Shown here piece by piece: positions 1 to 64,000 of a DNA stretch of 64,000 nt. Origin of the DNA: Thiomicrorhabdus immobilis. GTDB taxonomy: Bacteria; Pseudomonadota; Gammaproteobacteria; Thiomicrospirales; Thiomicrospiraceae. Location of the stretch: contig NZ_AP024202.1 of NCBI RefSeq assembly GCF_021654855.1, forward strand, positions 1,302,001 to 1,366,000, read 5' to 3'. The first letter of the stretch is position 1. Each line of letters opens with the position of its first letter. The position numbers and the translations under genes were made by a program. Below the pieces are notes generated by a model. The model did not search any database. It was not told the DNA's origin and saw only the letters and a program-made list of their open reading frames with translations.

Positions 1-342
1 GACCGGCTTCGGAACTTCTTGATTAGGCAGTTGTCCGACTACATAGGTCGTTTGGCGGCTTTCATTCACCACCCACAAAACAGAATTGGTCAAATTCAAA
101 TGTGCCAAACGAGTCGGCATGCCCGACTGTATTTGCAGTGCCCAAAGATCGGTTCTGTTCTCAAGGATCAACGCAAGGTTTTCTACGGTCTGCTCTTGAA
201 CAATCGCCTGATTATTCAACATGATACGGTGTAAATCTATCGCAAAACGATAAGCCAGAAAAGGTAGGATTGTTAATAATAACAATAAGATAAAGAAACG
301 GGTTCTAATGGATAGCCTTAGGCCATTATGAGCAGTCAGCAT
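1..342 (-). CDS. Membrane sensor histidine kinase, PdsS-like, N-terminal part (cut by window edge)
   Basis: The reverse strand is open from an ATG at 340-342 to the left edge (114 codons seen). The start follows a TAGGA ribosome binding site about 9 nt upstream. The protein begins with a short basic segment and one hydrophobic helix (about residues 16-30, ILLLLLTILPFLAYRF), then an extracytoplasmic region with ENLALILENRTDLW. This arrangement and wording resemble the PdsS kinases of the proteobacterial dedicated sortase system. The kinase core lies outside the window, so the catalytic assignment rests on context: it starts 20 nt after a response regulator on the same strand, as expected for a co-transcribed pair. 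Another membrane-anchored kinase family cannot be excluded. Confidence 0.7.
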   Translation of the reverse strand, partial: MLTAHNGLRLSIRTRFFILLLLLTILPFLAYRFAIDLHRIMLNNQAIVQEQTVENLALILENRTDLWALQIQSGMPTRLAHLNLTNSVLWVVNESRQTTYVVGQLPNQEVPKPV

Positions 343-362
343 CGGTTTGTATCCTAAAATGA

Positions 363-1070
363 TTAGGGTTTATCTTGCCAACTATAACCACGTCCATATT
401 CATTGTGAATTAAATTGAAGTCAGGGGTAATTTTCTTAAACGCATTACGAATTCTACAAATATGAGTATTGATTGTATTACGCTCAACCACACCTTGAGT
501 AGAAGATTGCAACGCATCATAGGAAATAACGCTACTTTCTCCTGCAGTAGCAAACTGCTTTAACATTTCAAACTCTGTTGCCGTTAAGTCCAATGGCTTA
601 TTGTGCCAGTAAGCTTTAAATTGTTCTGGAGCAAGTTCAAGATTGGGGATTTTCGATTTTTCATCATTGGCGTTATTTGATTTAGGAGCGCCGGTAATAC
701 GAAGAAGGTTTTTAACCTTCACAATAAGTACATTTAAACTAATCGGTTTTGGAAGGTAATCGATTGCACCCAAAGCATGGCCGGTATAAATATCAAATTC
801 TGATTGGCGTTCTGACAGGAAGATAATCGGGATAGGTTGGTTGTAACTCAGTAAGTGTTTCGCCAAATCAAAACCACCATCGACTTCAGAGCCTAAAATA
901 ATATCCGAAATGACTAAATCAGGTAAAGACTCCGCAAATGACTTTTCTGCATCCGCACGGTTAGTAAAAGGGGTGATGGTAAAGCCTTGCTGTTTAAGCG
1001 CTTCAACTAAACTATTGAGCTGTAGTTCATCATCTTCAATAACGGCGATTTTATAATCGGTATTTTGCAT
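363..1070 (-). CDS. Two-component response regulator, winged-helix output, PdsR-like
   Basis: This 235-aa protein has a receiver domain (about residues 7-125) with the acidic pair D13/D14, phospho-acceptor D56, switch residue S86 and conserved K108. A C-terminal OmpR-type winged helix (about 155-235) carries DLTATEFEML and a final YGRGYSW. The stretch DIILGSEVDGGFDL after the phospho-Asp resembles the DIGLGDEPDGGF region I associate with PdsR, regulator of the proteobacterial dedicated sortase system. It is the first gene of a pair with the kinase that starts 20 nt downstream, and 40 nt separate it from the upstream cupin gene. No sortase or sortase substrate is visible here, so the pathway is inferred. 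Confidence 0.85.
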   Translation of the reverse strand: MQNTDYKIAVIEDDELQLNSLVEALKQQGFTITPFTNRADAEKSFAESLPDLVISDIILGSEVDGGFDLAKHLLSYNQPIPIIFLSERQSEFDIYTGHALGAIDYLPKPISLNVLIVKVKNLLRITGAPKSNNANDEKSKIPNLELAPEQFKAYWHNKPLDLTATEFEMLKQFATAGESSVISYDALQSSTQGVVERNTINTHICRIRNAFKKITPDFNLIHNEYGRGYSWQDKP

Positions 1071-1110
1071 ATCTTTATCCTGATTTAAGGTCTAAGCATA
1101 GTAAACGATA

Positions 1111-2040
1111 TTATCGAATATATTGGAAGTCCAAAACTTGCATGTTCATAATGATTCCAGCATCTTGGATCGGCAATACAATCGCATCTTCACCCGAATC
1201 GTTATGGTGAGAGTGCCACCATCCCGGAGGGGTGATAAAAGCAGAACCTGGAGTCCACATCGCTTTGATTGGGTTAATGATTTCCCCGTTTTCGTCAACC
1301 TCTTTACCGATTAAAGTATAGGTATCAGGCCCCGCATTCACACAGAAGTCCAATGCGATGGAGTTATGGCGATGAGGTTTTTGAACCACACCTGCCGGCA
1401 ATACATTATAAAGCGCCCACAAAGTATGGGTTAATGTCATGGTTTGCGGAAAATGCGGGTTCGACAGCAAGAAACCTGTGCGGTTGCGGCCTTCAGCTAC
1501 TTTACGGACAGCTTCCAATTCACTGCATAAACGTTCTTTGGTATATAAAACAGGCTGAAAGCGTTCACTTGATGGTTTGACACCAAGATAGTTAAGAAGA
1601 GGGGCATCATTTACCCAATAGATAGCCGTATCTTCAGTTGCGGTATGTAAAGCATCCGGAACACCTGGTAAAGTAAATAAGTCACCCGCTTTCCATTCGA
1701 TTGTGCCGTGCTTCATCTGCGTGCGTCCAGAACCACGGATTACATAGAACATCTGAGAAGTTACCGATGCATCGGTTTTAATGGTATCTCCAGCTGAAAT
1801 CTTAATGTAACTGGCCATTAAGTTTGGCGAAGTTGCAAGGTAAGAGGTTTCCAACTGCTTTGAAAGATCAAATGGAATGATTCGTGTTTCGCCACCTTGG
1901 TGTAAAGCACTTGGGTAATCAATAACATCAATTTTAGGCATAGGCGGGTTTACCGCAGACATATACTCTTTAACTTCTGCCTGGTGTTCCCATTGCTGCT
2001 GTGCTGCTTCTTGAATTTGTTCTACATTTAGTCTATTCAT
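1111..2040 (-). CDS. Double-cupin protein, gentisate 1,2-dioxygenase-like
   Basis: This 309-aa protein has two cupin barrels. The second (about residues 205-295) keeps likely metal ligands H223 and H225 (PHRHNS) and the later PPGWWHSHH segment with H276. The first (about 75-145) has the cupin fold signature (YVIRGSGRTQMK, WKAGDLFTLPG) but lacks the His-x-His pair. Length and two-barrel layout match the gentisate 1,2-dioxygenase-like family, ring-cleaving Fe(II) enzymes. No other aromatic degradation genes are nearby, so the substrate is unknown. It lies 40 nt upstream of the response regulator and could be co-transcribed with it. Confidence 0.75.
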   Translation of the reverse strand: MNRLNVEQIQEAAQQQWEHQAEVKEYMSAVNPPMPKIDVIDYPSALHQGGETRIIPFDLSKQLETSYLATSPNLMASYIKISAGDTIKTDASVTSQMFYVIRGSGRTQMKHGTIEWKAGDLFTLPGVPDALHTATEDTAIYWVNDAPLLNYLGVKPSSERFQPVLYTKERLCSELEAVRKVAEGRNRTGFLLSNPHFPQTMTLTHTLWALYNVLPAGVVQKPHRHNSIALDFCVNAGPDTYTLIGKEVDENGEIINPIKAMWTPGSAFITPPGWWHSHHNDSGEDAIVLPIQDAGIIMNMQVLDFQYIR

Positions 2041-2164
2041 GGTTTTTGTTCAACATCATTAAATTAATTATTGGGCTATTATAAAAGCACCTTAACCAAA
2101 TTACTATTTTTCTAAGTAATCAATAAGCTAAGTGACCGCTAATTCTATACTGTGTACCAATATG

Positions 2165-2201
2165 AAAAAACCACTATTTTTATAACGTATATAGTGGTTT
2201 T
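2165..2201 (-). terminator. Rho-independent terminator after rpoN
   Basis: The arms CCACTA (2171-2176) and TAGTGG pair across an AT-rich loop and are flanked by an A-run at 2165-2170 and TTTT on the other side. On the reverse strand this gives a stem followed by a T-run about 30-60 nt after the rpoN stop. Confidence 0.7.
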
Positions 2202-2229
2202 AAGAGATATGGTCATTATTTGAAAGGGA

Positions 2230-3738
2230 TTAAAACTTAAATTTATTCAGTTTTTTTCGCTCACTTGAGGATGGGATTTTCAGGGCTTCTCGGTATTTCG
2301 CAATCGTCCTGCGAGCAACCACAATGTCCTTATCCTCTAAAAGACTCATTAGCTTACTGTCACTTAATGGCTTTTTAGGGTCTTCTGCGTCTATCAACTC
2401 TTTGATATGAGCCTTGATTGCGATGGCAGATTGATCCGCACTTCCATATTGACTAACCCCTGTAGAAAAGAAGTACTTCAGTTCAAAAGTTCCACGAGGT
2501 GTCTGAATGTATTTTTGGTTAGTCGCTCGTGAGATGGTTGATTCATGTAAATCTAAATAGTCAGCGACTTCCCTTAAAACCAATGGTTGCATAGCATGTT
2601 CTCCTTCTTCAAAAAAGCGCTCTTGTTTTTCAACAATAAACTTGCCCACTCTCAAAAGTGTTTCACCACGGCTATGGATACTTTTAATCAAACCTTTTGC
2701 TTCCAGCAATTGTTCTTTAATCTGCTTAGATTGCTCGTCGTTTTTTAAGCTGCTCGCCAAGTCAATGTAAGCGGTATTGATAGACAGGCGAGGGAAGGCA
2801 TTGCTGTTTAACTCAACCAGCCAACCATCTTTGACTCTACGCAATCTCAGGTCAGGCACAATCACTTCTGACTGTGTGCTGGAGTAGTCACGCCCAGGTC
2901 TTGGGTTTAAAGATTGAATCAGCCTAATTAACTGGGTTAGTTCGTCATCATCTAAGCCATATAGTTTCTTGATTCTTTTGGAATCGTGGAATGATAGCCA
3001 ATCGAAATTCTCGGTAATTAACTGGATGGCCGTCATGACATAAGGTGTTTTAGGTTGGTTGGCTAATTGCAATAGCAAGCTTTCCTGGACGGTTCTCGCA
3101 CCAACCCCCGTCGGTTCAAACTGCTGGATAACTTTGAGTACCGCTTCAACTTCAGGAACTGAAACGATTACATCAGGTTCATTGTTGGCAATTGAATCCT
3201 TTATATCTTCCAAAGAGCTGGATAAGTAACCCTCTTCATTGATGTCATCGATGATATATGAAGCGATGACCGATTCATTTTCATCCCAAGGATAAATATC
3301 GGACTGCCAATAAAGGTGGTCATGTAACGACTCTTCCGAAGCGGTATAGGTTTCCGCACTGGTATATTCTTCCGCGGATTGATTCGAAGCTGGGGTATGG
3401 TCTGTGTAGACTTCTTCCCAATCATAATCAATCTCTAAATCATCTTTAATCGTGTCGGATTGATTAATGTCTAAAGGGGTTTCACTATCCGTAGCGTTAG
3501 CTATTTCTGTCTTTTCATCGGAAGAGGGGTCATTAGCCGCTTCAAGATTATCCTTTTCATCGTCATCTTGATCAAACTCTTCATTAACTTCAAGCATGAA
3601 ATTGGTTTCAAGAGTAGCTTCAATGGTTTGTTGAACTTCAAGTGCAGAGTACTGCAATATTTTAATCGACTGTTGTAATTGTGGGGTGAGCTTAAGCTGC
3701 TGTCCCATGTTAATTTGTAAGCCGGGCATCAGTGCCAT
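2230..3738 (-). CDS. rpoN: RNA polymerase sigma-54 factor
   Basis: Sigma-54 directs RNA polymerase to -24/-12 promoters and needs AAA+ activators. The 502-aa protein has the Gln/Leu-rich region I at its N-terminus (QQLKLTPQLQQSIKILQ, about residues 13-29), a long acidic region II (about 50-140), the core-binding and helix-turn-helix regions, and the diagnostic RpoN box ARRTIAKYRE at about 475-484. Length is normal for the family. The gene appears monocistronic. The usual gammaproteobacterial neighbours (lptB upstream, hpf/ptsN downstream) are absent, so the classical rpoN cluster is broken up in this organism. Confidence 0.97.
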   Translation of the reverse strand: MALMPGLQINMGQQLKLTPQLQQSIKILQYSALEVQQTIEATLETNFMLEVNEEFDQDDDEKDNLEAANDPSSDEKTEIANATDSETPLDINQSDTIKDDLEIDYDWEEVYTDHTPASNQSAEEYTSAETYTASEESLHDHLYWQSDIYPWDENESVIASYIIDDINEEGYLSSSLEDIKDSIANNEPDVIVSVPEVEAVLKVIQQFEPTGVGARTVQESLLLQLANQPKTPYVMTAIQLITENFDWLSFHDSKRIKKLYGLDDDELTQLIRLIQSLNPRPGRDYSSTQSEVIVPDLRLRRVKDGWLVELNSNAFPRLSINTAYIDLASSLKNDEQSKQIKEQLLEAKGLIKSIHSRGETLLRVGKFIVEKQERFFEEGEHAMQPLVLREVADYLDLHESTISRATNQKYIQTPRGTFELKYFFSTGVSQYGSADQSAIAIKAHIKELIDAEDPKKPLSDSKLMSLLEDKDIVVARRTIAKYREALKIPSSSERKKLNKFKF

Positions 3739-3966
3739 ATTGAAGAGAACTCCTGGGAAAATAGAATAGTAATAGTGAATATTATAGATATAATAATCAA
3801 AATAGTTATAAAACGTAAGCTAAAAACCATACTTAAAGCATGAAATTAATCGCTGATAACGGTATGATTGCTAAAATTTACGTAATTTTGTAAGAGCATG
3901 TTTATAAAAGAATGAGCCTGAATCCTTGGTGATTCACGGTTTATCAAAAAGTTTAGAGGATACACA

Positions 3967-4416
3967 ATGTCAATAAAAGAAGACGCCCACGCGATAATTG
4001 ATCAGTTGAATGATGATGCTAACTGGAATGACCTTGTTAAAGCGTTATACCTTAATAAAAAGATTACACTTGGTATGACTGATTTGGAAGTCGTGCAAGA
4101 TACATTAAGTGAATCGGATGTTAACGGTATTATCGGGCGCTTACAATCAGCGAGCACTCAACCTGATGATATGCGTAATACCAGAACCTATAAGCCGGGT
4201 GATGCAGCAACACTGGGTATGGTTGCTGGTGTAGTGGCGATTTTATTTAGCTTTGTGTTTCCACCGATTGCATGGGTGGCGGCACCTATTGCGATTGTAG
4301 CCGGTGCGATTGGTCTTAAAAACAAGGAAGATAAGGCTTGGGTGCCTATTTTATTGGCACTGATTTCAATTGTTCCTATGATTAGCATTTTAGCGGATCA
4401 CGTTGGTTTGAGTTAA
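3967..4416 (+). CDS. Small membrane protein with antitoxin-like N-terminal segment, function unknown
   Basis: This 149-aa protein starts 8 nt after an AGAGGA ribosome binding site. Residues 1-60 are soluble and acidic. The stretch around AIIDQLNDDANWNDLVKALY, continuing into KKITLGMTDLE, resembles the LPDDATWDDL...QKIEAGLADVE segment common in small bacterial antitoxins. The C-terminal half (about 75-145) contains two to three hydrophobic segments with a PPIAWVAAPIAIVAGAIG core, like DUF4190-type membrane domains. I do not recognise the combined architecture. No toxin gene is adjacent. A strong terminator follows, so it is probably a single-gene unit. Confidence 0.7.
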   Translation: MSIKEDAHAIIDQLNDDANWNDLVKALYLNKKITLGMTDLEVVQDTLSESDVNGIIGRLQSASTQPDDMRNTRTYKPGDAATLGMVAGVVAILFSFVFPPIAWVAAPIAIVAGAIGLKNKEDKAWVPILLALISIVPMISILADHVGLS

Positions 4417-4489
4417 GGGTAAGACCATTTGTTTACAATGACTGTATAAAACCATACAACTAAATCACGAAACAAATAAAAAATAAATG

Positions 4490-4534
4490 CCGAGAAAAGA
4501 CAAGCGAATAAGTTTGTAATTTCTCGGTTTTTTT
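4490..4534 (+). terminator. Rho-independent terminator after the 3967 gene
   Basis: CCGAGAAA (4490-4497) pairs with TTTCTCGG (4520-4527), followed directly by seven T residues. This is a textbook forward-strand terminator about 75 nt after the stop codon. Confidence 0.85.
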
Positions 4535-5263
4535 GTATCTAAAATTTACAACCAGTCGTATAAAAGCCGTGTCCTGAAAAATTCTGTTGGACTCGAAATC
4601 CATACACGCAAATATGAGTCTCTGATATGAGCTTCTGAAATTTAATAAAACCGTACAAGCCGTGAAAGGGTTTAAATCGTCCTTAATTGATTTACATATT
4701 ATTTTCAAAGACTTATCAATAATGCGAAATCAAAGTCATTCAAATACGTTAATTCGAAGTTTTTTAATCATTATGTTTTGATTGTTTAAGTTCAAGTTTT
4801 GAGTAGAGCTAAAACACAGCAATGTAATAAAACGTTCTAAATCAATAATATAGTTGTAACTAGAGACTAAACCCCTCTTTTTAATTTCTTAATCATTGTT
4901 CGTATAATATATATTATGTTAAATTGAATAATGCATAAAAATACAATTAATTGATAAACTCCCCCTATTTTGTAGATTTCAGAATTAAATGGATTTTAAA
5001 GTAAAGATTTAGAAGATTTACAGATGTTGTGTCTAGCACCTATTGAATCAATATTCATTGACCAACAATAAACTAGCTATTTTGATTTCTGCATCTTATG
5101 GATAAATTCAAATACGATGCATTTTTTAAAATTGAGCTAAGCAATTTCGTACAAGAAATATAAATACCATTTTTGTTAATATGTATTTTATTAATCCTAT
5201 ATAGCTAAAATCCACTGACAGACCCAAATGCATTGAATTATTAAATGAACCATCGACTTGTTC
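4535..5263. other. AT-rich gene-free stretch
   Basis: About 730 bases, visibly more AT-rich than the surroundings, with no convincing ORF, tRNA or repeat array. A reverse-strand ORF at 4460-4708 (82 codons) runs through the terminator, has no ribosome binding site and low-complexity content, and is probably spurious. Runs such as TATAATATATATTATG (around 4905) could serve as promoter elements, but nothing obvious is downstream of them. It may be a decayed gene or a regulatory RNA locus. Confidence 0.5.
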
Positions 5264-5297
5264 GAATCAAAATAACCAGGCCTGGTCACTTTGATTC
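5264..5297. repeat. Hairpin containing exact palindrome copy (core 5275-5286)
   Basis: The core ACCAGGCCTGGT at 5275-5286 is flanked by further complementary arms GAATCAAA (5264-5271) and TTTGATTC (5290-5297). Together they form a long stem just downstream of the arsC stop. This is one of nine exact copies in the window. A terminator or end-of-gene role for arsC is plausible. Confidence 0.8.
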
Positions 5298-5326
5298 AAC
5301 CGTGAAAATGTAGAGTTGTTCTACGG

Positions 5327-5683
5327 TTAGATGATTTCCAGTACATTTTCTGGTGGCCTTCCCATAATGGCTTTGTTGCCGACTCTAACAATGGGTCTTT
5401 CAATCAGTTTTGGATTTTCGACTAAAATAGCGAGCCATTCATCATCAGAACGCTTATCTTGTTTTGTTAAACCTAGTTCGGTAAACAAATCCTCTCCGGT
5501 TCTGACAATCTCTAAGGGCGTTACTTTCATCAACTCACACAACTCGGCTAGCTCTTGTTTATTTGGCGGATTTTCAAGGTAACGTATTTCATCCACTTGA
5601 TAACCATTTTCATTGAGTATTTGTAAAGTATTACGGCTTTTAGAGCATCGAGGGTTATGATAAATAACAGCTGATTTCACCAT
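5327..5683 (-). CDS. arsC: ArsC-family reductase (arsenate reductase, glutaredoxin type)
   Basis: This 118-aa thioredoxin-fold protein carries the ArsC catalytic motif YHNPRCSKSRNTL near its N-terminus, with the single active cysteine in NPRCS, and the later PIVRVGNKAIMGRPPE segment typical of glutaredoxin-dependent arsenate reductases. Length is standard. It starts 2 nt after the xseB stop, so it is the last gene of the dusA-xseA-xseB-arsC run. No arsenite pump or ArsR regulator is nearby. Many chromosomal members (YffB/ArsC-like) are not dedicated to arsenic, so the physiological substrate is uncertain. Confidence 0.9.
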   Translation of the reverse strand: MVKSAVIYHNPRCSKSRNTLQILNENGYQVDEIRYLENPPNKQELAELCELMKVTPLEIVRTGEDLFTELGLTKQDKRSDDEWLAILVENPKLIERPIVRVGNKAIMGRPPENVLEII

Positions 5684-5685
5684 GA

Positions 5686-5904
5686 TCAGTCCTCAGATTG
5701 ATTACTAGATTCCGTTTCCAAACGGGTGTTAAGCGCTGTTTCCACCGCTTCAATTCGCGATTTACAAAGCTGATAGGCTCTTGTAGCATCATCAACCATT
5801 GGGACAAGTTCATCAATATCGACCTCGCCACTATTGGCAAGTTTTTGGGCAATTTCTTGTAGTTTTTGATAATTTTCTTTAAAACTCTCTGCTGTTTGAG
5901 CCAT
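5686..5904 (-). CDS. xseB: Exodeoxyribonuclease VII small subunit
   Basis: A 72-aa mostly helical protein, FKENYQKLQEIAQKLANSGE in the N-terminal half, with the LCKSRIEAVETAL segment typical of XseB. It forms ExoVII with XseA and degrades single-stranded DNA to oligonucleotides. It lies 69 nt downstream of xseA and just upstream of arsC on the same strand. Family length is about 70-80 aa, so it is complete. Confidence 0.93.
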   Translation of the reverse strand: MAQTAESFKENYQKLQEIAQKLANSGEVDIDELVPMVDDATRAYQLCKSRIEAVETALNTRLETESSNQSED

Positions 5905-5973
5905 GTTGTTTTATTCCTTTAGGTTCAATTTGTTACAAGCAATAGATTAGCCGAATTACAAGACCCGACTCCT

Positions 5974-7611
5974 CTAATGCGTTTTGATTTTCTGGTTTTT
6001 TTCGATTTTGGCTTCAATCATCCCATCGCTGAACTCAAGCTCGACGGTCTCTTGTTCAAGTGCCTGTTTCGCCGTCGTAATCGGTTTGCCATCGGCATCT
6101 TTGACAATGCTAAACCCCCTGTTTAACTGGGATTTTGGCCCGGAACTTAAAATAAACGCAATCCATTGAATTATCTGCTGTTTTTGAGTGCTCAAAGAAC
6201 GTTTGGCCTCAAGATTAATTGTCTCTTTTAACCGCCCTACTTCTTTTTCAACCAAATTCACCTTACTCTTAACTTCAGCGTTAATGCTGTGGTAGATTGC
6301 ATCGATATCCTGAGTGACTCTCGAAATTTTAGACTCGCTGAGACGGCTTATTTCATAATGAATCGGCTCTACTTTTTTTTGCCAGCGGTAGACACAACCT
6401 AAACTATTCTGAGTGATTTCATGGTTTAGCTTATTGATTTTATGGTGTAAATTCTGCACTAGAATTCGACTGGACTGTTCAATATGTGTCCAGTTTATTT
6501 GAGCATTTTTTGCTTGCTGAACGATTTGGGTTTTAATAAAACCAATCACCTTACTTGGTGTATCAAAGCGGCTATGGGCCACCTCATCCAATATGGTGTT
6601 ATCGCGTTCATGACCGATACCCGAAAATACAGGAAGTTCTAATAAGCATAGGGTTTCTGCAATAGACTCGATATTAAGCATATTCAAATCCAGCTTTGCG
6701 CCTCCACCGCGAATGATCACTAACGCATCAAAGGGTTTGGTTTGATGAAGAGACTTGACCGCAGCAATCGCTTCCAGCATTTCACCCTCTACCGCATCCC
6801 CTTGAAAGCTACTGTAAAAATAAGTGAACTCACAGAGTTTAAATTTCTGTAATTGATCGGCGTCCGCTCTAAAGTCCCCCAATCCTGCAGCTTGAGGTGG
6901 AGCAATCACCGCTATCCTGAAATAGTCTGCCGGCAATTGGTGGCCTTTATTTTGTTGGTAGATACCCTTTTGCATCAGGTTTTTTCTGATTTGATTGAGT
7001 CGTTGCTCAAGCTCACCTAAAGTGTAGCTTGGATCTAAATCCTGGATAACCAGTGAGAAACCATATTGCTCATGAAAACTGACTTCTGCAAGCAGCAACA
7101 CTTTTTGCCCAATCGCCAATTCAGAACCCGTTTCAAGGCTGAAACGCTCCAATAACCGTCCAGCCTGGCTTTGCCAGATCATCGCGCGACAGTTCGCAAT
7201 GGCCTGACCGCTATCATTGGTTTCGGTTAACTCTAAATAGACATGTCCACGACGAGTATTGATATTGGCGATTTCAGCGACAACCCAAACCCCACCTCGA
7301 AAACCTTGTCTGAGAACCGTTTGAACTTTATTGAGGACAATAGAAAGTTTGGTTCCTTTCTGCTCTTCAGTGGCATTGGAAGGACTCGCAAAACCAGTTT
7401 GCTCAAAGTTCAATGACAGTGTTGAATTATCAATACTGTCGGCTGAAACATTGTGATCAAGCGGATTGGTACTTGGTAACCATTTTTTAAAGCCATCTAA
7501 ACTATCATTTAACGCTTCTGGCACATACCAGCGTTTGCTGACCGCATCCCAGCGTGCACCCAGTGCCTTGGCTTGATCCTTCTCTCTAAAAGGGACTTCT
7601 AAAAATATCAT
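5974..7611 (-). CDS. xseA: Exodeoxyribonuclease VII large subunit with N-terminal DUF5710-like domain
   Basis: The protein is 545 aa against about 450 for the usual XseA. Residues 1-46 (IFLEVPFREKDQAKALGARW, then KRWYVP) form a DUF5710-like module, followed by a linker to about residue 85. The normal XseA then begins (KLSIVLNKVQTVLRQGFRGG): OB-fold to about 190, catalytic domain with DALVIIRGGGAKLDLNMLN and GIGHERDNTILDEVAH, coiled coil, and C-terminal LNRGFSIV. The start is supported by a 4-nt ATGA overlap with dusA, and no internal Met could give a normal-length protein. The fused domain is described elsewhere on DNA-processing proteins and may aid substrate binding (inference). Confidence 0.94.
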   Translation of the reverse strand: MIFLEVPFREKDQAKALGARWDAVSKRWYVPEALNDSLDGFKKWLPSTNPLDHNVSADSIDNSTLSLNFEQTGFASPSNATEEQKGTKLSIVLNKVQTVLRQGFRGGVWVVAEIANINTRRGHVYLELTETNDSGQAIANCRAMIWQSQAGRLLERFSLETGSELAIGQKVLLLAEVSFHEQYGFSLVIQDLDPSYTLGELEQRLNQIRKNLMQKGIYQQNKGHQLPADYFRIAVIAPPQAAGLGDFRADADQLQKFKLCEFTYFYSSFQGDAVEGEMLEAIAAVKSLHQTKPFDALVIIRGGGAKLDLNMLNIESIAETLCLLELPVFSGIGHERDNTILDEVAHSRFDTPSKVIGFIKTQIVQQAKNAQINWTHIEQSSRILVQNLHHKINKLNHEITQNSLGCVYRWQKKVEPIHYEISRLSESKISRVTQDIDAIYHSINAEVKSKVNLVEKEVGRLKETINLEAKRSLSTQKQQIIQWIAFILSSGPKSQLNRGFSIVKDADGKPITTAKQALEQETVELEFSDGMIEAKIEKNQKIKTH

Positions 7612-8684
7612 GCACGATCTTCCATGCGCTGTATTTCTTGATTGACCATTTGATAGGCTTCCTCAACCACATTGACTCCAGCACAGGTTTTAAAGGCATT
7701 TTCCGACAGATGTCTACGCCAAATGCGCCCACCAGGTAAACCATGAAACAACCCTAACATGTGACGGGTAATCTGAATAAGTTTTCCACCATCCGTCAGA
7801 TGCTGTTCTATATAAGGATACATTTTTTCAAGAACCTGCTCTCTAGTAATGATAGGAGCGTTTTTTGCATAATATAAACGGTCTACCTCAGCAAGCATAT
7901 AGGGCTGTTCATAGGCTGCTCTACCAAGCATTACACCATCCACTGCAGAAAGGTCTTGGTAAGATGAGTAATGCGCCAAAGCATCCGAATGAGTTTTCAA
8001 ACCGCCATTGATTGCGATATCCAATTCAGGGAACTCTTGCTTAAGTCTATGCACCCAGTCGTATTTCAACGGGGGGATTTCGCGATTTTCTTTTGGTGAC
8101 AAACCTTGCAACCAGGCTTTACGAGCATGAACAATCAAGCCGTCCACACCCGCTTCAACCAGGCCTGCTACAAATTGATGTAAAATTTCAAACTCTTCTT
8201 GGTCATCAATCCCGATTCGGGTTTTCACGGTAACCGGAATATCAACCTTGGCTTTCATTGCCGAAACATTTTCAGCCACCAACTCGGGATGACCAAGTAG
8301 ACAAGCGCCAATCATATTGTTTTGTACACGATCGCTTGGACAACCGACATTCAAATTGATTTCGGAATACCCCCACTCTTCACCTAAAGCGGCACAGGTT
8401 GCCAAATCCTTTGAATCGCTACCACCAAGCTGTAAAACCACTGGTGCCTCACAATCATTATGGCCTAAAAAACGCGGTAAATTGTCACCGTAGATAATCG
8501 CACCCGTAGTAACCATTTCACTATATAACCAGGCCTGCTCAGTTAACTGGCGATGAAAATAACGGCAATGCTTGTCAGTCCAATCCAACATGGGCGCAAC
8601 GGAAAATCCAACCGCACTGTTGTTATGACTCAGGTTTTTCGATAGCGCTCGCTCTGGAATGATTGAATGTGTTTTGTCTGTCAA
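7608..8684 (-). CDS. dusA: tRNA-dihydrouridine(20/20a) synthase
   Basis: A flavoprotein that reduces uridine 20/20a in the tRNA D-loop. The 358-aa protein has the TIM-barrel start SVAPMLDWTDKHCRYF, the catalytic cysteine C115 in NLNVGCPSDRV, the DusA-specific HARKAWLQGLSPKENR segment that separates it from DusB/DusC, and the C-terminal GLPGGRIWRRHLSE. Length is slightly above the family norm because of a polar N-terminal tail of about 25 residues. It overlaps xseA by 4 nt (first gene of the run ending in arsC) and is divergent from relA. Confidence 0.95.
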   Translation of the reverse strand: MTDKTHSIIPERALSKNLSHNNSAVGFSVAPMLDWTDKHCRYFHRQLTEQAWLYSEMVTTGAIIYGDNLPRFLGHNDCEAPVVLQLGGSDSKDLATCAALGEEWGYSEINLNVGCPSDRVQNNMIGACLLGHPELVAENVSAMKAKVDIPVTVKTRIGIDDQEEFEILHQFVAGLVEAGVDGLIVHARKAWLQGLSPKENREIPPLKYDWVHRLKQEFPELDIAINGGLKTHSDALAHYSSYQDLSAVDGVMLGRAAYEQPYMLAEVDRLYYAKNAPIITREQVLEKMYPYIEQHLTDGGKLIQITRHMLGLFHGLPGGRIWRRHLSENAFKTCAGVNVVEEAYQMVNQEIQRMEDRA

Positions 8685-8875
8685 AATGAACTCAACTCAA
8701 ATGAATTTGGTTTAAAAAAATTGAGAGTATTATCGCATTGCATAGCATGAGAAACCAGGCCATTTAGCCACACTTGTTTAGCAATAAAATCTTTTAGTGA
8801 AAATAGCGGTCTATAGGGTTAAAAACTCGTTAAAATAATTTCCTACAAAAATAACATAAGAATACTGGCACACCA

Positions 8876-11032
8876 ATGAATCCTATCCAGACACTTTATG
8901 ATGAAGTATTCAAAGATTTTACCTTAACAGAAGTTCAACATGACCGTTGCATGCAAGCTTGTGGAATGGCTCTTGAAGCGGATAACCTGCCTGAAAAAGG
9001 CCGAGTACGCGGTTACGCTGTCGCACAAATACTGGCCTCTCTCAAGCTGGATGAGGAGACCCTGATAGCTGCTTTAGTCAGCGATGCCAATCTTGAAGCC
9101 ATCTATCCGATTGAGAACATCGTTGAGCAGTTTGGTAAAGCCACCGCTAAATTGGTTGAAGGGATACGAAAGCTTAATAAGTTTAAAGATTTTGATATCG
9201 AACGTAAGTCGGATGATGTACAGAATGAGCGCTTAAGACAAATGTTGCTCGCCATGACGTCTGATATCAGAATCATGATAATGAAACTGGCTTACCGTGT
9301 AGCACGTCTTAGAGACCTTAAACACGAGAGTGAAGAGGTGCGCCATCAGATTGCCGCCGAAACCGAGCTGATATTCTCACCGTTGGCGAATCGTTTGGGG
9401 ATTGCCCAACTTAAATGGGAATTGGAAGACCTCTCTTTTCGCTACCTTCACCCGGAAGAATATAAGAACATCGCAAGTCAGTTACAGTCCAAACGTTCAG
9501 AACGTGAAAACTACATAAAGATTGTTCTGGATACGCTTGATGAAATGCTTAAGCAACATCATATCAATGCCAAAATCTCCGGCAGACCCAAGCATATTTA
9601 CAGCATCTGGAAGAAGATGAAACGCAAAGTGCTGCCAATTGAAGAGCTGTATGATCTGCGTGCCGTGCGTATCTACGTTGACAATATTCAGATGTGTTAT
9701 GAAACATTAGGGCTTATCCATAGTCGCTGGAACTATGTGCGCCATGAATTTGACGACTATATAGCCACTCCCAAAGAAAACGGCTACCAATCGATCCATA
9801 CAGTCATTATCGGCCCGGAAGGAAAAACTGTTGAGATTCAGATTCGCACCCTTGAAATGCATCACAATGCAGAATACGGTGTCGCTGCTCACTGGCGTTA
9901 TAAAGAAGGTGGAAAAAGCACCTTTGACGAGAACCTGGAGCGGAGCATTGCCAATGTAAGACAGTTGCTGGAAAACTCGGATGATCCCGATATTTTCAAA
10001 GAGATCAGCACCGAGCTCCAGAGTAAACATATTTACATCATGACTCCGCAAAATGAGATCATCACTCTCAGACAAGGGGCTACCCCGCTCGACTTTGCCT
10101 ATCAAATCCATACCGAGTTAGGCCATCGTTGTCGAGGTGCCAAAGTCAATGGACGAATTCAACCGTTGAGTTATGTTTTGAATACCGGTGATAAGGTTGA
10201 GGTTTTAACCATCAAAAATGGTGAACCAAGTCGTAACTGGCTGAACCCTAACCTCGGCTACCTAACAAGCTCTAGTGCGAGAAACAAAGTTAGAAACTGG
10301 TTTAATAAACAGAATAAAGCCGAGAACATCACAACCGGTGAATCTTTATTTAACCGAGAAGTTAAGCGTTTACATGCGGAAACGGTCTCAAGCAAAAAAG
10401 TAGCGGAACGTTTCAAGCTGGAATCGGTTGAAACTCTATTTGAGGATATTGGTAAGGGACGAATCAATGAACGTCAACTTACCAATGCAATACAATCTGA
10501 GCTACGACCAGAAAGAACTCAAAACAGACAGCAGCGTATCTTCAGTTTCGAACAGTCGGCTGAAAAAATTGAGCAAGCTCGGGCTTATGTCATTGGTGCG
10601 GTACATTTGACCACCAATCTGGCGCCTTGTTGTGAGCCTAGACCGTATGACGATATTGTCGGCTTTGTTACCCGTGGGCGCGGGATTACCGTGCATAAGC
10701 ATGATTGTCCCAATATCCTAAACTTATCGCATGATGATCAGCGTCGGATTATTGAGGTTTCTTGGGATAAAAACCAGGCTGAACAGCCATGCTTTACGGC
10801 GGATCTTCAGGTTATCGCTTTTGACCGTAAAGGCTTGTTAAGGGATGTTATGGCAACCCTGACGGATTTGGATATCAACTTGATTGCTTCGCAAACCAAA
10901 ACCAATACCCAAGAAAACAGCGTTTTGATGAATCTGACCCTGGAGTTGGATTACTCAACCAACCTGGGTGACTTGTTGGATCATATTGAGATCATTCCAA
11001 ACGTCGAATCGGTATCCATTAAAACGGACTGA
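8876..11032 (+). CDS. relA: GTP pyrophosphokinase RelA, (p)ppGpp synthetase with degenerate hydrolase domain
   Basis: This 718-aa long RSH protein makes the stringent-response alarmone at stalled ribosomes. The N-terminal HD region is degenerate: the His-Asp pair expected in bifunctional enzymes is replaced by AALVSDAN (65-72). The synthetase domain (about 210-350) has EFDD at 291-294, the RelA-type acidic motif (SpoT has RxKD), followed by ENGYQSIHT. TGS (about 390-450), a cysteine/histidine zinc-finger region (APCCEPRPYDDIVGF) and a C-terminal ACT domain follow. It is therefore the synthetase-only RelA. It faces a tRNA array whose promoter looks stringently controlled. Confidence 0.95.
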   Translation: MNPIQTLYDEVFKDFTLTEVQHDRCMQACGMALEADNLPEKGRVRGYAVAQILASLKLDEETLIAALVSDANLEAIYPIENIVEQFGKATAKLVEGIRKLNKFKDFDIERKSDDVQNERLRQMLLAMTSDIRIMIMKLAYRVARLRDLKHESEEVRHQIAAETELIFSPLANRLGIAQLKWELEDLSFRYLHPEEYKNIASQLQSKRSERENYIKIVLDTLDEMLKQHHINAKISGRPKHIYSIWKKMKRKVLPIEELYDLRAVRIYVDNIQMCYETLGLIHSRWNYVRHEFDDYIATPKENGYQSIHTVIIGPEGKTVEIQIRTLEMHHNAEYGVAAHWRYKEGGKSTFDENLERSIANVRQLLENSDDPDIFKEISTELQSKHIYIMTPQNEIITLRQGATPLDFAYQIHTELGHRCRGAKVNGRIQPLSYVLNTGDKVEVLTIKNGEPSRNWLNPNLGYLTSSSARNKVRNWFNKQNKAENITTGESLFNREVKRLHAETVSSKKVAERFKLESVETLFEDIGKGRINERQLTNAIQSELRPERTQNRQQRIFSFEQSAEKIEQARAYVIGAVHLTTNLAPCCEPRPYDDIVGFVTRGRGITVHKHDCPNILNLSHDDQRRIIEVSWDKNQAEQPCFTADLQVIAFDRKGLLRDVMATLTDLDINLIASQTKTNTQENSVLMNLTLELDYSTNLGDLLDHIEIIPNVESVSIKTD

Positions 11033-11054
11033 TTATTCTTCCGTAAAATTTATC

Positions 11055-11066
11055 ACCAGGCCTGGT
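11055..11066. repeat. Exact palindrome ACCAGGCCTGGT
   Basis: Perfect 12-bp copy 23 nt after the relA stop codon. Flanks AAAATTTATC and AAGTTTG extend the pairing only imperfectly, so the hairpin is weaker than at 25456 or 45716. Confidence 0.9.
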
Positions 11067-11313
11067 AAGTTTGTCTCCGATTTAAGGCAGCGAACAGGCC
11101 GCCTTCCTCTATATATGCCTAATACACACACCTCTAAACAGCCCCTATTTTCTATCTTAAAAGCAAGTCATTCTGGATATTGTTTGTTTTTTAGTTAGAC
11201 AGCTATGTGTAAATTGATTTACCAGGAAAGAGATTGAGTGAACTACTTTAGTCATCGAAATTGACTGGCCTGAATATGGAATAAGCTAGCTGGTTTAGAA
11301 AACGCTAGGCAAT

Positions 11314-11347
11314 AAAAAACCCGCTAACGATTACTCATTAGCGGGTT
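11314..11347 (-). terminator. Terminator of the tRNA array
   Basis: AACCCGCTAA (11318-11327) pairs with TTAGCGGGTT (11338-11347). The A-run at 11314-11319 becomes a T-run on the reverse strand, directly after the last tRNA. Confidence 0.85.
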
Positions 11348-11355
11348 TATTTATA

Positions 11356-11431
11356 TGGCGTCCCGTAGGGGAGTCGAACCCCTGTTACAGCCGTGAAAGG
11401 GCCGTGTCCTAGGCCTCTAGACGAACGGGAC
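11356..11431 (-). tRNA. tRNA-Glu (TTC), copy 1
   Basis: 76 nt on the reverse strand with encoded CCA end, 7-bp acceptor starting GTCCCG, TTCGACTCC T-loop region and anticodon loop CCTTTCACG (anticodon TTC). It is identical over its length to the second copy at 11636-11711. It is the last gene of the Ala-Glu-Gly-Glu array. Confidence 0.96.
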
Positions 11432-11556
11432 AGATTGTTGTTAAATTTAGTAACTTGAAAACAAGTTGTAAACTTAACGAGTTCTAACACTCTCCAAAGA
11501 GAGAATTAAAGTCTGTTGATGATTGTTATGGCCTAGGTCATCAACACACTCGAAAT

Positions 11557-11631
11557 TGGAGCGGGAAACGAGGATCGAACTCGCGACCCCAACCTTGGCA
11601 AGGTTGTGCTCTACCGCTGAGCTATTCCCGC
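11557..11631 (-). tRNA. tRNA-Gly (GCC)
   Basis: 75 nt on the reverse strand, acceptor GCGGGAA, D-arm TAGCTCAGCGGTAGAGC, anticodon loop with GCC (CTTGCCAAG), T-arm GTTCGATCC and encoded CCA. It lies between the two tRNA-Glu genes. Confidence 0.96.
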
Positions 11632-11635
11632 ATAG

Positions 11636-11711
11636 TGGCGTCCCGTAGGGGAGTCGAACCCCTGTTACAGCCGTGAAAGGGCCGTGTCCTAGGCCTCTAG
11701 ACGAACGGGAC
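11636..11711 (-). tRNA. tRNA-Glu (TTC), copy 2
   Basis: Identical in sequence to the copy at 11356-11431, with anticodon TTC and encoded CCA. Only 4 nt separate it from the tRNA-Gly gene. The gltX gene for its cognate synthetase lies upstream on the same strand. Confidence 0.96.
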
Positions 11712-11800
11712 ACTATATGTGATAAAACCAGGTTTTATCGATTGCCATCAGATAAAGATACTCGGCCTAGTGAGTTCCTGATGGACTATAATTATCAACT

Positions 11801-11876
11801 TGGTGGAGCTAAGCGGGATCGAACCGCTGACCTCAACACTGCCAGTGTTGCGCTCTCCCAGCTGAGCTATAGCCCC
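11801..11876 (-). tRNA. tRNA-Ala (GGC)
   Basis: 76 nt on the reverse strand, acceptor GGGGCTA, D-arm TAGCTCAGCTGGGAGAGC, anticodon loop CACTGGCAGTG (anticodon GGC), T-arm GTTCGATCC and encoded CCA. It is the first gene after the promoter at 11895-11922. Confidence 0.96.
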
Positions 11877-11894
11877 TCGAGCTGATGGGTGCGT

Positions 11895-11922
11895 ATTATA
11901 TAGAGTTGCACCCTTTCGTCAA
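11895..11922 (-). promoter_or_regulatory. Sigma-70 promoter of the tRNA array with GC-rich discriminator
   Basis: On the reverse strand TTGACG (-35, 11917-11922) and TATAAT (-10, 11895-11900) are spaced by 16 nt. They are followed by the GC-rich ACGCACCC before the tRNA-Ala gene. A GC-rich discriminator is typical of stable-RNA promoters inhibited by ppGpp and DksA; the regulation itself is inferred. Confidence 0.8.
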
Positions 11923-12047
11923 GTATAAATTGTAAAAAAAATGACACTTTTTTTAAATAAAATCACTTAATGAATTGAATGCGCACTAAGTGATTGTTTG
12001 TTGGTAACAATTTAAGACGCCACAAAATCCAACGAATCAAAAAATAC

Positions 12048-12082
12048 AAAAAAGCCGCTCAAGATTTTTGTCTTGAACGGCT
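12048..12082 (-). terminator. Terminator of gltX
   Basis: AGCCGCTCAAGA and TCTTGAACGGCT pair with one mismatch around a T-rich loop. The A-run at 12048-12053 gives a T-run on the reverse strand about 80-115 nt after the gltX stop. Confidence 0.8.
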
Positions 12083-12162
12083 CTGTAAATCAAAAAAGAA
12101 AATCAAATACAATTCTTAAAATTCTGGATTGAACTCGATTCTTTTAATTTTCATGAAGAATA

Positions 12163-13575
12163 CTATTGTGACTCTTTACGTTTCTCAATAAAGTCTAACG
12201 CCATATTCAGACGCATCATACAACGCTCTTTACCAATCAGCTCTGCCGTTGCATCAATGGCCGGTGATTGACCACCACCAGTAATCGCAACACGCAATGG
12301 CATCCCTACCTTACCCATCCCTACTTCAAGTGCTTCAGCGGTGGCGTTGATCTCATTATGAATTGCCTCAGCGTTCCATTCTTGCAACGCACTCAATTTT
12401 TCTAAAACCAGGCGCAATGCCTCTTCAGCAACGGGACGGAGATGTTTTTTGGCCGCATCAGCTTCAAACTCTTCAAAGTCACGGTAGAAGTAAACCGAAC
12501 CTTGAGCCATCTCAACCAACGTTTTCGCTCTGTCACGTAATAGATTAGCCACATCGGATAACGCTGGCCCTTGAGTTAAATCACAACCTAACTGCGCTAC
12601 AAAAGGCGACAGGTGAGTTGCCAAATGCTCTGCGGGTGCGTTTTTTATGTGCTGTTCATTAATCCATGTCAATTTCGCGGTATCGAAGGTTGATGGAGAG
12701 CTGTTAACGGAATCTAAATCGAAGTACTTCACCATCTCATCAATCGAGAAAACTTCTTGATCACCATAAGACCATCCTAAACGAACAAGATAGTTCAATA
12801 GCGCCTCAGGCAGAAAGCCCTGCTCTTTATACTGAAGAACACTCACAGCCCCGTGACGTTTGGATAAACGGCTACCATCTTCACCCAACACCATTGGAAT
12901 GTGTGCGAATTTAGGAACTTCTGCGCCAATGGCCTTATACAAGTTGATTTGACGCGGTGTATTGTTTAGGTGGTCATCACCACGGATAACATGGGTCATT
13001 CCCATATCCCAGTCATCGACTACCACGGTAAAATTATAGGTTGGAGTGCCGTCTGGACGTGCGATGATTAAATCATCCAGCTCTTTGTTATTGATAACAA
13101 CCTGTCCTTTGACGAGGTCGTCAATCACAACATCACCATCAATTGGGTTTTTGAAACGGATAACGGGGTCAATGCCTGTGGGCGGTTCTCCAGTAAAATC
13201 ACGATAGCGACCATCATAACGAGGTTTCTCTCCCGCCGCTTTTTGAGCTTCACGCATAACATCCAACTCTTCGGGAGTGGCATAGCAATAATAAGCCAGG
13301 CCTTTATCAAACAGTTGCTGAATCACCTCTTTATAGCGTTCAAAGCGATGAGTTTGATAGATCGGTCCGTGATCGTAGTCCAGTCCTAGCCAGCTCATGC
13401 CTTCTAAAATCGCATTAACAGACTCTTCAGTTGAGCGTTCCAAGTCAGTATCTTCAATACGTAGCGTAAATTCACCACCTTGTTTTTTGGCATAAAGCCA
13501 TGAATAAAGGGCTGTTCTAACGCCACCGATATGTAAATAACCGGTTGGACTTGGTGCAAATCGAGTACGAATCAC
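12163..13575 (-). CDS. gltX: Glutamyl-tRNA synthetase
   Basis: A class I synthetase charging tRNA-Glu. The 470-aa protein shows [13 protein letters not shown] (HIGH motif at residues 15-18), the zinc-region [10 protein letters not shown]-type segment ([10 protein letters not shown]), [12 protein letters not shown], and the KMSKS-equivalent SRLSKRHG. The start is GTG at 13573-13575, chosen because [10 protein letters not shown] is the family N-terminus and a GGAG sits about 8 nt upstream. It lies upstream of an array with two tRNA-Glu genes on the same strand, but a terminator and a separate promoter lie between, so they are probably independent units. Confidence 0.97.
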
Positions 13576-13722
13576 TGGTAGACTCCAAAAATTTAGATAA
13601 TCAAAAAAAGCACATTATAAACGCTGAGAGAGTAGCGAGAAATTGAAAATTGAGATATCTATAAAATTAGTTATGGAGAGGCTGTAAATAGCTTTTATAG
13701 CAGAGGAAATAACCGGCAGGAA

Positions 13723-14763
13723 TCAATAGTTAGTATCGGAACGTATAAAAACCAAAACTTCCTTAAAAAGCCAATAACTCAATAATAAAATCAGGCTTAA
13801 TAAACCAACAAAGACAACGGCACTAAATATCGCAAGGTAAATGTTTTCAAGAGCCTGCGCCAGATACTGAGAGGCCAGCCCATAAGCGGCCAATGGATAG
13901 ACATATGACCACCCCGCCATACTTAAGCCACCGCCAACAAAGAACCGATAATTAACCAGCCAAATCAGCAGCATGACTGAAGCGAAACCATAGCTCAACC
14001 AGCTAAGGATACCCACTGAATCTAGGGTGATAATGCCATTGGCAATATAGGCATCAGAAATGAATAGTGATGCGACACACCCTAAAGAAGGAGGTGCCAG
14101 AAAGATAAACAGACTAGGTCTCAACGGGGCTTGCAATGCTTGGCTAAAAATCAAGCGGTAAAAAAGCGAGGTTGAAAAAACGATCCAAAGAAACAACGCA
14201 ACAGCAAAAAAGAAGTGGCTAACCTCATAAATCCACGTATTTTGTTGGGTGCCAAATGAACCCATCAAGGCAATGACGATAATAAAGTTGGCGGAGAGTA
14301 ATATGAACCAAGTCGGTTTGTGATGGTTGAGCTGAAGATTATCATCAAACAACCAGCCGTTGAGCAAGAACAAGTTAAGCATGAAATGCGCGCTGGCAAC
14401 GAAAACAATGGCATAAAACAATCCGGACAACCAGGCCGGGTCAAGCAGATAATAACCATCTAAAACCTGGTAAAGACTCATTAAAAAAAGAATGGTTGTC
14501 AAACTAACGGCTGGCAGGAATGAGCGTCTAAAAGGATCGTACCACTCCTTAATCAGGTTATTCCTATACCCAGATCGGATTAAATGCCAAACATAATGTG
14601 TTGAAACAATAAAGAAAACCACCCAGCCGTAGATTAATATCGCAATTGAAATATCCATCTCCAGATTAAACAGCTCCATAAGGTGGCGGGCGTTCAAGCC
14701 TGCTCCAATCAACCCCATGGGCATGCCAAAATATAGAATACTGGGTAAATAATTTAAGCGCAA
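13723..14763 (-). CDS. TDT/SLAC1-type membrane transporter (TehA-like)
   Basis: This 346-aa protein consists almost entirely of about ten transmembrane helices with short loops. Features of the tellurite-resistance/dicarboxylate (TDT, SLAC1) family are the LFYRLIF...LRPSLFIFLAPPSLG segment, the YVYPLAAYGLAS helix near the end, and the overall length. Members carry small anions. The substrate cannot be read from the sequence. It is divergent from a second member of the same family (14959-15948), with about 195 nt between them. Confidence 0.8.
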   Translation of the reverse strand: MRLNYLPSILYFGMPMGLIGAGLNARHLMELFNLEMDISIAILIYGWVVFFIVSTHYVWHLIRSGYRNNLIKEWYDPFRRSFLPAVSLTTILFLMSLYQVLDGYYLLDPAWLSGLFYAIVFVASAHFMLNLFLLNGWLFDDNLQLNHHKPTWFILLSANFIIVIALMGSFGTQQNTWIYEVSHFFFAVALFLWIVFSTSLFYRLIFSQALQAPLRPSLFIFLAPPSLGCVASLFISDAYIANGIITLDSVGILSWLSYGFASVMLLIWLVNYRFFVGGGLSMAGWSYVYPLAAYGLASQYLAQALENIYLAIFSAVVFVGLLSLILLLSYWLFKEVLVFIRSDTNY

Positions 14764-14958
14764 AATCTAAACCTAAGTAAGTGAATAGGATTTTTATAAA
14801 GGTTTAATTATATTAATCCTTATTAATAATAGTGAGTATTTTGAGTATAAATCTCATTCATCTTGGTAAAAAGCTTATCAATTGCGTTTAAAGCGGAAAT
14901 CTGTCTTATAATGCTTAACAAAATCAGAATATAAATTACGAATTCTTAGAGTGTGTAT

Positions 14959-15948
14959 ATGTCTAATCATCAGTTAAATAGCCGAATTGCTTATTTTCCT
15001 ATCAACCTTTTTGGAGCGGTAATGGGATTAAGCGGTTTGACTCTCGGATTGCAGTCAGCGCATGAACAACTGGGAATATCCATCACCTTTTTTTACAGCT
15101 TGGCCTTAATAACCACAAGCCTTTTCCTCGTTTTTTCAACAATCTACTCGATTAAGTTATTAAAGCATTCAAACCACGTTATTGCCGAATTTAACCACCC
15201 GGTGTTACTGCACTTTTTTCCCACCTTCAGCATTAGCTTACTTTTGCTTAGTTTGATTTTTAAAGATATCGCGTTTGATTTAGCTCAAATCATGTGGGGA
15301 GTTGGCAGCATCATTCAATTTTCTTTATTGATTTATATCTTAAGTAACTGGATACACCATGAAAAATGGCAGATCACCGATATGAACCCGGCTTGGTTCA
15401 TTCCAGTGGTTGGCGCAATTGTCGTTCCACTTGGTGCGGTACATTTTGCCAATGTTGAATTGGGTTGGTTCTTTTTTAGTATCGGCTTGGTTTTTTGGAT
15501 CATCTTAAGTAGCATTGTAATGTACCGCCTGTTTTTCCATCCACCCATGTTAAAACTACTTGAGCCGACCCTGTTTATCTTAATTGCTCCACCCTCTGTA
15601 GGATTCATCTCTTATATGAGTCTACAAGGCATGGCCGGTGTTGATGAGTTTGCCCGAATCCTGTATTACATCGGGCTCTTCATGACCCTGCTTTTACTGA
15701 GCCAAGTCGCACGTTTCATCAGGATTCCTTTTTCATTGGCATGGTGGGCGTATACTTTCCCTTTAGCGGCAATCTCTTTGGCAAGTTTCGTGATGTACCA
15801 ACAATTAGGTCTGATTCTATATAGTTATATAGCCAGTTTTTTACTGGCAATCTTGTCAGCCCTGATTTTGCATTTAACCTTAAAAACGCTAATTGCGATT
15901 AAAAATAAAAAACTTTGCATGCCGCCACCTGCAAAACCTGCCGATTAA
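14959..15948 (+). CDS. TDT/SLAC1-type membrane transporter, divergent paralogue
   Basis: This protein of about 329 aa has ten predicted helices and the same landmarks as the divergent neighbour: MYRLFFHPPM, PTLFILIAPPSVGF and WWAYTFPLAAISLAS. The ATG at 14959 is preferred over an in-frame GTG two codons earlier because TTAGAG lies at the right distance. The two proteins are clearly related but not recent duplicates. The conserved APPS signature suggests both are functional anion channels or exporters. The M61 protease gene follows 49 nt downstream on the same strand. Confidence 0.8.
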   Translation: MSNHQLNSRIAYFPINLFGAVMGLSGLTLGLQSAHEQLGISITFFYSLALITTSLFLVFSTIYSIKLLKHSNHVIAEFNHPVLLHFFPTFSISLLLLSLIFKDIAFDLAQIMWGVGSIIQFSLLIYILSNWIHHEKWQITDMNPAWFIPVVGAIVVPLGAVHFANVELGWFFFSIGLVFWIILSSIVMYRLFFHPPMLKLLEPTLFILIAPPSVGFISYMSLQGMAGVDEFARILYYIGLFMTLLLLSQVARFIRIPFSLAWWAYTFPLAAISLASFVMYQQLGLILYSYIASFLLAILSALILHLTLKTLIAIKNKKLCMPPPAKPAD

Positions 15949-15997
15949 CGTAATAGAGTAATATTCAAACTCAACTTTAGAGCGCCATAGACCAATT

Positions 15998-17815
15998 ATG
16001 ATTCATTACCGTATTTCTGCATTTGACCCAAAAGCCCACTACTTGAAAGTGAGTGTGCACATTGCCCAACCTGTCCAACCAGTTCAATATCTTCGTTTAC
16101 CCAACTGGATTCCTGGCAGTTATCTGATTCGTGACTTTGCTAAAAACATCACCGAATTGAATGTGACAAACAATTCGGGTAAAACGATTCATCTAGATAC
16201 GATAGATAAATCAAACTGGTCTTTTAAAAGTGATGAAGCGGTCATTATTAGCTATTACGTATACGCCTGGGATCTTTCGGTTCGAGGTGCTCACTTTGAT
16301 CAAACTCACGCATTCTTCAATGGCACATCCGCCTTTTTGGAAGTCGTTGGCCTGGAACATCAAGCTTGCCAAGTTACCATTGAACAATCCAATATCAGTC
16401 ATAAAAACCATTGGAAAGTAGCGACCGGCCTACCCAAGATTGATACAGATAAACAAGGTTTTGGCCTCTATCAAGCGGATAATTACAATGCCTTGATTGA
16501 TTACCCCGTTGAAATGGGTGCTTTTACAGAGATTCATTTTTCCGCCTGCGGTGTACCTCATACAATGGTCATTACCGGGGTATTCGATTGTGATGAATCC
16601 CGTTTAAAAGAGGATTTGATTAAAATCTGTGAAACTGAAATCAACCTGTTTGGCAGACCTGCTCCGGTAGAGGAATATCTATTTCAAGTAATGGTTACCG
16701 GGAGTGACTATGGCGGTTTGGAGCATCGCAATTCAACCGCGTTAATTTGTAGCCGGGACGACCTACCCTACAAAGGCATGCAAAAAGCAACCGATGGGTA
16801 TTTGCAGTTTTTGGAACTATGCAGCCATGAATATTTCCATACCTGGAACGTTAAACGTATTCAACCCAAGGTTTACCAAGACAGTGATTTACAAACCCCG
16901 GTTTACACCAATCAATTATGGTGGTTCGAAGGCGTCACATCTTATTACGACAGCTTGATTTTGCATCGAGCAGGCTTGGTAGATACCCCAACGTATCTAC
17001 AACTTTTAGCCAAGCAAATGACACGTGTTTATCGCATGCCGGGACGATTCAAACAGTCAGTTTCCGAGTCGAGTTGGTTAACCTGGACCAAGTTTTACCA
17101 ACAAGATGAAAATGCGCCTAACGCCATCATCAGCTATTACACTAAAGGCAGCTTGATTGCTTTAGCCCTAGATTTAACGATTCGCAAAGCAACCCAAGGT
17201 AAAAAATCCTTGGATGACATACTCCTCTATCTTTGGGAGCAGTTCGGTAAAACTCAAATTGGCATTGAGGACGGGCAAATCGAGGCGATTTGCTCACAAG
17301 TCAGCGGCGTCGATTTAAGTCAATTTTTTGAAGACTATTTATTTGGCACCAAAGACATTCCTTTCGCCGAACTTTTTGCCGAATTTGGTTATCATTTTGG
17401 TTTGCGTGCCCAATCAGGTCTGGATGACCTAGGAGGTGACCAAGGGGGGGATTTAGTCAATGACGCAGCAAATGAGTCTGTAGATTCGGCTTTGCCCAAT
17501 CATTTGGGTGCGAATATCAGCGCGACCCCGCAAGCTAGCTTGAAGATCACTCATGTCTGGCATAACCAACCCGCTTATCAAGCAGGCTTAGCTTCTGGTG
17601 ATGAAATCATCGCTCTGAATGGTTTACGTATTGCTTCCAAAGCGCAACTAGATAATCTTTTAAAGCGTCACGACAACAATCAACCACTGAGCTGTCATTA
17701 CTTTAGAAGAGATGAATTAAGAAGCACGACAATCAAGCTTGAAGCACCGTTGAAAGATAGAGTGTTTATTAGACAGGTTCCTGATGCATCCTCCAATATT
17801 AAGTGGCTATCCTAA
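15998..17815 (+). CDS. M61-family metallopeptidase with PDZ domain
   Basis: This 605-aa protein has an N-terminal beta-rich domain (residues 1-170), a gluzincin catalytic domain with zinc motif HEYFH at 277-281 followed by TWNVKRIQP, the downstream WWFEGVTSYYDSL helix that supplies the third ligand (Glu), and a C-terminal PDZ domain (about 500-590; HNQPAYQAGLASGDEIIALN). This is the layout of the glycyl aminopeptidase-like M61 family. No signal peptide is visible, so it is probably cytoplasmic. A low-complexity Gly/Asp-rich linker (around 470-490) joins catalytic and PDZ parts. Confidence 0.92.
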   Translation: MIHYRISAFDPKAHYLKVSVHIAQPVQPVQYLRLPNWIPGSYLIRDFAKNITELNVTNNSGKTIHLDTIDKSNWSFKSDEAVIISYYVYAWDLSVRGAHFDQTHAFFNGTSAFLEVVGLEHQACQVTIEQSNISHKNHWKVATGLPKIDTDKQGFGLYQADNYNALIDYPVEMGAFTEIHFSACGVPHTMVITGVFDCDESRLKEDLIKICETEINLFGRPAPVEEYLFQVMVTGSDYGGLEHRNSTALICSRDDLPYKGMQKATDGYLQFLELCSHEYFHTWNVKRIQPKVYQDSDLQTPVYTNQLWWFEGVTSYYDSLILHRAGLVDTPTYLQLLAKQMTRVYRMPGRFKQSVSESSWLTWTKFYQQDENAPNAIISYYTKGSLIALALDLTIRKATQGKKSLDDILLYLWEQFGKTQIGIEDGQIEAICSQVSGVDLSQFFEDYLFGTKDIPFAELFAEFGYHFGLRAQSGLDDLGGDQGGDLVNDAANESVDSALPNHLGANISATPQASLKITHVWHNQPAYQAGLASGDEIIALNGLRIASKAQLDNLLKRHDNNQPLSCHYFRRDELRSTTIKLEAPLKDRVFIRQVPDASSNIKWLS

Positions 17816-17907
17816 AACCAAACCTAAGCCCATGACTTTAAAGCGATTTAATATTGACTGCGTCTACTTAACATTACGTTTTTCATTTTGCAAAAGATAT
17901 AAAGAAT

Positions 17908-18129
17908 ATGCCCGAGAATAAAGAAATTTTAGAACGCCTGAACCAGCTAGAGATGAATCAAGCCTTTCATGACGATAACATCGAAGCTTTAGAGCGAACT
18001 GTTGCGATTCAACATCAAGAGATACAGTTATTAGAAAAGAAACTAATGCTGTTATCTGACTATATTAAAACCCTTAAGCAAGATGCCATTAAAGATCCGA
18101 AAGATGAGGTTCCACCTCCGCATTATTAA
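17908..18129 (+). CDS. slyX: SlyX family protein
   Basis: A 73-aa coiled-coil protein ending in PPPHY, the hallmark C-terminus of SlyX, with a heptad-rich body (IQHQEIQLLEKKLMLLSDYI). The cellular role is undefined. The length is normal. It lies between the M61 gene and a membrane-anchored unknown. Confidence 0.9.
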   Translation: MPENKEILERLNQLEMNQAFHDDNIEALERTVAIQHQEIQLLEKKLMLLSDYIKTLKQDAIKDPKDEVPPPHY

Positions 18130-18236
18130 TTTATTTGCGGGTCTGAAACAGTTGTGAATATTCTCTTTTCACCACAAATGAAGGTTAAGTTTATAATTCA
18201 AGAAGTATTTTATAAATTGGTGCTAGAATTGATGTT

Positions 18237-18842
18237 ATGAAAAAAATTATATTGTTAGTTTTAGTCTTATTCGCTTGGAAACATTTTTACTATATTGAAA
18301 ATGCTCCCAAAGTCGGTGCTGGCGTTATGGCCGGTGGCTATCCGTATCAGGATGCGACCTCGATAACCTCTTTTCGTCATGGTGACTTTACCTATTCACC
18401 CTTAAGCTCATTTTCTGCAGAAGCCAGAGTTTTGGCCGCTTCAAAATTTTATTTCGACCAAAAGGCCCGTTTATCGCCCATGACTGTCGTTATTGGTTGG
18501 GGGGTTATGTCTGATGAGTCTGTATATGATCAGCTGGATATCTGGCTAGACAACCGAACCTATAAATGGCAAGGAGATGATTTACCAGTTGCCAAATATG
18601 AAATAGAAAACAATACCGCCAGTCTGCATCTCATTCCTGATAACGATTCCATTGCAGACAATATAGCTAAAATTCGCAATGGTGACTTAATTGAAATCAC
18701 GGGGTTTGTCGTGAATGTTAAGAAAAGTTCTGGATGGAAATGGTTAACCTCAACTTCAAAGAATAAAAATGATGAGGAAGATGGAAAAATCATTTATGTT
18801 AAAACGCTAAAACTAATAAACCCTTATGAAAGGATTTATTAG
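18237..18842 (+). CDS. Membrane-anchored protein of unknown function
   Basis: The 201-aa protein begins with a basic residue pair and one hydrophobic helix (residues 4-14, ILLVLVLFAW), then a soluble domain presumably outside the cytoplasm with PKVGAGVMAGGYPYQ and FRHGDFTYSPLSSFSAEARV. I recognise these as wording shared by uncharacterised gammaproteobacterial proteins but know no function. It is convergent with rluB across about 80 nt. No strong ribosome binding site is seen. Confidence 0.65.
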   Translation: MKKIILLVLVLFAWKHFYYIENAPKVGAGVMAGGYPYQDATSITSFRHGDFTYSPLSSFSAEARVLAASKFYFDQKARLSPMTVVIGWGVMSDESVYDQLDIWLDNRTYKWQGDDLPVAKYEIENNTASLHLIPDNDSIADNIAKIRNGDLIEITGFVVNVKKSSGWKWLTSTSKNKNDEEDGKIIYVKTLKLINPYERIY

Positions 18843-18921
18843 TCACTTTAGAGGTTGAAGAAAGCAGCTCAAAAATTGGGCGTATTTTTGTTGAGTTTAT
18901 AACACGCCAACAGAAAAGTCG

Positions 18922-19833
18922 TTAGCGTCTTCTTTTATTAAACCCATCACTCAAATCATGAATGGTTCGCTTTGAAGACGGTTTTCTGGCAATCGGTTTA
19001 GCATTTGAATTCATACGTTTCTGCTTTTTCTGCCCGACCTGGCTATCCGGACGTAAATCCGGGCGCGCTTCTTCTTTTAAATCTACTGATTTCAGCAATT
19101 GATTGACCTGCTTCCAGCTCAACTCTTCCGTTTTACCTTTACGCAGGTTTCGTGGAATGGTGAATTGACCATAGCGTACACGATGCAGGCGACTTACTTG
19201 AACACCAACCGCTTCCCAAATGCGACGAACCTCACGATAACGCCCCTCTTTGATGGTCACACGATACCATTTATTGATCGATTCCCCATCGACAGAGGTT
19301 CTCATTTTAGAAACTTTATTAAAACGGGCAGGTCCATCATCTAGCTGAACGCCTTTAACCACTTGCTTTAACGCTTCGTCGCTGATTTCACCGAACACAC
19401 GCACCGTGTATTCACGCTCAACCTCATAAGATGGATGCATCATTCGATTGGCCAGCTCACCATTATTGGTCAATATCAATAAACCACTGGTGTTTAAATC
19501 CAAACGGCCTATACTGATCCAGCGGCCATTGATGATACGTGGTAACTGGCTGAAAATAGTCTCGCGCCCTTTATCATCACTACGTGTGCAAAGAAGGCCT
19601 TCTGGCTTGTTGTATAAAATCACCTGTGTAGGTTGTTTTTGCAGACGAGTCTCTTTAACCGCTTGCTCACGGACTTTGATTTTATCTTCAGCCGTTGCTC
19701 TATCACCCAGTTTAGCGGTACGACCATTAATCTTCACATGGCCTTCGCTGATCAAGGTTTCAACAGAACGTCTTGAACCAAAACCAGCACGCGCTAGAAT
19801 TTTTTGAAGTTTTTCATCTGTTGGTTGATTCAT
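18922..19833 (-). CDS. rluB: 23S rRNA pseudouridine(2605) synthase
   Basis: This 303-aa RsuA-family enzyme has an S4 domain (EKLQKILARAGFGSRRSVET, residues 7-70) and a catalytic domain with the GRLDLNTSGLLILTNNGELA motif carrying the catalytic Asp, then EGRYREVRRIWEAVG. The C-terminal tail (from about 250) is basic and low-complexity, as in RluB and RluE-like proteins. RluB rather than RsuA is chosen on the tail and the neighbourhood with rnm and yciO. Those genes are on the same strand upstream; scpA/scpB, often in this cluster, are absent. Confidence 0.9.
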   Translation of the reverse strand: MNQPTDEKLQKILARAGFGSRRSVETLISEGHVKINGRTAKLGDRATAEDKIKVREQAVKETRLQKQPTQVILYNKPEGLLCTRSDDKGRETIFSQLPRIINGRWISIGRLDLNTSGLLILTNNGELANRMMHPSYEVEREYTVRVFGEISDEALKQVVKGVQLDDGPARFNKVSKMRTSVDGESINKWYRVTIKEGRYREVRRIWEAVGVQVSRLHRVRYGQFTIPRNLRKGKTEELSWKQVNQLLKSVDLKEEARPDLRPDSQVGQKKQKRMNSNAKPIARKPSSKRTIHDLSDGFNKRRR

Positions 19834-19958
19834 ATATATCTCTTTATTCAGATTGATTTCTGTTGCTATTGGAATTTTAGCAATTGTTATTTTGGCAGTT
19901 ATTATTCATTATGTCCGATGACTTGCCGCCACCTTGTTTTCGGCTCTTTTATCATGTT

Positions 19959-20615
19959 TTATTGTAAACCAACAAGGTTGAAAATTATGTCTTTAAAAAT
20001 GGTATAAGGCCCCATCAACATCGGCATCAAGATACCCAAAAGCATCAAGCCTAAAATAATAAAAAATCCATAAGGAGCGATTTGATTAAATTGCCAGGCC
20101 TGCTTTTTGGGTAAAAAAGCCGATAATACACGGCTACCATCAAGCGGTGGAATTGGGATTAAGTTCAAAACCAATAAAATCAGGTTGATACTCACACCGG
20201 CAAATCCACTGTAGATCAAGAATAAACCAATATCTGGATTGCTTGTTTGTAAGATCAAGCCAATTTTAGCGATTAACGCCCAGATAAATGCCATGATTAA
20301 ATTTGCAGTCGGCCCTGCGATAGCGACCCAAGCCATGTCACCACGCGGGTTTTTAAAGTTGCGTGCGTCAACCGGTACCGCTTTGGCCCAACCGAAAATG
20401 AAACCACCAAAATAGAGCAATAACAACGGTACGACAATCGTCCCGATTGGATCGATATGCTTAATCGGGTTGAGTGTCAACCGCCCCAGCATCTTGGCGG
20501 TTTGGTCGCCTAACTTAGAAGCCGCCCAACCATGAGCGACTTCATGCAAAGTAATGGCGAAAATCACGGGTAAAGCCCATACAGCTATTTTTTGCATAAT
20601 GGTTAATTCATTCAC
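19959..20615 (-). CDS. Site-2 protease family (M50) membrane protein
   Basis: A 218-aa polytopic metalloprotease homologue. HEVAH (residues 24-28) on the first hydrophobic segment and NLIPIPPLDGSRVL (the second metal-ligand motif, N-x-x-P-x-P-P-L-D-G) in a later helix identify the M50 family. Start is GTG at 20615, overlapping the yciO stop as GTGA, so the pair is translationally coupled. This small family without PDZ sits next to yciO and rluB in many gammaproteobacteria, but its substrate is unknown. Confidence 0.9.
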   Translation of the reverse strand: MNELTIMQKIAVWALPVIFAITLHEVAHGWAASKLGDQTAKMLGRLTLNPIKHIDPIGTIVVPLLLLYFGGFIFGWAKAVPVDARNFKNPRGDMAWVAIAGPTANLIMAFIWALIAKIGLILQTSNPDIGLFLIYSGFAGVSINLILLVLNLIPIPPLDGSRVLSAFLPKKQAWQFNQIAPYGFFIILGLMLLGILMPMLMGPYTIFKDIIFNLVGLQ

Positions 20616-21235
20616 GCAAAAAACTCTCCTTGTCCTTGGCGCACTAAAACCGGTTCTTCTTCGGTAAAATCAATAATCGTAGTGGGTTCGAAACCACTGA
20701 AACCACCATCAAGTACCGCATCCAGGCAATGTCCGTACTCTTCTTGAATCGTCCAACCATCGGTCATCGGTGAAGATTCTCCAGGTTGGATTAAAGTGGC
20801 TGTAAGCAAAGGCTTGTCAAAATAACTCAAAAGCGCATTGGTCACCACATTCGGTGTCACTCGTAAACCAATGGTTTTACGTTTTGGAGCCTGTAGACGT
20901 TTAGGCACTTCACGACTTGCCGGCAGTAAGAAGGTGTAAGGCCCTGGCAGATGATTTTTTAGATAACGGAATTGGGTATTACCAACCTTAGCATATTCGG
21001 ATAGATTGCTTAAATCACGACACATGAGGGTTAGTTCGTGTTTGTCGTCTAATCGTCTGATTTGGCGAATACGATCTGCCCCATCTTTAATATCCAGCAA
21101 ACAGCCCAATGCATAACCCGATTCTGTCGGGTAAGCTATCACCCCACCTTTTTTAAGTATTTCAACCACTTGCTCCAACATCCTCGGTTGAGGGTTATCT
21201 GGATGAACACTAATATATTTACAACTTGAAGCCAC
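20612..21235 (-). CDS. yciO: YciO/Sua5/YrdC-family protein
   Basis: A 207-aa dsRNA-binding-fold protein. It contains GGVIAYPTESGYALGCL near residue 30 and the IRLDDKHELTLMCRDLS-type segment, which match the YciO branch. TsaC proper has the KxR...SxN active-site residues, and here RRLDDKHELT and ATLIQPG occupy those regions. It is probably not the main threonylcarbamoyl-AMP synthase. It overlaps the M50 gene and lies 134 nt from rnm. Confidence 0.85.
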   Translation of the reverse strand: MASSCKYISVHPDNPQPRMLEQVVEILKKGGVIAYPTESGYALGCLLDIKDGADRIRQIRRLDDKHELTLMCRDLSNLSEYAKVGNTQFRYLKNHLPGPYTFLLPASREVPKRLQAPKRKTIGLRVTPNVVTNALLSYFDKPLLTATLIQPGESSPMTDGWTIQEEYGHCLDAVLDGGFSGFEPTTIIDFTEEEPVLVRQGQGEFFA

Positions 21236-21369
21236 AATCTACCCTGAAAAAGTAAGTAAAAAACAATCGGTAATTATACGCTATTTATTAAGCCCTTATG
21301 AAAGGTAAATAGACAACAAGTTAGGAATAATCCATTACCAATCCAGACTAAAACTTATATGTGTGCGGC

Positions 21370-22224
21370 TTAAGCCTGTTTAAGCGGATTTTTAAATAGT
21401 TCCCAAACAGGCCTAACGGTTTGTGGCATTGGCGCTAACCAGCCTAGACCGCGCCAGCTATGTTCTGGGCGGTGAAAATCTGACCCCATCGATGCGTATA
21501 ATTCATTTTTTACCGCTCTTTGCGCCATGCCATTGATGTCGGCACAATGCCTAGGCTGATTAACAACCTCTATCGCTTGTCCTCCAGCTTGTTTGAAGTC
21601 CGAAATCAGTCGGTTCAATTTATTACTGGTGAATTTGTAGATTGCCGGATGTGCAATTACCGCAATCCCATTTGCTTGGGTAATCCAGTTCACGACGGTC
21701 GATAACTCTGGCCATGTCACGCCGACATGCCCGACCTTTCCTTTTTTGAGATAGCGATCAAAGGCTTGTTGTCCGTTTTTAACCAAACCCTCTTGTTGCA
21801 ACAGTTGTGAAAAATGACCACGTCCTACCACACCATGCCCCACCAAATTCCAAAGCTTTTCTTCAATTGAATCTATTTTTATATGTGGTTTGTCAGCCAG
21901 TCTTTCAAGCATGCTATTGGCACGAGCCAGTCTTAACTCCCTAATACTGGCCAGGCCTGCTTGAAGTACAGGATTTTCGATATCAAAATCCAAGCCGACA
22001 ATATGAATGGTATGGCCATTCCATGTGCAGGATGCCTCTACACCGCTAATGAGTTGGATGTTATTTTCAGTAGCATAGTCCAGTGCTTGTTCATAACCCG
22101 CTGTGGTATCGTGGTCGGTTATTGCAAGGGTGGTTACTTCATGTTTTAAAGCTAAGTCGATGATTTCCTTAGGTGATAAACCGCCATCTGATGCAGTAGT
22201 GTGACAATGAAAATCAACTTTCAT
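21370..22224 (-). CDS. rnm: PHP-domain 5'-3' exoribonuclease (RNase AM/YciV type)
   Basis: This 284-aa protein has an N-terminal PHP metal-binding motif (VDFHCHTTASDG, then AITDHDTT) and later AHPAIYKF and MGSDFHRPEHSWRGLG, giving the full set of metal-coordinating His/Asp residues. The family trims 5' ends of rRNAs and degrades short oligonucleotides and pAp. Length matches YciV. It is divergent from yciB and starts the rnm-yciO-M50 run. Confidence 0.92.
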   Translation of the reverse strand: MKVDFHCHTTASDGGLSPKEIIDLALKHEVTTLAITDHDTTAGYEQALDYATENNIQLISGVEASCTWNGHTIHIVGLDFDIENPVLQAGLASIRELRLARANSMLERLADKPHIKIDSIEEKLWNLVGHGVVGRGHFSQLLQQEGLVKNGQQAFDRYLKKGKVGHVGVTWPELSTVVNWITQANGIAVIAHPAIYKFTSNKLNRLISDFKQAGGQAIEVVNQPRHCADINGMAQRAVKNELYASMGSDFHRPEHSWRGLGWLAPMPQTVRPVWELFKNPLKQA

Positions 22225-22297
22225 AATTTGAGCCTTTTAATCCTTAGCAATCCCATATAGAATCCCTTTAAATTAACATAAAAAAACGTTTGGCTAC

Positions 22298-22924
22298 ATG
22301 AAATTATTATTTGATCTTTTTCCCGTTGTACTCTTTTTTATCGCTTACAAGATGTATGACATCTACACCGCAACAGCGGTGATTATCGTCGCTTCGATTG
22401 CTCAGGTGGCCTATTTTTACCTCAAACATAAACGTGTTGAGAAAATGCACGTGATTACCCTGGTTTTAATTCTTGTATTAGGTGGGCTAACCCTTGTTTT
22501 ACAAGATGAAGATTTCATCAAGTGGAAACCAACCATTGTCAACTGGGGCTTTGCGCTGGTCTTCTTGGGAAGCCATTACATTGGCCAAAAACCGATTGTA
22601 GAAAGGATGATGAGCCAGGCGATTAGTTTGCCAGAAGCGATTTGGCTAAGACTGAGTTGGTTATGGATTGTGTTTTTTATCGTTTCCGGTATTACCAACC
22701 TTTATGTCGCCTTCAATTACGACACTGACACTTGGGTCAACTTTAAACTTTTTGGTTTAATGGGGATGACTTTGGTGTTTATCATCATTCAAGGTTTATA
22801 CATTAGCCAATACATACAAGAATCCGATTCAGAAGCTGAAGCCAATGCTCTGCAAGAAGGCCATACAGAAGATCAGCTTATTGAAAATCTTAGCCACAAC
22901 CAAGCAGAAAACAAAAAGGACTGA
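22298..22924 (+). CDS. yciB: Inner membrane septation protein YciB
   Basis: A 208-aa protein with five to six transmembrane helices. MKLLFDLFPVVLFFIAYK at the start and the FVSGITNLYVAFNY-type segment (VSGITNLYVAFNYDTDTWVN) are diagnostic of the YciB/IspZ family, implicated in septation and cell-envelope synthesis. The C-terminal tail of about 35 residues is acidic and longer than in E. coli. yciI follows after 3 nt, giving the classical yciB-yciI pair. Confidence 0.95.
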   Translation: MKLLFDLFPVVLFFIAYKMYDIYTATAVIIVASIAQVAYFYLKHKRVEKMHVITLVLILVLGGLTLVLQDEDFIKWKPTIVNWGFALVFLGSHYIGQKPIVERMMSQAISLPEAIWLRLSWLWIVFFIVSGITNLYVAFNYDTDTWVNFKLFGLMGMTLVFIIIQGLYISQYIQESDSEAEANALQEGHTEDQLIENLSHNQAENKKD

Positions 22925-22927
22925 CCG

Positions 22928-23239
22928 ATGTTATATTCCATTTTTGCCTACGACAATGAAAACAGCTTGCCATTACGTGCCCAAGCACGTCCAGCTCATA
23001 TTGCACGTTTAAAAGAACTTCATGAGAATAATCGTTTGGTCTTAGCTGGCCCAAATCCTGCGATTGACAGCCTTGAACCAGGTGAAGCGGGTTTCACAGG
23101 TAGCTTAATTGTCGCTGACTTCCCTTCTTTACAAGATGCTGAAGAGTGGGCTAAGGCTGACCCTTATGTAGCCGCTGGGGTCTATAAAGAGGTACAAATC
23201 AAACCGTTTAAACAAGTTTTACCACCCGTTGAAGAGTGA
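22928..23239 (+). CDS. yciI: YciI family protein
   Basis: A 103-aa ferredoxin-like alpha/beta protein. MLYSIFAYDNENSLPLRAQA, with the conserved R-x-x-H (RPAHIARLKEL), and DPYVAAGVYKEVQIKPF match YciI. No reaction is established for the family. It starts 3 nt after yciB, which implies co-transcription. Confidence 0.93.
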   Translation: MLYSIFAYDNENSLPLRAQARPAHIARLKELHENNRLVLAGPNPAIDSLEPGEAGFTGSLIVADFPSLQDAEEWAKADPYVAAGVYKEVQIKPFKQVLPPVEE

Positions 23240-23285
23240 TATTCGCCAACCGATATTTGTAAGCCACCATAGAAGAGAAAACATC

Positions 23286-23747
23286 ATGTCCAATCTTGCT
23301 TATTTAATTCCGAAACGTAATCAAAAATTGCAGTTACAAGCCGCTGACCCTATCGAAATGATAGATATCGATTTTGTCACAATTCCTGTTTTAGGTTGGA
23401 CTTCAGCCGGTGAACCCATCCAGATGGAAATGGAATACGATACGGTATCCGTTCCATCCAGCATGGTGAAGAAAGAGACTTTCGCTCTAAGGGTAAAAGG
23501 TAACTCAATGATTGAAGAGAATATCGAAGATGGCGATATTGTTATCATTGAACGTCGCTCATCCGCTGAGAATGGTGAATCGGTTGTGGTACGTATCAAC
23601 AATGAAGAAGTCACCATGAAAAAACTCTACATTGAGAAAAGTGGCGTAAGGTTACAACCTGCTAATGCGGATATGGAGCCAATCATTCTTAAGAACGAAG
23701 ATATTGAAATCTTAGGAATTGTGACCGGTATTCTGCGTCAGCCTTGA
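23286..23747 (+). CDS. LexA/UmuD-like S24 peptidase without helix-turn-helix domain
   Basis: Starting at ATG 23286, this 153-aa protein has only 33 residues before the S24 core. The core keeps the Ala-Gly cleavage bond (A41-G42 in TSAGEP), catalytic serine S74 (KGNSMIEENIEDGDIV) and catalytic lysine K112 (EVTMKKLY), the layout of LexA and UmuD. LexA's N-terminal winged-helix domain is missing, and UmuC does not follow. An in-frame start at 23229 would overlap yciI by 11 nt and add 19 residues with no HTH. It may be a UmuD-like auto-cleaving regulator or partner, or a decayed repressor. Confidence 0.85.
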   Translation: MSNLAYLIPKRNQKLQLQAADPIEMIDIDFVTIPVLGWTSAGEPIQMEMEYDTVSVPSSMVKKETFALRVKGNSMIEENIEDGDIVIIERRSSAENGESVVVRINNEEVTMKKLYIEKSGVRLQPANADMEPIILKNEDIEILGIVTGILRQP

Positions 23748-23854
23748 AATATCAATAAATCAAACCTAGGCCAATAATTAAGCTAATAATTAAGCCAATA
23801 CTTCGGCTTAGAGTTTGATCAATTCAACCCCTTGTCACAGTGTGTAGATAAATC

Positions 23855-24355
23855 ATGAATCCAGCCAGCATACAACTCCTAATCACCGGGGGCACTCTCG
23901 ATAAAGACTACCAAACCACTTCAGGAGAGTTAATCTTCAAGCAAACCCATCTTAATGAGCTGCTTCGCGAGGCGAATACAACACTTACCATAGAGCCTCA
24001 AGTCCTGATGCTCAAGGATAGCTTGGAGATGACGGACAATGACCGCGAGATAATCTACCTGGCCTGCTTAAATACAAAAAACAATCAGATTGTCATTACC
24101 CACGGCACAGATACCATGCGTGAAACCGCTGTATACTTATCAAAGCATGCCGGATTGACGGAAAAAACCATTGTGCTGACCGGGGCTATGCGCCCTTTTA
24201 AGCTGGGGCACTCCGATGCAAGTTTCAATGTCGCCGCGGCTTTAATGGCGGTTCAATTAGCACCTAACGGGGTTTATATCACGATGAATGGTCAGTTATT
24301 TCATGCGGATAAGGTCCATAAAAACCGACAACTCGGCCAGTTTGAGGCCGTATAA
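23855..24355 (+). CDS. Asparaginase-like protein, single (N-terminal) domain
   Basis: This 166-aa protein matches only the N-terminal domain of L-asparaginases. It retains GGT with likely nucleophile T14 (TGGTLDK), THGTDTM at 82-88 with the second Thr and Asp, and TGAMRPF. The C-terminal domain, which supplies residues across the dimer, is absent. The reading frame ends cleanly and the gene has no frameshift, and short stand-alone proteins of this type occur in other gammaproteobacteria. So it is probably a genuine short form, not a truncation. Activity is uncertain. Confidence 0.85.
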   Translation: MNPASIQLLITGGTLDKDYQTTSGELIFKQTHLNELLREANTTLTIEPQVLMLKDSLEMTDNDREIIYLACLNTKNNQIVITHGTDTMRETAVYLSKHAGLTEKTIVLTGAMRPFKLGHSDASFNVAAALMAVQLAPNGVYITMNGQLFHADKVHKNRQLGQFEAV

Positions 24356-24469
24356 TTCAATAAATGACATAACAGGTGAAAACAGGTTGTCATTGCCGAC
24401 TTGAAACCCTTATTCACCGCCTATATTGATTAATCACAAATATCCACCTCAAAAATTAAGAGAGTCTAA

Positions 24470-25354
24470 ATGGCTGTTGTTCTAGCTTATATTACAGTGG
24501 TTCTGATTTGGACAACAACCCCTTTGGCCATTGTTTGGAGCGGTGAAACCGATTGGTTTTTTGGCGTTGCCTCACGCACCGCCTTAGGTGCACTGCTTAT
24601 CTTGCCATTTTACTATTGGTTTAAAAAAGACAGTTTTAGGTACGATTTTTCTGCTTTGCGTATCTATTTCTTCGCGGCCATGCCCATTTTTGGCGGCATG
24701 ACCTTGATGTACTGGGCTGGTCAATATCTACCTTCGGGTTGGCTTGCCATCATCTTTGCGATGACACCGGTCACTACAGGGCTGTTCGCTTATTTTCTAC
24801 TTCCCAACCAGTCTCTGACAGTACGGAAAATCATTGCCATCATCCTCTCTCTTACAGGCCTGCTGAGTATCTTCATACCTAATTTAGACACCGACTTAAT
24901 TGAATTCCAATTAATGGCAATCATAGCTGCTATCTTATCGGTAAGCTTTCACTCTTTAGGCAGTGTTTTGGTTAAGCGCTGTGGAACCAGCTTGCCATCG
25001 TTACATGTGGTTGTTGGCGCATTATGGTTCAGTGTTTTAGGACATCTATTAATCGCACCAACCACCCTCGTTCATTGGCCAGAATTAATGCCCCGTGAAG
25101 TTTATGCGATTTTATATGCCGCCTCAGTGGGCTCGGTAATCGGTTTTCTACTCTATTTTTATTTGGTAAAAAACGTCGATGCGATGAAGGTGGCTTTAAT
25201 CCCCGTCATCACCCCGGTGTTTGCACTTTTATTCGGTCATTTCTTGAATGATGAAAACTTGACCTGGACCACCTGGTTTGGAACAGGCTTAGTGATATTA
25301 GGATTAATCCTATTCGAGTGGCGTTTTAAAACCAAAGTGAAACAGGTAAATTAG
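24470..25354 (+). CDS. DMT-superfamily (EamA) transporter
   Basis: A 294-aa membrane protein with about ten helices arranged as two EamA repeats of about 135 residues, each with the typical end-of-repeat glycine/proline pattern (SGWLAIIFAMTPVTTGLFAY, first repeat; VALIPVITPVFALLFGH, second). The start ATG follows AGAGAG. Likely substrates are amino acids or other small metabolites, unspecified. A strong palindromic terminator follows at 25456. Confidence 0.88.
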   Translation: MAVVLAYITVVLIWTTTPLAIVWSGETDWFFGVASRTALGALLILPFYYWFKKDSFRYDFSALRIYFFAAMPIFGGMTLMYWAGQYLPSGWLAIIFAMTPVTTGLFAYFLLPNQSLTVRKIIAIILSLTGLLSIFIPNLDTDLIEFQLMAIIAAILSVSFHSLGSVLVKRCGTSLPSLHVVVGALWFSVLGHLLIAPTTLVHWPELMPREVYAILYAASVGSVIGFLLYFYLVKNVDAMKVALIPVITPVFALLFGHFLNDENLTWTTWFGTGLVILGLILFEWRFKTKVKQVN

Positions 25355-25455
25355 TGGCATTAACAATACGTTAAACAAAGAACATTTAACAAATTCAAAA
25401 GCTTTTAAGTGGAAGATCAAGCCATCTGGCAAAAGAAATTCAAACAAGGGAAATC

Positions 25456-25481
25456 AAAAGCTACCAGGCCTGGTAGCTTTT
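25456..25481. terminator. Bidirectional terminator built on the palindrome (core 25463-25474)
   Basis: The core ACCAGGCCTGGT is extended on both sides by AAAAGCT and AGCTTTT to a perfect 26-bp self-complementary sequence followed by further T residues. It lies between the convergent EamA and darP genes and looks like a functional intrinsic terminator in both directions. Confidence 0.85.
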
Positions 25482-25524
25482 TTGGTCAGACTAAATCAAA
25501 TTATATTGATTGCATATCAAAACG

Positions 25525-28099
<2,575 letters not shown>

Positions 28100-28200
28100 T
28101 TATTGTGTGATTGAGAAGTAGGGAAAGAAATAATTCAAATAAGACACTCTGCTGGCGAACTCCCATAGAGCCGTCTTATTTTAAGTAAAACTAGAAACGT

Positions 28201-29322
28201 TTATGCAATCGGTTCAGACTCATAATCTAAAGCCGCATCACGCATGGATTGTAAATCAGACTCTTTAATCAAATGGCGTTCCATATTGTATAAACGCCCA
28301 TTTAAACGCTGAGAAATCTTACGAGCCATAATGATTAAATCATGCATCGCCGCAGGCGCTCTGACCGTCGTTGGTAGTTCCAAAATCAAAGCAACACCAG
28401 GCGTTGCATAGGCATCCAAATTCTCTACAGGGAATGTCCCTGGTTCAAGCATATTGGCTACTTTAATGAATGGATTGCCCATATTGTCGTTTTTAACAAA
28501 AATCGCCTGATCTGAATAGGTTAACCCCACCCCTAATAAGGCTTGATTCACGGCTCGCATCGGAAACTCTTGACCAGTGGTCAAAACCATAATCACATAA
28601 ACTTCAGGCTCTTTATTAGTAGAAGCCATTTTCTTTTTGGTTTTCAATTCCTCTTCAGGAATACCAAAAGAAGGCTTTACATAGTCCGCAGGCACGGCAT
28701 TTTCGTCTATTTCACCGGTCATACCTGGATCATCTACGACTAAGACATGATGCTTACCGCCAGTTGGATTTGAGTTTTCATCCGTACTGCCCACTATCGG
28801 TTGTCCACTAACCGTCGTAACTTCATTTGGCATTTCACTTGAAGCTGCTGTCTGTTCTGACTCCACTACTGAAGTGGTTTGTGGCGGCAAGTCGAACTCT
28901 TCTCCAAAAGAGAGCACTCCTTGGTTATGGTTGATATCGGTTTCGGCTTCAAGATGATAGGTTGACAATGGTGCATGAACAGTTTGTTGCTGTACTGCTT
29001 CATGTTTAAGCTCGGTATTGGAAAAACCTTTGCTCTGGGTAATACGCTTTTCAGTCGCATCCGACAACGGGATATGAGGATTCCCTAAATTCTTAAGGGC
29101 TTCAGCGGCTTTTTCAGAATGATGATTGGATTGCTGATTATGATCTTTATCTTGAGTAGAGACTGCAGATGAATGGCTATTCGCCTCAACTTTGTCTTGA
29201 TGAGTATGAGAGTGAGATTTAGAGTTCTTTTTTATCGCATTTTGACGACTACGACTTAAAAAATACAAGCCAGCAATGACAACAACTGCAAAAATTAACA
29301 GTACTTGTTGTAATTCATTCAT
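28201..29322 (-). CDS. zipA: Cell division protein ZipA
   Basis: A divisome component anchoring FtsZ at the membrane. The 373-aa protein has the family layout: an N-terminal transmembrane helix (LQQVLLIFAVVVIAGLYFL, residues 4-22) facing a long variable linker rich in His, Ser, Gln and acidic residues (25-230), and the C-terminal FtsZ-binding domain (about 235-365; YVIMVLTTGQEF, FPVENLDAYATPGVALILEL). The zipA-ligA order is the classical one. smc, often upstream, is absent. Confidence 0.93.
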   Translation of the reverse strand: MNELQQVLLIFAVVVIAGLYFLSRSRQNAIKKNSKSHSHTHQDKVEANSHSSAVSTQDKDHNQQSNHHSEKAAEALKNLGNPHIPLSDATEKRITQSKGFSNTELKHEAVQQQTVHAPLSTYHLEAETDINHNQGVLSFGEEFDLPPQTTSVVESEQTAASSEMPNEVTTVSGQPIVGSTDENSNPTGGKHHVLVVDDPGMTGEIDENAVPADYVKPSFGIPEEELKTKKKMASTNKEPEVYVIMVLTTGQEFPMRAVNQALLGVGLTYSDQAIFVKNDNMGNPFIKVANMLEPGTFPVENLDAYATPGVALILELPTTVRAPAAMHDLIIMARKISQRLNGRLYNMERHLIKESDLQSMRDAALDYESEPIA

Positions 29323-29877
29323 TTAAGACAACTCCAAAAATTTCAAACCTATTCTATAAACTCTTTAACTGGTTAAGTTAAACCAAGGTAAGCCCAAGGT
29401 GAATCAACTTAAGCCAATTTAAGCCAACTTAAATAATAAAGACAAATTTATGTGCTTCAGCTTATTCTGCACTCACTCAATAGTGATGTGTTTAGGTGGA
29501 TGAAATATTTCTATTTTTATAAAAATCGTTAAAAATAAATGGCTTAGTAAACACTCTGTCCAGATCTAAATCACTGCCCATTATTATTGTGATTTACACT
29601 TGGGTAAAACAGAATAAAAACAGACTTAAAACAAAACCAAGCCGATATGAAATCAATTCATAATTGTACCTTTTTTAGAGAGCTATTTTCCAATGAATTG
29701 AGATAAAAATAATCGGTTTCACTGAGTTTAATAAAGCTTGATATCATCAAGTGCACCAAGACAATCGGCTATAACGGCCAACGCCAATCTATCCAGTCCA
29801 AATATTTTATTCGTATAATAGGGATTTGACCCAAACATTACATTGATGACCAACGATATCAAAAGGTACTTCCATAG
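29323..29877. other. Intergenic region between divergent zipA and FGGY kinase
   Basis: 555 bases without a convincing gene. It contains a short direct repeat, TTAAGCCAAY, twice in tandem with a partial third copy (29409-29432), and degenerate copies just before it. These could be operator sites for zipA or decayed sequence. The rest is AT-rich with no clear promoter consensus. Confidence 0.5.
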
Positions 29878-31314
29878 ATGAACCCTCAAGACAAACCGCC
29901 TATTTTGGAGCCATCGCAACCGTCGTTGTCAGATAAGAAAGTCATCTTGGGAATCGATATCGGTACCTCTGGCGTTCGTGCTTGCATCGTTGAAAAAAAC
30001 TACCCATCTTCCGATTCAAGTGAAAACATGTTATTTGAAGCGCACATTGAGATGCCGGTTGCAGAAATCCGTTCAACTAACGGTTTAAACACCCTCGAAA
30101 TCTCTCAGAATCCGCAAATTTGGATAGACACCCTAGAAAGCTTACTTAAAAAAATCGGTCACAACTTCCCAATCAAACAAATAACGCATTTGGTATTGGA
30201 TGCGACCTCTTCAACCGTTCTATTAGTGGACCAAAGCGGCCATGCTTACACTGACGCATTGATGTATAACGATGCCCAATCCGTTTTGCCCGCTAAGGTC
30301 ATTGCCGGACTCATTGAACAATCCGCTGAATTTTCAGGTGCACAAGGTGCTTCAAGCACACTTGCTAAAGTGGCTACCCTGCTTGAACAGAATCCAAACC
30401 TCAGCAAACCGATTATTTGCCACCAAATCGACTTTATAAACCATTATCTATCCGGTGCATTGAACATCACGGATGAAAACAATGCCTTAAAGCTTGGCTA
30501 TAATTCAATCCACCAGGCCTGGCCGAATTGGATTGAAAAGTATCTGAAAACCTTGAACTCGACCATACAACTCCCGCAAGTGGTCAAACCAGGCAGTTTT
30601 ATAGCCATGATTGCACCTCATATTGCCGAACGATTCGGTTTCAGAAAAAACCTCAAAGTAATGGCTGGTACCACCGATAGCATTGCCGGTTTTTTAGCTT
30701 CAGGGGCATCGCAGATTGGCGATGCGGTATCTTCCTTAGGCTCGACACTTGCGATAAAAGCCATCTCAGACAAACCGCTGTTTGATAAACGTTTTGGTTT
30801 ATACAGTCACCGTTTAGGCAATAACTGGTTGGTTGGTGGTGCCTCCAATTCAGGTGGACGGGTTTTATTAAACCATTACAATCTAGCGGATTTGGTTCAT
30901 ATCGTCAAAAGCATCAATAACAAAGACATTGAGGACTTTTTGAAAACCCCAAGGCAAAATTACTACCCACTTAGCCAAGCAGGAGAACGCTTTCCGATAG
31001 CGGATGCCAACCTCCCCCCCAAAATGCCAAAGTCACCGCAATGTGCGGTTGCCGACATTGATGGCAATCAGCAATGTTTGCAAGCACACCAAACCTTTTT
31101 ATTGAATGTATTGACTGGAATGACCGAAATTGAACGCTTGGCTTATCATAAGCTGGTAGAACTCCATCTGCCGCCAGTCAAAAAGATTTTTAGTGTGGGC
31201 GGAGGAACCCAAAACCATGTTTGGATGCAGTTACGTGAAAAACTGATAGATGCCCAATTTTTGCACCCTGAACACCAACAAGCCGCCTATGGTGTGACTA
31301 AACTGATTGATTGA
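29878..31314 (+). CDS. FGGY-family carbohydrate kinase
   Basis: This 478-aa protein has the actin-like ATPase fold: phosphate-1 loop LGIDIGTSGVRA (about residues 24-35), the central DSIAGFLASGASQIGDAVSSLG region (adenosine/phosphate-2), and GGGTQNHVWMQL near the C-terminus. FGGY kinases phosphorylate sugars such as xylulose, ribulose or glycerol. Sequence alone does not settle which. In this window the closest metabolic partner is the CbbY-type phosphatase at 31941, which acts on a pentulose bisphosphate, so a pentulose substrate is a reasonable guess. No sugar transporter is nearby. Confidence 0.85.
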   Translation: MNPQDKPPILEPSQPSLSDKKVILGIDIGTSGVRACIVEKNYPSSDSSENMLFEAHIEMPVAEIRSTNGLNTLEISQNPQIWIDTLESLLKKIGHNFPIKQITHLVLDATSSTVLLVDQSGHAYTDALMYNDAQSVLPAKVIAGLIEQSAEFSGAQGASSTLAKVATLLEQNPNLSKPIICHQIDFINHYLSGALNITDENNALKLGYNSIHQAWPNWIEKYLKTLNSTIQLPQVVKPGSFIAMIAPHIAERFGFRKNLKVMAGTTDSIAGFLASGASQIGDAVSSLGSTLAIKAISDKPLFDKRFGLYSHRLGNNWLVGGASNSGGRVLLNHYNLADLVHIVKSINNKDIEDFLKTPRQNYYPLSQAGERFPIADANLPPKMPKSPQCAVADIDGNQQCLQAHQTFLLNVLTGMTEIERLAYHKLVELHLPPVKKIFSVGGGTQNHVWMQLREKLIDAQFLHPEHQQAAYGVTKLID

Positions 31315-31419
31315 ATCGATAAAACTGACAAGCAAAGCGGATGATATTTACCTTCAATTAGTGTATCTTTTGCAAACTTTCAAATTCAAACCGCTATTAG
31401 AACCAATAAGGACAACATC

Positions 31420-31773
31420 ATGGGAACTGAAATTCAAACACCAGGACAATTAATTGAAGCCCTTAACCGAGGGCCGGTTGCGTTTACGACAGTGATGCAA
31501 GTCATCGATGATAATTATGAATTCACACCAACAGAGTTTCGTAATGGCAATACCGTTAACCAAGAAAACACCAATAACGGCTCTTGCAAGGTATTCTCGT
31601 TTGCGCAAACGCATGACTTGTCGCAACAAGCGACTTTAAATGCCTTTGGTGATTATTATATGGTTGATGTATTACAACATCCAAACAATGATGACCACCA
31701 AAACATTCGTAATTTCATCGAATTCGGCTGGGATGGAATCGATTTTACTCAGCAAGCTTTAATTGCTAAATGA
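31420..31773 (+). CDS. HopJ-family protein
   Basis: A 117-aa soluble protein with a good AAGGA site upstream. TPGQLIEALNRGPVAFTTVM, YEFTPTEFRNG and NGSCKVFSFAQTHDLS match the HopJ family, named after a Pseudomonas type III effector but widespread in free-living bacteria. No secretion genes are present, so an effector role is unlikely and function is unknown. It is followed by the palindrome and a terminator. Confidence 0.85.
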   Translation: MGTEIQTPGQLIEALNRGPVAFTTVMQVIDDNYEFTPTEFRNGNTVNQENTNNGSCKVFSFAQTHDLSQQATLNAFGDYYMVDVLQHPNNDDHQNIRNFIEFGWDGIDFTQQALIAK

Positions 31774-31805
31774 CCTTATTGCCTGATTTGTTACATGGCC
31801 TAATC

Positions 31806-31817
31806 ACCAGGCCTGGT
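31806..31817. repeat. Exact palindrome ACCAGGCCTGGT
   Basis: Perfect copy 33 nt after the HopJ stop and immediately before the terminator at 31823-31862. Flanking bases ATC and AAT do not extend the pairing further. Confidence 0.9.
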
Positions 31818-31822
31818 AATAT

Positions 31823-31862
31823 AAAAAAACCGCCGATGAAATAAATTCACAGGCGGTTTTTT
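31823..31862. terminator. Bidirectional terminator between HopJ and cbbY
   Basis: AAAACCGCC (31826-31834) pairs with GGCGGTTTT (31852-31860). Runs of A before and T after allow use on both strands between the convergent genes. Confidence 0.85.
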
Positions 31863-31940
31863 AATACCTAATCAACAGCTTGAAATCAAAACCTTAAGCC
31901 AAAACTAAAAAGTTTGGACAGATTAAGCCATTAACAATGG

Positions 31941-32702
31941 TTAAGCGGCATGAACTTTTTTAACCAAATCCAAACTCAGGAAAGCATGCCCATGAGCGTC
32001 ACCTGCCAACACCGTAAATGGATTGGATTCTTCACCCATTTGATCTAACACTAAATCGGCCGCGCTAAAGTCATCTTCCTTAGTGTATTCATTAATGGTA
32101 ATGATAGTCTTTAAATTGGCCGCTACTGAAGACTGGATGCCATTCGAAGAATCTTCAAACGCAATTGCATCGGCAGGCGTTAAATTCATTTGCTCTAAAG
32201 CCCAGTCATAAATATCGGGAGCCGGTTTCTTGGCTGGCACAATATCACCGGCAGCAATGACTTCAAACCAACTTTCTGAATCTGCACCCAAAGTGTTCTC
32301 AAGTAAAGCCGTTACGTTTTCTGGTGTAGTAGTAGTAACCACAGCCATACGCATGTTTGCAGCTCTAGCTTCATTGATTAAATTTTCAACACCTGGACGC
32401 AATGGAATTTTACCTTCCGCCATCAATTGAGTATAGAACTTAGTCTTAGCCGCATGCAATCCCTTGACAAAATCATCAAAGTTTTCAGGCTTTTCAAAAG
32501 TCGTATTGAATTTTTCTAAATAAAAACGAATGCGCTCTTTACCACCGGTAACCGCTAATAACTCACCATACAGCGCTTCATCCCAGTTCCAATCCAACCC
32601 CGCTTCTTCAAAAGCCATGTTAAATGCTGGGCGGTGTCCATCACGTTCGGTATCCGCTAAGGTACCGTCAACGTCAAATAATAATGCTTGTAATGTAGCC
32701 AT
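31941..32702 (-). CDS. cbbY: CbbY-type HAD phosphatase (xylulose-1,5-bisphosphatase)
   Basis: This 253-aa HAD protein has motif I FDVDGTLADTERDGH (nucleophile D9, acid/base D11), VVTTTT (motif II), AKKPAPDIY (motif III Lys) and FEDSSNGIQSS (motif IV). The LADTERDGHRPAFN wording and length match CbbY, which in autotrophs removes the RuBisCO inhibitor xylulose-1,5-bisphosphate. A general beta-phosphoglucomutase-like phosphatase is the alternative. It is convergent with HopJ and divergent from dksA. It is the main in-window hint of a Calvin cycle. Confidence 0.85.
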   Translation of the reverse strand: MATLQALLFDVDGTLADTERDGHRPAFNMAFEEAGLDWNWDEALYGELLAVTGGKERIRFYLEKFNTTFEKPENFDDFVKGLHAAKTKFYTQLMAEGKIPLRPGVENLINEARAANMRMAVVTTTTPENVTALLENTLGADSESWFEVIAAGDIVPAKKPAPDIYDWALEQMNLTPADAIAFEDSSNGIQSSVAANLKTIITINEYTKEDDFSAADLVLDQMGEESNPFTVLAGDAHGHAFLSLDLVKKVHAA

Positions 32703-33010
32703 GATTCACTCTCTTCTATAATATAAATTTGCTAGCCTTAAATGCTTGAGCTTAACCGATGGGTTAAAATTGCAGGCATTGTAAAGGTGGCTTAACTAAA
32801 CTGAGGACAGATTCTGCTTGATTCATGGCGCAATTTCAAGTCAAATCAGTTATAACAACTATAACAATCATTAAAGTTTTCTTATATTGGTTGACTAAAA
32901 TTTGCTTGTTGAAAGAGTTTAAAACTGATATAAAACACGGTTAAAGAAAACGGCACTTTTCAAAACACTACAAAAAATATTTTCGGTGTCGTAGATATAG
33001 GAGAGAGAAA
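32703..33010. other. Intergenic region upstream of cbbY and dksA
   Basis: About 300 AT-rich bases containing the divergent promoters of both genes. I found no confident -35/-10 pair. The only clear signal is the strong dksA ribosome binding site AGGAGAGAG at 32999-33007. Confidence 0.5.
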
Positions 33011-33439
33011 ATGGAAAACAATATCGACTTTATTGAAAACTATCCGGCTTATCAGCCTAAAGAAGGCGAAGAGTATATGAGCCCTCAAATGCTTGAGCAT
33101 TTCAAAGGTAAATTGCTGGCATGGAAAACTCAATTAATTGAAGAAGCAAACAGCACAGTATCTCACCTTAAAAAAGATTCTGACACCCCTGCTGACCCGA
33201 ATGATAGAGCGTCTCAAGAGGAAGAGTTTGCTTTAGAGCTTCGTACGCGTGATCGTGAGCGTAAACTTATTGCAAAAATCGATAAATCCTTAAGAGACAT
33301 CGAATCTGGTGAATACGGTTACTGCAAAATGAGTGGCGAAGAGATTGGCTTAGGACGAATGGAAGCTCGTCCAACCGCTGACCTGACCGTTGAGATGAAG
33401 CGCAAACAAGAAATTCGTGAAAAACAAGGTGTCGCTTAA
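33011..33439 (+). CDS. dksA: RNA polymerase-binding factor DksA with degenerate zinc finger
   Basis: DksA binds the RNA polymerase secondary channel and works with ppGpp. The 142-aa protein has normal length, the coiled coil, the tip motif ADPNDRASQEEE with D62 and D65, and GYCKMSGEEIGLGRMEARPTADL-like C-terminal sequence. In the canonical zinc finger four cysteines are expected (CxxC...CxxC). Here only C105 remains; the others are S108, T126 and M129. This resembles the zinc-independent DksA2 type. A very strong ribosome binding site suggests high expression. It is probably single-gene, with a hairpin terminator at 33530. Confidence 0.93.
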   Translation: MENNIDFIENYPAYQPKEGEEYMSPQMLEHFKGKLLAWKTQLIEEANSTVSHLKKDSDTPADPNDRASQEEEFALELRTRDRERKLIAKIDKSLRDIESGEYGYCKMSGEEIGLGRMEARPTADLTVEMKRKQEIREKQGVA

Positions 33440-33529
33440 CCTCAAATGACAGATTACGATTTAAGCCTATGTTTTTGTAAGCTTAAATCTTTTAAATAAA
33501 GCATTATTAACCTGTTATGGTCGATATTA

Positions 33530-33558
33530 AATGGGCAATTTTATTGCCCATTATTTTT
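33530..33558 (+). terminator. Probable terminator of dksA
   Basis: AATGGGCAA (33530-33538) pairs with TTGCCCATT (33544-33552), followed by ATTTTTAT. The T-run is short, so strength is uncertain. Confidence 0.65.
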
Positions 33559-33704
33559 ATCACCCCTTGTTGAATCATCTTTGTACAATCACTGCCAAAT
33601 AAGAAAGTAAGGTTAAATCTTTTGAGTTGATTTTTCTTAACTTTATTTTCTGAGCCTTATTTTATTAGTCTTATACAAAGGTTCCATAAAAAGAGTTCAT
33701 TGTA

Positions 33705-35330
33705 TTGAATACAGCTGACCTTATTGACACCCTGCTCAATCCAGAAACCTACCCTCATCCTGTTGAAGTTATCACAACGATTGAAACCCATATTTCTATT
33801 GTGTTTTTAACCGGACAATACGCCTATAAATTAAAAAAACCGGTTGATTTCGGGTTTTTGAACTTCTCCACCATTGAGCGTCGCAAACAATTTTGTAAGC
33901 TTGAACTCTCTTTAAACCGACGGACTGCTCCACAACTCTATCTAGGAGTAGATAAAATTGTTAAACAGGCTAACGGTTACACCATCTTACCGATTGAAGA
34001 AAACAGCGATTGCCTATTTCCAGCCACAAATGATACAGACCGTAACGCTATTGACTACCTAGTCAAAATGAAGCAATTCAACCCCAATAATGTATTGGGT
34101 CGTCTGCTGAATGACGGCTGTTTGGATGACCAGATGATTTCTGCTTTGACCCAGCAGATTGCTCGATTTCACAAATCCGCGCAAGCGGTTGAGTTATCTG
34201 AAGAATATGGCGACCCGCTTATTCAATTACAGCCGATGTTGGATAATTTTCCTTCTTTGCAGGCATATTTCAAAGAAGATGGAATCGAACAACAATTAGC
34301 AGCGTTGCAGAATTGGACAAACCAACAATTTGCAATCCATCAAAACCAACTCAAAGAACGTAAACAACAAGGCTTTGTTAGAGCGTGTCATGGAGATCTA
34401 CACCTCGATAACATCACCTTGATCGACAATCAGCCGGTGTTGTTTGATGGTATTGAATTCAATGAATACTTTCGTTGGATAGACGTGATTAGCGATTTGG
34501 CCTTTCTGTTAATCGACCTTGATTATAGAAAACAATATGCAACCAGTTACAAGATTCTCTCCCAATACCTCAGTCAAACACTTGACTATAATGGATTGTT
34601 TTTATTGAATTTTTACCGAGTGTATCGCACCATGGTAAGAGCTAAAATCACCGCTTTGCGGGCAGAGCAGCTTCCTGCAAAAAGCTTAGAACAAAAGCAT
34701 ATAGAGCAAACCGCACTAAACTACATTCAACAAGCGACTGCCTATACCGTGATTCCAAAAACAGCTAAGTGTATTTTATTACAGGGTGTTTCGGGTTCTG
34801 GTAAAAGCCATTTTGCAAACCAACTATTAGAAGGGCTTGACGGATTTAATGCCATTATCTTGAGTTCGGACCGGATTCGTAAAACCATCTTTGGAATTGA
34901 CCCCCAAGAACGTGTGGCGGGCCCAGAACAAAAACGACTCTACTCTGCTGAAATGAATCAGAAGACTTACCAAGCATTGGCGGATTACAGCGCCATCTGC
35001 TTACAACTTGGATTTAATGTCATACTGGATGCCACCTTCTTAAAATACTCTCATCGTCAAGCCATCTATCAGGTGGCTGAGTCATTGTCTGCAGAGAGCT
35101 ATTTATTTTCCCTTAAAACTACCAGCGAAACGGCCGAGCAATCTATTCAGTTACGACAACAACTCAATAACAACCCTTCCGATGCCAGTGCTGAGGTGAT
35201 GTACAATCAACTCAAACATATCGAACTCCCTTTACGTCATGAGAATGCTTTACAGCTTAAAGTCAAAGATATGCGCCGTGTTTTTCCAAAAGATTCTATT
35301 CAAGAATTCTTGAAATTGCCGATATATTAG
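33705..35330 (+). CDS. APH-like kinase domain fused to AAA-type P-loop kinase/ATPase
   Basis: The 541-aa protein has two parts. The N-terminal domain (about 1-330) is aminoglycoside-phosphotransferase-like, with catalytic loop ACHGDLHLDNITL and metal-binding FDGIEFNEYFRWIDVISDLA. The C-terminal domain (about 345-530) has a Walker A at 361-368 (GVSGSGKS) and resembles small zeta-toxin/AAA-type kinases. This fusion is a known family of unknown function. Start is TTG at 33705; no ATG is available before residue 126, and the reading frame ahead holds conserved APH sequence. The substrate is unknown; resistance to a drug is not implied. Confidence 0.85.
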   Translation: MNTADLIDTLLNPETYPHPVEVITTIETHISIVFLTGQYAYKLKKPVDFGFLNFSTIERRKQFCKLELSLNRRTAPQLYLGVDKIVKQANGYTILPIEENSDCLFPATNDTDRNAIDYLVKMKQFNPNNVLGRLLNDGCLDDQMISALTQQIARFHKSAQAVELSEEYGDPLIQLQPMLDNFPSLQAYFKEDGIEQQLAALQNWTNQQFAIHQNQLKERKQQGFVRACHGDLHLDNITLIDNQPVLFDGIEFNEYFRWIDVISDLAFLLIDLDYRKQYATSYKILSQYLSQTLDYNGLFLLNFYRVYRTMVRAKITALRAEQLPAKSLEQKHIEQTALNYIQQATAYTVIPKTAKCILLQGVSGSGKSHFANQLLEGLDGFNAIILSSDRIRKTIFGIDPQERVAGPEQKRLYSAEMNQKTYQALADYSAICLQLGFNVILDATFLKYSHRQAIYQVAESLSAESYLFSLKTTSETAEQSIQLRQQLNNNPSDASAEVMYNQLKHIELPLRHENALQLKVKDMRRVFPKDSIQEFLKLPIY

Positions 35331-35372
35331 ATAACTCAATATTTGTTTTCTTGCCCAGCTTTGGAAAAACCT

Positions 35373-35978
35373 ATGCGACAGCTAACTCGTTTTAACCGCC
35401 CACTAATTGCTTTTTTAAGCATCATACTATCGACACAAGCCTTTGCAGAGTCTGGCGAAAATGCTCAAACAGCGAATTCGACCAAGCCGCTCAAAGAGGT
35501 CAAGTTTTTAGGTCTTAAGCTCATTGATGCCAATTTAAATACGGTCCGCACCCATCTATGGGATATTGGCGGTTTCAAACAAGCCAGCACCACCATTAGA
35601 CAACGCAATATAGACAAGTTTTTCCCTAAATCATCTATCAGAGACAGTTATTACGTGACCTTTCATTACAATCATGCCGGTGATGTTGTTTCAGTAAAAC
35701 GACTTTACCGCCCCTACTCGATTGAAAACAGCAATAAAAGAACGGATATACAAACCAAAGACGTTGCTCTAAAATTAATCAAAGACCTAGGCCAACCCAG
35801 CGAAAGCATTCGCAAAGGATGGGGAGGAACACTCTCTTATCAAAGCTATATTTGGCAAGATGAAACCATGCAGATTACCGTCGACCGTGAAGGCGGCGAA
35901 CGTTTGGGGAATGTTTATATTGAATACCGCCTTAAAACACACGACCGCTATGCGGTTGATAAGGACGTCAAAACTTAA
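35373..35978 (+). CDS. Secreted or periplasmic protein, function unknown
   Basis: A 201-aa protein starting at ATG 35373 (an upstream in-frame TTG is less likely). Residues 1-22 form a signal peptide (RPLIAFLSIILSTQAFA, cleavage after AFA). The mature part has no cysteine pair and no catalytic motif I recognise; VKFLGLKLIDANLNTVRTHL and DVALKLIKDLGQPSESIRKG suggest a compact alpha/beta domain. It begins 43 nt after the APH/ATPase gene, possibly in the same operon. A palindrome copy follows 21 nt after its stop. Confidence 0.7.
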   Translation: MRQLTRFNRPLIAFLSIILSTQAFAESGENAQTANSTKPLKEVKFLGLKLIDANLNTVRTHLWDIGGFKQASTTIRQRNIDKFFPKSSIRDSYYVTFHYNHAGDVVSVKRLYRPYSIENSNKRTDIQTKDVALKLIKDLGQPSESIRKGWGGTLSYQSYIWQDETMQITVDREGGERLGNVYIEYRLKTHDRYAVDKDVKT

Positions 35979-35998
35979 AATAACTGCTTCCCAAATTC

Positions 35999-36010
35999 AC
36001 CAGGCCTGGT
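35999..36010. repeat. Exact palindrome ACCAGGCCTGGT
   Basis: Perfect copy between the 35373 and 36045 genes. The flanks add one more pair (C before, G after), and TATTTTG follows, so it could act as a weak terminator. Confidence 0.9.
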
Positions 36011-36044
36011 GGTATTTTGAAGCTCAATTACCGATGAAAAGATT

Positions 36045-36356
36045 ATGGATATAACAAAGACATCATTTACAGCTAGCACGATTGCAACCAATGGAATCAA
36101 GCAAGGGTTTGAGCAATTGGCACAAACGAGCCAATCGATTAATCGTAGCTTACCTAATTATCAAATTGAACAGCCAGATAATACTAACGCGATCAATTAC
36201 GAGGCGTTGAATATGGTAGCTTCTGAATCTCTTGAAACCAATATCATCGATCTCAAGACCTCTGAAAACCAGATTAAAAGTCTTGCAAAAGTCATTGAAG
36301 TTGAAAACAAACTGTTTGATGAATCGATGGGGAAAATCTTTGACGGTTGGGCTTGA
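36045..36356 (+). CDS. Small protein with flagellar-rod-like pattern, function unknown
   Basis: A 103-aa protein with no signal peptide. The N-terminal part (TSFTASTIATNGIKQGFEQL) and the C-terminal part (TNIIDLKTSENQIKSLAKVI, then EVENKLFDESMGKIFDGW) follow the helix pattern of FlgC/FlgF-type rod and hook proteins, whose ends form coiled coils, but the middle domain is missing. Similar short proteins of unknown role are found outside flagellar clusters. No flagellar genes are in this window. Ribosome binding site weak. Confidence 0.65.
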   Translation: MDITKTSFTASTIATNGIKQGFEQLAQTSQSINRSLPNYQIEQPDNTNAINYEALNMVASESLETNIIDLKTSENQIKSLAKVIEVENKLFDESMGKIFDGWA

Positions 36357-36462
36357 CGACAACGGCAAGTGCTTTTCGAACAAGCCCGCTAACTGGATTG
36401 CTATGCGATTGGTGTGCATTCAATCAAGACACCTTAATCATGACCTATCTTAAGATAATCTT

Positions 36463-36933
36463 TTAATGGCAACCTTGGGAAATCCCCCGCTTTTTAAAGT
36501 ACTGCTGATGGTATTCTTCCGCCCGCCAAAACTTGGCCATAGGCTCCAAAGTGGTCACAATTGGCTGACTAAAACCAGCTTGTTGCTGACTCATCACCAA
36601 CTCCGCTAAATCCTTTTCAGCTTGGTTGTCATAAAAAATCACCGAACGATATTGTGTTCCTCGGTCAGGCCCTTGTTGGTTCAAGGTAGTTGGGTTATGC
36701 ATCGCAAAAAAGTGATTGAGCAAGATTTGTCTCGTCGTCTTTTGATTATCGAAATGCATTAAAACCACTTCAGCATGCATAGTCTCTTTGCGGCAAACCT
36801 CCTCATAAGTCGGTGAATCGGTATGACCGCCGGCATAACCCACCGCCGTGTCAATGACACCCTGTTGTTGGGAAAAATCCAGCTCAACACCCCAGAAGCA
36901 CCCTGCTCCGATCATTAAGGTTTCAATACTCAT
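36463..36933 (-). CDS. msrA: Peptide-methionine (S)-S-oxide reductase
   Basis: A 156-aa enzyme repairing methionine sulfoxide. GAGCFWGVE gives catalytic C12; the VGYAGGHTDSPTYEEVC and FFAMHNPTTLNQQGPDRGTQ blocks are characteristic. Start is ATG 36933 with GGAG 6 nt upstream; an in-frame upstream Met at 36984 would add 17 unrelated residues overlapping yqiA. It lies 34 nt downstream of the yqiA gene and is probably co-transcribed. The protein ends soon after the CxxG-less C-terminus (ISQGCH), where a resolving Cys is present. Confidence 0.94.
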   Translation of the reverse strand: MSIETLMIGAGCFWGVELDFSQQQGVIDTAVGYAGGHTDSPTYEEVCRKETMHAEVVLMHFDNQKTTRQILLNHFFAMHNPTTLNQQGPDRGTQYRSVIFYDNQAEKDLAELVMSQQQAGFSQPIVTTLEPMAKFWRAEEYHQQYFKKRGISQGCH

Positions 36934-36967
36934 GATGGCTCCATAATTGTAATTTGAAAATTGATAT

Positions 36968-37603
36968 TCAGCACCCTTTGACAAAAGATTGTATATCTTC
37001 CCAGGCCTGTGGCATATGTATGAATCGATGGTCTCCTCCAGAAAAAATCACCGATTTGAAGCGGGAACCACTACCCTGGTTTTCTTTTTGCCCATATTGT
37101 TGTAATGCCAAGTCGACATCAACCACTTCATCATCGGTATCCAAGAGCATCAATGCAGCAATATCCTGATTGAGTTCTTTAACCGCATAAATTTGTAATG
37201 CGTTGATGTACTCTTCATCAATACAGAAGGATTCACCCGTAGCCGGATTGGTATGACAACCTAAACTTTGTTTAAAAATGGGTGTCGGATTCAAGGCAGG
37301 ATTGATCATAATATAAGGAATATGATATTTCTGGCCGAAATACTGGGCATAAAACCCTCCCATAGAGGATCCTAACAAAATGATATTGTTCGATTTCTGC
37401 TGTGCATTCAACAAACAACGTTCGATTTCTGTCACACTGGCCTCAGGTGATTTTATGGGATAGGTCGGTGTGTAAATCTCGCTGAAAACCGGTGTATTGC
37501 CAAGTAAATGCTCTTGCTGCACTTTCGCTTTTAACCACTGACCCTTTTCGCTGTTACCGCTACTTAAAAACCCATGTAGATAGACTCCAATACAGTCCTG
37601 CAT
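36968..37603 (-). CDS. YqiA/YcfP-family alpha/beta hydrolase (UPF0227)
   Basis: A 211-aa alpha/beta hydrolase. YLHGFLSSGNSEKGQWL at the start, nucleophile motif LLGSSMGGFYAQYFG, PALNPTPIF, then LLDTDDEVVD (acid) and GGDHRFIHM (histidine) complete a catalytic triad. These are short-chain esterases of unclear physiological substrate. The QAW near the C-terminus (MPQAWEDI) coincides with a near-copy of the palindrome. It is divergent from recJ by 17 nt, so the two promoters overlap the genes. Confidence 0.88.
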   Translation of the reverse strand: MQDCIGVYLHGFLSSGNSEKGQWLKAKVQQEHLLGNTPVFSEIYTPTYPIKSPEASVTEIERCLLNAQQKSNNIILLGSSMGGFYAQYFGQKYHIPYIMINPALNPTPIFKQSLGCHTNPATGESFCIDEEYINALQIYAVKELNQDIAALMLLDTDDEVVDVDLALQQYGQKENQGSGSRFKSVIFSGGDHRFIHMPQAWEDIQSFVKGC

Positions 37604-37620
37604 TCTGTTAAAATCCTCGT

Positions 37621-39384
37621 ATGATAAAACACCCTAAAATCGTTCACCGAACCCCTTCACAAGAAGTTTATGACACCGCTAAACAACTAGGATTAAGCGA
37701 CTTTCAAGCACGCTTAGTTGCCAATAGAACGGATCAAACCGAGCAACTGGATGAAATTGTTTTTCCAAAATTAAAACACATACAGCATCCCTCTGCCTTA
37801 AAAAATATTGAAGAGGCGGCACAAATCATTGTCAAAGCCATTCAGTCAGATGGTGCGATAGTACTCGCGACCGATTATGACACTGATGGTGTGACCTCTG
37901 CCTGGGTTGCGACAACCGCGTTATGTGATTATTTCAATGTTGCAAAATCCCGCATTGTCCATGTAATTGGTGACCGTAAAACCGGTTACGGCATTACCGA
38001 TGATGTGGTCAAGCGTATTTTGTCAATCGAGCAACCCATCGATTTGGTTATCTCCGCAGACCAAGGCTCAAGTGATGAAGATCGGATTGCCGTTTTAAAA
38101 TCGCATGGCATCGATGTTTGTGTCACCGACCACCACCAAATCCCGGTAAGTGGAGTACCTCAAAGTGCCATCTGCACGGTCAACCCACAACAATCCGGCT
38201 GTGAATACGATAAGACCATTGCCGGTTGTTTTGTCATTTTCCTGGTCATGACCCAAGTCCGCCAAACTTTAATCAAACAAGGCCTACTAGAAAAAGACAG
38301 CCCGTCTTTAAAGTATTTGGCTTTAAATGTCGCTTTAGGCACGGTGGCGGACAGTGTGAGCCTGAAAAGCCCGAATAACCGCGCCATTGTGTATGCCGGT
38401 TTACAATTGATCAACCTGTTCCAATCCCCAGCTTGGCAAGCTTTACGTCAACTGAATGACAACCAAGGGATGCCATTTGATGCAGAATTTCTGGGCTTTC
38501 AAGTTGCCACCAGAATCAATGCCGCAAGTCGTGTAAGTGATGTCACCACCGCCTTTAAGTTTCTAACCGCTGGCAATGTCAATGACGCCATGAGCTATTT
38601 ACAACAGCTTGATGAAGACAATCAAAACCGCCGCGCCCAACAAGAGATCATGCTTCAGCAGGCACACCAGCAAGCTCAACAGAGATATACCGACACGACC
38701 TATTCCATGACTTTGAAACTCAATGGCAATGCCGGGATCCAAGGAATCATCGCTTCTCGAATTGGTGAACAATATGGTGTTCCAACGGTAGCGATGACCG
38801 ATTTGGAGGACGGCACCTTAGCGGGTAGTGCCCGCGGCATCGTGCCGGACATTGATTTACGCGAAGCTTTTCAGTGGATGTCTGAACAAAAAAACGACTT
38901 ATTCCTATCCATGGGTGGCCATAAAGGTGCGGCAGGCTGCATGATACCGCTTGAGTTTTATGATGAATTTAGCCATTTATTTGAGCAAGCGATTCAATTA
39001 CAACTCGGTGACAGCGCCCCTGTGCCAATAATTGAAACCGATGGTGAATTAGATGACTGGTTACTCACTCCTAATCTCATTGACGAAATCAATGCCCTTG
39101 AACCCTTTGGAAGAGAATGGCCTAAGCCAATGTTTTCTGGTGAATTTACCATTGTGCAGATTAGAGAAGTTGGCCAACAAAAAACGCATTTATCCTGTAA
39201 ATTAAAAACTCCTAGCGGTACGGTATTTCAAGCGATTTACTTTAACGCAAAGCAAAGTGAAAACGACCCTACGCCGTTTGTTACTGGCGAAGTGGTGGTT
39301 TGTGCCTATCAACCTGCTTTAAACAACTTTGCCGGCAGAACATCGTTGCAATTACGCATCAGCGCAATGACGAGCATCGAGTAG
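37621..39384 (+). CDS. recJ: RecJ-like single-strand DNA 5'-3' exonuclease (DHH family)
   Basis: A 587-aa DHH/DHHA1 phosphoesterase. The motif I DYDTDGVTSAW, motif II-type SADQGSSDEDRI and motif III VTDHHQIP carry the metal-binding acids and DHH, and the DHHA1 domain has SMGGHKGAAGC. RecJ repairs and recombines DNA. Motif II differs from the usual VDNGI, so this is a divergent branch of RecJ. The location beside thrC/hom and the RpfE-like gene fits recJ neighbourhoods in other gammaproteobacteria. Convergent with thrC. Confidence 0.85.
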   Translation: MIKHPKIVHRTPSQEVYDTAKQLGLSDFQARLVANRTDQTEQLDEIVFPKLKHIQHPSALKNIEEAAQIIVKAIQSDGAIVLATDYDTDGVTSAWVATTALCDYFNVAKSRIVHVIGDRKTGYGITDDVVKRILSIEQPIDLVISADQGSSDEDRIAVLKSHGIDVCVTDHHQIPVSGVPQSAICTVNPQQSGCEYDKTIAGCFVIFLVMTQVRQTLIKQGLLEKDSPSLKYLALNVALGTVADSVSLKSPNNRAIVYAGLQLINLFQSPAWQALRQLNDNQGMPFDAEFLGFQVATRINAASRVSDVTTAFKFLTAGNVNDAMSYLQQLDEDNQNRRAQQEIMLQQAHQQAQQRYTDTTYSMTLKLNGNAGIQGIIASRIGEQYGVPTVAMTDLEDGTLAGSARGIVPDIDLREAFQWMSEQKNDLFLSMGGHKGAAGCMIPLEFYDEFSHLFEQAIQLQLGDSAPVPIIETDGELDDWLLTPNLIDEINALEPFGREWPKPMFSGEFTIVQIREVGQQKTHLSCKLKTPSGTVFQAIYFNAKQSENDPTPFVTGEVVVCAYQPALNNFAGRTSLQLRISAMTSIE

Positions 39385-39415
39385 TTTACGATTTATAGAC
39401 ACTTAATTTTAAATC

Positions 39416-39428
39416 ACCAGGGCCTGGT
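39416..39428 (+). repeat. Palindrome variant with one inserted G (ACCAGGGCCTGGT)
   Basis: A 13-bp version, with outer C/G pairs and GCTTTTT following, just after the recJ stop. It could terminate recJ ahead of the stronger hairpin at 39457. Confidence 0.8.
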
Positions 39429-39456
39429 GGCTTTTTAAAAACCGATGGCAAGAGAT

Positions 39457-39497
39457 AAAAAAAACCGGATTGAACAGTTAAGTTCATCCGGTTTTTT
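39457..39497. terminator. Bidirectional terminator between recJ and thrC
   Basis: ACCGGATTGAAC pairs with GTTCATCCGGT with one bulged base, flanked by eight A (39457-39464) and six T. Suits convergent genes on both sides. Confidence 0.85.
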
Positions 39498-39532
39498 ATT
39501 GCAAATGATTTTAAAATTTAGAGAAGATTAGA

Positions 39533-41008
39533 TTAACTCAAAAAACCTAAAATCTCTTTTTCAATATCGGTTTTATCGATTACTGTCGCTTGCGAAATAG
39601 GCTTATCAAACAGTTCGGCAATCTGTACTGGCATGGCTACCTGCGCCTTGTCGGCAATCATTTTCAGCGCATCGATATCCTTCTCGACCTTTTCACCGGT
39701 TAATGCGTAAGAGACAATCGGTGAGAACTTGGTCCACTCAGCCGTTGCATAAGCAATGGTTTTGATAGACTTATCTTTACGACAGGTATCATAAGCCTTA
39801 AAGCAAGTTGCGGTATGCGGACACATCAGATAACCAACCGAGAATGCCTGCTTAATATAGTTTAAGCCCTCTTCATCGGTACAGAAGTCTGCCGCGAAAA
39901 TAGACTGCACTTCTGCCAACTCTGCTGCGGTCAATTTGTAGAATTTGTCATTATCCAATTGCAACATCAACTCTTTAGTACGCTCAGCACCAAACAGATC
40001 AAATAAAATTCGCTCGATATTTGAAGACTTCAAAATATCCATTGCCGGAGAAGTGGTCGGGATGACCGAAGCACCACGTAAATCGTACTCTCCAGTGGTG
40101 ATGAACTTAGTCAACACATTATTGTTGTTTGAGGCGATATGGATTTGCTTGACCGGCAAGCCCATTTTATAAGCATAGTAACCGCCTAAGGCATTACCAA
40201 AGTTTCCGCTTGGTACGTTTAGGTAAACTTCATCACCCAACTCAATCGCACCTTGACGGACCAATTCTAAATAGCTGTAAACGTGATAGATTGTTTGGAA
40301 GATAATGCGGCCAAAATTCACCGAGTTGGCGGCTGACAAAGAGATTTTATGTTCTTTTAAAGACGCTTCAAAAGCCGGAGACGTTAACAACATTTTCAAT
40401 GCAGATTGTGCATCGTCAAAATCGCCATGAATCCCGATTACTTTCAGGTTAGGCGCATCTTCAGTCACCATCTGCAAGCGCTGAACATCCGAAGTACCGC
40501 CATCAGGATATAAACATGCCACTTGCACATTCTTACGGTTCTTAAAGGTTTCCAATGCCGCCGGACCGGTGTCACCACTGGTCGCCGCTAAGATAAGGTA
40601 TTTTTCATCACGCTGTTCCGCAATCGCCGATAAAACCGAGCCGAATGGTTGTAATGCCATGTCTTTAAAGGCACGAGTTGGCCCATGATATAGCTCACTG
40701 ACATATAGATCGTCATACACTTTGACTACCGGCACAGGGTTTTTAGGATCATCAAACTTATCGTAAAGATTTAAAGCCTCATCAATCACCGCCTCATCGA
40801 TATCGACGTCAAATAGCGCTAAAATCGATTTAGCAACGGTTTTATAATCGGAATCAATATGAGATTTAATGAAACCCGCATCAAATACAGGAAGACTCTC
40901 TGGAGAGTAAATCCCTCCAAAAGAAGACATTGGACTTAAAATTGCCTGAGCAAAGGTAATTGAAGCAGGTCTTTGACCATCATTACCACGAGTTTCAATA
41001 AAATTCAT
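39533..41008 (-). CDS. thrC: Threonine synthase
   Basis: A PLP enzyme converting O-phosphohomoserine to threonine. The 491-aa protein shows K115 in YHGPTRAFKDMAL as the PLP-binding lysine, AATSGDTGPAALE for phosphate binding, and VPSGNFGNALGGYYAYKMG. Size is that of the longer type II thrC. hom lies two genes upstream on the same strand, with the RpfE-like gene in between. A candidate -10 (TATAAT, around 41054) sits just upstream. Confidence 0.95.
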   Translation of the reverse strand: MNFIETRGNDGQRPASITFAQAILSPMSSFGGIYSPESLPVFDAGFIKSHIDSDYKTVAKSILALFDVDIDEAVIDEALNLYDKFDDPKNPVPVVKVYDDLYVSELYHGPTRAFKDMALQPFGSVLSAIAEQRDEKYLILAATSGDTGPAALETFKNRKNVQVACLYPDGGTSDVQRLQMVTEDAPNLKVIGIHGDFDDAQSALKMLLTSPAFEASLKEHKISLSAANSVNFGRIIFQTIYHVYSYLELVRQGAIELGDEVYLNVPSGNFGNALGGYYAYKMGLPVKQIHIASNNNNVLTKFITTGEYDLRGASVIPTTSPAMDILKSSNIERILFDLFGAERTKELMLQLDNDKFYKLTAAELAEVQSIFAADFCTDEEGLNYIKQAFSVGYLMCPHTATCFKAYDTCRKDKSIKTIAYATAEWTKFSPIVSYALTGEKVEKDIDALKMIADKAQVAMPVQIAELFDKPISQATVIDKTDIEKEILGFLS

Positions 41009-41138
41009 AACAAACCTATTTGATTGATTTTAATAATTTAATTAGCGCGAATTATACAGAAATATCCGCTGGTTTTTGGTAGATTCTGATTAAATACACA
41101 CTGGAAAATGCAATATTCTTCCGCTTACAGCGTCAAAG

Positions 41139-42191
41139 TTAAAGGCTGTTCAGCGGTTTTTTAAAACGCCAAAACCGGTTCAGATGTGACGGTTTTAAAT
41201 GGGCACGATATTCTTGACCCAAATCCAACAGCAATGAATCGATCTCATCCCTTTTGAGCGCTTGCAGCAATGGTGCAAACCAATTTTCTTCCAACTGCTG
41301 TAAAAGCGTAAGCCACTCATCCAACTGCAGATTATCCAACTTATCCGCAACACTATCCAAGCAGATAAAATGTTTATCTATTTCTCCATTGCCAGGGTCG
41401 GAAAAACCTGCAATCTGATTTAACCAGGCCTGGTAGCTTTCCGGTTCGGCACAATAATGGGATTGCGTTAAGTTAGCCATGCCCTGCAAGTATGCATGAT
41501 TTGAATGAATGGACGCATCGGTTCTGATTAGCAGTTTATCAGCCTCTATTTTTCCCTCACCCCAAACCCAGACACTGTTGATTTCCGGCCAGCCTTGTTC
41601 TCTACGGGCTTCATTGACCGGATGGGTATAAAACAGCATTTGCGTTTCATTTAAAAGTTGACGCCAATACTGCGCGGCATTGCCTTTGGGGTAAAACGCA
41701 TTAACCGATTGATAAGCCAGTTTTTCAATATCGGTCGTTTGAATATCAACCGGTTGTACAATCGATAGATACCAGTGCTGGCTACTCGCCCAAATTAGCT
41801 CAACCTTGTCTTCTGCAAAATGTGCATTAAATTTTTGCAAGAGAGCTTTTGATTCTTGCTCTGTAATCTGCAAAGCTTTGCCAGGAACCAAGACCAAGGT
41901 ATCCCTGTCAGGAATCATTTGCACCGGGTCAACACTAAGCCAGAAATGATTGGGATTGAACTCATCGAGTTCCGCACTGGCCTTGGTTACAGCAATTGGC
42001 AAGCAACCAGGTTGATGAAACAAAAAACTGGCTTGCTCATAAAAACTTTGTGGCTTGACGGCGAACTTATCCGCTTTAGCCAGCAATGTCTGCAGTGCCG
42101 GCAGCTTTAGGTCTTTTAAAGAGGCTTGTGCCTCTTTAACCCTCAAAGCATCGAGTAAACCTGGTATCCATAAAGTAACCGCTTGTGACAA
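41139..42191 (-). CDS. RpfE-like/phosphoglycerate-mutase-related protein
   Basis: A 350-aa protein I recognise as resembling the RpfE-type, phosphoglycerate-mutase-related proteins that sit beside recJ and thrC in Xanthomonas and other gammaproteobacteria. Segments LWIPGLLDAL, VKPQSFYEQASFLFHQPGC, DPVQMIPDRDTLVLVPGKAL and INSVWVWGEG are conserved wording. No catalytic metal ligands are obvious to me, so the function is open. The gene contains one exact palindrome, read as YQAWLN. It is separated from hom by a terminator. Confidence 0.65.
   Translation of the reverse strand: MSQAVTLWIPGLLDALRVKEAQASLKDLKLPALQTLLAKADKFAVKPQSFYEQASFLFHQPGCLPIAVTKASAELDEFNPNHFWLSVDPVQMIPDRDTLVLVPGKALQITEQESKALLQKFNAHFAEDKVELIWASSQHWYLSIVQPVDIQTTDIEKLAYQSVNAFYPKGNAAQYWRQLLNETQMLFYTHPVNEARREQGWPEINSVWVWGEGKIEADKLLIRTDASIHSNHAYLQGMANLTQSHYCAEPESYQAWLNQIAGFSDPGNGEIDKHFICLDSVADKLDNLQLDEWLTLLQQLEENWFAPLLQALKRDEIDSLLLDLGQEYRAHLKPSHLNRFWRFKKPLNSL
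41423..41434. repeat. Exact palindrome ACCAGGCCTGGT inside a gene
   Basis: Lies inside the RpfE-like gene and is read on the reverse strand as Tyr-Gln-Ala-Trp-Leu (codons TAC CAG GCC TGG TTA). One of three exact copies in coding sequence. Confidence 0.9.
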
Positions 42192-42235
42192 AACATCAAC
42201 TCCCGCGCCTTACATCATATAAGCGCTAATCCAAT

Positions 42236-42257
42236 AAAAAAGCCGGGCAAGCCCGAC
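42236..42257 (-). terminator. Terminator of hom
   Basis: GCCGGGC (42242-42248) pairs with GCCCGAC (42251-42257) with one G-U pair and a two-base loop. The A-run at 42236-42241 gives T-run on the reverse strand. Confidence 0.75.
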
Positions 42258-42298
42258 TTTATCAACATACTAATTCAGCTAACTTGCTAATCCTTGGC

Positions 42299-42332
42299 AT
42301 TAATCTATTGAAATTAATCTATTGAAATTAAT
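42299..42332. repeat. 14-bp tandem repeat after hom
   Basis: ATTAATCTATTGAA occurs twice in direct tandem (42299-42312, 42313-42326) with a partial third copy. Located between the hom stop and its terminator. Probably replication slippage, function none visible. Confidence 0.85.
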
Positions 42333-42382
42333 TCAAGAAAATGAACTTGTGAAAATCAATCGATCAAAACCAACTTACACAA

Positions 42383-43693
42383 TTAACCCAAGGTTTCGAT
42401 ACGAATACGCATGATATCACCATCAATCGCATCTAACTCGGCGAGTGAAGCCAAAGCCTGGTTGATGCTCGACTCTTTAACCTTATTGGTGATTAACACT
42501 AATTTCGCATCGTCCGCTTTTTCACTAGAAGGTTCTTGATGCACATTCTCGATACTGATATCTGATTCCGCAAATACCGCTGAAACTTTTGACAATACGC
42601 CCTTTTGATCTTTGACTAAGCAGCGAATGTAGTAACAGCATTCGATTTCATCAATAGAGACGACTGGCGCTGACTCAAGTTGATCCGCAGCAAAACCAAG
42701 AGCCGGTACTTGATCGGCTTTCGGCTGGTCTTTCCAACGGATGATGTCGATAATATCCGCCACAACCGAACTGGCCGTTGGGCCAGCACCGGCACCTGGA
42801 CCGTAATACATGGTTGGCCCAACGTGATTTCCTTTTGCCATAACCGCATTCATGACACCATTCACATTGGCGATCAAAACCTCTTTTGGCACCAAAGTTG
42901 GGTGTACACGTAATGAATAACCATTTTCGGCACGACTTGCGACGCCAAGATGTTTGATTTCATAACCCAGTTGTTGTGCAAAACGGATATCGTCTGCAGA
43001 CACCTTACTGATTCCTTCGGTATATACTTTGTTGAATTGCAATTCGATACCAAAGGCAATCGAAGCTAAAATCGTCAATTTATGAGCGGCATCAATCCCT
43101 TCAACATCAAAAGTTGGATCGGCTTCTGCATAACCTAACTCTTGAGCGACTTTTAATACCTTGGCAAAATCAGCTCCCGGCTTTTTCATCTCAGTCAGAA
43201 TGTAGTTACCAGTACCATTGATGATACCCGCAACCCATTCAATCTTATTGGCAGCAAGCCCTTCACGCATCGCCTTGATAACAGGAATCCCGCCCGCAAC
43301 AGCGGCCTCGTAGCTGACAATCACATTATTTTCTCTTGCCAGTGCAAACAGACTATTACCATGCTCTGCTATTAACGCTTTATTAGCCGTTACAATGTGT
43401 TTACCATTTTTAATGGCGGTTTCAAGCAGTTCCTTTGCAAGCCCTGTACCCCCCATTAATTCAACCACGATATCCACTTCTGGATGATTGACAACATCAA
43501 ACGTATTGTCCGTTAATGCAATACCGGCTGTATCTACACTTCGTGGGCGATTCAAATCCCTTACAGCAATGATGACAATCTCAATCGACTGGCCTAAGCG
43601 ACGCTGGATTTCTGGCATGGTGTTTTGCAGAATATCAACCGTTCCACCACCTACAGTTCCTAATCCTAACAGCCCAACTTTGATTGTTTTCAT
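42383..43693 (-). CDS. hom: Homoserine dehydrogenase
   Basis: NAD(P)-dependent reduction of aspartate semialdehyde to homoserine. The 436-aa protein has a Rossmann motif GLLGLGTVGGGTV at the N-terminus, catalytic-domain blocks VAGGIPVIKAMREGL, GIINGTGNYILTEM and PTFDVEGIDAAHKLTILA, and a C-terminal ACT domain (about 350-436; RCLVKDQKGVLSKVSAVFAE) that allows feedback by threonine. No aspartokinase is fused. alaC is 43 nt upstream on the same strand. Confidence 0.96.
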   Translation of the reverse strand: MKTIKVGLLGLGTVGGGTVDILQNTMPEIQRRLGQSIEIVIIAVRDLNRPRSVDTAGIALTDNTFDVVNHPEVDIVVELMGGTGLAKELLETAIKNGKHIVTANKALIAEHGNSLFALARENNVIVSYEAAVAGGIPVIKAMREGLAANKIEWVAGIINGTGNYILTEMKKPGADFAKVLKVAQELGYAEADPTFDVEGIDAAHKLTILASIAFGIELQFNKVYTEGISKVSADDIRFAQQLGYEIKHLGVASRAENGYSLRVHPTLVPKEVLIANVNGVMNAVMAKGNHVGPTMYYGPGAGAGPTASSVVADIIDIIRWKDQPKADQVPALGFAADQLESAPVVSIDEIECCYYIRCLVKDQKGVLSKVSAVFAESDISIENVHQEPSSEKADDAKLVLITNKVKESSINQALASLAELDAIDGDIMRIRIETLG

Positions 43694-43736
43694 TCTTTTT
43701 TCCTATTATTGCTTTAATTCTAATTTGTAATGAGAT

Positions 43737-44933
43737 TTAGTCTTGCTTGATCAAACCGTCTTTGCGGAACATATCACGAATACCACGAATGGCTTGACGA
43801 GTACGATGTTCGTTTTCAATCAAACCAAAACGCACATGGTCATCTCCATAATCACCAAAACCAATACCTGGTGACACGGCCACTTTCGCTTCCGTCAATA
43901 GCTTTTTAGAGAATTCGATTGAACCCATCGCCTTGTACTCTTCAGGAATCGGCGCCCAGACAAACATGGTCGCTTTAGGTGGCTCTACCGGCCAACCAAT
44001 CGAATTCAAGCCCTGGCACAACACATCACGACGTGCTTTATACATGTCCGAGATTTCTTGCACACACTCTTGCGGGCCTTCAAGAGCGGTGATCGCCGCA
44101 ACTTGAATAGGCGTGAAGGTTCCGTAATCCAAATACGACTTCATACGCTTCAAGGCATTCACCAAGGTTGGATTCCCCACCATGAAGCCAACACGCCAAC
44201 CTGGCATATTGTAACTTTTCGATAAGGTATAGAATTCAACTGCAATCTCTTTAGCGCCCTCTACCTGCATGATCGATGGAGCAACATAACCGTCAAAAGC
44301 GATATCGGCATAAGCTAAATCGTGAATGACCCAAATCTTATGTTCTTTGGCAATCGCAACGACTTTTTCAAAAAACTCTAAATCAACCGTTTGGGTTGTT
44401 GGGTTACCAGGAAAGTTTAAAACCAGCATTTTAGGCTTTGGCCAAGACTCTTTGATCGCTTTTTCCAACTCTTCAAAAAAGTCGACATCCGGCGTTAATT
44501 TCACGTGACGGATATCCGCACCGGCAATCACGAAACCATATGGATGAATCGGATAAGCCGGGTTAGGAACTAGAACCGTATCACCTTTATCGACTGTAGC
44601 CAAAGCTAAGTGAGCCAGACCTTCTTTAGAGCCGATAGTGACAACGGCCTCGGTCTCATAGTCCAACTCAACATCAAACTTGGTTTTATACCAGTTACAA
44701 ATAGCTTTACGTAAACGGGGAATCCCTTGAGATACAGAGTAACGGTGAGTCCCTTCTCTCTGCACTACTTCAATAAGTTTATCAACGATATGCTTGGGTG
44801 TGTCCTGGTCAGGATTTCCCATACCGAAATCGATAATATCTTCACCTCTGCGGCGTGCTTCTGCTTTAAGCTCACCAACAATATTAAAAACATAAGGAGG
44901 AAGTCTGTTTATTCTTTGAAAATCGTCTGCCAC
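43737..44933 (-). CDS. alaC: Alanine transaminase AlaC (class I/II aminotransferase)
   Basis: A 398-aa PLP enzyme with lysine K239 in [15 protein letters not shown] as Schiff-base residue, [14 protein letters not shown] near the N-terminus and FPGNPTTQ for PLP/carboxylate binding. Sequence style and the neighbour hom match AlaC/YfdZ, a glutamate-pyruvate aminotransferase; LL-diaminopimelate aminotransferase is the alternative label. Located 43 nt before hom, so co-transcribed. A promoter is proposed at 45062-45089. Confidence 0.92.
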
Positions 44934-45316
44934 GAAAGTATGCCTTCTATCAAGGGTCTCAGTTTCGGAAGCTATTGATTTTTAAGCTGTAAATCGGCTT
45001 TAAAAGGTATCAAATAGCGCATATCTTTATGTTGCTGAGAGGGAAAATAAATAAAGGAATAATGATACAGCATCCAGTTTTTTCGTCAATTGAAAATAAC
45101 GTCTAAATCACCATTTTTAGGGAATTTGCACACATTCGAACAGCACTCAAAAGCTGCCGCATTCTACAAAATCCTGCCGAGATTCAACCTGATTTACTCA
45201 ATCAATGCATTTTCAACTCAAAATAAGCTTACAATTCACTATAATCAATCGGCCAAAAATGAATGGCAAACCGATTAGACTCAAGCTTAAACACGATTAA
45301 AAACAGAGAATTCACC
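44934..45316. other. Intergenic region upstream of alaC
   Basis: About 380 bases between the divergent alaC and the Mth938 gene. It carries the alaC promoter (45062-45089). An in-frame ORF at 45090-45278 has no ribosome binding site or homology I recognise and looks spurious. Confidence 0.5.
45062..45089 (-). promoter_or_regulatory. Sigma-70 promoter for alaC-hom
   Basis: Reverse strand TTGACG (45084-45089), 16-nt spacer, TATCAT (45062-45067) with a TG just before the -10. Gives a leader of about 120 nt before alaC. Confidence 0.6.
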
Positions 45317-45700
45317 ATGAAATTTACCGAACATCGCGACTCAAATGTATATGCTGTAAAAAAGTATCAACCTGGCATGGTAAAGGTAAACAACCTCGAA
45401 TTTAACTCCAGCTGTTATATCACTCAAAAAAGCTATAAAGATGACTGGCAGTGCCCAGCCATATCAGCATTGAATACGGATTTGATGGATGAACTTTTGG
45501 CCGAAAAACCCGAAGTGATTATTTTAGGGACAGGTGAAACCCAGACTTTTCCTGAACCGTTGTTTTTCGCTTACTGCGCCGCACAAGGTGTGGGTTTGGA
45601 AGTTATGGCAAATGACGCTGCCTGCAGAACTTACAACGTCTTAACTACCGAAGACAGGGATATTGTTTTAGCTTTGATCATGGATGCTGAAGCAGACTGA
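45317..45700 (+). CDS. Mth938-like domain protein (DUF498/NDUFAF3-type)
   Basis: A 127-aa protein starting at ATG 45317 (the longer in-frame start at 45263 has no site). VNNLEFNSSCYITQKSYKDD and VIILGTGETQTFPEPLFFAY, then GVGLEVMANDAACRTYNVL, are typical of the Mth938 domain, a family related to mitochondrial complex I assembly factor NDUFAF3. No enzymatic function is established. Followed by the palindromic terminator at 45716. Confidence 0.88.
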   Translation: MKFTEHRDSNVYAVKKYQPGMVKVNNLEFNSSCYITQKSYKDDWQCPAISALNTDLMDELLAEKPEVIILGTGETQTFPEPLFFAYCAAQGVGLEVMANDAACRTYNVLTTEDRDIVLALIMDAEAD

Positions 45701-45715
45701 TTCTCTGCAAATAAA

Positions 45716-45739
45716 AAAGCGACCAGGCCTGGTCGCTTT
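45716..45739. terminator. Terminator built on the palindrome (core 45722-45733)
   Basis: The core ACCAGGCCTGGT is extended by AAAGCG before and CGCTTT after, forming a 24-bp perfect self-complementary sequence between the convergent Mth938 gene and nlpD. Adjacent A and T runs support termination in both directions. Confidence 0.85.
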
Positions 45740-45792
45740 CAATTTTAAAAGAACTGACTTGTAGAATAACAAACCACCCCTTATTCAAAAAA

Positions 45793-46686
45793 CTACTTGT
45801 ACTTCAAGACCTTCTTGATATCGACTTTACGACCTTGATAACGCGCTTCTAAATAAAGTTTAGGACGTTTTGTATTCCCGGTTGCTCCCATCAGAGCAAC
45901 CTCCTGACCAGATTCGACATAATCCCCTTCTTTCACAAGCAATGCGCTGTTATGGGCGTAAATAGACATGTAATCATTATCATGCTTAATCACCAGCATC
46001 CAACCATAATTGATAATACCATTCCCTGAATAAACGACCTTACCAGGAGCAACCGCCTTGATTTTTTGACCTGGCACACCGTAAATTTCTAAAATGGACA
46101 GACCGGCGTTATCTCTTAAATATTTATAGGCCAAACCTTTGTGCATTGGCCAAATCCAGGAACGGTTCTTATTAGACGAGGTTTTTTTTGCTGTTTGAGG
46201 TTCATTACGAACTATCGCGGTAGCCGTGGTTTCTTTCTCCACAACCTTAGGTCTTGAAGAGGGGCTTTCCTTAACGATTACGGATTTGGGTGTAAGTGCC
46301 TCATTAAGCTGTTTGCTCTTTTCAATCTCTTTTGAAGAATGTGTATCAGCACTTACTACTGCTGTCTCTGCTGGTACACCCTCTTCATTAATCGGCAAAA
46401 CAAGCTCTTGATTTACATAGATAATATAAGGCGGAAGTAACTCATTGTTTTTTGCGATAGCGGCAATAGTGGAATCGCATTTAACAGCGATACCGCTCAA
46501 AGTATCACCTGAAACAACTCGATATGGTGAATGGCAAGAGTGTGTATTTTGCAACCTCTGGGTCTGTTTTTCACCCGCCGTTGAATGCCTTGGCTCATAT
46601 TTCGTAGGTGAGGAACAAGATGCCATCATTAAGCTCGCTGTCAATAAAGTGGTGAGTTTTAAAACAGGTTGCTTATATAAATTCAT
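45793..46686 (-). CDS. nlpD: NlpD-like LysM/M23 lipoprotein, likely amidase activator
   Basis: A 297-aa outer-membrane lipoprotein. The lipobox LMMASCSS makes C24 the lipidated residue. A LysM domain (about 56-98; YRVVSGDTLSGIAVKCDSTI) and a linker precede an M23/LytM domain (about 190-290). Zinc ligands are missing: the HxH position reads YLEARY, and the first His-Asp pair is absent. This is normal for NlpD, which activates the amidase AmiC instead of cutting peptidoglycan. Last gene of surE-pcm-yqaA-nlpD. rpoS, which usually follows, is not here. Confidence 0.92.
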   Translation of the reverse strand: MNLYKQPVLKLTTLLTASLMMASCSSPTKYEPRHSTAGEKQTQRLQNTHSCHSPYRVVSGDTLSGIAVKCDSTIAAIAKNNELLPPYIIYVNQELVLPINEEGVPAETAVVSADTHSSKEIEKSKQLNEALTPKSVIVKESPSSRPKVVEKETTATAIVRNEPQTAKKTSSNKNRSWIWPMHKGLAYKYLRDNAGLSILEIYGVPGQKIKAVAPGKVVYSGNGIINYGWMLVIKHDNDYMSIYAHNSALLVKEGDYVESGQEVALMGATGNTKRPKLYLEARYQGRKVDIKKVLKYK

Positions 46687-46713
46687 AGTCTTGTGATTCT
46701 TTTATTAATTGTA

Positions 46714-47301
46714 TTAGTGGTTAGAGAGCATTTTAAAGCCGATATAAATCAGGACTAATACTACTAAGCCCCAACCAATCCAGTCAACCCATTTCCTGAC
46801 GGTTGTTTCCATTTTTTCACCGCCCCAACGCATCAATCCGGCAACCAAGAAAAACCTAGCCCCCCTACCAATAAAAGAAGCGATAACAAATGGCACAAAA
46901 GCCATTGCACTGGCACCAGCAGTGATGGTGAATAGTTTATAGGGAACAGGACTGAAACCGGCGATGAACACGATCCATACCCCATACTCTGAAAACCACT
47001 GATTGATTTGGATGATTTTATCTTGATACCCTAAGGCTTCAATAGATGGCATCAATAAATCCATCGCCCAGTAACCGATGGCATAACCGAGAACGCCGCC
47101 TAAGATGGAAAAGATGGTGGTTAACCAGGCATAATAGAATGCTTTTTGAGGTTGAGCCAAACTCATTGGCATCAACATGACATCCGGTGGAATTGGAAAA
47201 AACGATGACTCTGCAAAACTTAATCCACCTAGATAAATAGGGGCTTTTTCATGCTTAGACCATTGCAAAGCTTTATCGTACAATGTTGTAAAAATCTTCA
47301 A
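46714..47301 (-). CDS. YqaA/DedA-family inner membrane protein
   Basis: A 195-aa polytopic protein. SFFPIPPDVMLMPMSLAQPQ, GGVLGYAIGYW and FIAGFSPVPYKLFTITAG, then GRGARFF, match the SNARE-associated/VTT domain of the YqaA branch of DedA proteins, involved in membrane lipid handling. It overlaps the pcm stop by 4 nt (ATGA) and is 27 nt before nlpD. Confidence 0.9.
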   Translation of the reverse strand: MKIFTTLYDKALQWSKHEKAPIYLGGLSFAESSFFPIPPDVMLMPMSLAQPQKAFYYAWLTTIFSILGGVLGYAIGYWAMDLLMPSIEALGYQDKIIQINQWFSEYGVWIVFIAGFSPVPYKLFTITAGASAMAFVPFVIASFIGRGARFFLVAGLMRWGGEKMETTVRKWVDWIGWGLVVLVLIYIGFKMLSNH

Positions 47302-47978
47302 GCCTCAATTCCCTCTTTCATCGGTACAAACATGACCTCTCCTAAACAGGTTTCAATTATCCCGTTCGGCGTTTTTTCAAATCCATAAAGCAACTGTTTC
47401 GTTTCACCAATCGGCATAACCAAGCGACCCCCCATCTTTAACTGGTTAATCAATTCTTGAGGAAGCTCCGCTGGAGAAGCAGCCGAAATAATGGCATCAA
47501 ATGGCGCTTTATCAGGCCAACCCCAATGACCATCGCTTAATGAGAATTGAATATTATCCAACTCTAAAGTCTGCAAAACCCCCATGGCGCGTTCAGACAA
47601 GGGTTGAATACGTTCAACACTAAAAACCTCATCCACCAGCAAAGACAAAATAGCGGTTTGATAACCCGAACCTGTTCCAATCTCAAGCACTCGATTGATT
47701 GGCTGAGAGGTATCCAATAACCACTGAGTCATCTTGGCAACCACCCAAGGCTGGGAGATGGTTTGGCCATAGCCTATCGGCAAAGCGGTATCTTCATAAG
47801 ATCGCGAAGCCATCGCTTCATCCAAAAACAGATGTCGTGGCACAATACGCATCACTTCAAGCACATTCGAGCTACTCACCCCTTTCTCAACCAGCCGATC
47901 GACCAATCGATTGCGAGTTCTTTGTGAAGTCATGCCCAAACCTTGGTGTTTTTCAAAAGCGGCATTAGGATATTGCAT
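47298..47978 (-). CDS. pcm: Protein-L-isoaspartate O-methyltransferase
   Basis: A 226-aa SAM-dependent enzyme repairing isomerised aspartyl residues. RHLFLDEAM, the TALPIGYGQTISQPWVVAKM substrate loop and SAM motif VLEIGTGSGYQTAIL are diagnostic. Located after surE (101 nt) and overlapping yqaA by 4 nt, in the classical stationary-phase survival cluster. Confidence 0.96.
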   Translation of the reverse strand: MQYPNAAFEKHQGLGMTSQRTRNRLVDRLVEKGVSSSNVLEVMRIVPRHLFLDEAMASRSYEDTALPIGYGQTISQPWVVAKMTQWLLDTSQPINRVLEIGTGSGYQTAILSLLVDEVFSVERIQPLSERAMGVLQTLELDNIQFSLSDGHWGWPDKAPFDAIISAASPAELPQELINQLKMGGRLVMPIGETKQLLYGFEKTPNGIIETCLGEVMFVPMKEGIEA

Positions 47979-48079
47979 ATAGTCGTTTCATATTTATTAG
48001 CGTTATTGATTAAGATAAGGCCGAGTAAAAGTAAAGTGAATTAATTACCCATTGATCCAAATCCAGGTTTAGGTATCGT

Positions 48080-48856
48080 TTAAATTGCCAAGCCCCTTTC
48101 CCACTCTTGTAAAGTAGCCATCATCTCATAATGGGTTAAGTCTATTTTTAACGGTGTAATTGAAGCATACCCTTGCTCAACCGCATAAAAGTCCGTCCCT
48201 TCACCGGCTTCTGCCGCCTCACCTGCTGGCCCTATCCAATAAATCGGCAATCCCCTTGGGTCATTTTGCTTGACCACCGGTTCGGAGATGTGACGGCGTC
48301 CTAAACGAGTCACCTTGATGCCTTTCAATTCGGCAGGAGGTACATCAGGCACATTGATATTGATAATGGTATCTTTTGAAAGTGCTAAAGAGGGTAAATC
48401 ATTCAAAAACGTCAATAATACGTTGGCGGCGGTTTCAAAAAATTGATCGCCACAGAGGGAGATTGCAATTGAAGGTTTACCTAAAAAACGCCCTTCGGTG
48501 GCCGCGGCGACTGTCCCGGAATAAAGCACGTCATCCCCCATATTGGCTCCCGCATTAATCCCAGAAAGCACAATATCCGGTTGATAATCCAAACCACCAT
48601 TCATCCCCAAATGAACACAGTCGGTCGGAGTACCGTTCACACTGTAAACATGACAACGTGGGTCATCACTGAGATTGGTATGCAGGTTCATTCGTAAAGG
48701 TTCAAGCAAAGTTAAGGAGTTACTCGCTGCACTACGGTTACGTTCTGGTGCCATGATATCTAAACGGGAAAATTCAATATTTTCACGCAGGCTTTGAAAC
48801 ACCGTTTGAATGCCTGGTGCAAAATAACCGTCATCGTTAGAGAGCAAAATTTTCAT
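48080..48856 (-). CDS. surE: 5'/3'-nucleotidase SurE
   Basis: A 258-aa metal-dependent phosphatase. MKILLSNDDGYFAPGIQ provides the Asp-Asp metal site, SAASNSLTLLEPLR the phosphate loop, and VNGTPTDCVHLG and SGINAGANMGDDVLYSGTVA the rest of the active site. First gene of the surE-pcm-yqaA-nlpD run, divergent from the Smr gene. Confidence 0.96.
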   Translation of the reverse strand: MKILLSNDDGYFAPGIQTVFQSLRENIEFSRLDIMAPERNRSAASNSLTLLEPLRMNLHTNLSDDPRCHVYSVNGTPTDCVHLGMNGGLDYQPDIVLSGINAGANMGDDVLYSGTVAAATEGRFLGKPSIAISLCGDQFFETAANVLLTFLNDLPSLALSKDTIININVPDVPPAELKGIKVTRLGRRHISEPVVKQNDPRGLPIYWIGPAGEAAEAGEGTDFYAVEQGYASITPLKIDLTHYEMMATLQEWERGLAI

Positions 48857-49032
48857 TCTGAAAATACCTTAAAAATATATATTTACCTGGTTTACAAAAT
48901 ACGGCCTTAAGCAAACTAGAGAAAAAATGAAATCTGGATTTAAAAAGCGAAACACTATATTTGCCTATCCTAAAAATTGTTTTTCTCTATAATTAATAGC
49001 TAATTGACCACACGGATTATATAGTTACAAAC

Positions 49033-49587
49033 ATGCCAACAGAAGATAAATCGCTATTTCTTGAAGCAATGCAAGGTGTTACCCCTTTGAACACGACTGA
49101 AAAGCGTGCCGAATACAACCCCAAGAAGGTTAACCAAGCACAAAAAGAAGTGTTAAAAAAGGTCAAACGTAAAGCCCAAAAGCAGTTGAACAGAGCGTCT
49201 GCTATAGCCAGCAATAAAGAATTACATATTGCCAAAGTTGGCGCTTTTGAAAAATTGCTGTACCACCAGAAAGGCATACGTTTACAGGAATTATCTAAAC
49301 TTAAAAAAGGTGATTTCAGCGTTCAAGCGATATTGGACCTGCATGGACTCACCCAAGACAATGCCGAACAGAAGACCATTGAATTTGTTAGTCAGTGCTA
49401 CCAAGACAAATATCGTTTCATCCGCATCATCCACGGCAAAGGTTATAACTCAGAGGACGAATTTCCTGTTTTGAAGAATTTAGTCAATCAGTTATTAAGA
49501 CAAATTGATGGCGTAATTGCTTTTAGCAGCACACCTGAAAAAGATGGCGGTTCAGGCGCCGTCAATATCTTTTTAAGAGCCCACTAA
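49033..49587 (+). CDS. Smr domain protein (SmrA-like)
   Basis: A 184-aa protein with a basic helical N-terminal half and a C-terminal Smr domain (about 95-180): LDLHGLTQDNAEQKTIEFV, the RIIHGKGYNS motif, and GGSGAVNIFL. Smr domains bind and nick nucleic acids; the SmrA/YdaL type is DNA-directed. Start shows no strong site. The usual truD neighbour of surE is absent. Confidence 0.9.
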   Translation: MPTEDKSLFLEAMQGVTPLNTTEKRAEYNPKKVNQAQKEVLKKVKRKAQKQLNRASAIASNKELHIAKVGAFEKLLYHQKGIRLQELSKLKKGDFSVQAILDLHGLTQDNAEQKTIEFVSQCYQDKYRFIRIIHGKGYNSEDEFPVLKNLVNQLLRQIDGVIAFSSTPEKDGGSGAVNIFLRAH

Positions 49588-49699
49588 ACAAAAAAACAAG
49601 CTAAAATCCTATAACCACATATCAAACAACAACCAATAAAATCAACCACTTAGAAAGAAATATTGAAACCATTCAAAAGAGACTTGCTTTAAAATGGTT

Positions 49700-50035
49700 T
49701 TATTGCCCCGCTTGCTCCGAAATTGCACTATCTTCCGTCTTATGTAGAGATGACTCCTCTGACTTCAACTCAATCACCTGTACAAACACCTCATCCTTTT
49801 TGACCATACCTAAATTTTGCCTAGCCAGGGTTTCAATTGCCGATGGATTCGTTTGCAAGGATTTGATTTCTTCAGCTAATCTGGCATTAACCAGACGCTG
49901 CTCTTCGAGTGAAGTTTCAAGGGTTTTCAGCTGTTCCTGTAACGAAAAAAGCTCGCCAAGCCCTCCTTCGGAGGACAATAAGCGAGCTTGTAAAATCACA
50001 ATCAGGACAGCTAATGCAAGATAAAGCTTTTTCAC
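49700..50035 (-). CDS. ftsB: Cell division protein FtsB
   Basis: A 111-aa bitopic membrane protein. Residues 2-17 are a transmembrane helix (KLYLALAVLIVILQ), followed by a coiled coil (28-65; LEEQRLVNARLAEEIKSLQT) and the conserved ETLARQNLGMVKKDEVFVQV. It joins FtsQ and FtsL in the divisome. Start is GTG at 50033-50035, 24 nt after the eno stop; the only nearby ATG is out of frame. The upstream region where a ribosome site is expected is taken up by a palindrome variant. The C-terminal tail is longer than in E. coli. eno-ftsB order is classical. Confidence 0.93.
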   Translation of the reverse strand: MKKLYLALAVLIVILQARLLSSEGGLGELFSLQEQLKTLETSLEEQRLVNARLAEEIKSLQTNPSAIETLARQNLGMVKKDEVFVQVIELKSEESSLHKTEDSAISEQAGQ

Positions 50036-50038
50036 ATT

Positions 50039-50050
50039 GCCAGGCCTGGT
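50039..50050. repeat. Palindrome variant GCCAGGCCTGGT in the eno-ftsB gap
   Basis: 11 of 12 positions match the consensus. It occupies the 24-nt gap between the eno stop and the GTG start of ftsB, 3 nt from that start, exactly where a Shine-Dalgarno would sit. The only candidate site is the AGG/TGG within the repeat. Confidence 0.85.
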
Positions 50051-50059
50051 AACTTGTAA

Positions 50060-51373
<1,314 letters not shown>

Positions 51374-51436
51374 TTAATCTTGATTATTTTATACAGCTAT
51401 TATGACGTTCAAATGACAAACTTGCATCTAAACCGT

Positions 51437-52279
51437 TTAATTACCTAGTAAGCTATTTTCAATAAAACCTTGTTTTTTAACGACATCATCTAACATCTTC
51501 AACGTTTCCAACAACGGTTTTAAGTTACCTAGTGGCCACATATTAGGGCCATCGCTCAATGCTTTTTCAGGATCAGGATGCGTTTCCATAAACACGCCAG
51601 ATACACCGGCTGCAATGGCCGCTCTGGCTAAAACTGGAACCATTTCACGCTGCCCACCCGATGTCGTACCTTGGCCGCCTGGCTGCTGTACAGAGTGAGT
51701 TGCATCAAACACAACAGGACAACCTGTTGAGCGCATAGAAGCCAATCCTCTCATATCAGAAACCAAGGTGTTGTAACCGAAAGAGGTACCACGGTCACAC
51801 ACCATGATATTCTCATTACCGACTTCATGCGCTTTTGCAACAACCTGATCCATATCCCAAGGCGCTTGAAACTGCCCTTTTTTGATATTGACAGGAATAC
51901 CTTGACGACATACATTTTGAATAAAATTCGTTTGGCGTACCAGGAATGCTGGCGTCTGCATCACATCAACCACTGAAGCGACTTCTTCCAAAGGGGTGTC
52001 TTCATGCACATCGGTCAAAACCGGCACACCGATTTCATCTTTTACTTTTTGCAGAATACGAAGCCCTTCCTCGACACCCAAACCTCTAAAGCTTTTGGTC
52101 GAAGAACGATTGGCTTTATCGTATGAGGATTTGTAAATAAACGGAATTCCTAGCGAATCAGTAATCTCTTTCAGTTGTCCGGCAGTATCAATAGCCAACT
52201 GTTCAGACTCGATAACACAAGGTCCCGCGATAAGGAAAAAAGGTTGGTCGATACCAACATCAAAGCCGCATAATTTCAT
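51437..52279 (-). CDS. kdsA: 3-deoxy-8-phosphooctulonate (KDO-8-P) synthase
   Basis: A 280-aa enzyme joining arabinose 5-phosphate and PEP for lipopolysaccharide core synthesis. [40 protein letters not shown] and [18 protein letters not shown] are the family blocks. It starts 3 nt after the pyrG stop. The pyrG-kdsA-eno order is classical. Confidence 0.97.
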
Positions 52280-52282
52280 TTT

Positions 52283-53999
<1,717 letters not shown>

Positions 54000-54099
54000 T
54001 GAATTAATTTAACTATAAAAGACTTAGTTGAGGTTATTTAAGCTAAAAAATGCAAAAAATAAACACAAAATTATTTTGAATAAAAATCGTTGCCTTGAT

Positions 54100-55548
54100 T
54101 TATAAAATCCCCATCAATTTCATGCGCTGCCAATAGCTCAACCCCACTTGCTCTGTTTTATCTAACACAGCATCCTTTTGCAAAGATTCAAGTTTCAATC
54201 CACCTGCATCACCATCAGCACATCGTTCACAACCCAACACAAAAACCGTTTTATCAGCCAACTCAATCACAGGCCAAAACTCACGCTCCCAAACGGGGAT
54301 ATCATTGGATTGAAAAAACTTTTTCAATTGCTTCCTATTGACCTGGTCATCAGCTTTGATTGAGCGCAACTTTACTTTAGAAAAAGAACATAAACCACTG
54401 TTTTTGAAAACAAATAACTCGCTATAAGCTTCAACCACATCTTGTCTTTCGCTATCAACATCCGCAACCCCCTCTAACCCAATAGAGGCCAATTCACACT
54501 CTTTTTCAAATGGTTTTGGCATGTTAGCCAGATAGTACAACCTAGTTTTATACAACCTCAACTCACCTTTACTGAGCTGATAACCATAATTCTGATTCTG
54601 ACTGCTTGTGAAATTGAGGAAGGCATCTAAAATCCACTCATAGTGCGCCGAATTTAAAACAACACCCGGCCAGTATCTCTTTAACCAAAAACGAATGATA
54701 TTTTTTTGTTCAACCCATTCAAGCTCCTCAATATCGACCAATTCAATAAAACAGCTCGAGAACTTAAGCTGTTTTAACGAGTTACCAGCCAATTTATCAA
54801 GCAACTTTGAGGCCTCTTGCATATGTATTGCGGTACTGGCAAGCGTTGACTGCGCTATAGGCCAAGTCGATTCAATTTCCGGTAATAGTTTATGGCGAAC
54901 ATAGTTGCGCCTAAAACGTATTTCGGCATTACTCTCATCAACCACATGCCTCAACTGATAATATTCAGCATAATCTTGCAAGCAACGATAGGGTATATTC
55001 AATAAAGGCCGAATATGCTGATATTTAAAAACATCTCCAGATTGCACCATTTTTACCTTGGGCATGGCCGCCAAACCATTGACCCCACTGCCTCTAAACA
55101 GGTTAAGTAAAAACGTTTCCGCCTGATCTCTTTGATGATGACCGGTAAGCAGATATGAATCCGGCTTACTCGCTTTTTTAATGATACTTTCAAAAGCTTG
55201 GTAACGTAGCTTTCGCGCCTTAGACTCTAACCCTTCCCGACTATAACTACCCAATTCGATATCGATAGAGATAAATTCCACTTGCAATGAAGAACAGACC
55301 TCTCGGCAGTGTTCTCGCCACGCCAAAGAATCTTTTTGAATACCATGATTAACATAAATGGCGGTTAATGAAACATAACCATGTTTGGCTTGCCTCTGAC
55401 CAGCTAAAGCATGCAGTAACACACTGGAATCCAAGCCGCCACTAAAAGCTAAATAGAGTTGTGAATCAGGATTGATACTGGATAAAAAGCATTGAACCGC
55501 TTCCTGAACAGGAGCGTTTTTATTAGAAAAGATAAAGGAATCACCCAT
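54100..55548 (-). CDS. tilS: tRNA(Ile)-lysidine synthase
   Basis: A 482-aa PP-loop ATPase that modifies C34 of tRNA-Ile2 to lysidine so it reads AUA. The PP-loop AFSGGLDSSVLLHAL is at about residues 34-48, followed by GHHQRDQAETFLLNLFRGSG. The C-terminal part (from about 330) is the substrate-binding region. The start is ATG 55548, with AGAGGTG six to seven nt before it; that site is in a perfect hairpin (55549-55574). Downstream of accA with 39 nt between them. Confidence 0.94.
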   Translation of the reverse strand: MGDSFIFSNKNAPVQEAVQCFLSSINPDSQLYLAFSGGLDSSVLLHALAGQRQAKHGYVSLTAIYVNHGIQKDSLAWREHCREVCSSLQVEFISIDIELGSYSREGLESKARKLRYQAFESIIKKASKPDSYLLTGHHQRDQAETFLLNLFRGSGVNGLAAMPKVKMVQSGDVFKYQHIRPLLNIPYRCLQDYAEYYQLRHVVDESNAEIRFRRNYVRHKLLPEIESTWPIAQSTLASTAIHMQEASKLLDKLAGNSLKQLKFSSCFIELVDIEELEWVEQKNIIRFWLKRYWPGVVLNSAHYEWILDAFLNFTSSQNQNYGYQLSKGELRLYKTRLYYLANMPKPFEKECELASIGLEGVADVDSERQDVVEAYSELFVFKNSGLCSFSKVKLRSIKADDQVNRKQLKKFFQSNDIPVWEREFWPVIELADKTVFVLGCERCADGDAGGLKLESLQKDAVLDKTEQVGLSYWQRMKLMGIL

Positions 55549-55574
55549 AAACACCTCTAAGAAAAGAGGTGTTT
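55549..55574 (-). promoter_or_regulatory. Stem-loop burying the tilS ribosome binding site
   Basis: Two 10-nt arms, AAACACCTCT and AGAGGTGTTT, pair perfectly around a 6-nt loop. The 3' arm, ending next to the ATG, contains the whole Shine-Dalgarno AGAGGTG. The stem could hold tilS translation down, or act as an accA 3' end structure; there is no T-run for termination. Confidence 0.75.
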
Positions 55575-55587
55575 AACAGAGCGAGAA

Positions 55588-56544
55588 TTAAGCTGATTCA
55601 AAATTCCCATAACCCATATATCGTTGATATCTTGTTGCTACCAACTCTTCGATAGGTTTGGCCTTCAATGCGTTCAACTGAGCGATTAACGCATTTTTCA
55701 CACTCTGAGCAGACGCTTCATGATCTCGATGAGCTCCACCCAATGGTTCTGGAATGATTTCATCAACCAATCCTAATGATTTCAAACGTGTTGCAGTAAT
55801 CCCTAACGCTTCAGCCGCATCGGGTGCATTCGCTGCATTTTTCCATAGAATGGAAGCACAACCTTCTGGAGAAATAACAGAATAAGTGCTGTATTGCATC
55901 ATCATGGTCACATCACCGACACCAATCGCCAAAGCCCCACCAGAACCACCTTCACCAATCACGGTACAAATAATAGGCGTTTTCAACTCAGACATCTCGA
56001 TTAAGTTTCTCGCAATCGCTTCACTTTGACCACGTTCTTCTGCGTTGATACCTGGATACGCACCTGGGGTATCGATAAACGTAACAACAGGAATATGGAA
56101 ACGCTCAGCCATTTTCATCAAACGTAACGCTTTACGATACCCCTCAGGACGTGGCATACCAAAGTTACGACGAATCTTCTCTTTGGTGTCACGGCCTTTT
56201 TCTTGAGCGATAACCATAACTGATTGACCATTTAATCGAGCAATACCTGCAACAATCGCTTCATCATCGGCAAAAGCACGATCACCATGCAACTCTTTGA
56301 AATCCGTAAAAATCGATTTAATATAGTCCAATGCATAAGGGCGTTGTGGATGACGTGACACCTTAGCGATTTGAACATCACTCAATTTTTTGAAAATTGA
56401 CTCAGTTAAATTTTTACTCTTTGCTTCTAAAGCTGAGATTTCCTGTAATAAATTCATATCTGCGCCATCTAAATGGCGAAGTTCATCAATCTTGGCTTCT
56501 AATTCGGCAATAGGCTGTTCAAAATCTAAAAAATCAAGTTTCAT
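55588..56544 (-). CDS. accA: Acetyl-CoA carboxylase carboxyltransferase alpha subunit
   Basis: A 318-aa subunit forming malonyl-CoA with Acc[21 protein letters not shown] at the start and [34 protein letters not shown] and [16 protein letters not shown] are the AccA blocks. The ATG at 56544 is chosen because it gives the normal length; an in-frame upstream start would add 33 unrelated residues. tilS follows, the classical accA-tilS pair. Confidence 0.97.
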
Positions 56545-56800
56545 ATTATTTTTTGTCCGTCTTATAAATAGAGGGTTATGCAATTCAGAGCATTTTACCA
56601 AAGTTGCATACTTAATTGCATATGTACATCGGTATTTTGCCAATAAATTTTAAATCTCTGCCGATATCAAATTAATGACAATATCGGCATTAATCCTTGA
56701 AGAGCACTTGCGTTTATTAAAATTCCCTTTAGAATCCTCTACTTCCAAATTTCAGGCTCCGTTTAAGAGTTACCAAAAACAATACACTTAGGACTACATC

Positions 56801-57550
56801 ATGCTTCCCAAAACGTTTACCAAAACCTCTACAACCACAACTTTAATCGCATTATCACTGGTATCAGTCAATGCTTTTTCTGCAACGAACACCTCAAAGA
56901 ATGGATTGTCTGGAACAGGTGAACTGGGCTTTAGCGATAGTACTGGTAATACCGTAAACACCTCTTTATACGGTGCTTTAAAGTTAAATTACACCCAAAA
57001 GAACTATATAATCAAATCCGCAATTGAAGCCGATTACAAATCAGAAAACGGCACTCAAACTCAAGAACGCTATATTGTCAATATCCAAGGAAACCGTTAT
57101 TACTCGGAAGACAAATCTTACTATAGCTTTGTTGGTGCACGATTTGAAAAGAACAAATTCGCTGATATTGAATTAGACAGCACTTTCTCTCTAGGTCTGG
57201 GTAAAACTCTTTATAAAACCGAACAGACCAATCTGAATGGTGAAGTCGGCTTAGGTTATCAAAACACCGACTATGTAACTAAAGGTGCTGATTCAGACTC
57301 ACAAGTAGTCGGCATTGCTAAACTAGACTTCAGCCACCAAATCAACCAACAAGTTGCGTTCACGCAAGATTTATCGGTTAGCGCCGGGGAAAAACAAACT
57401 AAATTTGAGAGCAATACCGGCTTTAAAATAAAAGTGGCGGAAAAGATGAACTTAAAAGCGTCTTATAAATATCGTCACAATGATAGCCCGGCTCCAGGAA
57501 CCAAGAAAACGGATACACAAACGGTCTTGACTTTAATCTACGATTTTTAA
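56801..57550 (+). CDS. DUF481 outer-membrane beta-barrel protein (YdiY-like)
   Basis: A 249-aa protein with a signal peptide (about 1-28, ending VNAFSA) and a body of alternating beta-strand pattern ending in LTLIYDF with a C-terminal aromatic residue, as for outer-membrane insertion. GTGELGFSDSTGNTVNTSLY and YSFVGARFEKNKF are features of DUF481 proteins, which in E. coli (YdiY) are acid-inducible. Start follows AGGA. Terminator at 57593. Confidence 0.88.
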   Translation: MLPKTFTKTSTTTTLIALSLVSVNAFSATNTSKNGLSGTGELGFSDSTGNTVNTSLYGALKLNYTQKNYIIKSAIEADYKSENGTQTQERYIVNIQGNRYYSEDKSYYSFVGARFEKNKFADIELDSTFSLGLGKTLYKTEQTNLNGEVGLGYQNTDYVTKGADSDSQVVGIAKLDFSHQINQQVAFTQDLSVSAGEKQTKFESNTGFKIKVAEKMNLKASYKYRHNDSPAPGTKKTDTQTVLTLIYDF

Positions 57551-57592
57551 ATAAACCAAAACCGCAAACAACGTCATCATGGATGATTAAAC

Positions 57593-57631
57593 AAAAAAAG
57601 CTCGCGAATCACATTCAGCGAGCTTTTTTTA
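57593..57631. terminator. Bidirectional terminator between the DUF481 gene and ycaO
   Basis: AAAGCTCGC pairs with GCGAGCTTT around a 12-nt loop, with an A-run before and a T-run after, between convergent genes. Confidence 0.85.
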
Positions 57632-57677
57632 TTTTCAAGGCTATGAACAATAAATCCCCTGGCCTACCCAGTTTAAA

Positions 57678-59396
57678 TTACGACAAGGCAAACCCTGCTG
57701 ACTTAACTTGATTCGCCTGTTCGTAAATATCCAACAATGCTTGATGCCTTTGACTATTGGTGAAAATATCCAACCCTAAATCCTGGCCATCGAACAATAG
57801 ATCCCCCTCAATATGCAACCAGGCCTGGTCATTTAACGCATCACCAAACAAGAGCTTGGTTGCATCTTTATCAACACAGTCTTCAACCATCATCTCTAAA
57901 CAATACTTTAAGGCGTTATATTTAACCAACCATTTGCTATTTGGATTAACAAAATAGATGGCATCCTGAATCGCTTCAAAAGCACTGTCGTAATCTTTAT
58001 CGGCCAACAATGCCCAAAATTTTAACTCGACGATTTTAAGTTCTGCCCAGAACGTTCCCGGATCAGGCATCAAGCCGATTAGGGAAGCGACCCCTTGATG
58101 GTCACTAAAACCTAAATCATCAATTAGATTGACTAAACCGGAATAGTCTTGAGAGTTTGGCAAATCGATAAGCGCTTCTCTTAATAAACGCCCTATATTT
58201 TGGTTACTGTCAATTAACTCTTCTGTTGGATAGATTTCAGACATGCCTGGCACAATAATCCTGCAGGCTTCAAAACCACAGTGATTGTAATTCGCCACAA
58301 AAACTTGCGTCTCTTGCTGTACGACCAAATCGCATAACTTATCCCATTGAGTTTGGGTATCTCCTGAAAAATCCCAATTCACAAATTCAAAATCATAATT
58401 TTGAGAGATGAAGTTTGCATGAATCAAACCGCTTGAATCGATGAAATGATTTTCAATATTCTCATCTTCCGCTACCGCATAAGCATCAAACACGGGTAAT
58501 TGGAAACCGTCCAGATTCTCCAAATGTCTACCCTGTAGAGATTCCGTTAATGTCCTCTCCAAAGCCACTTCAAAAATAGGGTGTGAACCGAACGATGCAA
58601 AACACGTTCCCGTCTTCTGCTCAAATAGCGTGACATTGATGACTGGGAAATGCCCACCCAATGAAGCATCTCGCATTGAAACCTCGATACCGGCGGCTTT
58701 TAACGCTTCAACCGCTTCAATAATCGCTGGAAACGCCTCAACCACTTCATAAGGGATTTCCGGCAAACATAAGTTCTCACGTAAAATCTTATTCTTAACC
58801 CAGCGTTCAAAAATCTCGGACAAACCTTGAACCTGCGCTTCTAAAGCGGTATTACCAGCCGAAAGACCATTACTCGCATAGAGGTTGCTAAGCAAATTCA
58901 TCGGGAAATAAACAACCTCTTGAGTCTCATTGTTTTTTAATGGAATCGCTTTAACGGTATCTTCTGAATCATTAAAGCTGAGCAGTTCATTGAAACCAAG
59001 CTCATCGGTGCTGTTATAAAACGACCATAATTCAGACGTTAAACATTCATTGATAGTCTGTTCGGTAAAATGCTTTTCATCAGGATAATATAACCAGGCC
59101 TGGTCGGTTTTCTTAACGCTTAACCAGTAATCTGAAAAGAAATAGTTGGTAGATAAACGCTCCAAATATTCACCTAAAGCACTTGCCAAAGTCGATTTAC
59201 GACTGGTTCCCTTTCCATTGGTAAATAGTCCCGGGCAACGCTTATCATTAATATGTAAAGAAAAAACGTTATTTACAGGGTTTAACCAAGAAGCCTCATC
59301 AATCTCAAAATCCATTTTTCTCAAGGTAGATTGCATACGTGCTATGGAGTCTTCTAAACAGGCATCCTTGCCTTTTATATAGGTTAATTCACTCAT
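57678..59396 (-). CDS. ycaO: YcaO protein (ribosomal S12 methylthiolation-associated, full-length type)
   Basis: A 572-aa ATP-binding YcaO-fold protein closely matching E. coli YcaO in layout: YIKGKDACLEDSIARMQ, EASWLNPVNNVFSLHI, FTNGKGTSRKSTLASALGEY, LERLSTNYFF, SNGLSAGNTALEAQVQGLSE and RIIVPGMSEIYP. The E. coli protein potentiates RimO methylthiolation of S12. ATG 59396 is preferred to an in-frame TTG at 59405. Two exact palindromes lie in this gene, encoding DQAWLH and DQAWLY at places where E. coli YcaO, as I recall it, has unrelated residues. Confidence 0.93.
   Translation of the reverse strand: MSELTYIKGKDACLEDSIARMQSTLRKMDFEIDEASWLNPVNNVFSLHINDKRCPGLFTNGKGTSRKSTLASALGEYLERLSTNYFFSDYWLSVKKTDQAWLYYPDEKHFTEQTINECLTSELWSFYNSTDELGFNELLSFNDSEDTVKAIPLKNNETQEVVYFPMNLLSNLYASNGLSAGNTALEAQVQGLSEIFERWVKNKILRENLCLPEIPYEVVEAFPAIIEAVEALKAAGIEVSMRDASLGGHFPVINVTLFEQKTGTCFASFGSHPIFEVALERTLTESLQGRHLENLDGFQLPVFDAYAVAEDENIENHFIDSSGLIHANFISQNYDFEFVNWDFSGDTQTQWDKLCDLVVQQETQVFVANYNHCGFEACRIIVPGMSEIYPTEELIDSNQNIGRLLREALIDLPNSQDYSGLVNLIDDLGFSDHQGVASLIGLMPDPGTFWAELKIVELKFWALLADKDYDSAFEAIQDAIYFVNPNSKWLVKYNALKYCLEMMVEDCVDKDATKLLFGDALNDQAWLHIEGDLLFDGQDLGLDIFTNSQRHQALLDIYEQANQVKSAGFALS
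57818..57829. repeat. Exact palindrome ACCAGGCCTGGT inside ycaO (first copy)
   Basis: Read on the reverse strand as Asp-Gln-Ala-Trp-Leu (GAC CAG GCC TGG TTG) in the weakly conserved C-terminal part of YcaO. Confidence 0.9.
59093..59104. repeat. Exact palindrome ACCAGGCCTGGT inside ycaO (second copy)
   Basis: Read on the reverse strand as Asp-Gln-Ala-Trp-Leu (GAC CAG GCC TGG TTA) close to the N-terminus, in a loop between conserved blocks STNYFF and YYPDEK. Confidence 0.9.
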
Positions 59397-59575
59397 TTTC
59401 TTCAACTTTATCCAAAGGGTTAAAAGGGGGTGTTTTTAAATTTTTCTTATTATCAGTAAGATTTTAATTGGCATCTATATATTTAATACCGAGAATCTAA
59501 ATAATCTTTAAAATAGAACGAACTACACGTGGTTTTGTGTACTTCAATAATAATTTATTTAGCAGGGCAAAACTT

Positions 59576-59890
59576 ATGAAAAATGTAAATTCCATATCTA
59601 ATAAATCTGCTTTAAAACTACAAGTAATTGGTAGTCTAAGCATTGCATTGTTTTCAAGCAACAGCTTTGCAGAAGAACCTCATCCGGGCAAAGTATTGCT
59701 TGATGCGGCTAACTGCATGAAATGTCACTCATCCAAGCCATATAATCCGCAAAAAACAACCTCTTACCCAAAACTGGTAGCTGCCGTGTCGTTTTGTAAT
59801 GAAAATTTGAATACAGGCATGTTCGAAGATGAAGTTGAGCAAGTGGCGGACTATCTAAACCAAACTTATTACCACCACCCAAAAGATTAG
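59576..59890 (+). CDS. Small periplasmic c-type cytochrome
   Basis: A 104-aa protein with a signal peptide (residues 1-32, ending SNSFA) and one haem-binding motif CMKCH (C47, C50, H51). Met in the later TGMFEDEV segment may be the distal ligand. EVEQVADYLNQTYY is a typical C-terminal helix of single-haem cytochromes of sulfur oxidisers. Likely an electron carrier; partner unknown. Start ATG 59576. Confidence 0.85.
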   Translation: MKNVNSISNKSALKLQVIGSLSIALFSSNSFAEEPHPGKVLLDAANCMKCHSSKPYNPQKTTSYPKLVAAVSFCNENLNTGMFEDEVEQVADYLNQTYYHHPKD

Positions 59891-59937
59891 CTTTAGATTG
59901 GCTTTGCAATTAGCTTATTCAAAGCTATTTTTTAAAG

Positions 59938-60804
59938 CTACTTTCTAGCAAACACTTCAATATACTTTCTAAGCTGCGCCAAATCTTCTGGGGCAGCTTG
60001 ATCAATCCCCTCCTGATGAAGCTGTGATTTTGCATCATCCACAACCTTATCAATCGCTTCAATCAAAAAGTATTGTCGGGTACTTTTTGCTATTTGTTTC
60101 CAATCACGCTGCTTACTAAACCAGGTACGCTTTAAGATTGCATCTGCATCAAACAACTCTTGTACCCTGGCTAAGGTTTTAACCATCGGTGCAATGCTTT
60201 CAAATGCTTGCAATGGACGACCATAATCACCATAGAAACTCATTCGGTCTAAACGCGCCAACTCAAAAGCGGGAACCATATCTTGCAAACCATTCAACTT
60301 TGCTTGTTTTTCCGCTTCTTGGATACGCTCCGCGTTCAACATCGGCGCATCTGATTTCCAGCGACCAAAAACAATATAAAGATTGTTTCTTTCAATAAAG
60401 TACGACTTACCATAACCCAATTCTAAAGCATCTTTGTGCGAGACCAAATAGTCTAATTTTTGTGATTCGAGTTTAGTGGTATCTGTCCAAAGCTCCCAAA
60501 CCTGAGCCATATCATCACCGCTTGTAGTTGTTTCATGTTTCACCATAGGCACACAAGAAACGCCATAATCATGGCCTTCAACATAGTCCAAAACCGAAAT
60601 TTTGTAATCACCATTGGGCATAACCTTGTTGACCTTACCCACAATAAAAGCGTCATCTTTAATATTGGGTGCGGGATAAGCAACAAATATAGTATCCCCC
60701 ACGGAGAAGCTCGGAGTGGGTTCAACAGCATTCGCTTTGCCTAACATAAGACAAACAACAAGTAAGCTTCCCAAAATTGCTAGCTGTTTATATACATGTT
60801 TCAT
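59938..60804 (-). CDS. Secreted or periplasmic protein, function unknown
   Basis: A 288-aa protein with a signal peptide (about 1-27, ending GKANA). The mature region begins with an SH3/tudor-like beta-rich part (FSVGDTIFVAYPAPNIKDDA, DYKISVLDYVEGHDYGVSC) and ends helical and acidic. I recognise no catalytic motif. Start ATG 60804, 12 nt after the Usp stop, with AAGG as ribosome site, so it is co-transcribed with the stress protein. Confidence 0.75.
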   Translation of the reverse strand: MKHVYKQLAILGSLLVVCLMLGKANAVEPTPSFSVGDTIFVAYPAPNIKDDAFIVGKVNKVMPNGDYKISVLDYVEGHDYGVSCVPMVKHETTTSGDDMAQVWELWTDTTKLESQKLDYLVSHKDALELGYGKSYFIERNNLYIVFGRWKSDAPMLNAERIQEAEKQAKLNGLQDMVPAFELARLDRMSFYGDYGRPLQAFESIAPMVKTLARVQELFDADAILKRTWFSKQRDWKQIAKSTRQYFLIEAIDKVVDDAKSQLHQEGIDQAAPEDLAQLRKYIEVFARK

Positions 60805-60816
60805 TTTCAAGCCTTT

Positions 60817-61278
60817 TTAAAGTTTAACTGCCAAAACATCACATTTAGCATGATTGATAACCGAGTTAGCTGTAGAACCAATAAGGGCCTTAAGCCCGGA
60901 GGCACCGTGAGTTCCCATGACAATGAGATCGCTTTGCCTTTGTTCCGCATACTTAACAATATCACTGCTCGGCAACCCTTCTATGGTTCGATAATCTGAG
61001 ATATCAAATTGTTGCGCCAACGATTGTAATTTTTTATTAGATACCTCTATCAGAGTCCTACCTATCTCTTCATCCCAAATTCCTGGCATACCCATTACAG
61101 CGATGTCTTCCAAAATCGGATAAGTCGGTATTTCCACCACATGAATCAATTCAATATCCGCACCACATCGGTTTGCCATATTTTTTGCTTTGAGAACCGC
61201 TTTGTGGCTATTTTCAGAAAAATCTACCGCCACTAAGATCTTTTTATACATTTCAAGATTATCGACTTCGGTATTCAT
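60817..61278 (-). CDS. Universal stress protein (UspA family)
   Basis: A 153-aa Rossmann-like protein. KKILVAVDFSENSHKAV with the conserved Asp, and GTHGASGLKALIGSTAN, the ATP-binding G-x2-G-x9-G-S/T pattern, identify the ATP-binding Usp class. Start ATG 61278, 8 nt after a strong GGGAG, is used although a second Met lies at residue 10. First gene of the pair with the unknown secreted protein. Confidence 0.93.
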   Translation of the reverse strand: MNTEVDNLEMYKKILVAVDFSENSHKAVLKAKNMANRCGADIELIHVVEIPTYPILEDIAVMGMPGIWDEEIGRTLIEVSNKKLQSLAQQFDISDYRTIEGLPSSDIVKYAEQRQSDLIVMGTHGASGLKALIGSTANSVINHAKCDVLAVKL

Positions 61279-61492
61279 AATTTTGATCTCCCAGAGTTCA
61301 CTTCAATTTTGGGCAAATACGTTATTCACAATAACTGTGGATAAGCTTGTGTGTAATAAAAAATTAACTTTAAAAAACCTTTTAAAGTCTTATAGTTCGC
61401 CATTCATGCTTAAAATTTAGGCAGTATTTTGTTATCAAAACAACAATCATATTTAAAGCCGTTTTGGTAATTTTTTATGCCGTTTTAAGCAA

Positions 61493-62212
61493 TTATTTAA
61501 CTTGCTTTTTCAACTTACGTTCTTCAATAGTGTCTGCGATATGATTACGTAAATATAATGGATTAGGGATAGATTTTTCTAGAGACATCGCGGCTTGTCT
61601 ATCTCTTAACGCCAACCTGGCAATCGAAACGGCATTAGGGAGTGTAGCATGCCACTCTGTAAACAATGCTTTAAGCTGTGGATACTCGGTCTCGATATCC
61701 CCTACCCCTATTACACCATTCACCCCTAACCATTCTTGTACTTTATCGGGTGAAATTAATATTGGTTCTCTTGCGGTTATTTTCTCTGTTTCAGCACAAT
61801 ACTCACCAACCATTAAGTAAACTTCATTCATACGCGCATCAAGTAAAGCCGCCCATTCAACATCAACATTGGGTTTTTCACTATGAAACACCTCTTCAGC
61901 CATCGCCAATAATGAAGAAACAGCGACCACAGGCTTGTTCCAACCTAAAGCCAACCCTTGTATCACTCCAGAAGCTATCCGTATTCCGGTAAAAGCCCCC
62001 GGCCCCTCTCCATAAGCAAGTAAATCAACCGCACTTGAATCAATTCCAGCTTCAAGCAACACCTCATCAACCATCGCTAATACTCTATGCGCATGCTTTT
62101 GCGGCAGGATTTCATGACGTGAGTAGGTTTTATCCTTATATATCAGGGCGACAGAACAAGCGGCTGTTGATGTTTCAATAGCGAGTACATTCGGCATAGT
62201 AGTTTGTGGCAT
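61493..62212 (-). CDS. tsaB: tRNA threonylcarbamoyladenosine biosynthesis protein TsaB
   Basis: A 239-aa ASKHA-fold protein that joins TsaD and TsaE in making t6A37. VLAIETSTAACSVALIYKD, LAYGEGPGAFTGIRIASGVI and QGLALGWNKPVVAVSSLLAM are characteristic. Length is normal. No clear ribosome site precedes the first ATG; the next in-frame Met is residue 6. It lies 97 nt after the yoaA stop on the same strand, the usual yoaA-tsaB neighbourhood. Confidence 0.95.
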   Translation of the reverse strand: MPQTTMPNVLAIETSTAACSVALIYKDKTYSRHEILPQKHAHRVLAMVDEVLLEAGIDSSAVDLLAYGEGPGAFTGIRIASGVIQGLALGWNKPVVAVSSLLAMAEEVFHSEKPNVDVEWAALLDARMNEVYLMVGEYCAETEKITAREPILISPDKVQEWLGVNGVIGVGDIETEYPQLKALFTEWHATLPNAVSIARLALRDRQAAMSLEKSIPNPLYLRNHIADTIEERKLKKQVK

Positions 62213-62308
62213 CGTTAAGGCAACCCTTTATTTTCTATGTTTAACTATATTATTAATTAGATTGAAGAATTCATTATCGAATTTTTTTCATACAAACAGC
62301 ATAAAAAG

Positions 62309-64000
62309 TTACTTCAATCTTTCGATTGCTTGACTGGCGTCATACACCCAAGGGAAATCCGGCAAGCTCTGTCTAATGGTATTGCCGTAACCTTTAGTTG
62401 ATAAACGAGGGTCACACAACATTAAAACACCGCTATCACTGACATCACGAATCAAACGTCCAGACCCCTGCTTCATGGCAATGACCGCTTCGGGCAATTG
62501 AAAATGCGCAAAACCATTTAGTCCCTTCTCTTTCAGGTAAGCTTCCCTGGCTTGCACAATGGGATCATCCGGCGGTGCAAAAGGAATACGGTCAATGATA
62601 ACGAGTTTTAAATCATCCCCTTTAACATCGACCCCTTCCCAAAAACTACTGGTTCCGAGCAGGATGGCACTATCAGAGTCTTTAAATCGCTGTAACAAGG
62701 TGAGTTTGGGTAAATCCCCTTGCACCAGAAGCTGTCCATCCCAATGACGTTCCAATATCGCCTTAGCCTCCTGCATTGCCTTATGGCTGGTGAAGAGCAT
62801 GAAAGCATGTCCATTACTCGCTTTCAGCAATGGCCAAGCCGCCCTCAGCAAGACTTTAATGTATTCACTGCTTCTTGGTTCAGGCAATCCGATGGGATGA
62901 TAGACCACACCTTGTTTTTGGTAGTCAAACGGGCTTTTCCAACAAGATGTTTTCGCATTATCCAGCCCAAGACGTTTAGCGAAATAATCAAAATTATTTC
63001 TTACACTCAAGGTTGCCGAAGTGAATAACCATGCACCGCCGATTTCTTCTCTTTGGCGACTGAATGGTCCTGCGACACTTAGCGGTGTCAGGTTAAATTT
63101 AAAACGTGCTTGCGAAGATTCAATCCAGCGAATTTTGTTTTCCGATTGACTTGTCAACCAATCATTAAACTGGGTCAATAACTCCTGACTACGTTTATGA
63201 ACCGCAGTCAGTTGCTTTCCCCTCTCGACCACGACTTTAAGTTCACCAATAACCAGGGTTAACACATCGATGAATCGCTTGATGGCGACTTGAAAAACCT
63301 TCTCATCCTGAAGTTGATTCCAGGTCCAACGTTTTTCCCACTTGCCCAATGCCTCATTGATTAGCTTTACCTGCTCTTCCAGCATGCTAGCCAAATCACT
63401 AATCTTTTTGGTTTCTGGCGCTTCGACCTTTTGAGCTTGCTTAATATCCCTAACCAGCTCTTCTAACTGCACACGGGAGATAGAGAAGCCTAGAAACTGC
63501 GCAGCAATATCGGGCAATTGATGGGCTTCATCGAAAATATAGATATCGGCATCGGGAAGGATCTCTCCATAACCCTGTTCGCGTAACGATAAATCAGCAC
63601 AGAAAAGGTGATGATTAACCACCAACACTTGAGATTCGAGCGCTTTTTGCTTGACGATAGGATAAAAACATCCGGAATCTTGATGGCATTCCGTTGCTTG
63701 GCAAAACTCCATGCGAGCACAAACCTTACGCCAAATAGGATCCGATTCTGGAACCAATTCCAATTCCGCCTTATCACCACTAAGGGTTTTGTTGTCAACC
63801 CAATCCCGAATTTGTGATAGTTTTTTCCAATCCAGTTTACTATGTTGCTCTACCGTTTCGGTAACTTCCAAACGCTGGGGGCAGACATAATTATCACGCC
63901 CTTTGAGCAGGCGTGCCTTGCCAGCAATTTCACAGGCTTTGAAGAGTATCGGCAAATCTTTTTGCACCAGCTGTTCTTGAAGAGTCTTGGTTGCCGTGGA
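62309..64000 (-). CDS. yoaA: YoaA/DinG-type ATP-dependent helicase, C-terminal part (cut by window edge)
   Basis: The frame is open to the right edge (563 sense codons seen). Seen at the edge is the STATKTLQEQLVQKDLP block common to DinG-type helicases, so the Walker A part is beyond the window. The Fe-S cluster cysteines (about NYVCPQRL and CARMEFCQATECHQDSGC), DEAH box (IFDEAHQLPDIA), motif V/VI (FWEGVDVKGDDL, GSGRLIRD) and the DinG-like linker helices are present. YoaA is chosen over DinG on neighbourhood with tsaB. It acts with HolC at damaged forks in E. coli. Confidence 0.94.
   Translation of the reverse strand, partial: STATKTLQEQLVQKDLPILFKACEIAGKARLLKGRDNYVCPQRLEVTETVEQHSKLDWKKLSQIRDWVDNKTLSGDKAELELVPESDPIWRKVCARMEFCQATECHQDSGCFYPIVKQKALESQVLVVNHHLFCADLSLREQGYGEILPDADIYIFDEAHQLPDIAAQFLGFSISRVQLEELVRDIKQAQKVEAPETKKISDLASMLEEQVKLINEALGKWEKRWTWNQLQDEKVFQVAIKRFIDVLTLVIGELKVVVERGKQLTAVHKRSQELLTQFNDWLTSQSENKIRWIESSQARFKFNLTPLSVAGPFSRQREEIGGAWLFTSATLSVRNNFDYFAKRLGLDNAKTSCWKSPFDYQKQGVVYHPIGLPEPRSSEYIKVLLRAAWPLLKASNGHAFMLFTSHKAMQEAKAILERHWDGQLLVQGDLPKLTLLQRFKDSDSAILLGTSSFWEGVDVKGDDLKLVIIDRIPFAPPDDPIVQAREAYLKEKGLNGFAHFQLPEAVIAMKQGSGRLIRDVSDSGVLMLCDPRLSTKGYGNTIRQSLPDFPWVYDASQAIERLK

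Follow-up and report, generated by a model that had tools for sequence, protein, structure and literature searches.

A dispersed palindrome with lineage-specific dialects in the family of Thiomicrorhabdus immobilis, possibly a recognition site of the DNA uptake type

The palindrome ACCAGGCCTGGT was dispersed over the 2.54-Mb chromosome of Thiomicrorhabdus immobilis, where 446 exact copies (1 per 5.7 kb) were counted against 0 of the reversed control. This bore out the genome-wide motif claimed in the original prediction, which had been drawn from one 64-kb stretch of the chromosome (the window). By analogy with known systems, the chances are about even that the palindrome is a dispersed recognition site working like a DNA uptake sequence, here in palindromic form. 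A more specific reading is rather less likely, at somewhat under an even chance: an independent self-recognition tag system for natural transformation in this family of sulfur-oxidising bacteria, with a palindromic tag, a two-fold symmetric receptor, dialects re-spelled by half-site, and A/T contacts that are kept one helical turn out.

A sample of 464 kb (the window and 20 spaced stretches of 20 kb) contained 82 exact copies, whereas an order-2 Markov model predicted 0.05. Every 20-kb stretch had between one and seven of them, on either side of the GC-skew reversal and on both replichores; the motif is therefore not confined to the region of the window, and no terminus gap was found in the sample. 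One-mismatch copies (42) were fewer than exact copies, the reverse of what is described for Neisseria (PMC3630211). Spacing was tested on listed site positions: the first 100 of the 446 chromosomal sites did not differ from random, and in G036 and G043, with 42 listed sites apiece, the spacing was more even than random. The longest gap between exact copies in the first 536 kb, considered as a mobile island, was instead mainly the constrained ribosomal-protein and rpoBC cluster, which contained no exact copy and one two-mismatch copy.

Within the window, all nine exact copies were at the positions predicted, and 14 matches with at most one mismatch were found, where dinucleotide shuffles averaged 0.10. 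Genes were called with a simple hexamer gene finder that missed some genes (e.g., 13723-14763), and these calls agreed with the six gene-end and three coding copies predicted: five convergent, one tandem, and three coding. Eight of the nine exact copies came within two mismatches of a 24-bp consensus. Three convergent intergenic copies matched it without mismatch: 5275..5286 (consensus 5269-5292), 25463..25474 (at the tip of a terminator-like hairpin), and 45722..45733. The copy at 35999..36010, between tandem genes and in a terminator-like hairpin, also had 0 mismatches; the copy at 11055..11066, 23 bp past the end of gene 8876-11032, had two. The exception was the convergent intergenic copy at 31806..31817, whose flanks missed the consensus at this threshold. 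The coding copies all read QAW: 41423..41434 in ORF 41139-42191 (no Pfam match), and 57818..57829 and 59093..59104, both in the YcaO-family gene 57678-59405. The predicted variants were also genuine: one-mismatch copies at 8158..8169 and 8528..8539 (both inside one dihydrouridine synthase gene), 30512..30523 (inside an FGGY-kinase-family gene), and 50039..50050 (immediately 3' of ORF 50060-51340, enolase-like by eye), and a copy at 39416..39428 with one inserted G, reading ACCAGG-G-CCTGGT, shortly past ORF 37621-39384 and within a terminator-like hairpin. An additional one-mismatch copy, absent from the predicted set, was at 14430..14441 inside the SLAC1-family ORF 13723-14763.

The full site was a dyad of about 24 bp, AAWNYN-ACCAGGCCTGGT-NRNWTT. 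Information reached 11-12 bp from the dyad, with A/T-rich positions at 10-12 bp, and no conserved sequence was found beyond about 12 bp. The A/T flank preference was weak in G018 and across eight sites of genera g5 and g3. In G000, the consensus positions behaved as independent half-sites. Coding copies retained the flank consensus; this persistence indicates that the site is recognised in double-stranded DNA and not as a hairpin in RNA. Among aligned site pairs whose 12 bases could be aligned, 28 of 48 were identical versus 4.1 expected from the flanks, a conservation above the flanks for which p-values are indicative, the pairs being non-independent (common ancestry, and some counted in both directions).

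Copies were densest at gene 3' ends. In the 464-kb sample, 49 of the 82 copies were intergenic and 33 were coding. Gaps of at most 400 bp contained 36 copies in 39.7 kb versus 33 in 396 kb of coding sequence; the remaining 13 copies, which lay in longer gaps or at the ends of stretches, were excluded from the density classes. Density per kb was 2.8 in convergent gaps, 0.70 in tandem gaps, 0.31 in divergent gaps, and 0.08 in coding sequence. The sites in ComEC, Fmt, and DprA frequently occupied permissive codons, and some shared the same codon within a genus; where sites entered variable codons, the residues were lineage-specific. Alignments of these three proteins revealed that coding copies mostly substituted residues rather than inserting them. 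The permissive placement of uptake sequences, at gene ends and in tolerant codons, was thus also the placement of this motif.

In total, 26 of 60 family genomes (a count leaving out G095 and G096) carried 84-718 copies of ACCAGGCCTGGT, and each of 365 genomes of the same class outside the family carried at most five; the motif is restricted to one family. Two other spellings were found: ACCGGCCGGT, with 1025 copies in G023, and ACAGGCCTGT, with 224, 154, and 119 copies in the clade of G017, G005, and G025. All three spellings were palindromic with a GGCC centre, and the dialects preserved the two-fold symmetry together with the A/T-rich positions at a distance of 10-12 bp. As with uptake sequences, the motif was shared by related species with dialects. 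It was present in genera g1, g3, g5, and g6, so an ancestral origin is most simply assumed, the motif having later been lost in G003, in G055, and in the clade of G024, G019, and G026. Relatives were sampled as stretches of sequence, and a subset of the motif-less genomes was searched for dialects, over 1-100 kb of each. The candidates GCCATGGC and TGCCATGGCA, picked from 20-kb samples as the dialects of G003 and G019, were discarded at 0-16 copies per genome across 62 genomes. A PyrG scan of named genomes yielded only two family loci, with 0 exact copies in either. Hydrogenovibrio sp. SC-1 had two one-mismatch copies in 12 kb, and none occurred in the 1.52 Mb made up by 78 named loci from outside the family.

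Competence genes were present: ComEC in 56 of 62 family genomes, DprA in all 62, a ComM-like protein, and N_methyl prepilin-like genes in all 12 genomes searched (eight of eight motif-bearing, four of four motif-less). Competence machinery, as an uptake sequence entails, was thus found, and motif-less relatives shared part of it: comEC was kept in motif-less G003, G024, G019, G026, and G055, and dprA was also kept in motif-less relatives. None of comEC, dprA, and the prepilin-like genes tracked the motif. No cognate receptor, ComP-like or other, was found, and the prepilins of the 12 genomes showed no split by motif. In DUS systems, competence and repair genes are richer in sites. Here, comEC had 0.92 sites per kb versus 0.19 in other coding sequence (15 motif-bearing genomes) and dprA had 0.65. 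The ComM-like gene was poor (0.22), and fmt (0.89) and a periplasmic-binding-protein gene (0.90) were as rich as comEC, so the comEC enrichment was not used as proof of competence. An unnamed gene next to the neighbours of fmt was richer, with 1.16 sites per kb. Protein divergence was rejected as the cause of site density (Spearman -0.19, p 0.50, 15 groups). No report of natural transformation in the motif-bearing family was found in the literature searched.

Searches of the literature by word and topic found no published family with ACCAGGCCTGGT, as had been supposed. Uptake sequences have been named for two families, Pasteurellaceae and Neisseriaceae (PMC1939737, PMC7811141). The DUS of Neisseriaceae, with receptor ComP, shares with ACCAGGCCTGGT its many dispersed copies, dialects in keeping with the tree, coding sites at permissive positions, and placement at gene ends and terminators (PMC3630211). 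It differs in its bacterial class and in its basic unit, which is palindromic here in all three spellings; Simonsiella muelleri has 1294 DUS that overlap to form a dyad (PMC3630211). The USS of Pasteurellaceae resembles the motif in its gammaproteobacterial host, in its dialects (PMC12616744), and in a core with A/T-rich flanks that are thought to aid kinking (PMC7811141); it differs in being 'not palindromic', as one passage puts it (PMC12616744). USS spacing averages about 1 kb (PMC7811141), and ACCAGGCCTGGT is several-fold less dense than DUS or USS (PMC7811141, PMC3630211). The likeness to DNA uptake sequences proposed in the original prediction gained from the dialects, the placement at 3' ends and in permissive codons, and the conservation above flanks, and its overall interpretation was upheld in part; the alternative of a methylation system was weakened, as set out below.

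An unlikely explanation is that a dimeric protein, nucleoid-associated or chromosome-organising, binds the sites, that selection on this binding keeps them, and that the dialects follow changes in the protein. SlmA and Noc are dimers that bind dispersed chromosomal palindromes, in tens of copies avoiding the terminus. The ACCAGGCCTGGT sites are likewise palindromic and chromosome-wide. Their two-fold symmetry over about 24 bp, the independent half-sites of G000, the A/T bias roughly one turn out from the centre, a conservation exceeding that of the flanks, the more even than random spacing of listed sites in G036 and G043, and the site-poor divergent gaps would suit a dimeric protein of the kind proposed. 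However, there are hundreds of copies, and neither an origin or terminus bias nor the terminus depletion or restriction of SlmA-, Noc-, or MatP-like sites was seen in the sample. The ribosomal and rpoBC cluster, the lineage-specific residues where sites enter variable codons, and the several motif-less sister species, odd for a chromosome organiser, also argue against it. A highly iterated palindrome like HIP1, made by methylation-directed mismatch repair at methylase sites, is improbable. HIP1 and the alternate cyanobacterial HIPs are likewise overrepresented palindromes with a GC-rich core that replace one another in some lineages, and their significance is little known (PMC4390886); a GGCC centre is common to all three spellings here. 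HIPs accompany methylases, whereas none of three methylase families tested accompanied ACCAGGCCTGGT: 10 of the 22 motif-bearing genomes, G000 and G023 among them, had no C5 (PF00145), N6/N4 (PF01555), or D12 (PF02086) methylase, and the T. immobilis genome belongs to this group. The site is also longer than a HIP, with A/T flanks, and information to 11-12 bp from the dyad exceeds the usual methylase site.

Chi is short, asymmetric, and read on a single strand. A Chi-like recombination hot-spot signal acting both ways could account for the density of one per 5.7 kb, and Chi too varies between species (PMC3630211); a dyad whose flank preferences lie 10-12 bp from its centre, and which is densest at gene ends, is unlike it, and this reading is very improbable. 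A favoured bidirectional transcription terminator of the family is given slightly less weight. The enrichment between convergent genes is in its favour, as are the copies at 25463, 35999, and 39416 in terminator-like hairpins (20 kb scanned), but the whole of that scan gave 20 versus 20.1 in shuffles. Moreover, the 33 of 82 copies that are coding have the same flanks, and for 24 of the 33 coding copies, as for 24 of the 49 intergenic ones, the hairpin arms ended with the 12-mer. Neither the confinement outside genes nor the compensatory pairing of intrinsic terminators was found: G000 consensus positions 5, 6, and 8 paired in 117, 133, and 73 of 176 sites versus 115, 131, and 74 expected. A weak pairing excess was seen at some non-consensus positions. 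A relic of a small mobile element of the REP or MITE type is hardly credible: hundreds of copies, many of them intergenic, would fit, but sequence conservation stops about 12 bp from the dyad, and in the three aligned genes coding copies mostly replace residues.

Under the uptake-sequence reading, site-bearing DNA would be preferred by a dimeric receptor with two-fold symmetry, located on the cell surface or in the periplasm, and fragments from kin that carry sites would be taken up and recombined more often. Sites born by point mutation would then spread and be repaired through molecular drive; protein constraint and promoters would exclude them. The A/T pairs lying roughly one helical turn out may serve as minor-groove contacts or aid bending; the Haemophilus USS has AT-rich flanks (PMC7811141). 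A change of receptor would change the dialect, and a loss of receptor specificity would let the sites decay.

The role of uptake sequences has been termed a matter for discovery (PMC1939737). Should the motif prove to be the site of a chromosome protein instead, that protein would be unusually abundant and unusually variable. If the uptake-sequence reading is true, this family would offer a palindromic and independent case, whose dialects and several losses would amount to a natural experiment. A gene varying in step with the dialect would then be the one to look for as the receptor, and free-living bacteria would allow the drive model to be tested.

All nine exact copies of the 12-bp perfect palindrome ACCAGGCCTGGT that the original prediction had located in the window were found in place, and the variant at 39416 did differ by one inserted G. 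With up to one mismatch allowed, the window held 14 matches, against 0.10 in shuffles. The Thiomicrorhabdus immobilis chromosome (one contig of 2,539,444 bases, of which the window is 1302001–1366000) contained 446 exact copies; the reversed word, which served as control, did not occur. In a 464-kb sample, consisting of the window and 20 spaced 20-kb stretches, 0.05 exact copies were expected and 82 were found; the 20 stretches, which lie to either side of the point where GC skew reverses, held 1 to 7 copies each. The repeat is real and genome-wide, as proposed, being neither at chance level nor confined to the window.

The best named matches of T. immobilis CTP synthase (PyrG) came from Hydrogenovibrio sp. 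SC-1 (85%) and a Piscirickettsiaceae MAG (84%), placing the organism in the family of Hydrogenovibrio and its kin. Sixty genomes of this family (designated G0nn) comprised 26 with 84–718 copies of ACCAGGCCTGGT, four with 16–38, and 30 with 0–6; G023 and G002 were among the last, yet bear another spelling. Outside the family but within the class, 81 of 365 genomes contained ACCAGGCCTGGT, with one to a maximum of five copies. On a tree of 20 genomes, built by concatenating proteins encoded around comEC, motif-rich genomes fell in genera g1, g3, g5, and g6, and the motif-less G003, G055, and G024/G019/G026 were interspersed among them. The simplest reading is that the motif would be ancestral, with several losses.

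Alternative spellings were sought by counting words in sampled stretches of genomes poor in the motif, and the candidates were then counted in 62 whole genomes. The palindrome ACCGGCCGGT occurred 1025 times in G023 (reversed control, 1), a genome with zero copies of ACCAGGCCTGGT, and at most 15 times in every other genome. Motif-less G013 and G024 had 15 copies each (controls, 3 and 2), perhaps remnants; on the tree, the sister of G023 was a motif-less clade. The palindrome ACAGGCCTGT was found 224 times in G017, 154 in G005, 119 in G025, 113 in G002, and 46 in G008, the first three forming a single clade, and at 14–33 copies in the ACCAGGCCTGGT-rich G007, G010, G030, and G021. A third candidate spelling, TGCCATGGCA, was rejected after counting. 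Other repeats were also seen. Two motif-less g6 genomes carried dispersed non-palindromic repeats, AAAATCTGCCAGGTTGGG-like in G055 (10–11 in 100 kb; stretches L109, L110, L158, L178, L179) and AGGGGTAAGGCGAGAAA-like in G057 (6 in 40 kb; L111–L112). Repeats that were CRISPR-like by look only occurred in G053 (CCTAGCCGCGG, 28 times in 40 kb; L107/L108) and G018 (containing GTGGATTGAAAC, 37–38 times in 100 kb; L141, L165–L168). G014 had a short AGACA tandem repeat (L105, L106, L136), with a 10-mer counted 22 times, overlapping, in 60 kb.

Of the 42 one-mismatch copies in the 464-kb sample, 38 carried their change at the outer two positions. Constraint extended past the 12-mer on either side: flank position −2 was a pyrimidine in 97%, −4 was A/T in 91%, and −5 was A in 74% of T. 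immobilis half-sites (n = 164); coding copies were alike (99, 90, and 65% of 66 half-sites). Sites were A/T-rich 10–12 bp from the dyad, about one helical turn, in T. immobilis, G023, and the G017/G025/G005 group. Positions 10 and 11 were A/T in all 22 half-sites of two g6 genomes with 53 and 57% GC in sampled stretches, and the preference was weak in G018 and in G046 plus G033 (8 sites). At consensus positions 5, 6, and 8 in T. immobilis, 117, 133, and 73 of 176 sites were complementary against 115, 131, and 74 expected, so the halves are independent there; an excess was seen at positions 7 (61 against 46 expected) and 14 (63 against 49). Some excess also occurred at 6, 9, and 11 in G018, at 9 in the G017 group, and at 4, 5, and 13 in G023, where the 6-bp core search takes in background sites. 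Hairpin arms stopped at the 12-mer in 24 of 33 coding and 24 of 49 intergenic T. immobilis copies. These features suggest a site recognised as duplex DNA by a protein with two-fold symmetry; in a minority of copies, hairpin formation may occur as well.

Among 48 aligned orthologous site pairs, non-independent and some entered in both directions, 28 shared the same 12-mer, where flank divergence predicted 4.1 such pairs. The mismatch rate per base was 0.106 within the site and 0.275 in its flanks.

Copies per kb in T. immobilis were 2.8 in convergent gaps, 0.70 in tandem gaps, 0.31 in divergent gaps, and 0.08 in coding sequence, leaving out 9 copies in gaps >400 bp and 4 at stretch ends. Intergenic density exceeded coding density in five other genome groups, with small numbers. 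Exceptions to the gap order were G046, whose divergent gaps total 1.2 kb and contain three copies, and G023 (tandem above convergent); g6 had practically no convergent gap for comparison. Coding copies in T. immobilis favoured one reading frame, encoding the residues QAW (19 of 33). A YcaO-family gene in the window (57678–59405) carries two exact copies of ACCAGGCCTGGT, each encoding QAW. Site codons in ComEC, Fmt, and DprA were often permissive and some recurred within a genus: QAW preceded the ComEC LDVGQG block in eight g1 genomes and QAC occurred in Fmt of all six aligned g5 genomes, further sites being confined to single genomes. A 35-kb gap in exact copies within the first 536 kb of T. 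immobilis was mainly the ribosomal-protein and rpoBC cluster, which holds one two-mismatch copy. Spacing was random-like in T. immobilis (CV 0.92, first 100 copies) and evener than random in G043 (CV 0.66) and G036 (CV 0.58; 42 listed copies each). In G018, a 15-kb stretch with 14 core sites (L187) has cores at 5992, 6134, and 6276, in 142-bp steps, two with identical flanks; this series is perhaps a repeated segment copying the motif.

HIP1 and its alternates in cyanobacteria are the closest look-alike of ACCAGGCCTGGT and its spellings, and have been described as associated with methylases (PMC4390886). Here, of 22 motif-bearing genomes examined for all three of the methylase families PF00145, PF01555, and PF02086, 10 had none of them (T. 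immobilis, i.e., G000, and G017, G021, G023, G025, G027, G033, G039, G043, G054). The remaining 12 had at least one match; for three of these, the only matches were below the cut-off for one family. A symmetric duplex site that occurs in dialects, is conserved, sits in permissive places, and has been lost from some lineages would be the expected outcome of molecular drive on an uptake sequence. ComEC was present in 56 and DprA in all 62 of 62 family genomes, prepilin-like genes in 12 of 12 genomes searched, and a ComM-like gene in T. immobilis; motif-less genomes also carry comEC and dprA. The pattern fits, but no gene that tracked motif presence was found and no consistent concentration of sites in competence genes was found; by pattern, the best reading of the motif is a putative uptake sequence. 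In T. immobilis, a lone prepilin-like gene (L196, 5227–5745, 172 aa) has two motif copies, 23 bp apart, upstream of it (4963–4994); motif-less G003 also has a lone N_methyl match.

The literature searched contained no occurrence of ACCAGGCCTGGT as a word, no paper joining Thiomicrospira with uptake sequence, and, among the papers listed, none that reports transformation or uptake sequences for the Hydrogenovibrio family. By word search, the main text of a Hydrogenovibrio genome paper (PMC6501319) mentions neither competence nor transformation nor uptake sequence. The DNA uptake sequence (DUS) of Simonsiella and Kingella has been described in a dyad arrangement, for which a dimer has been proposed (PMC3630211). 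An uptake tag that is palindromic would thus vary a known theme. To our knowledge, no earlier uptake tag has a unit that is itself palindromic in each spelling. If the motif is an uptake tag, it would be the first for the Hydrogenovibrio family.
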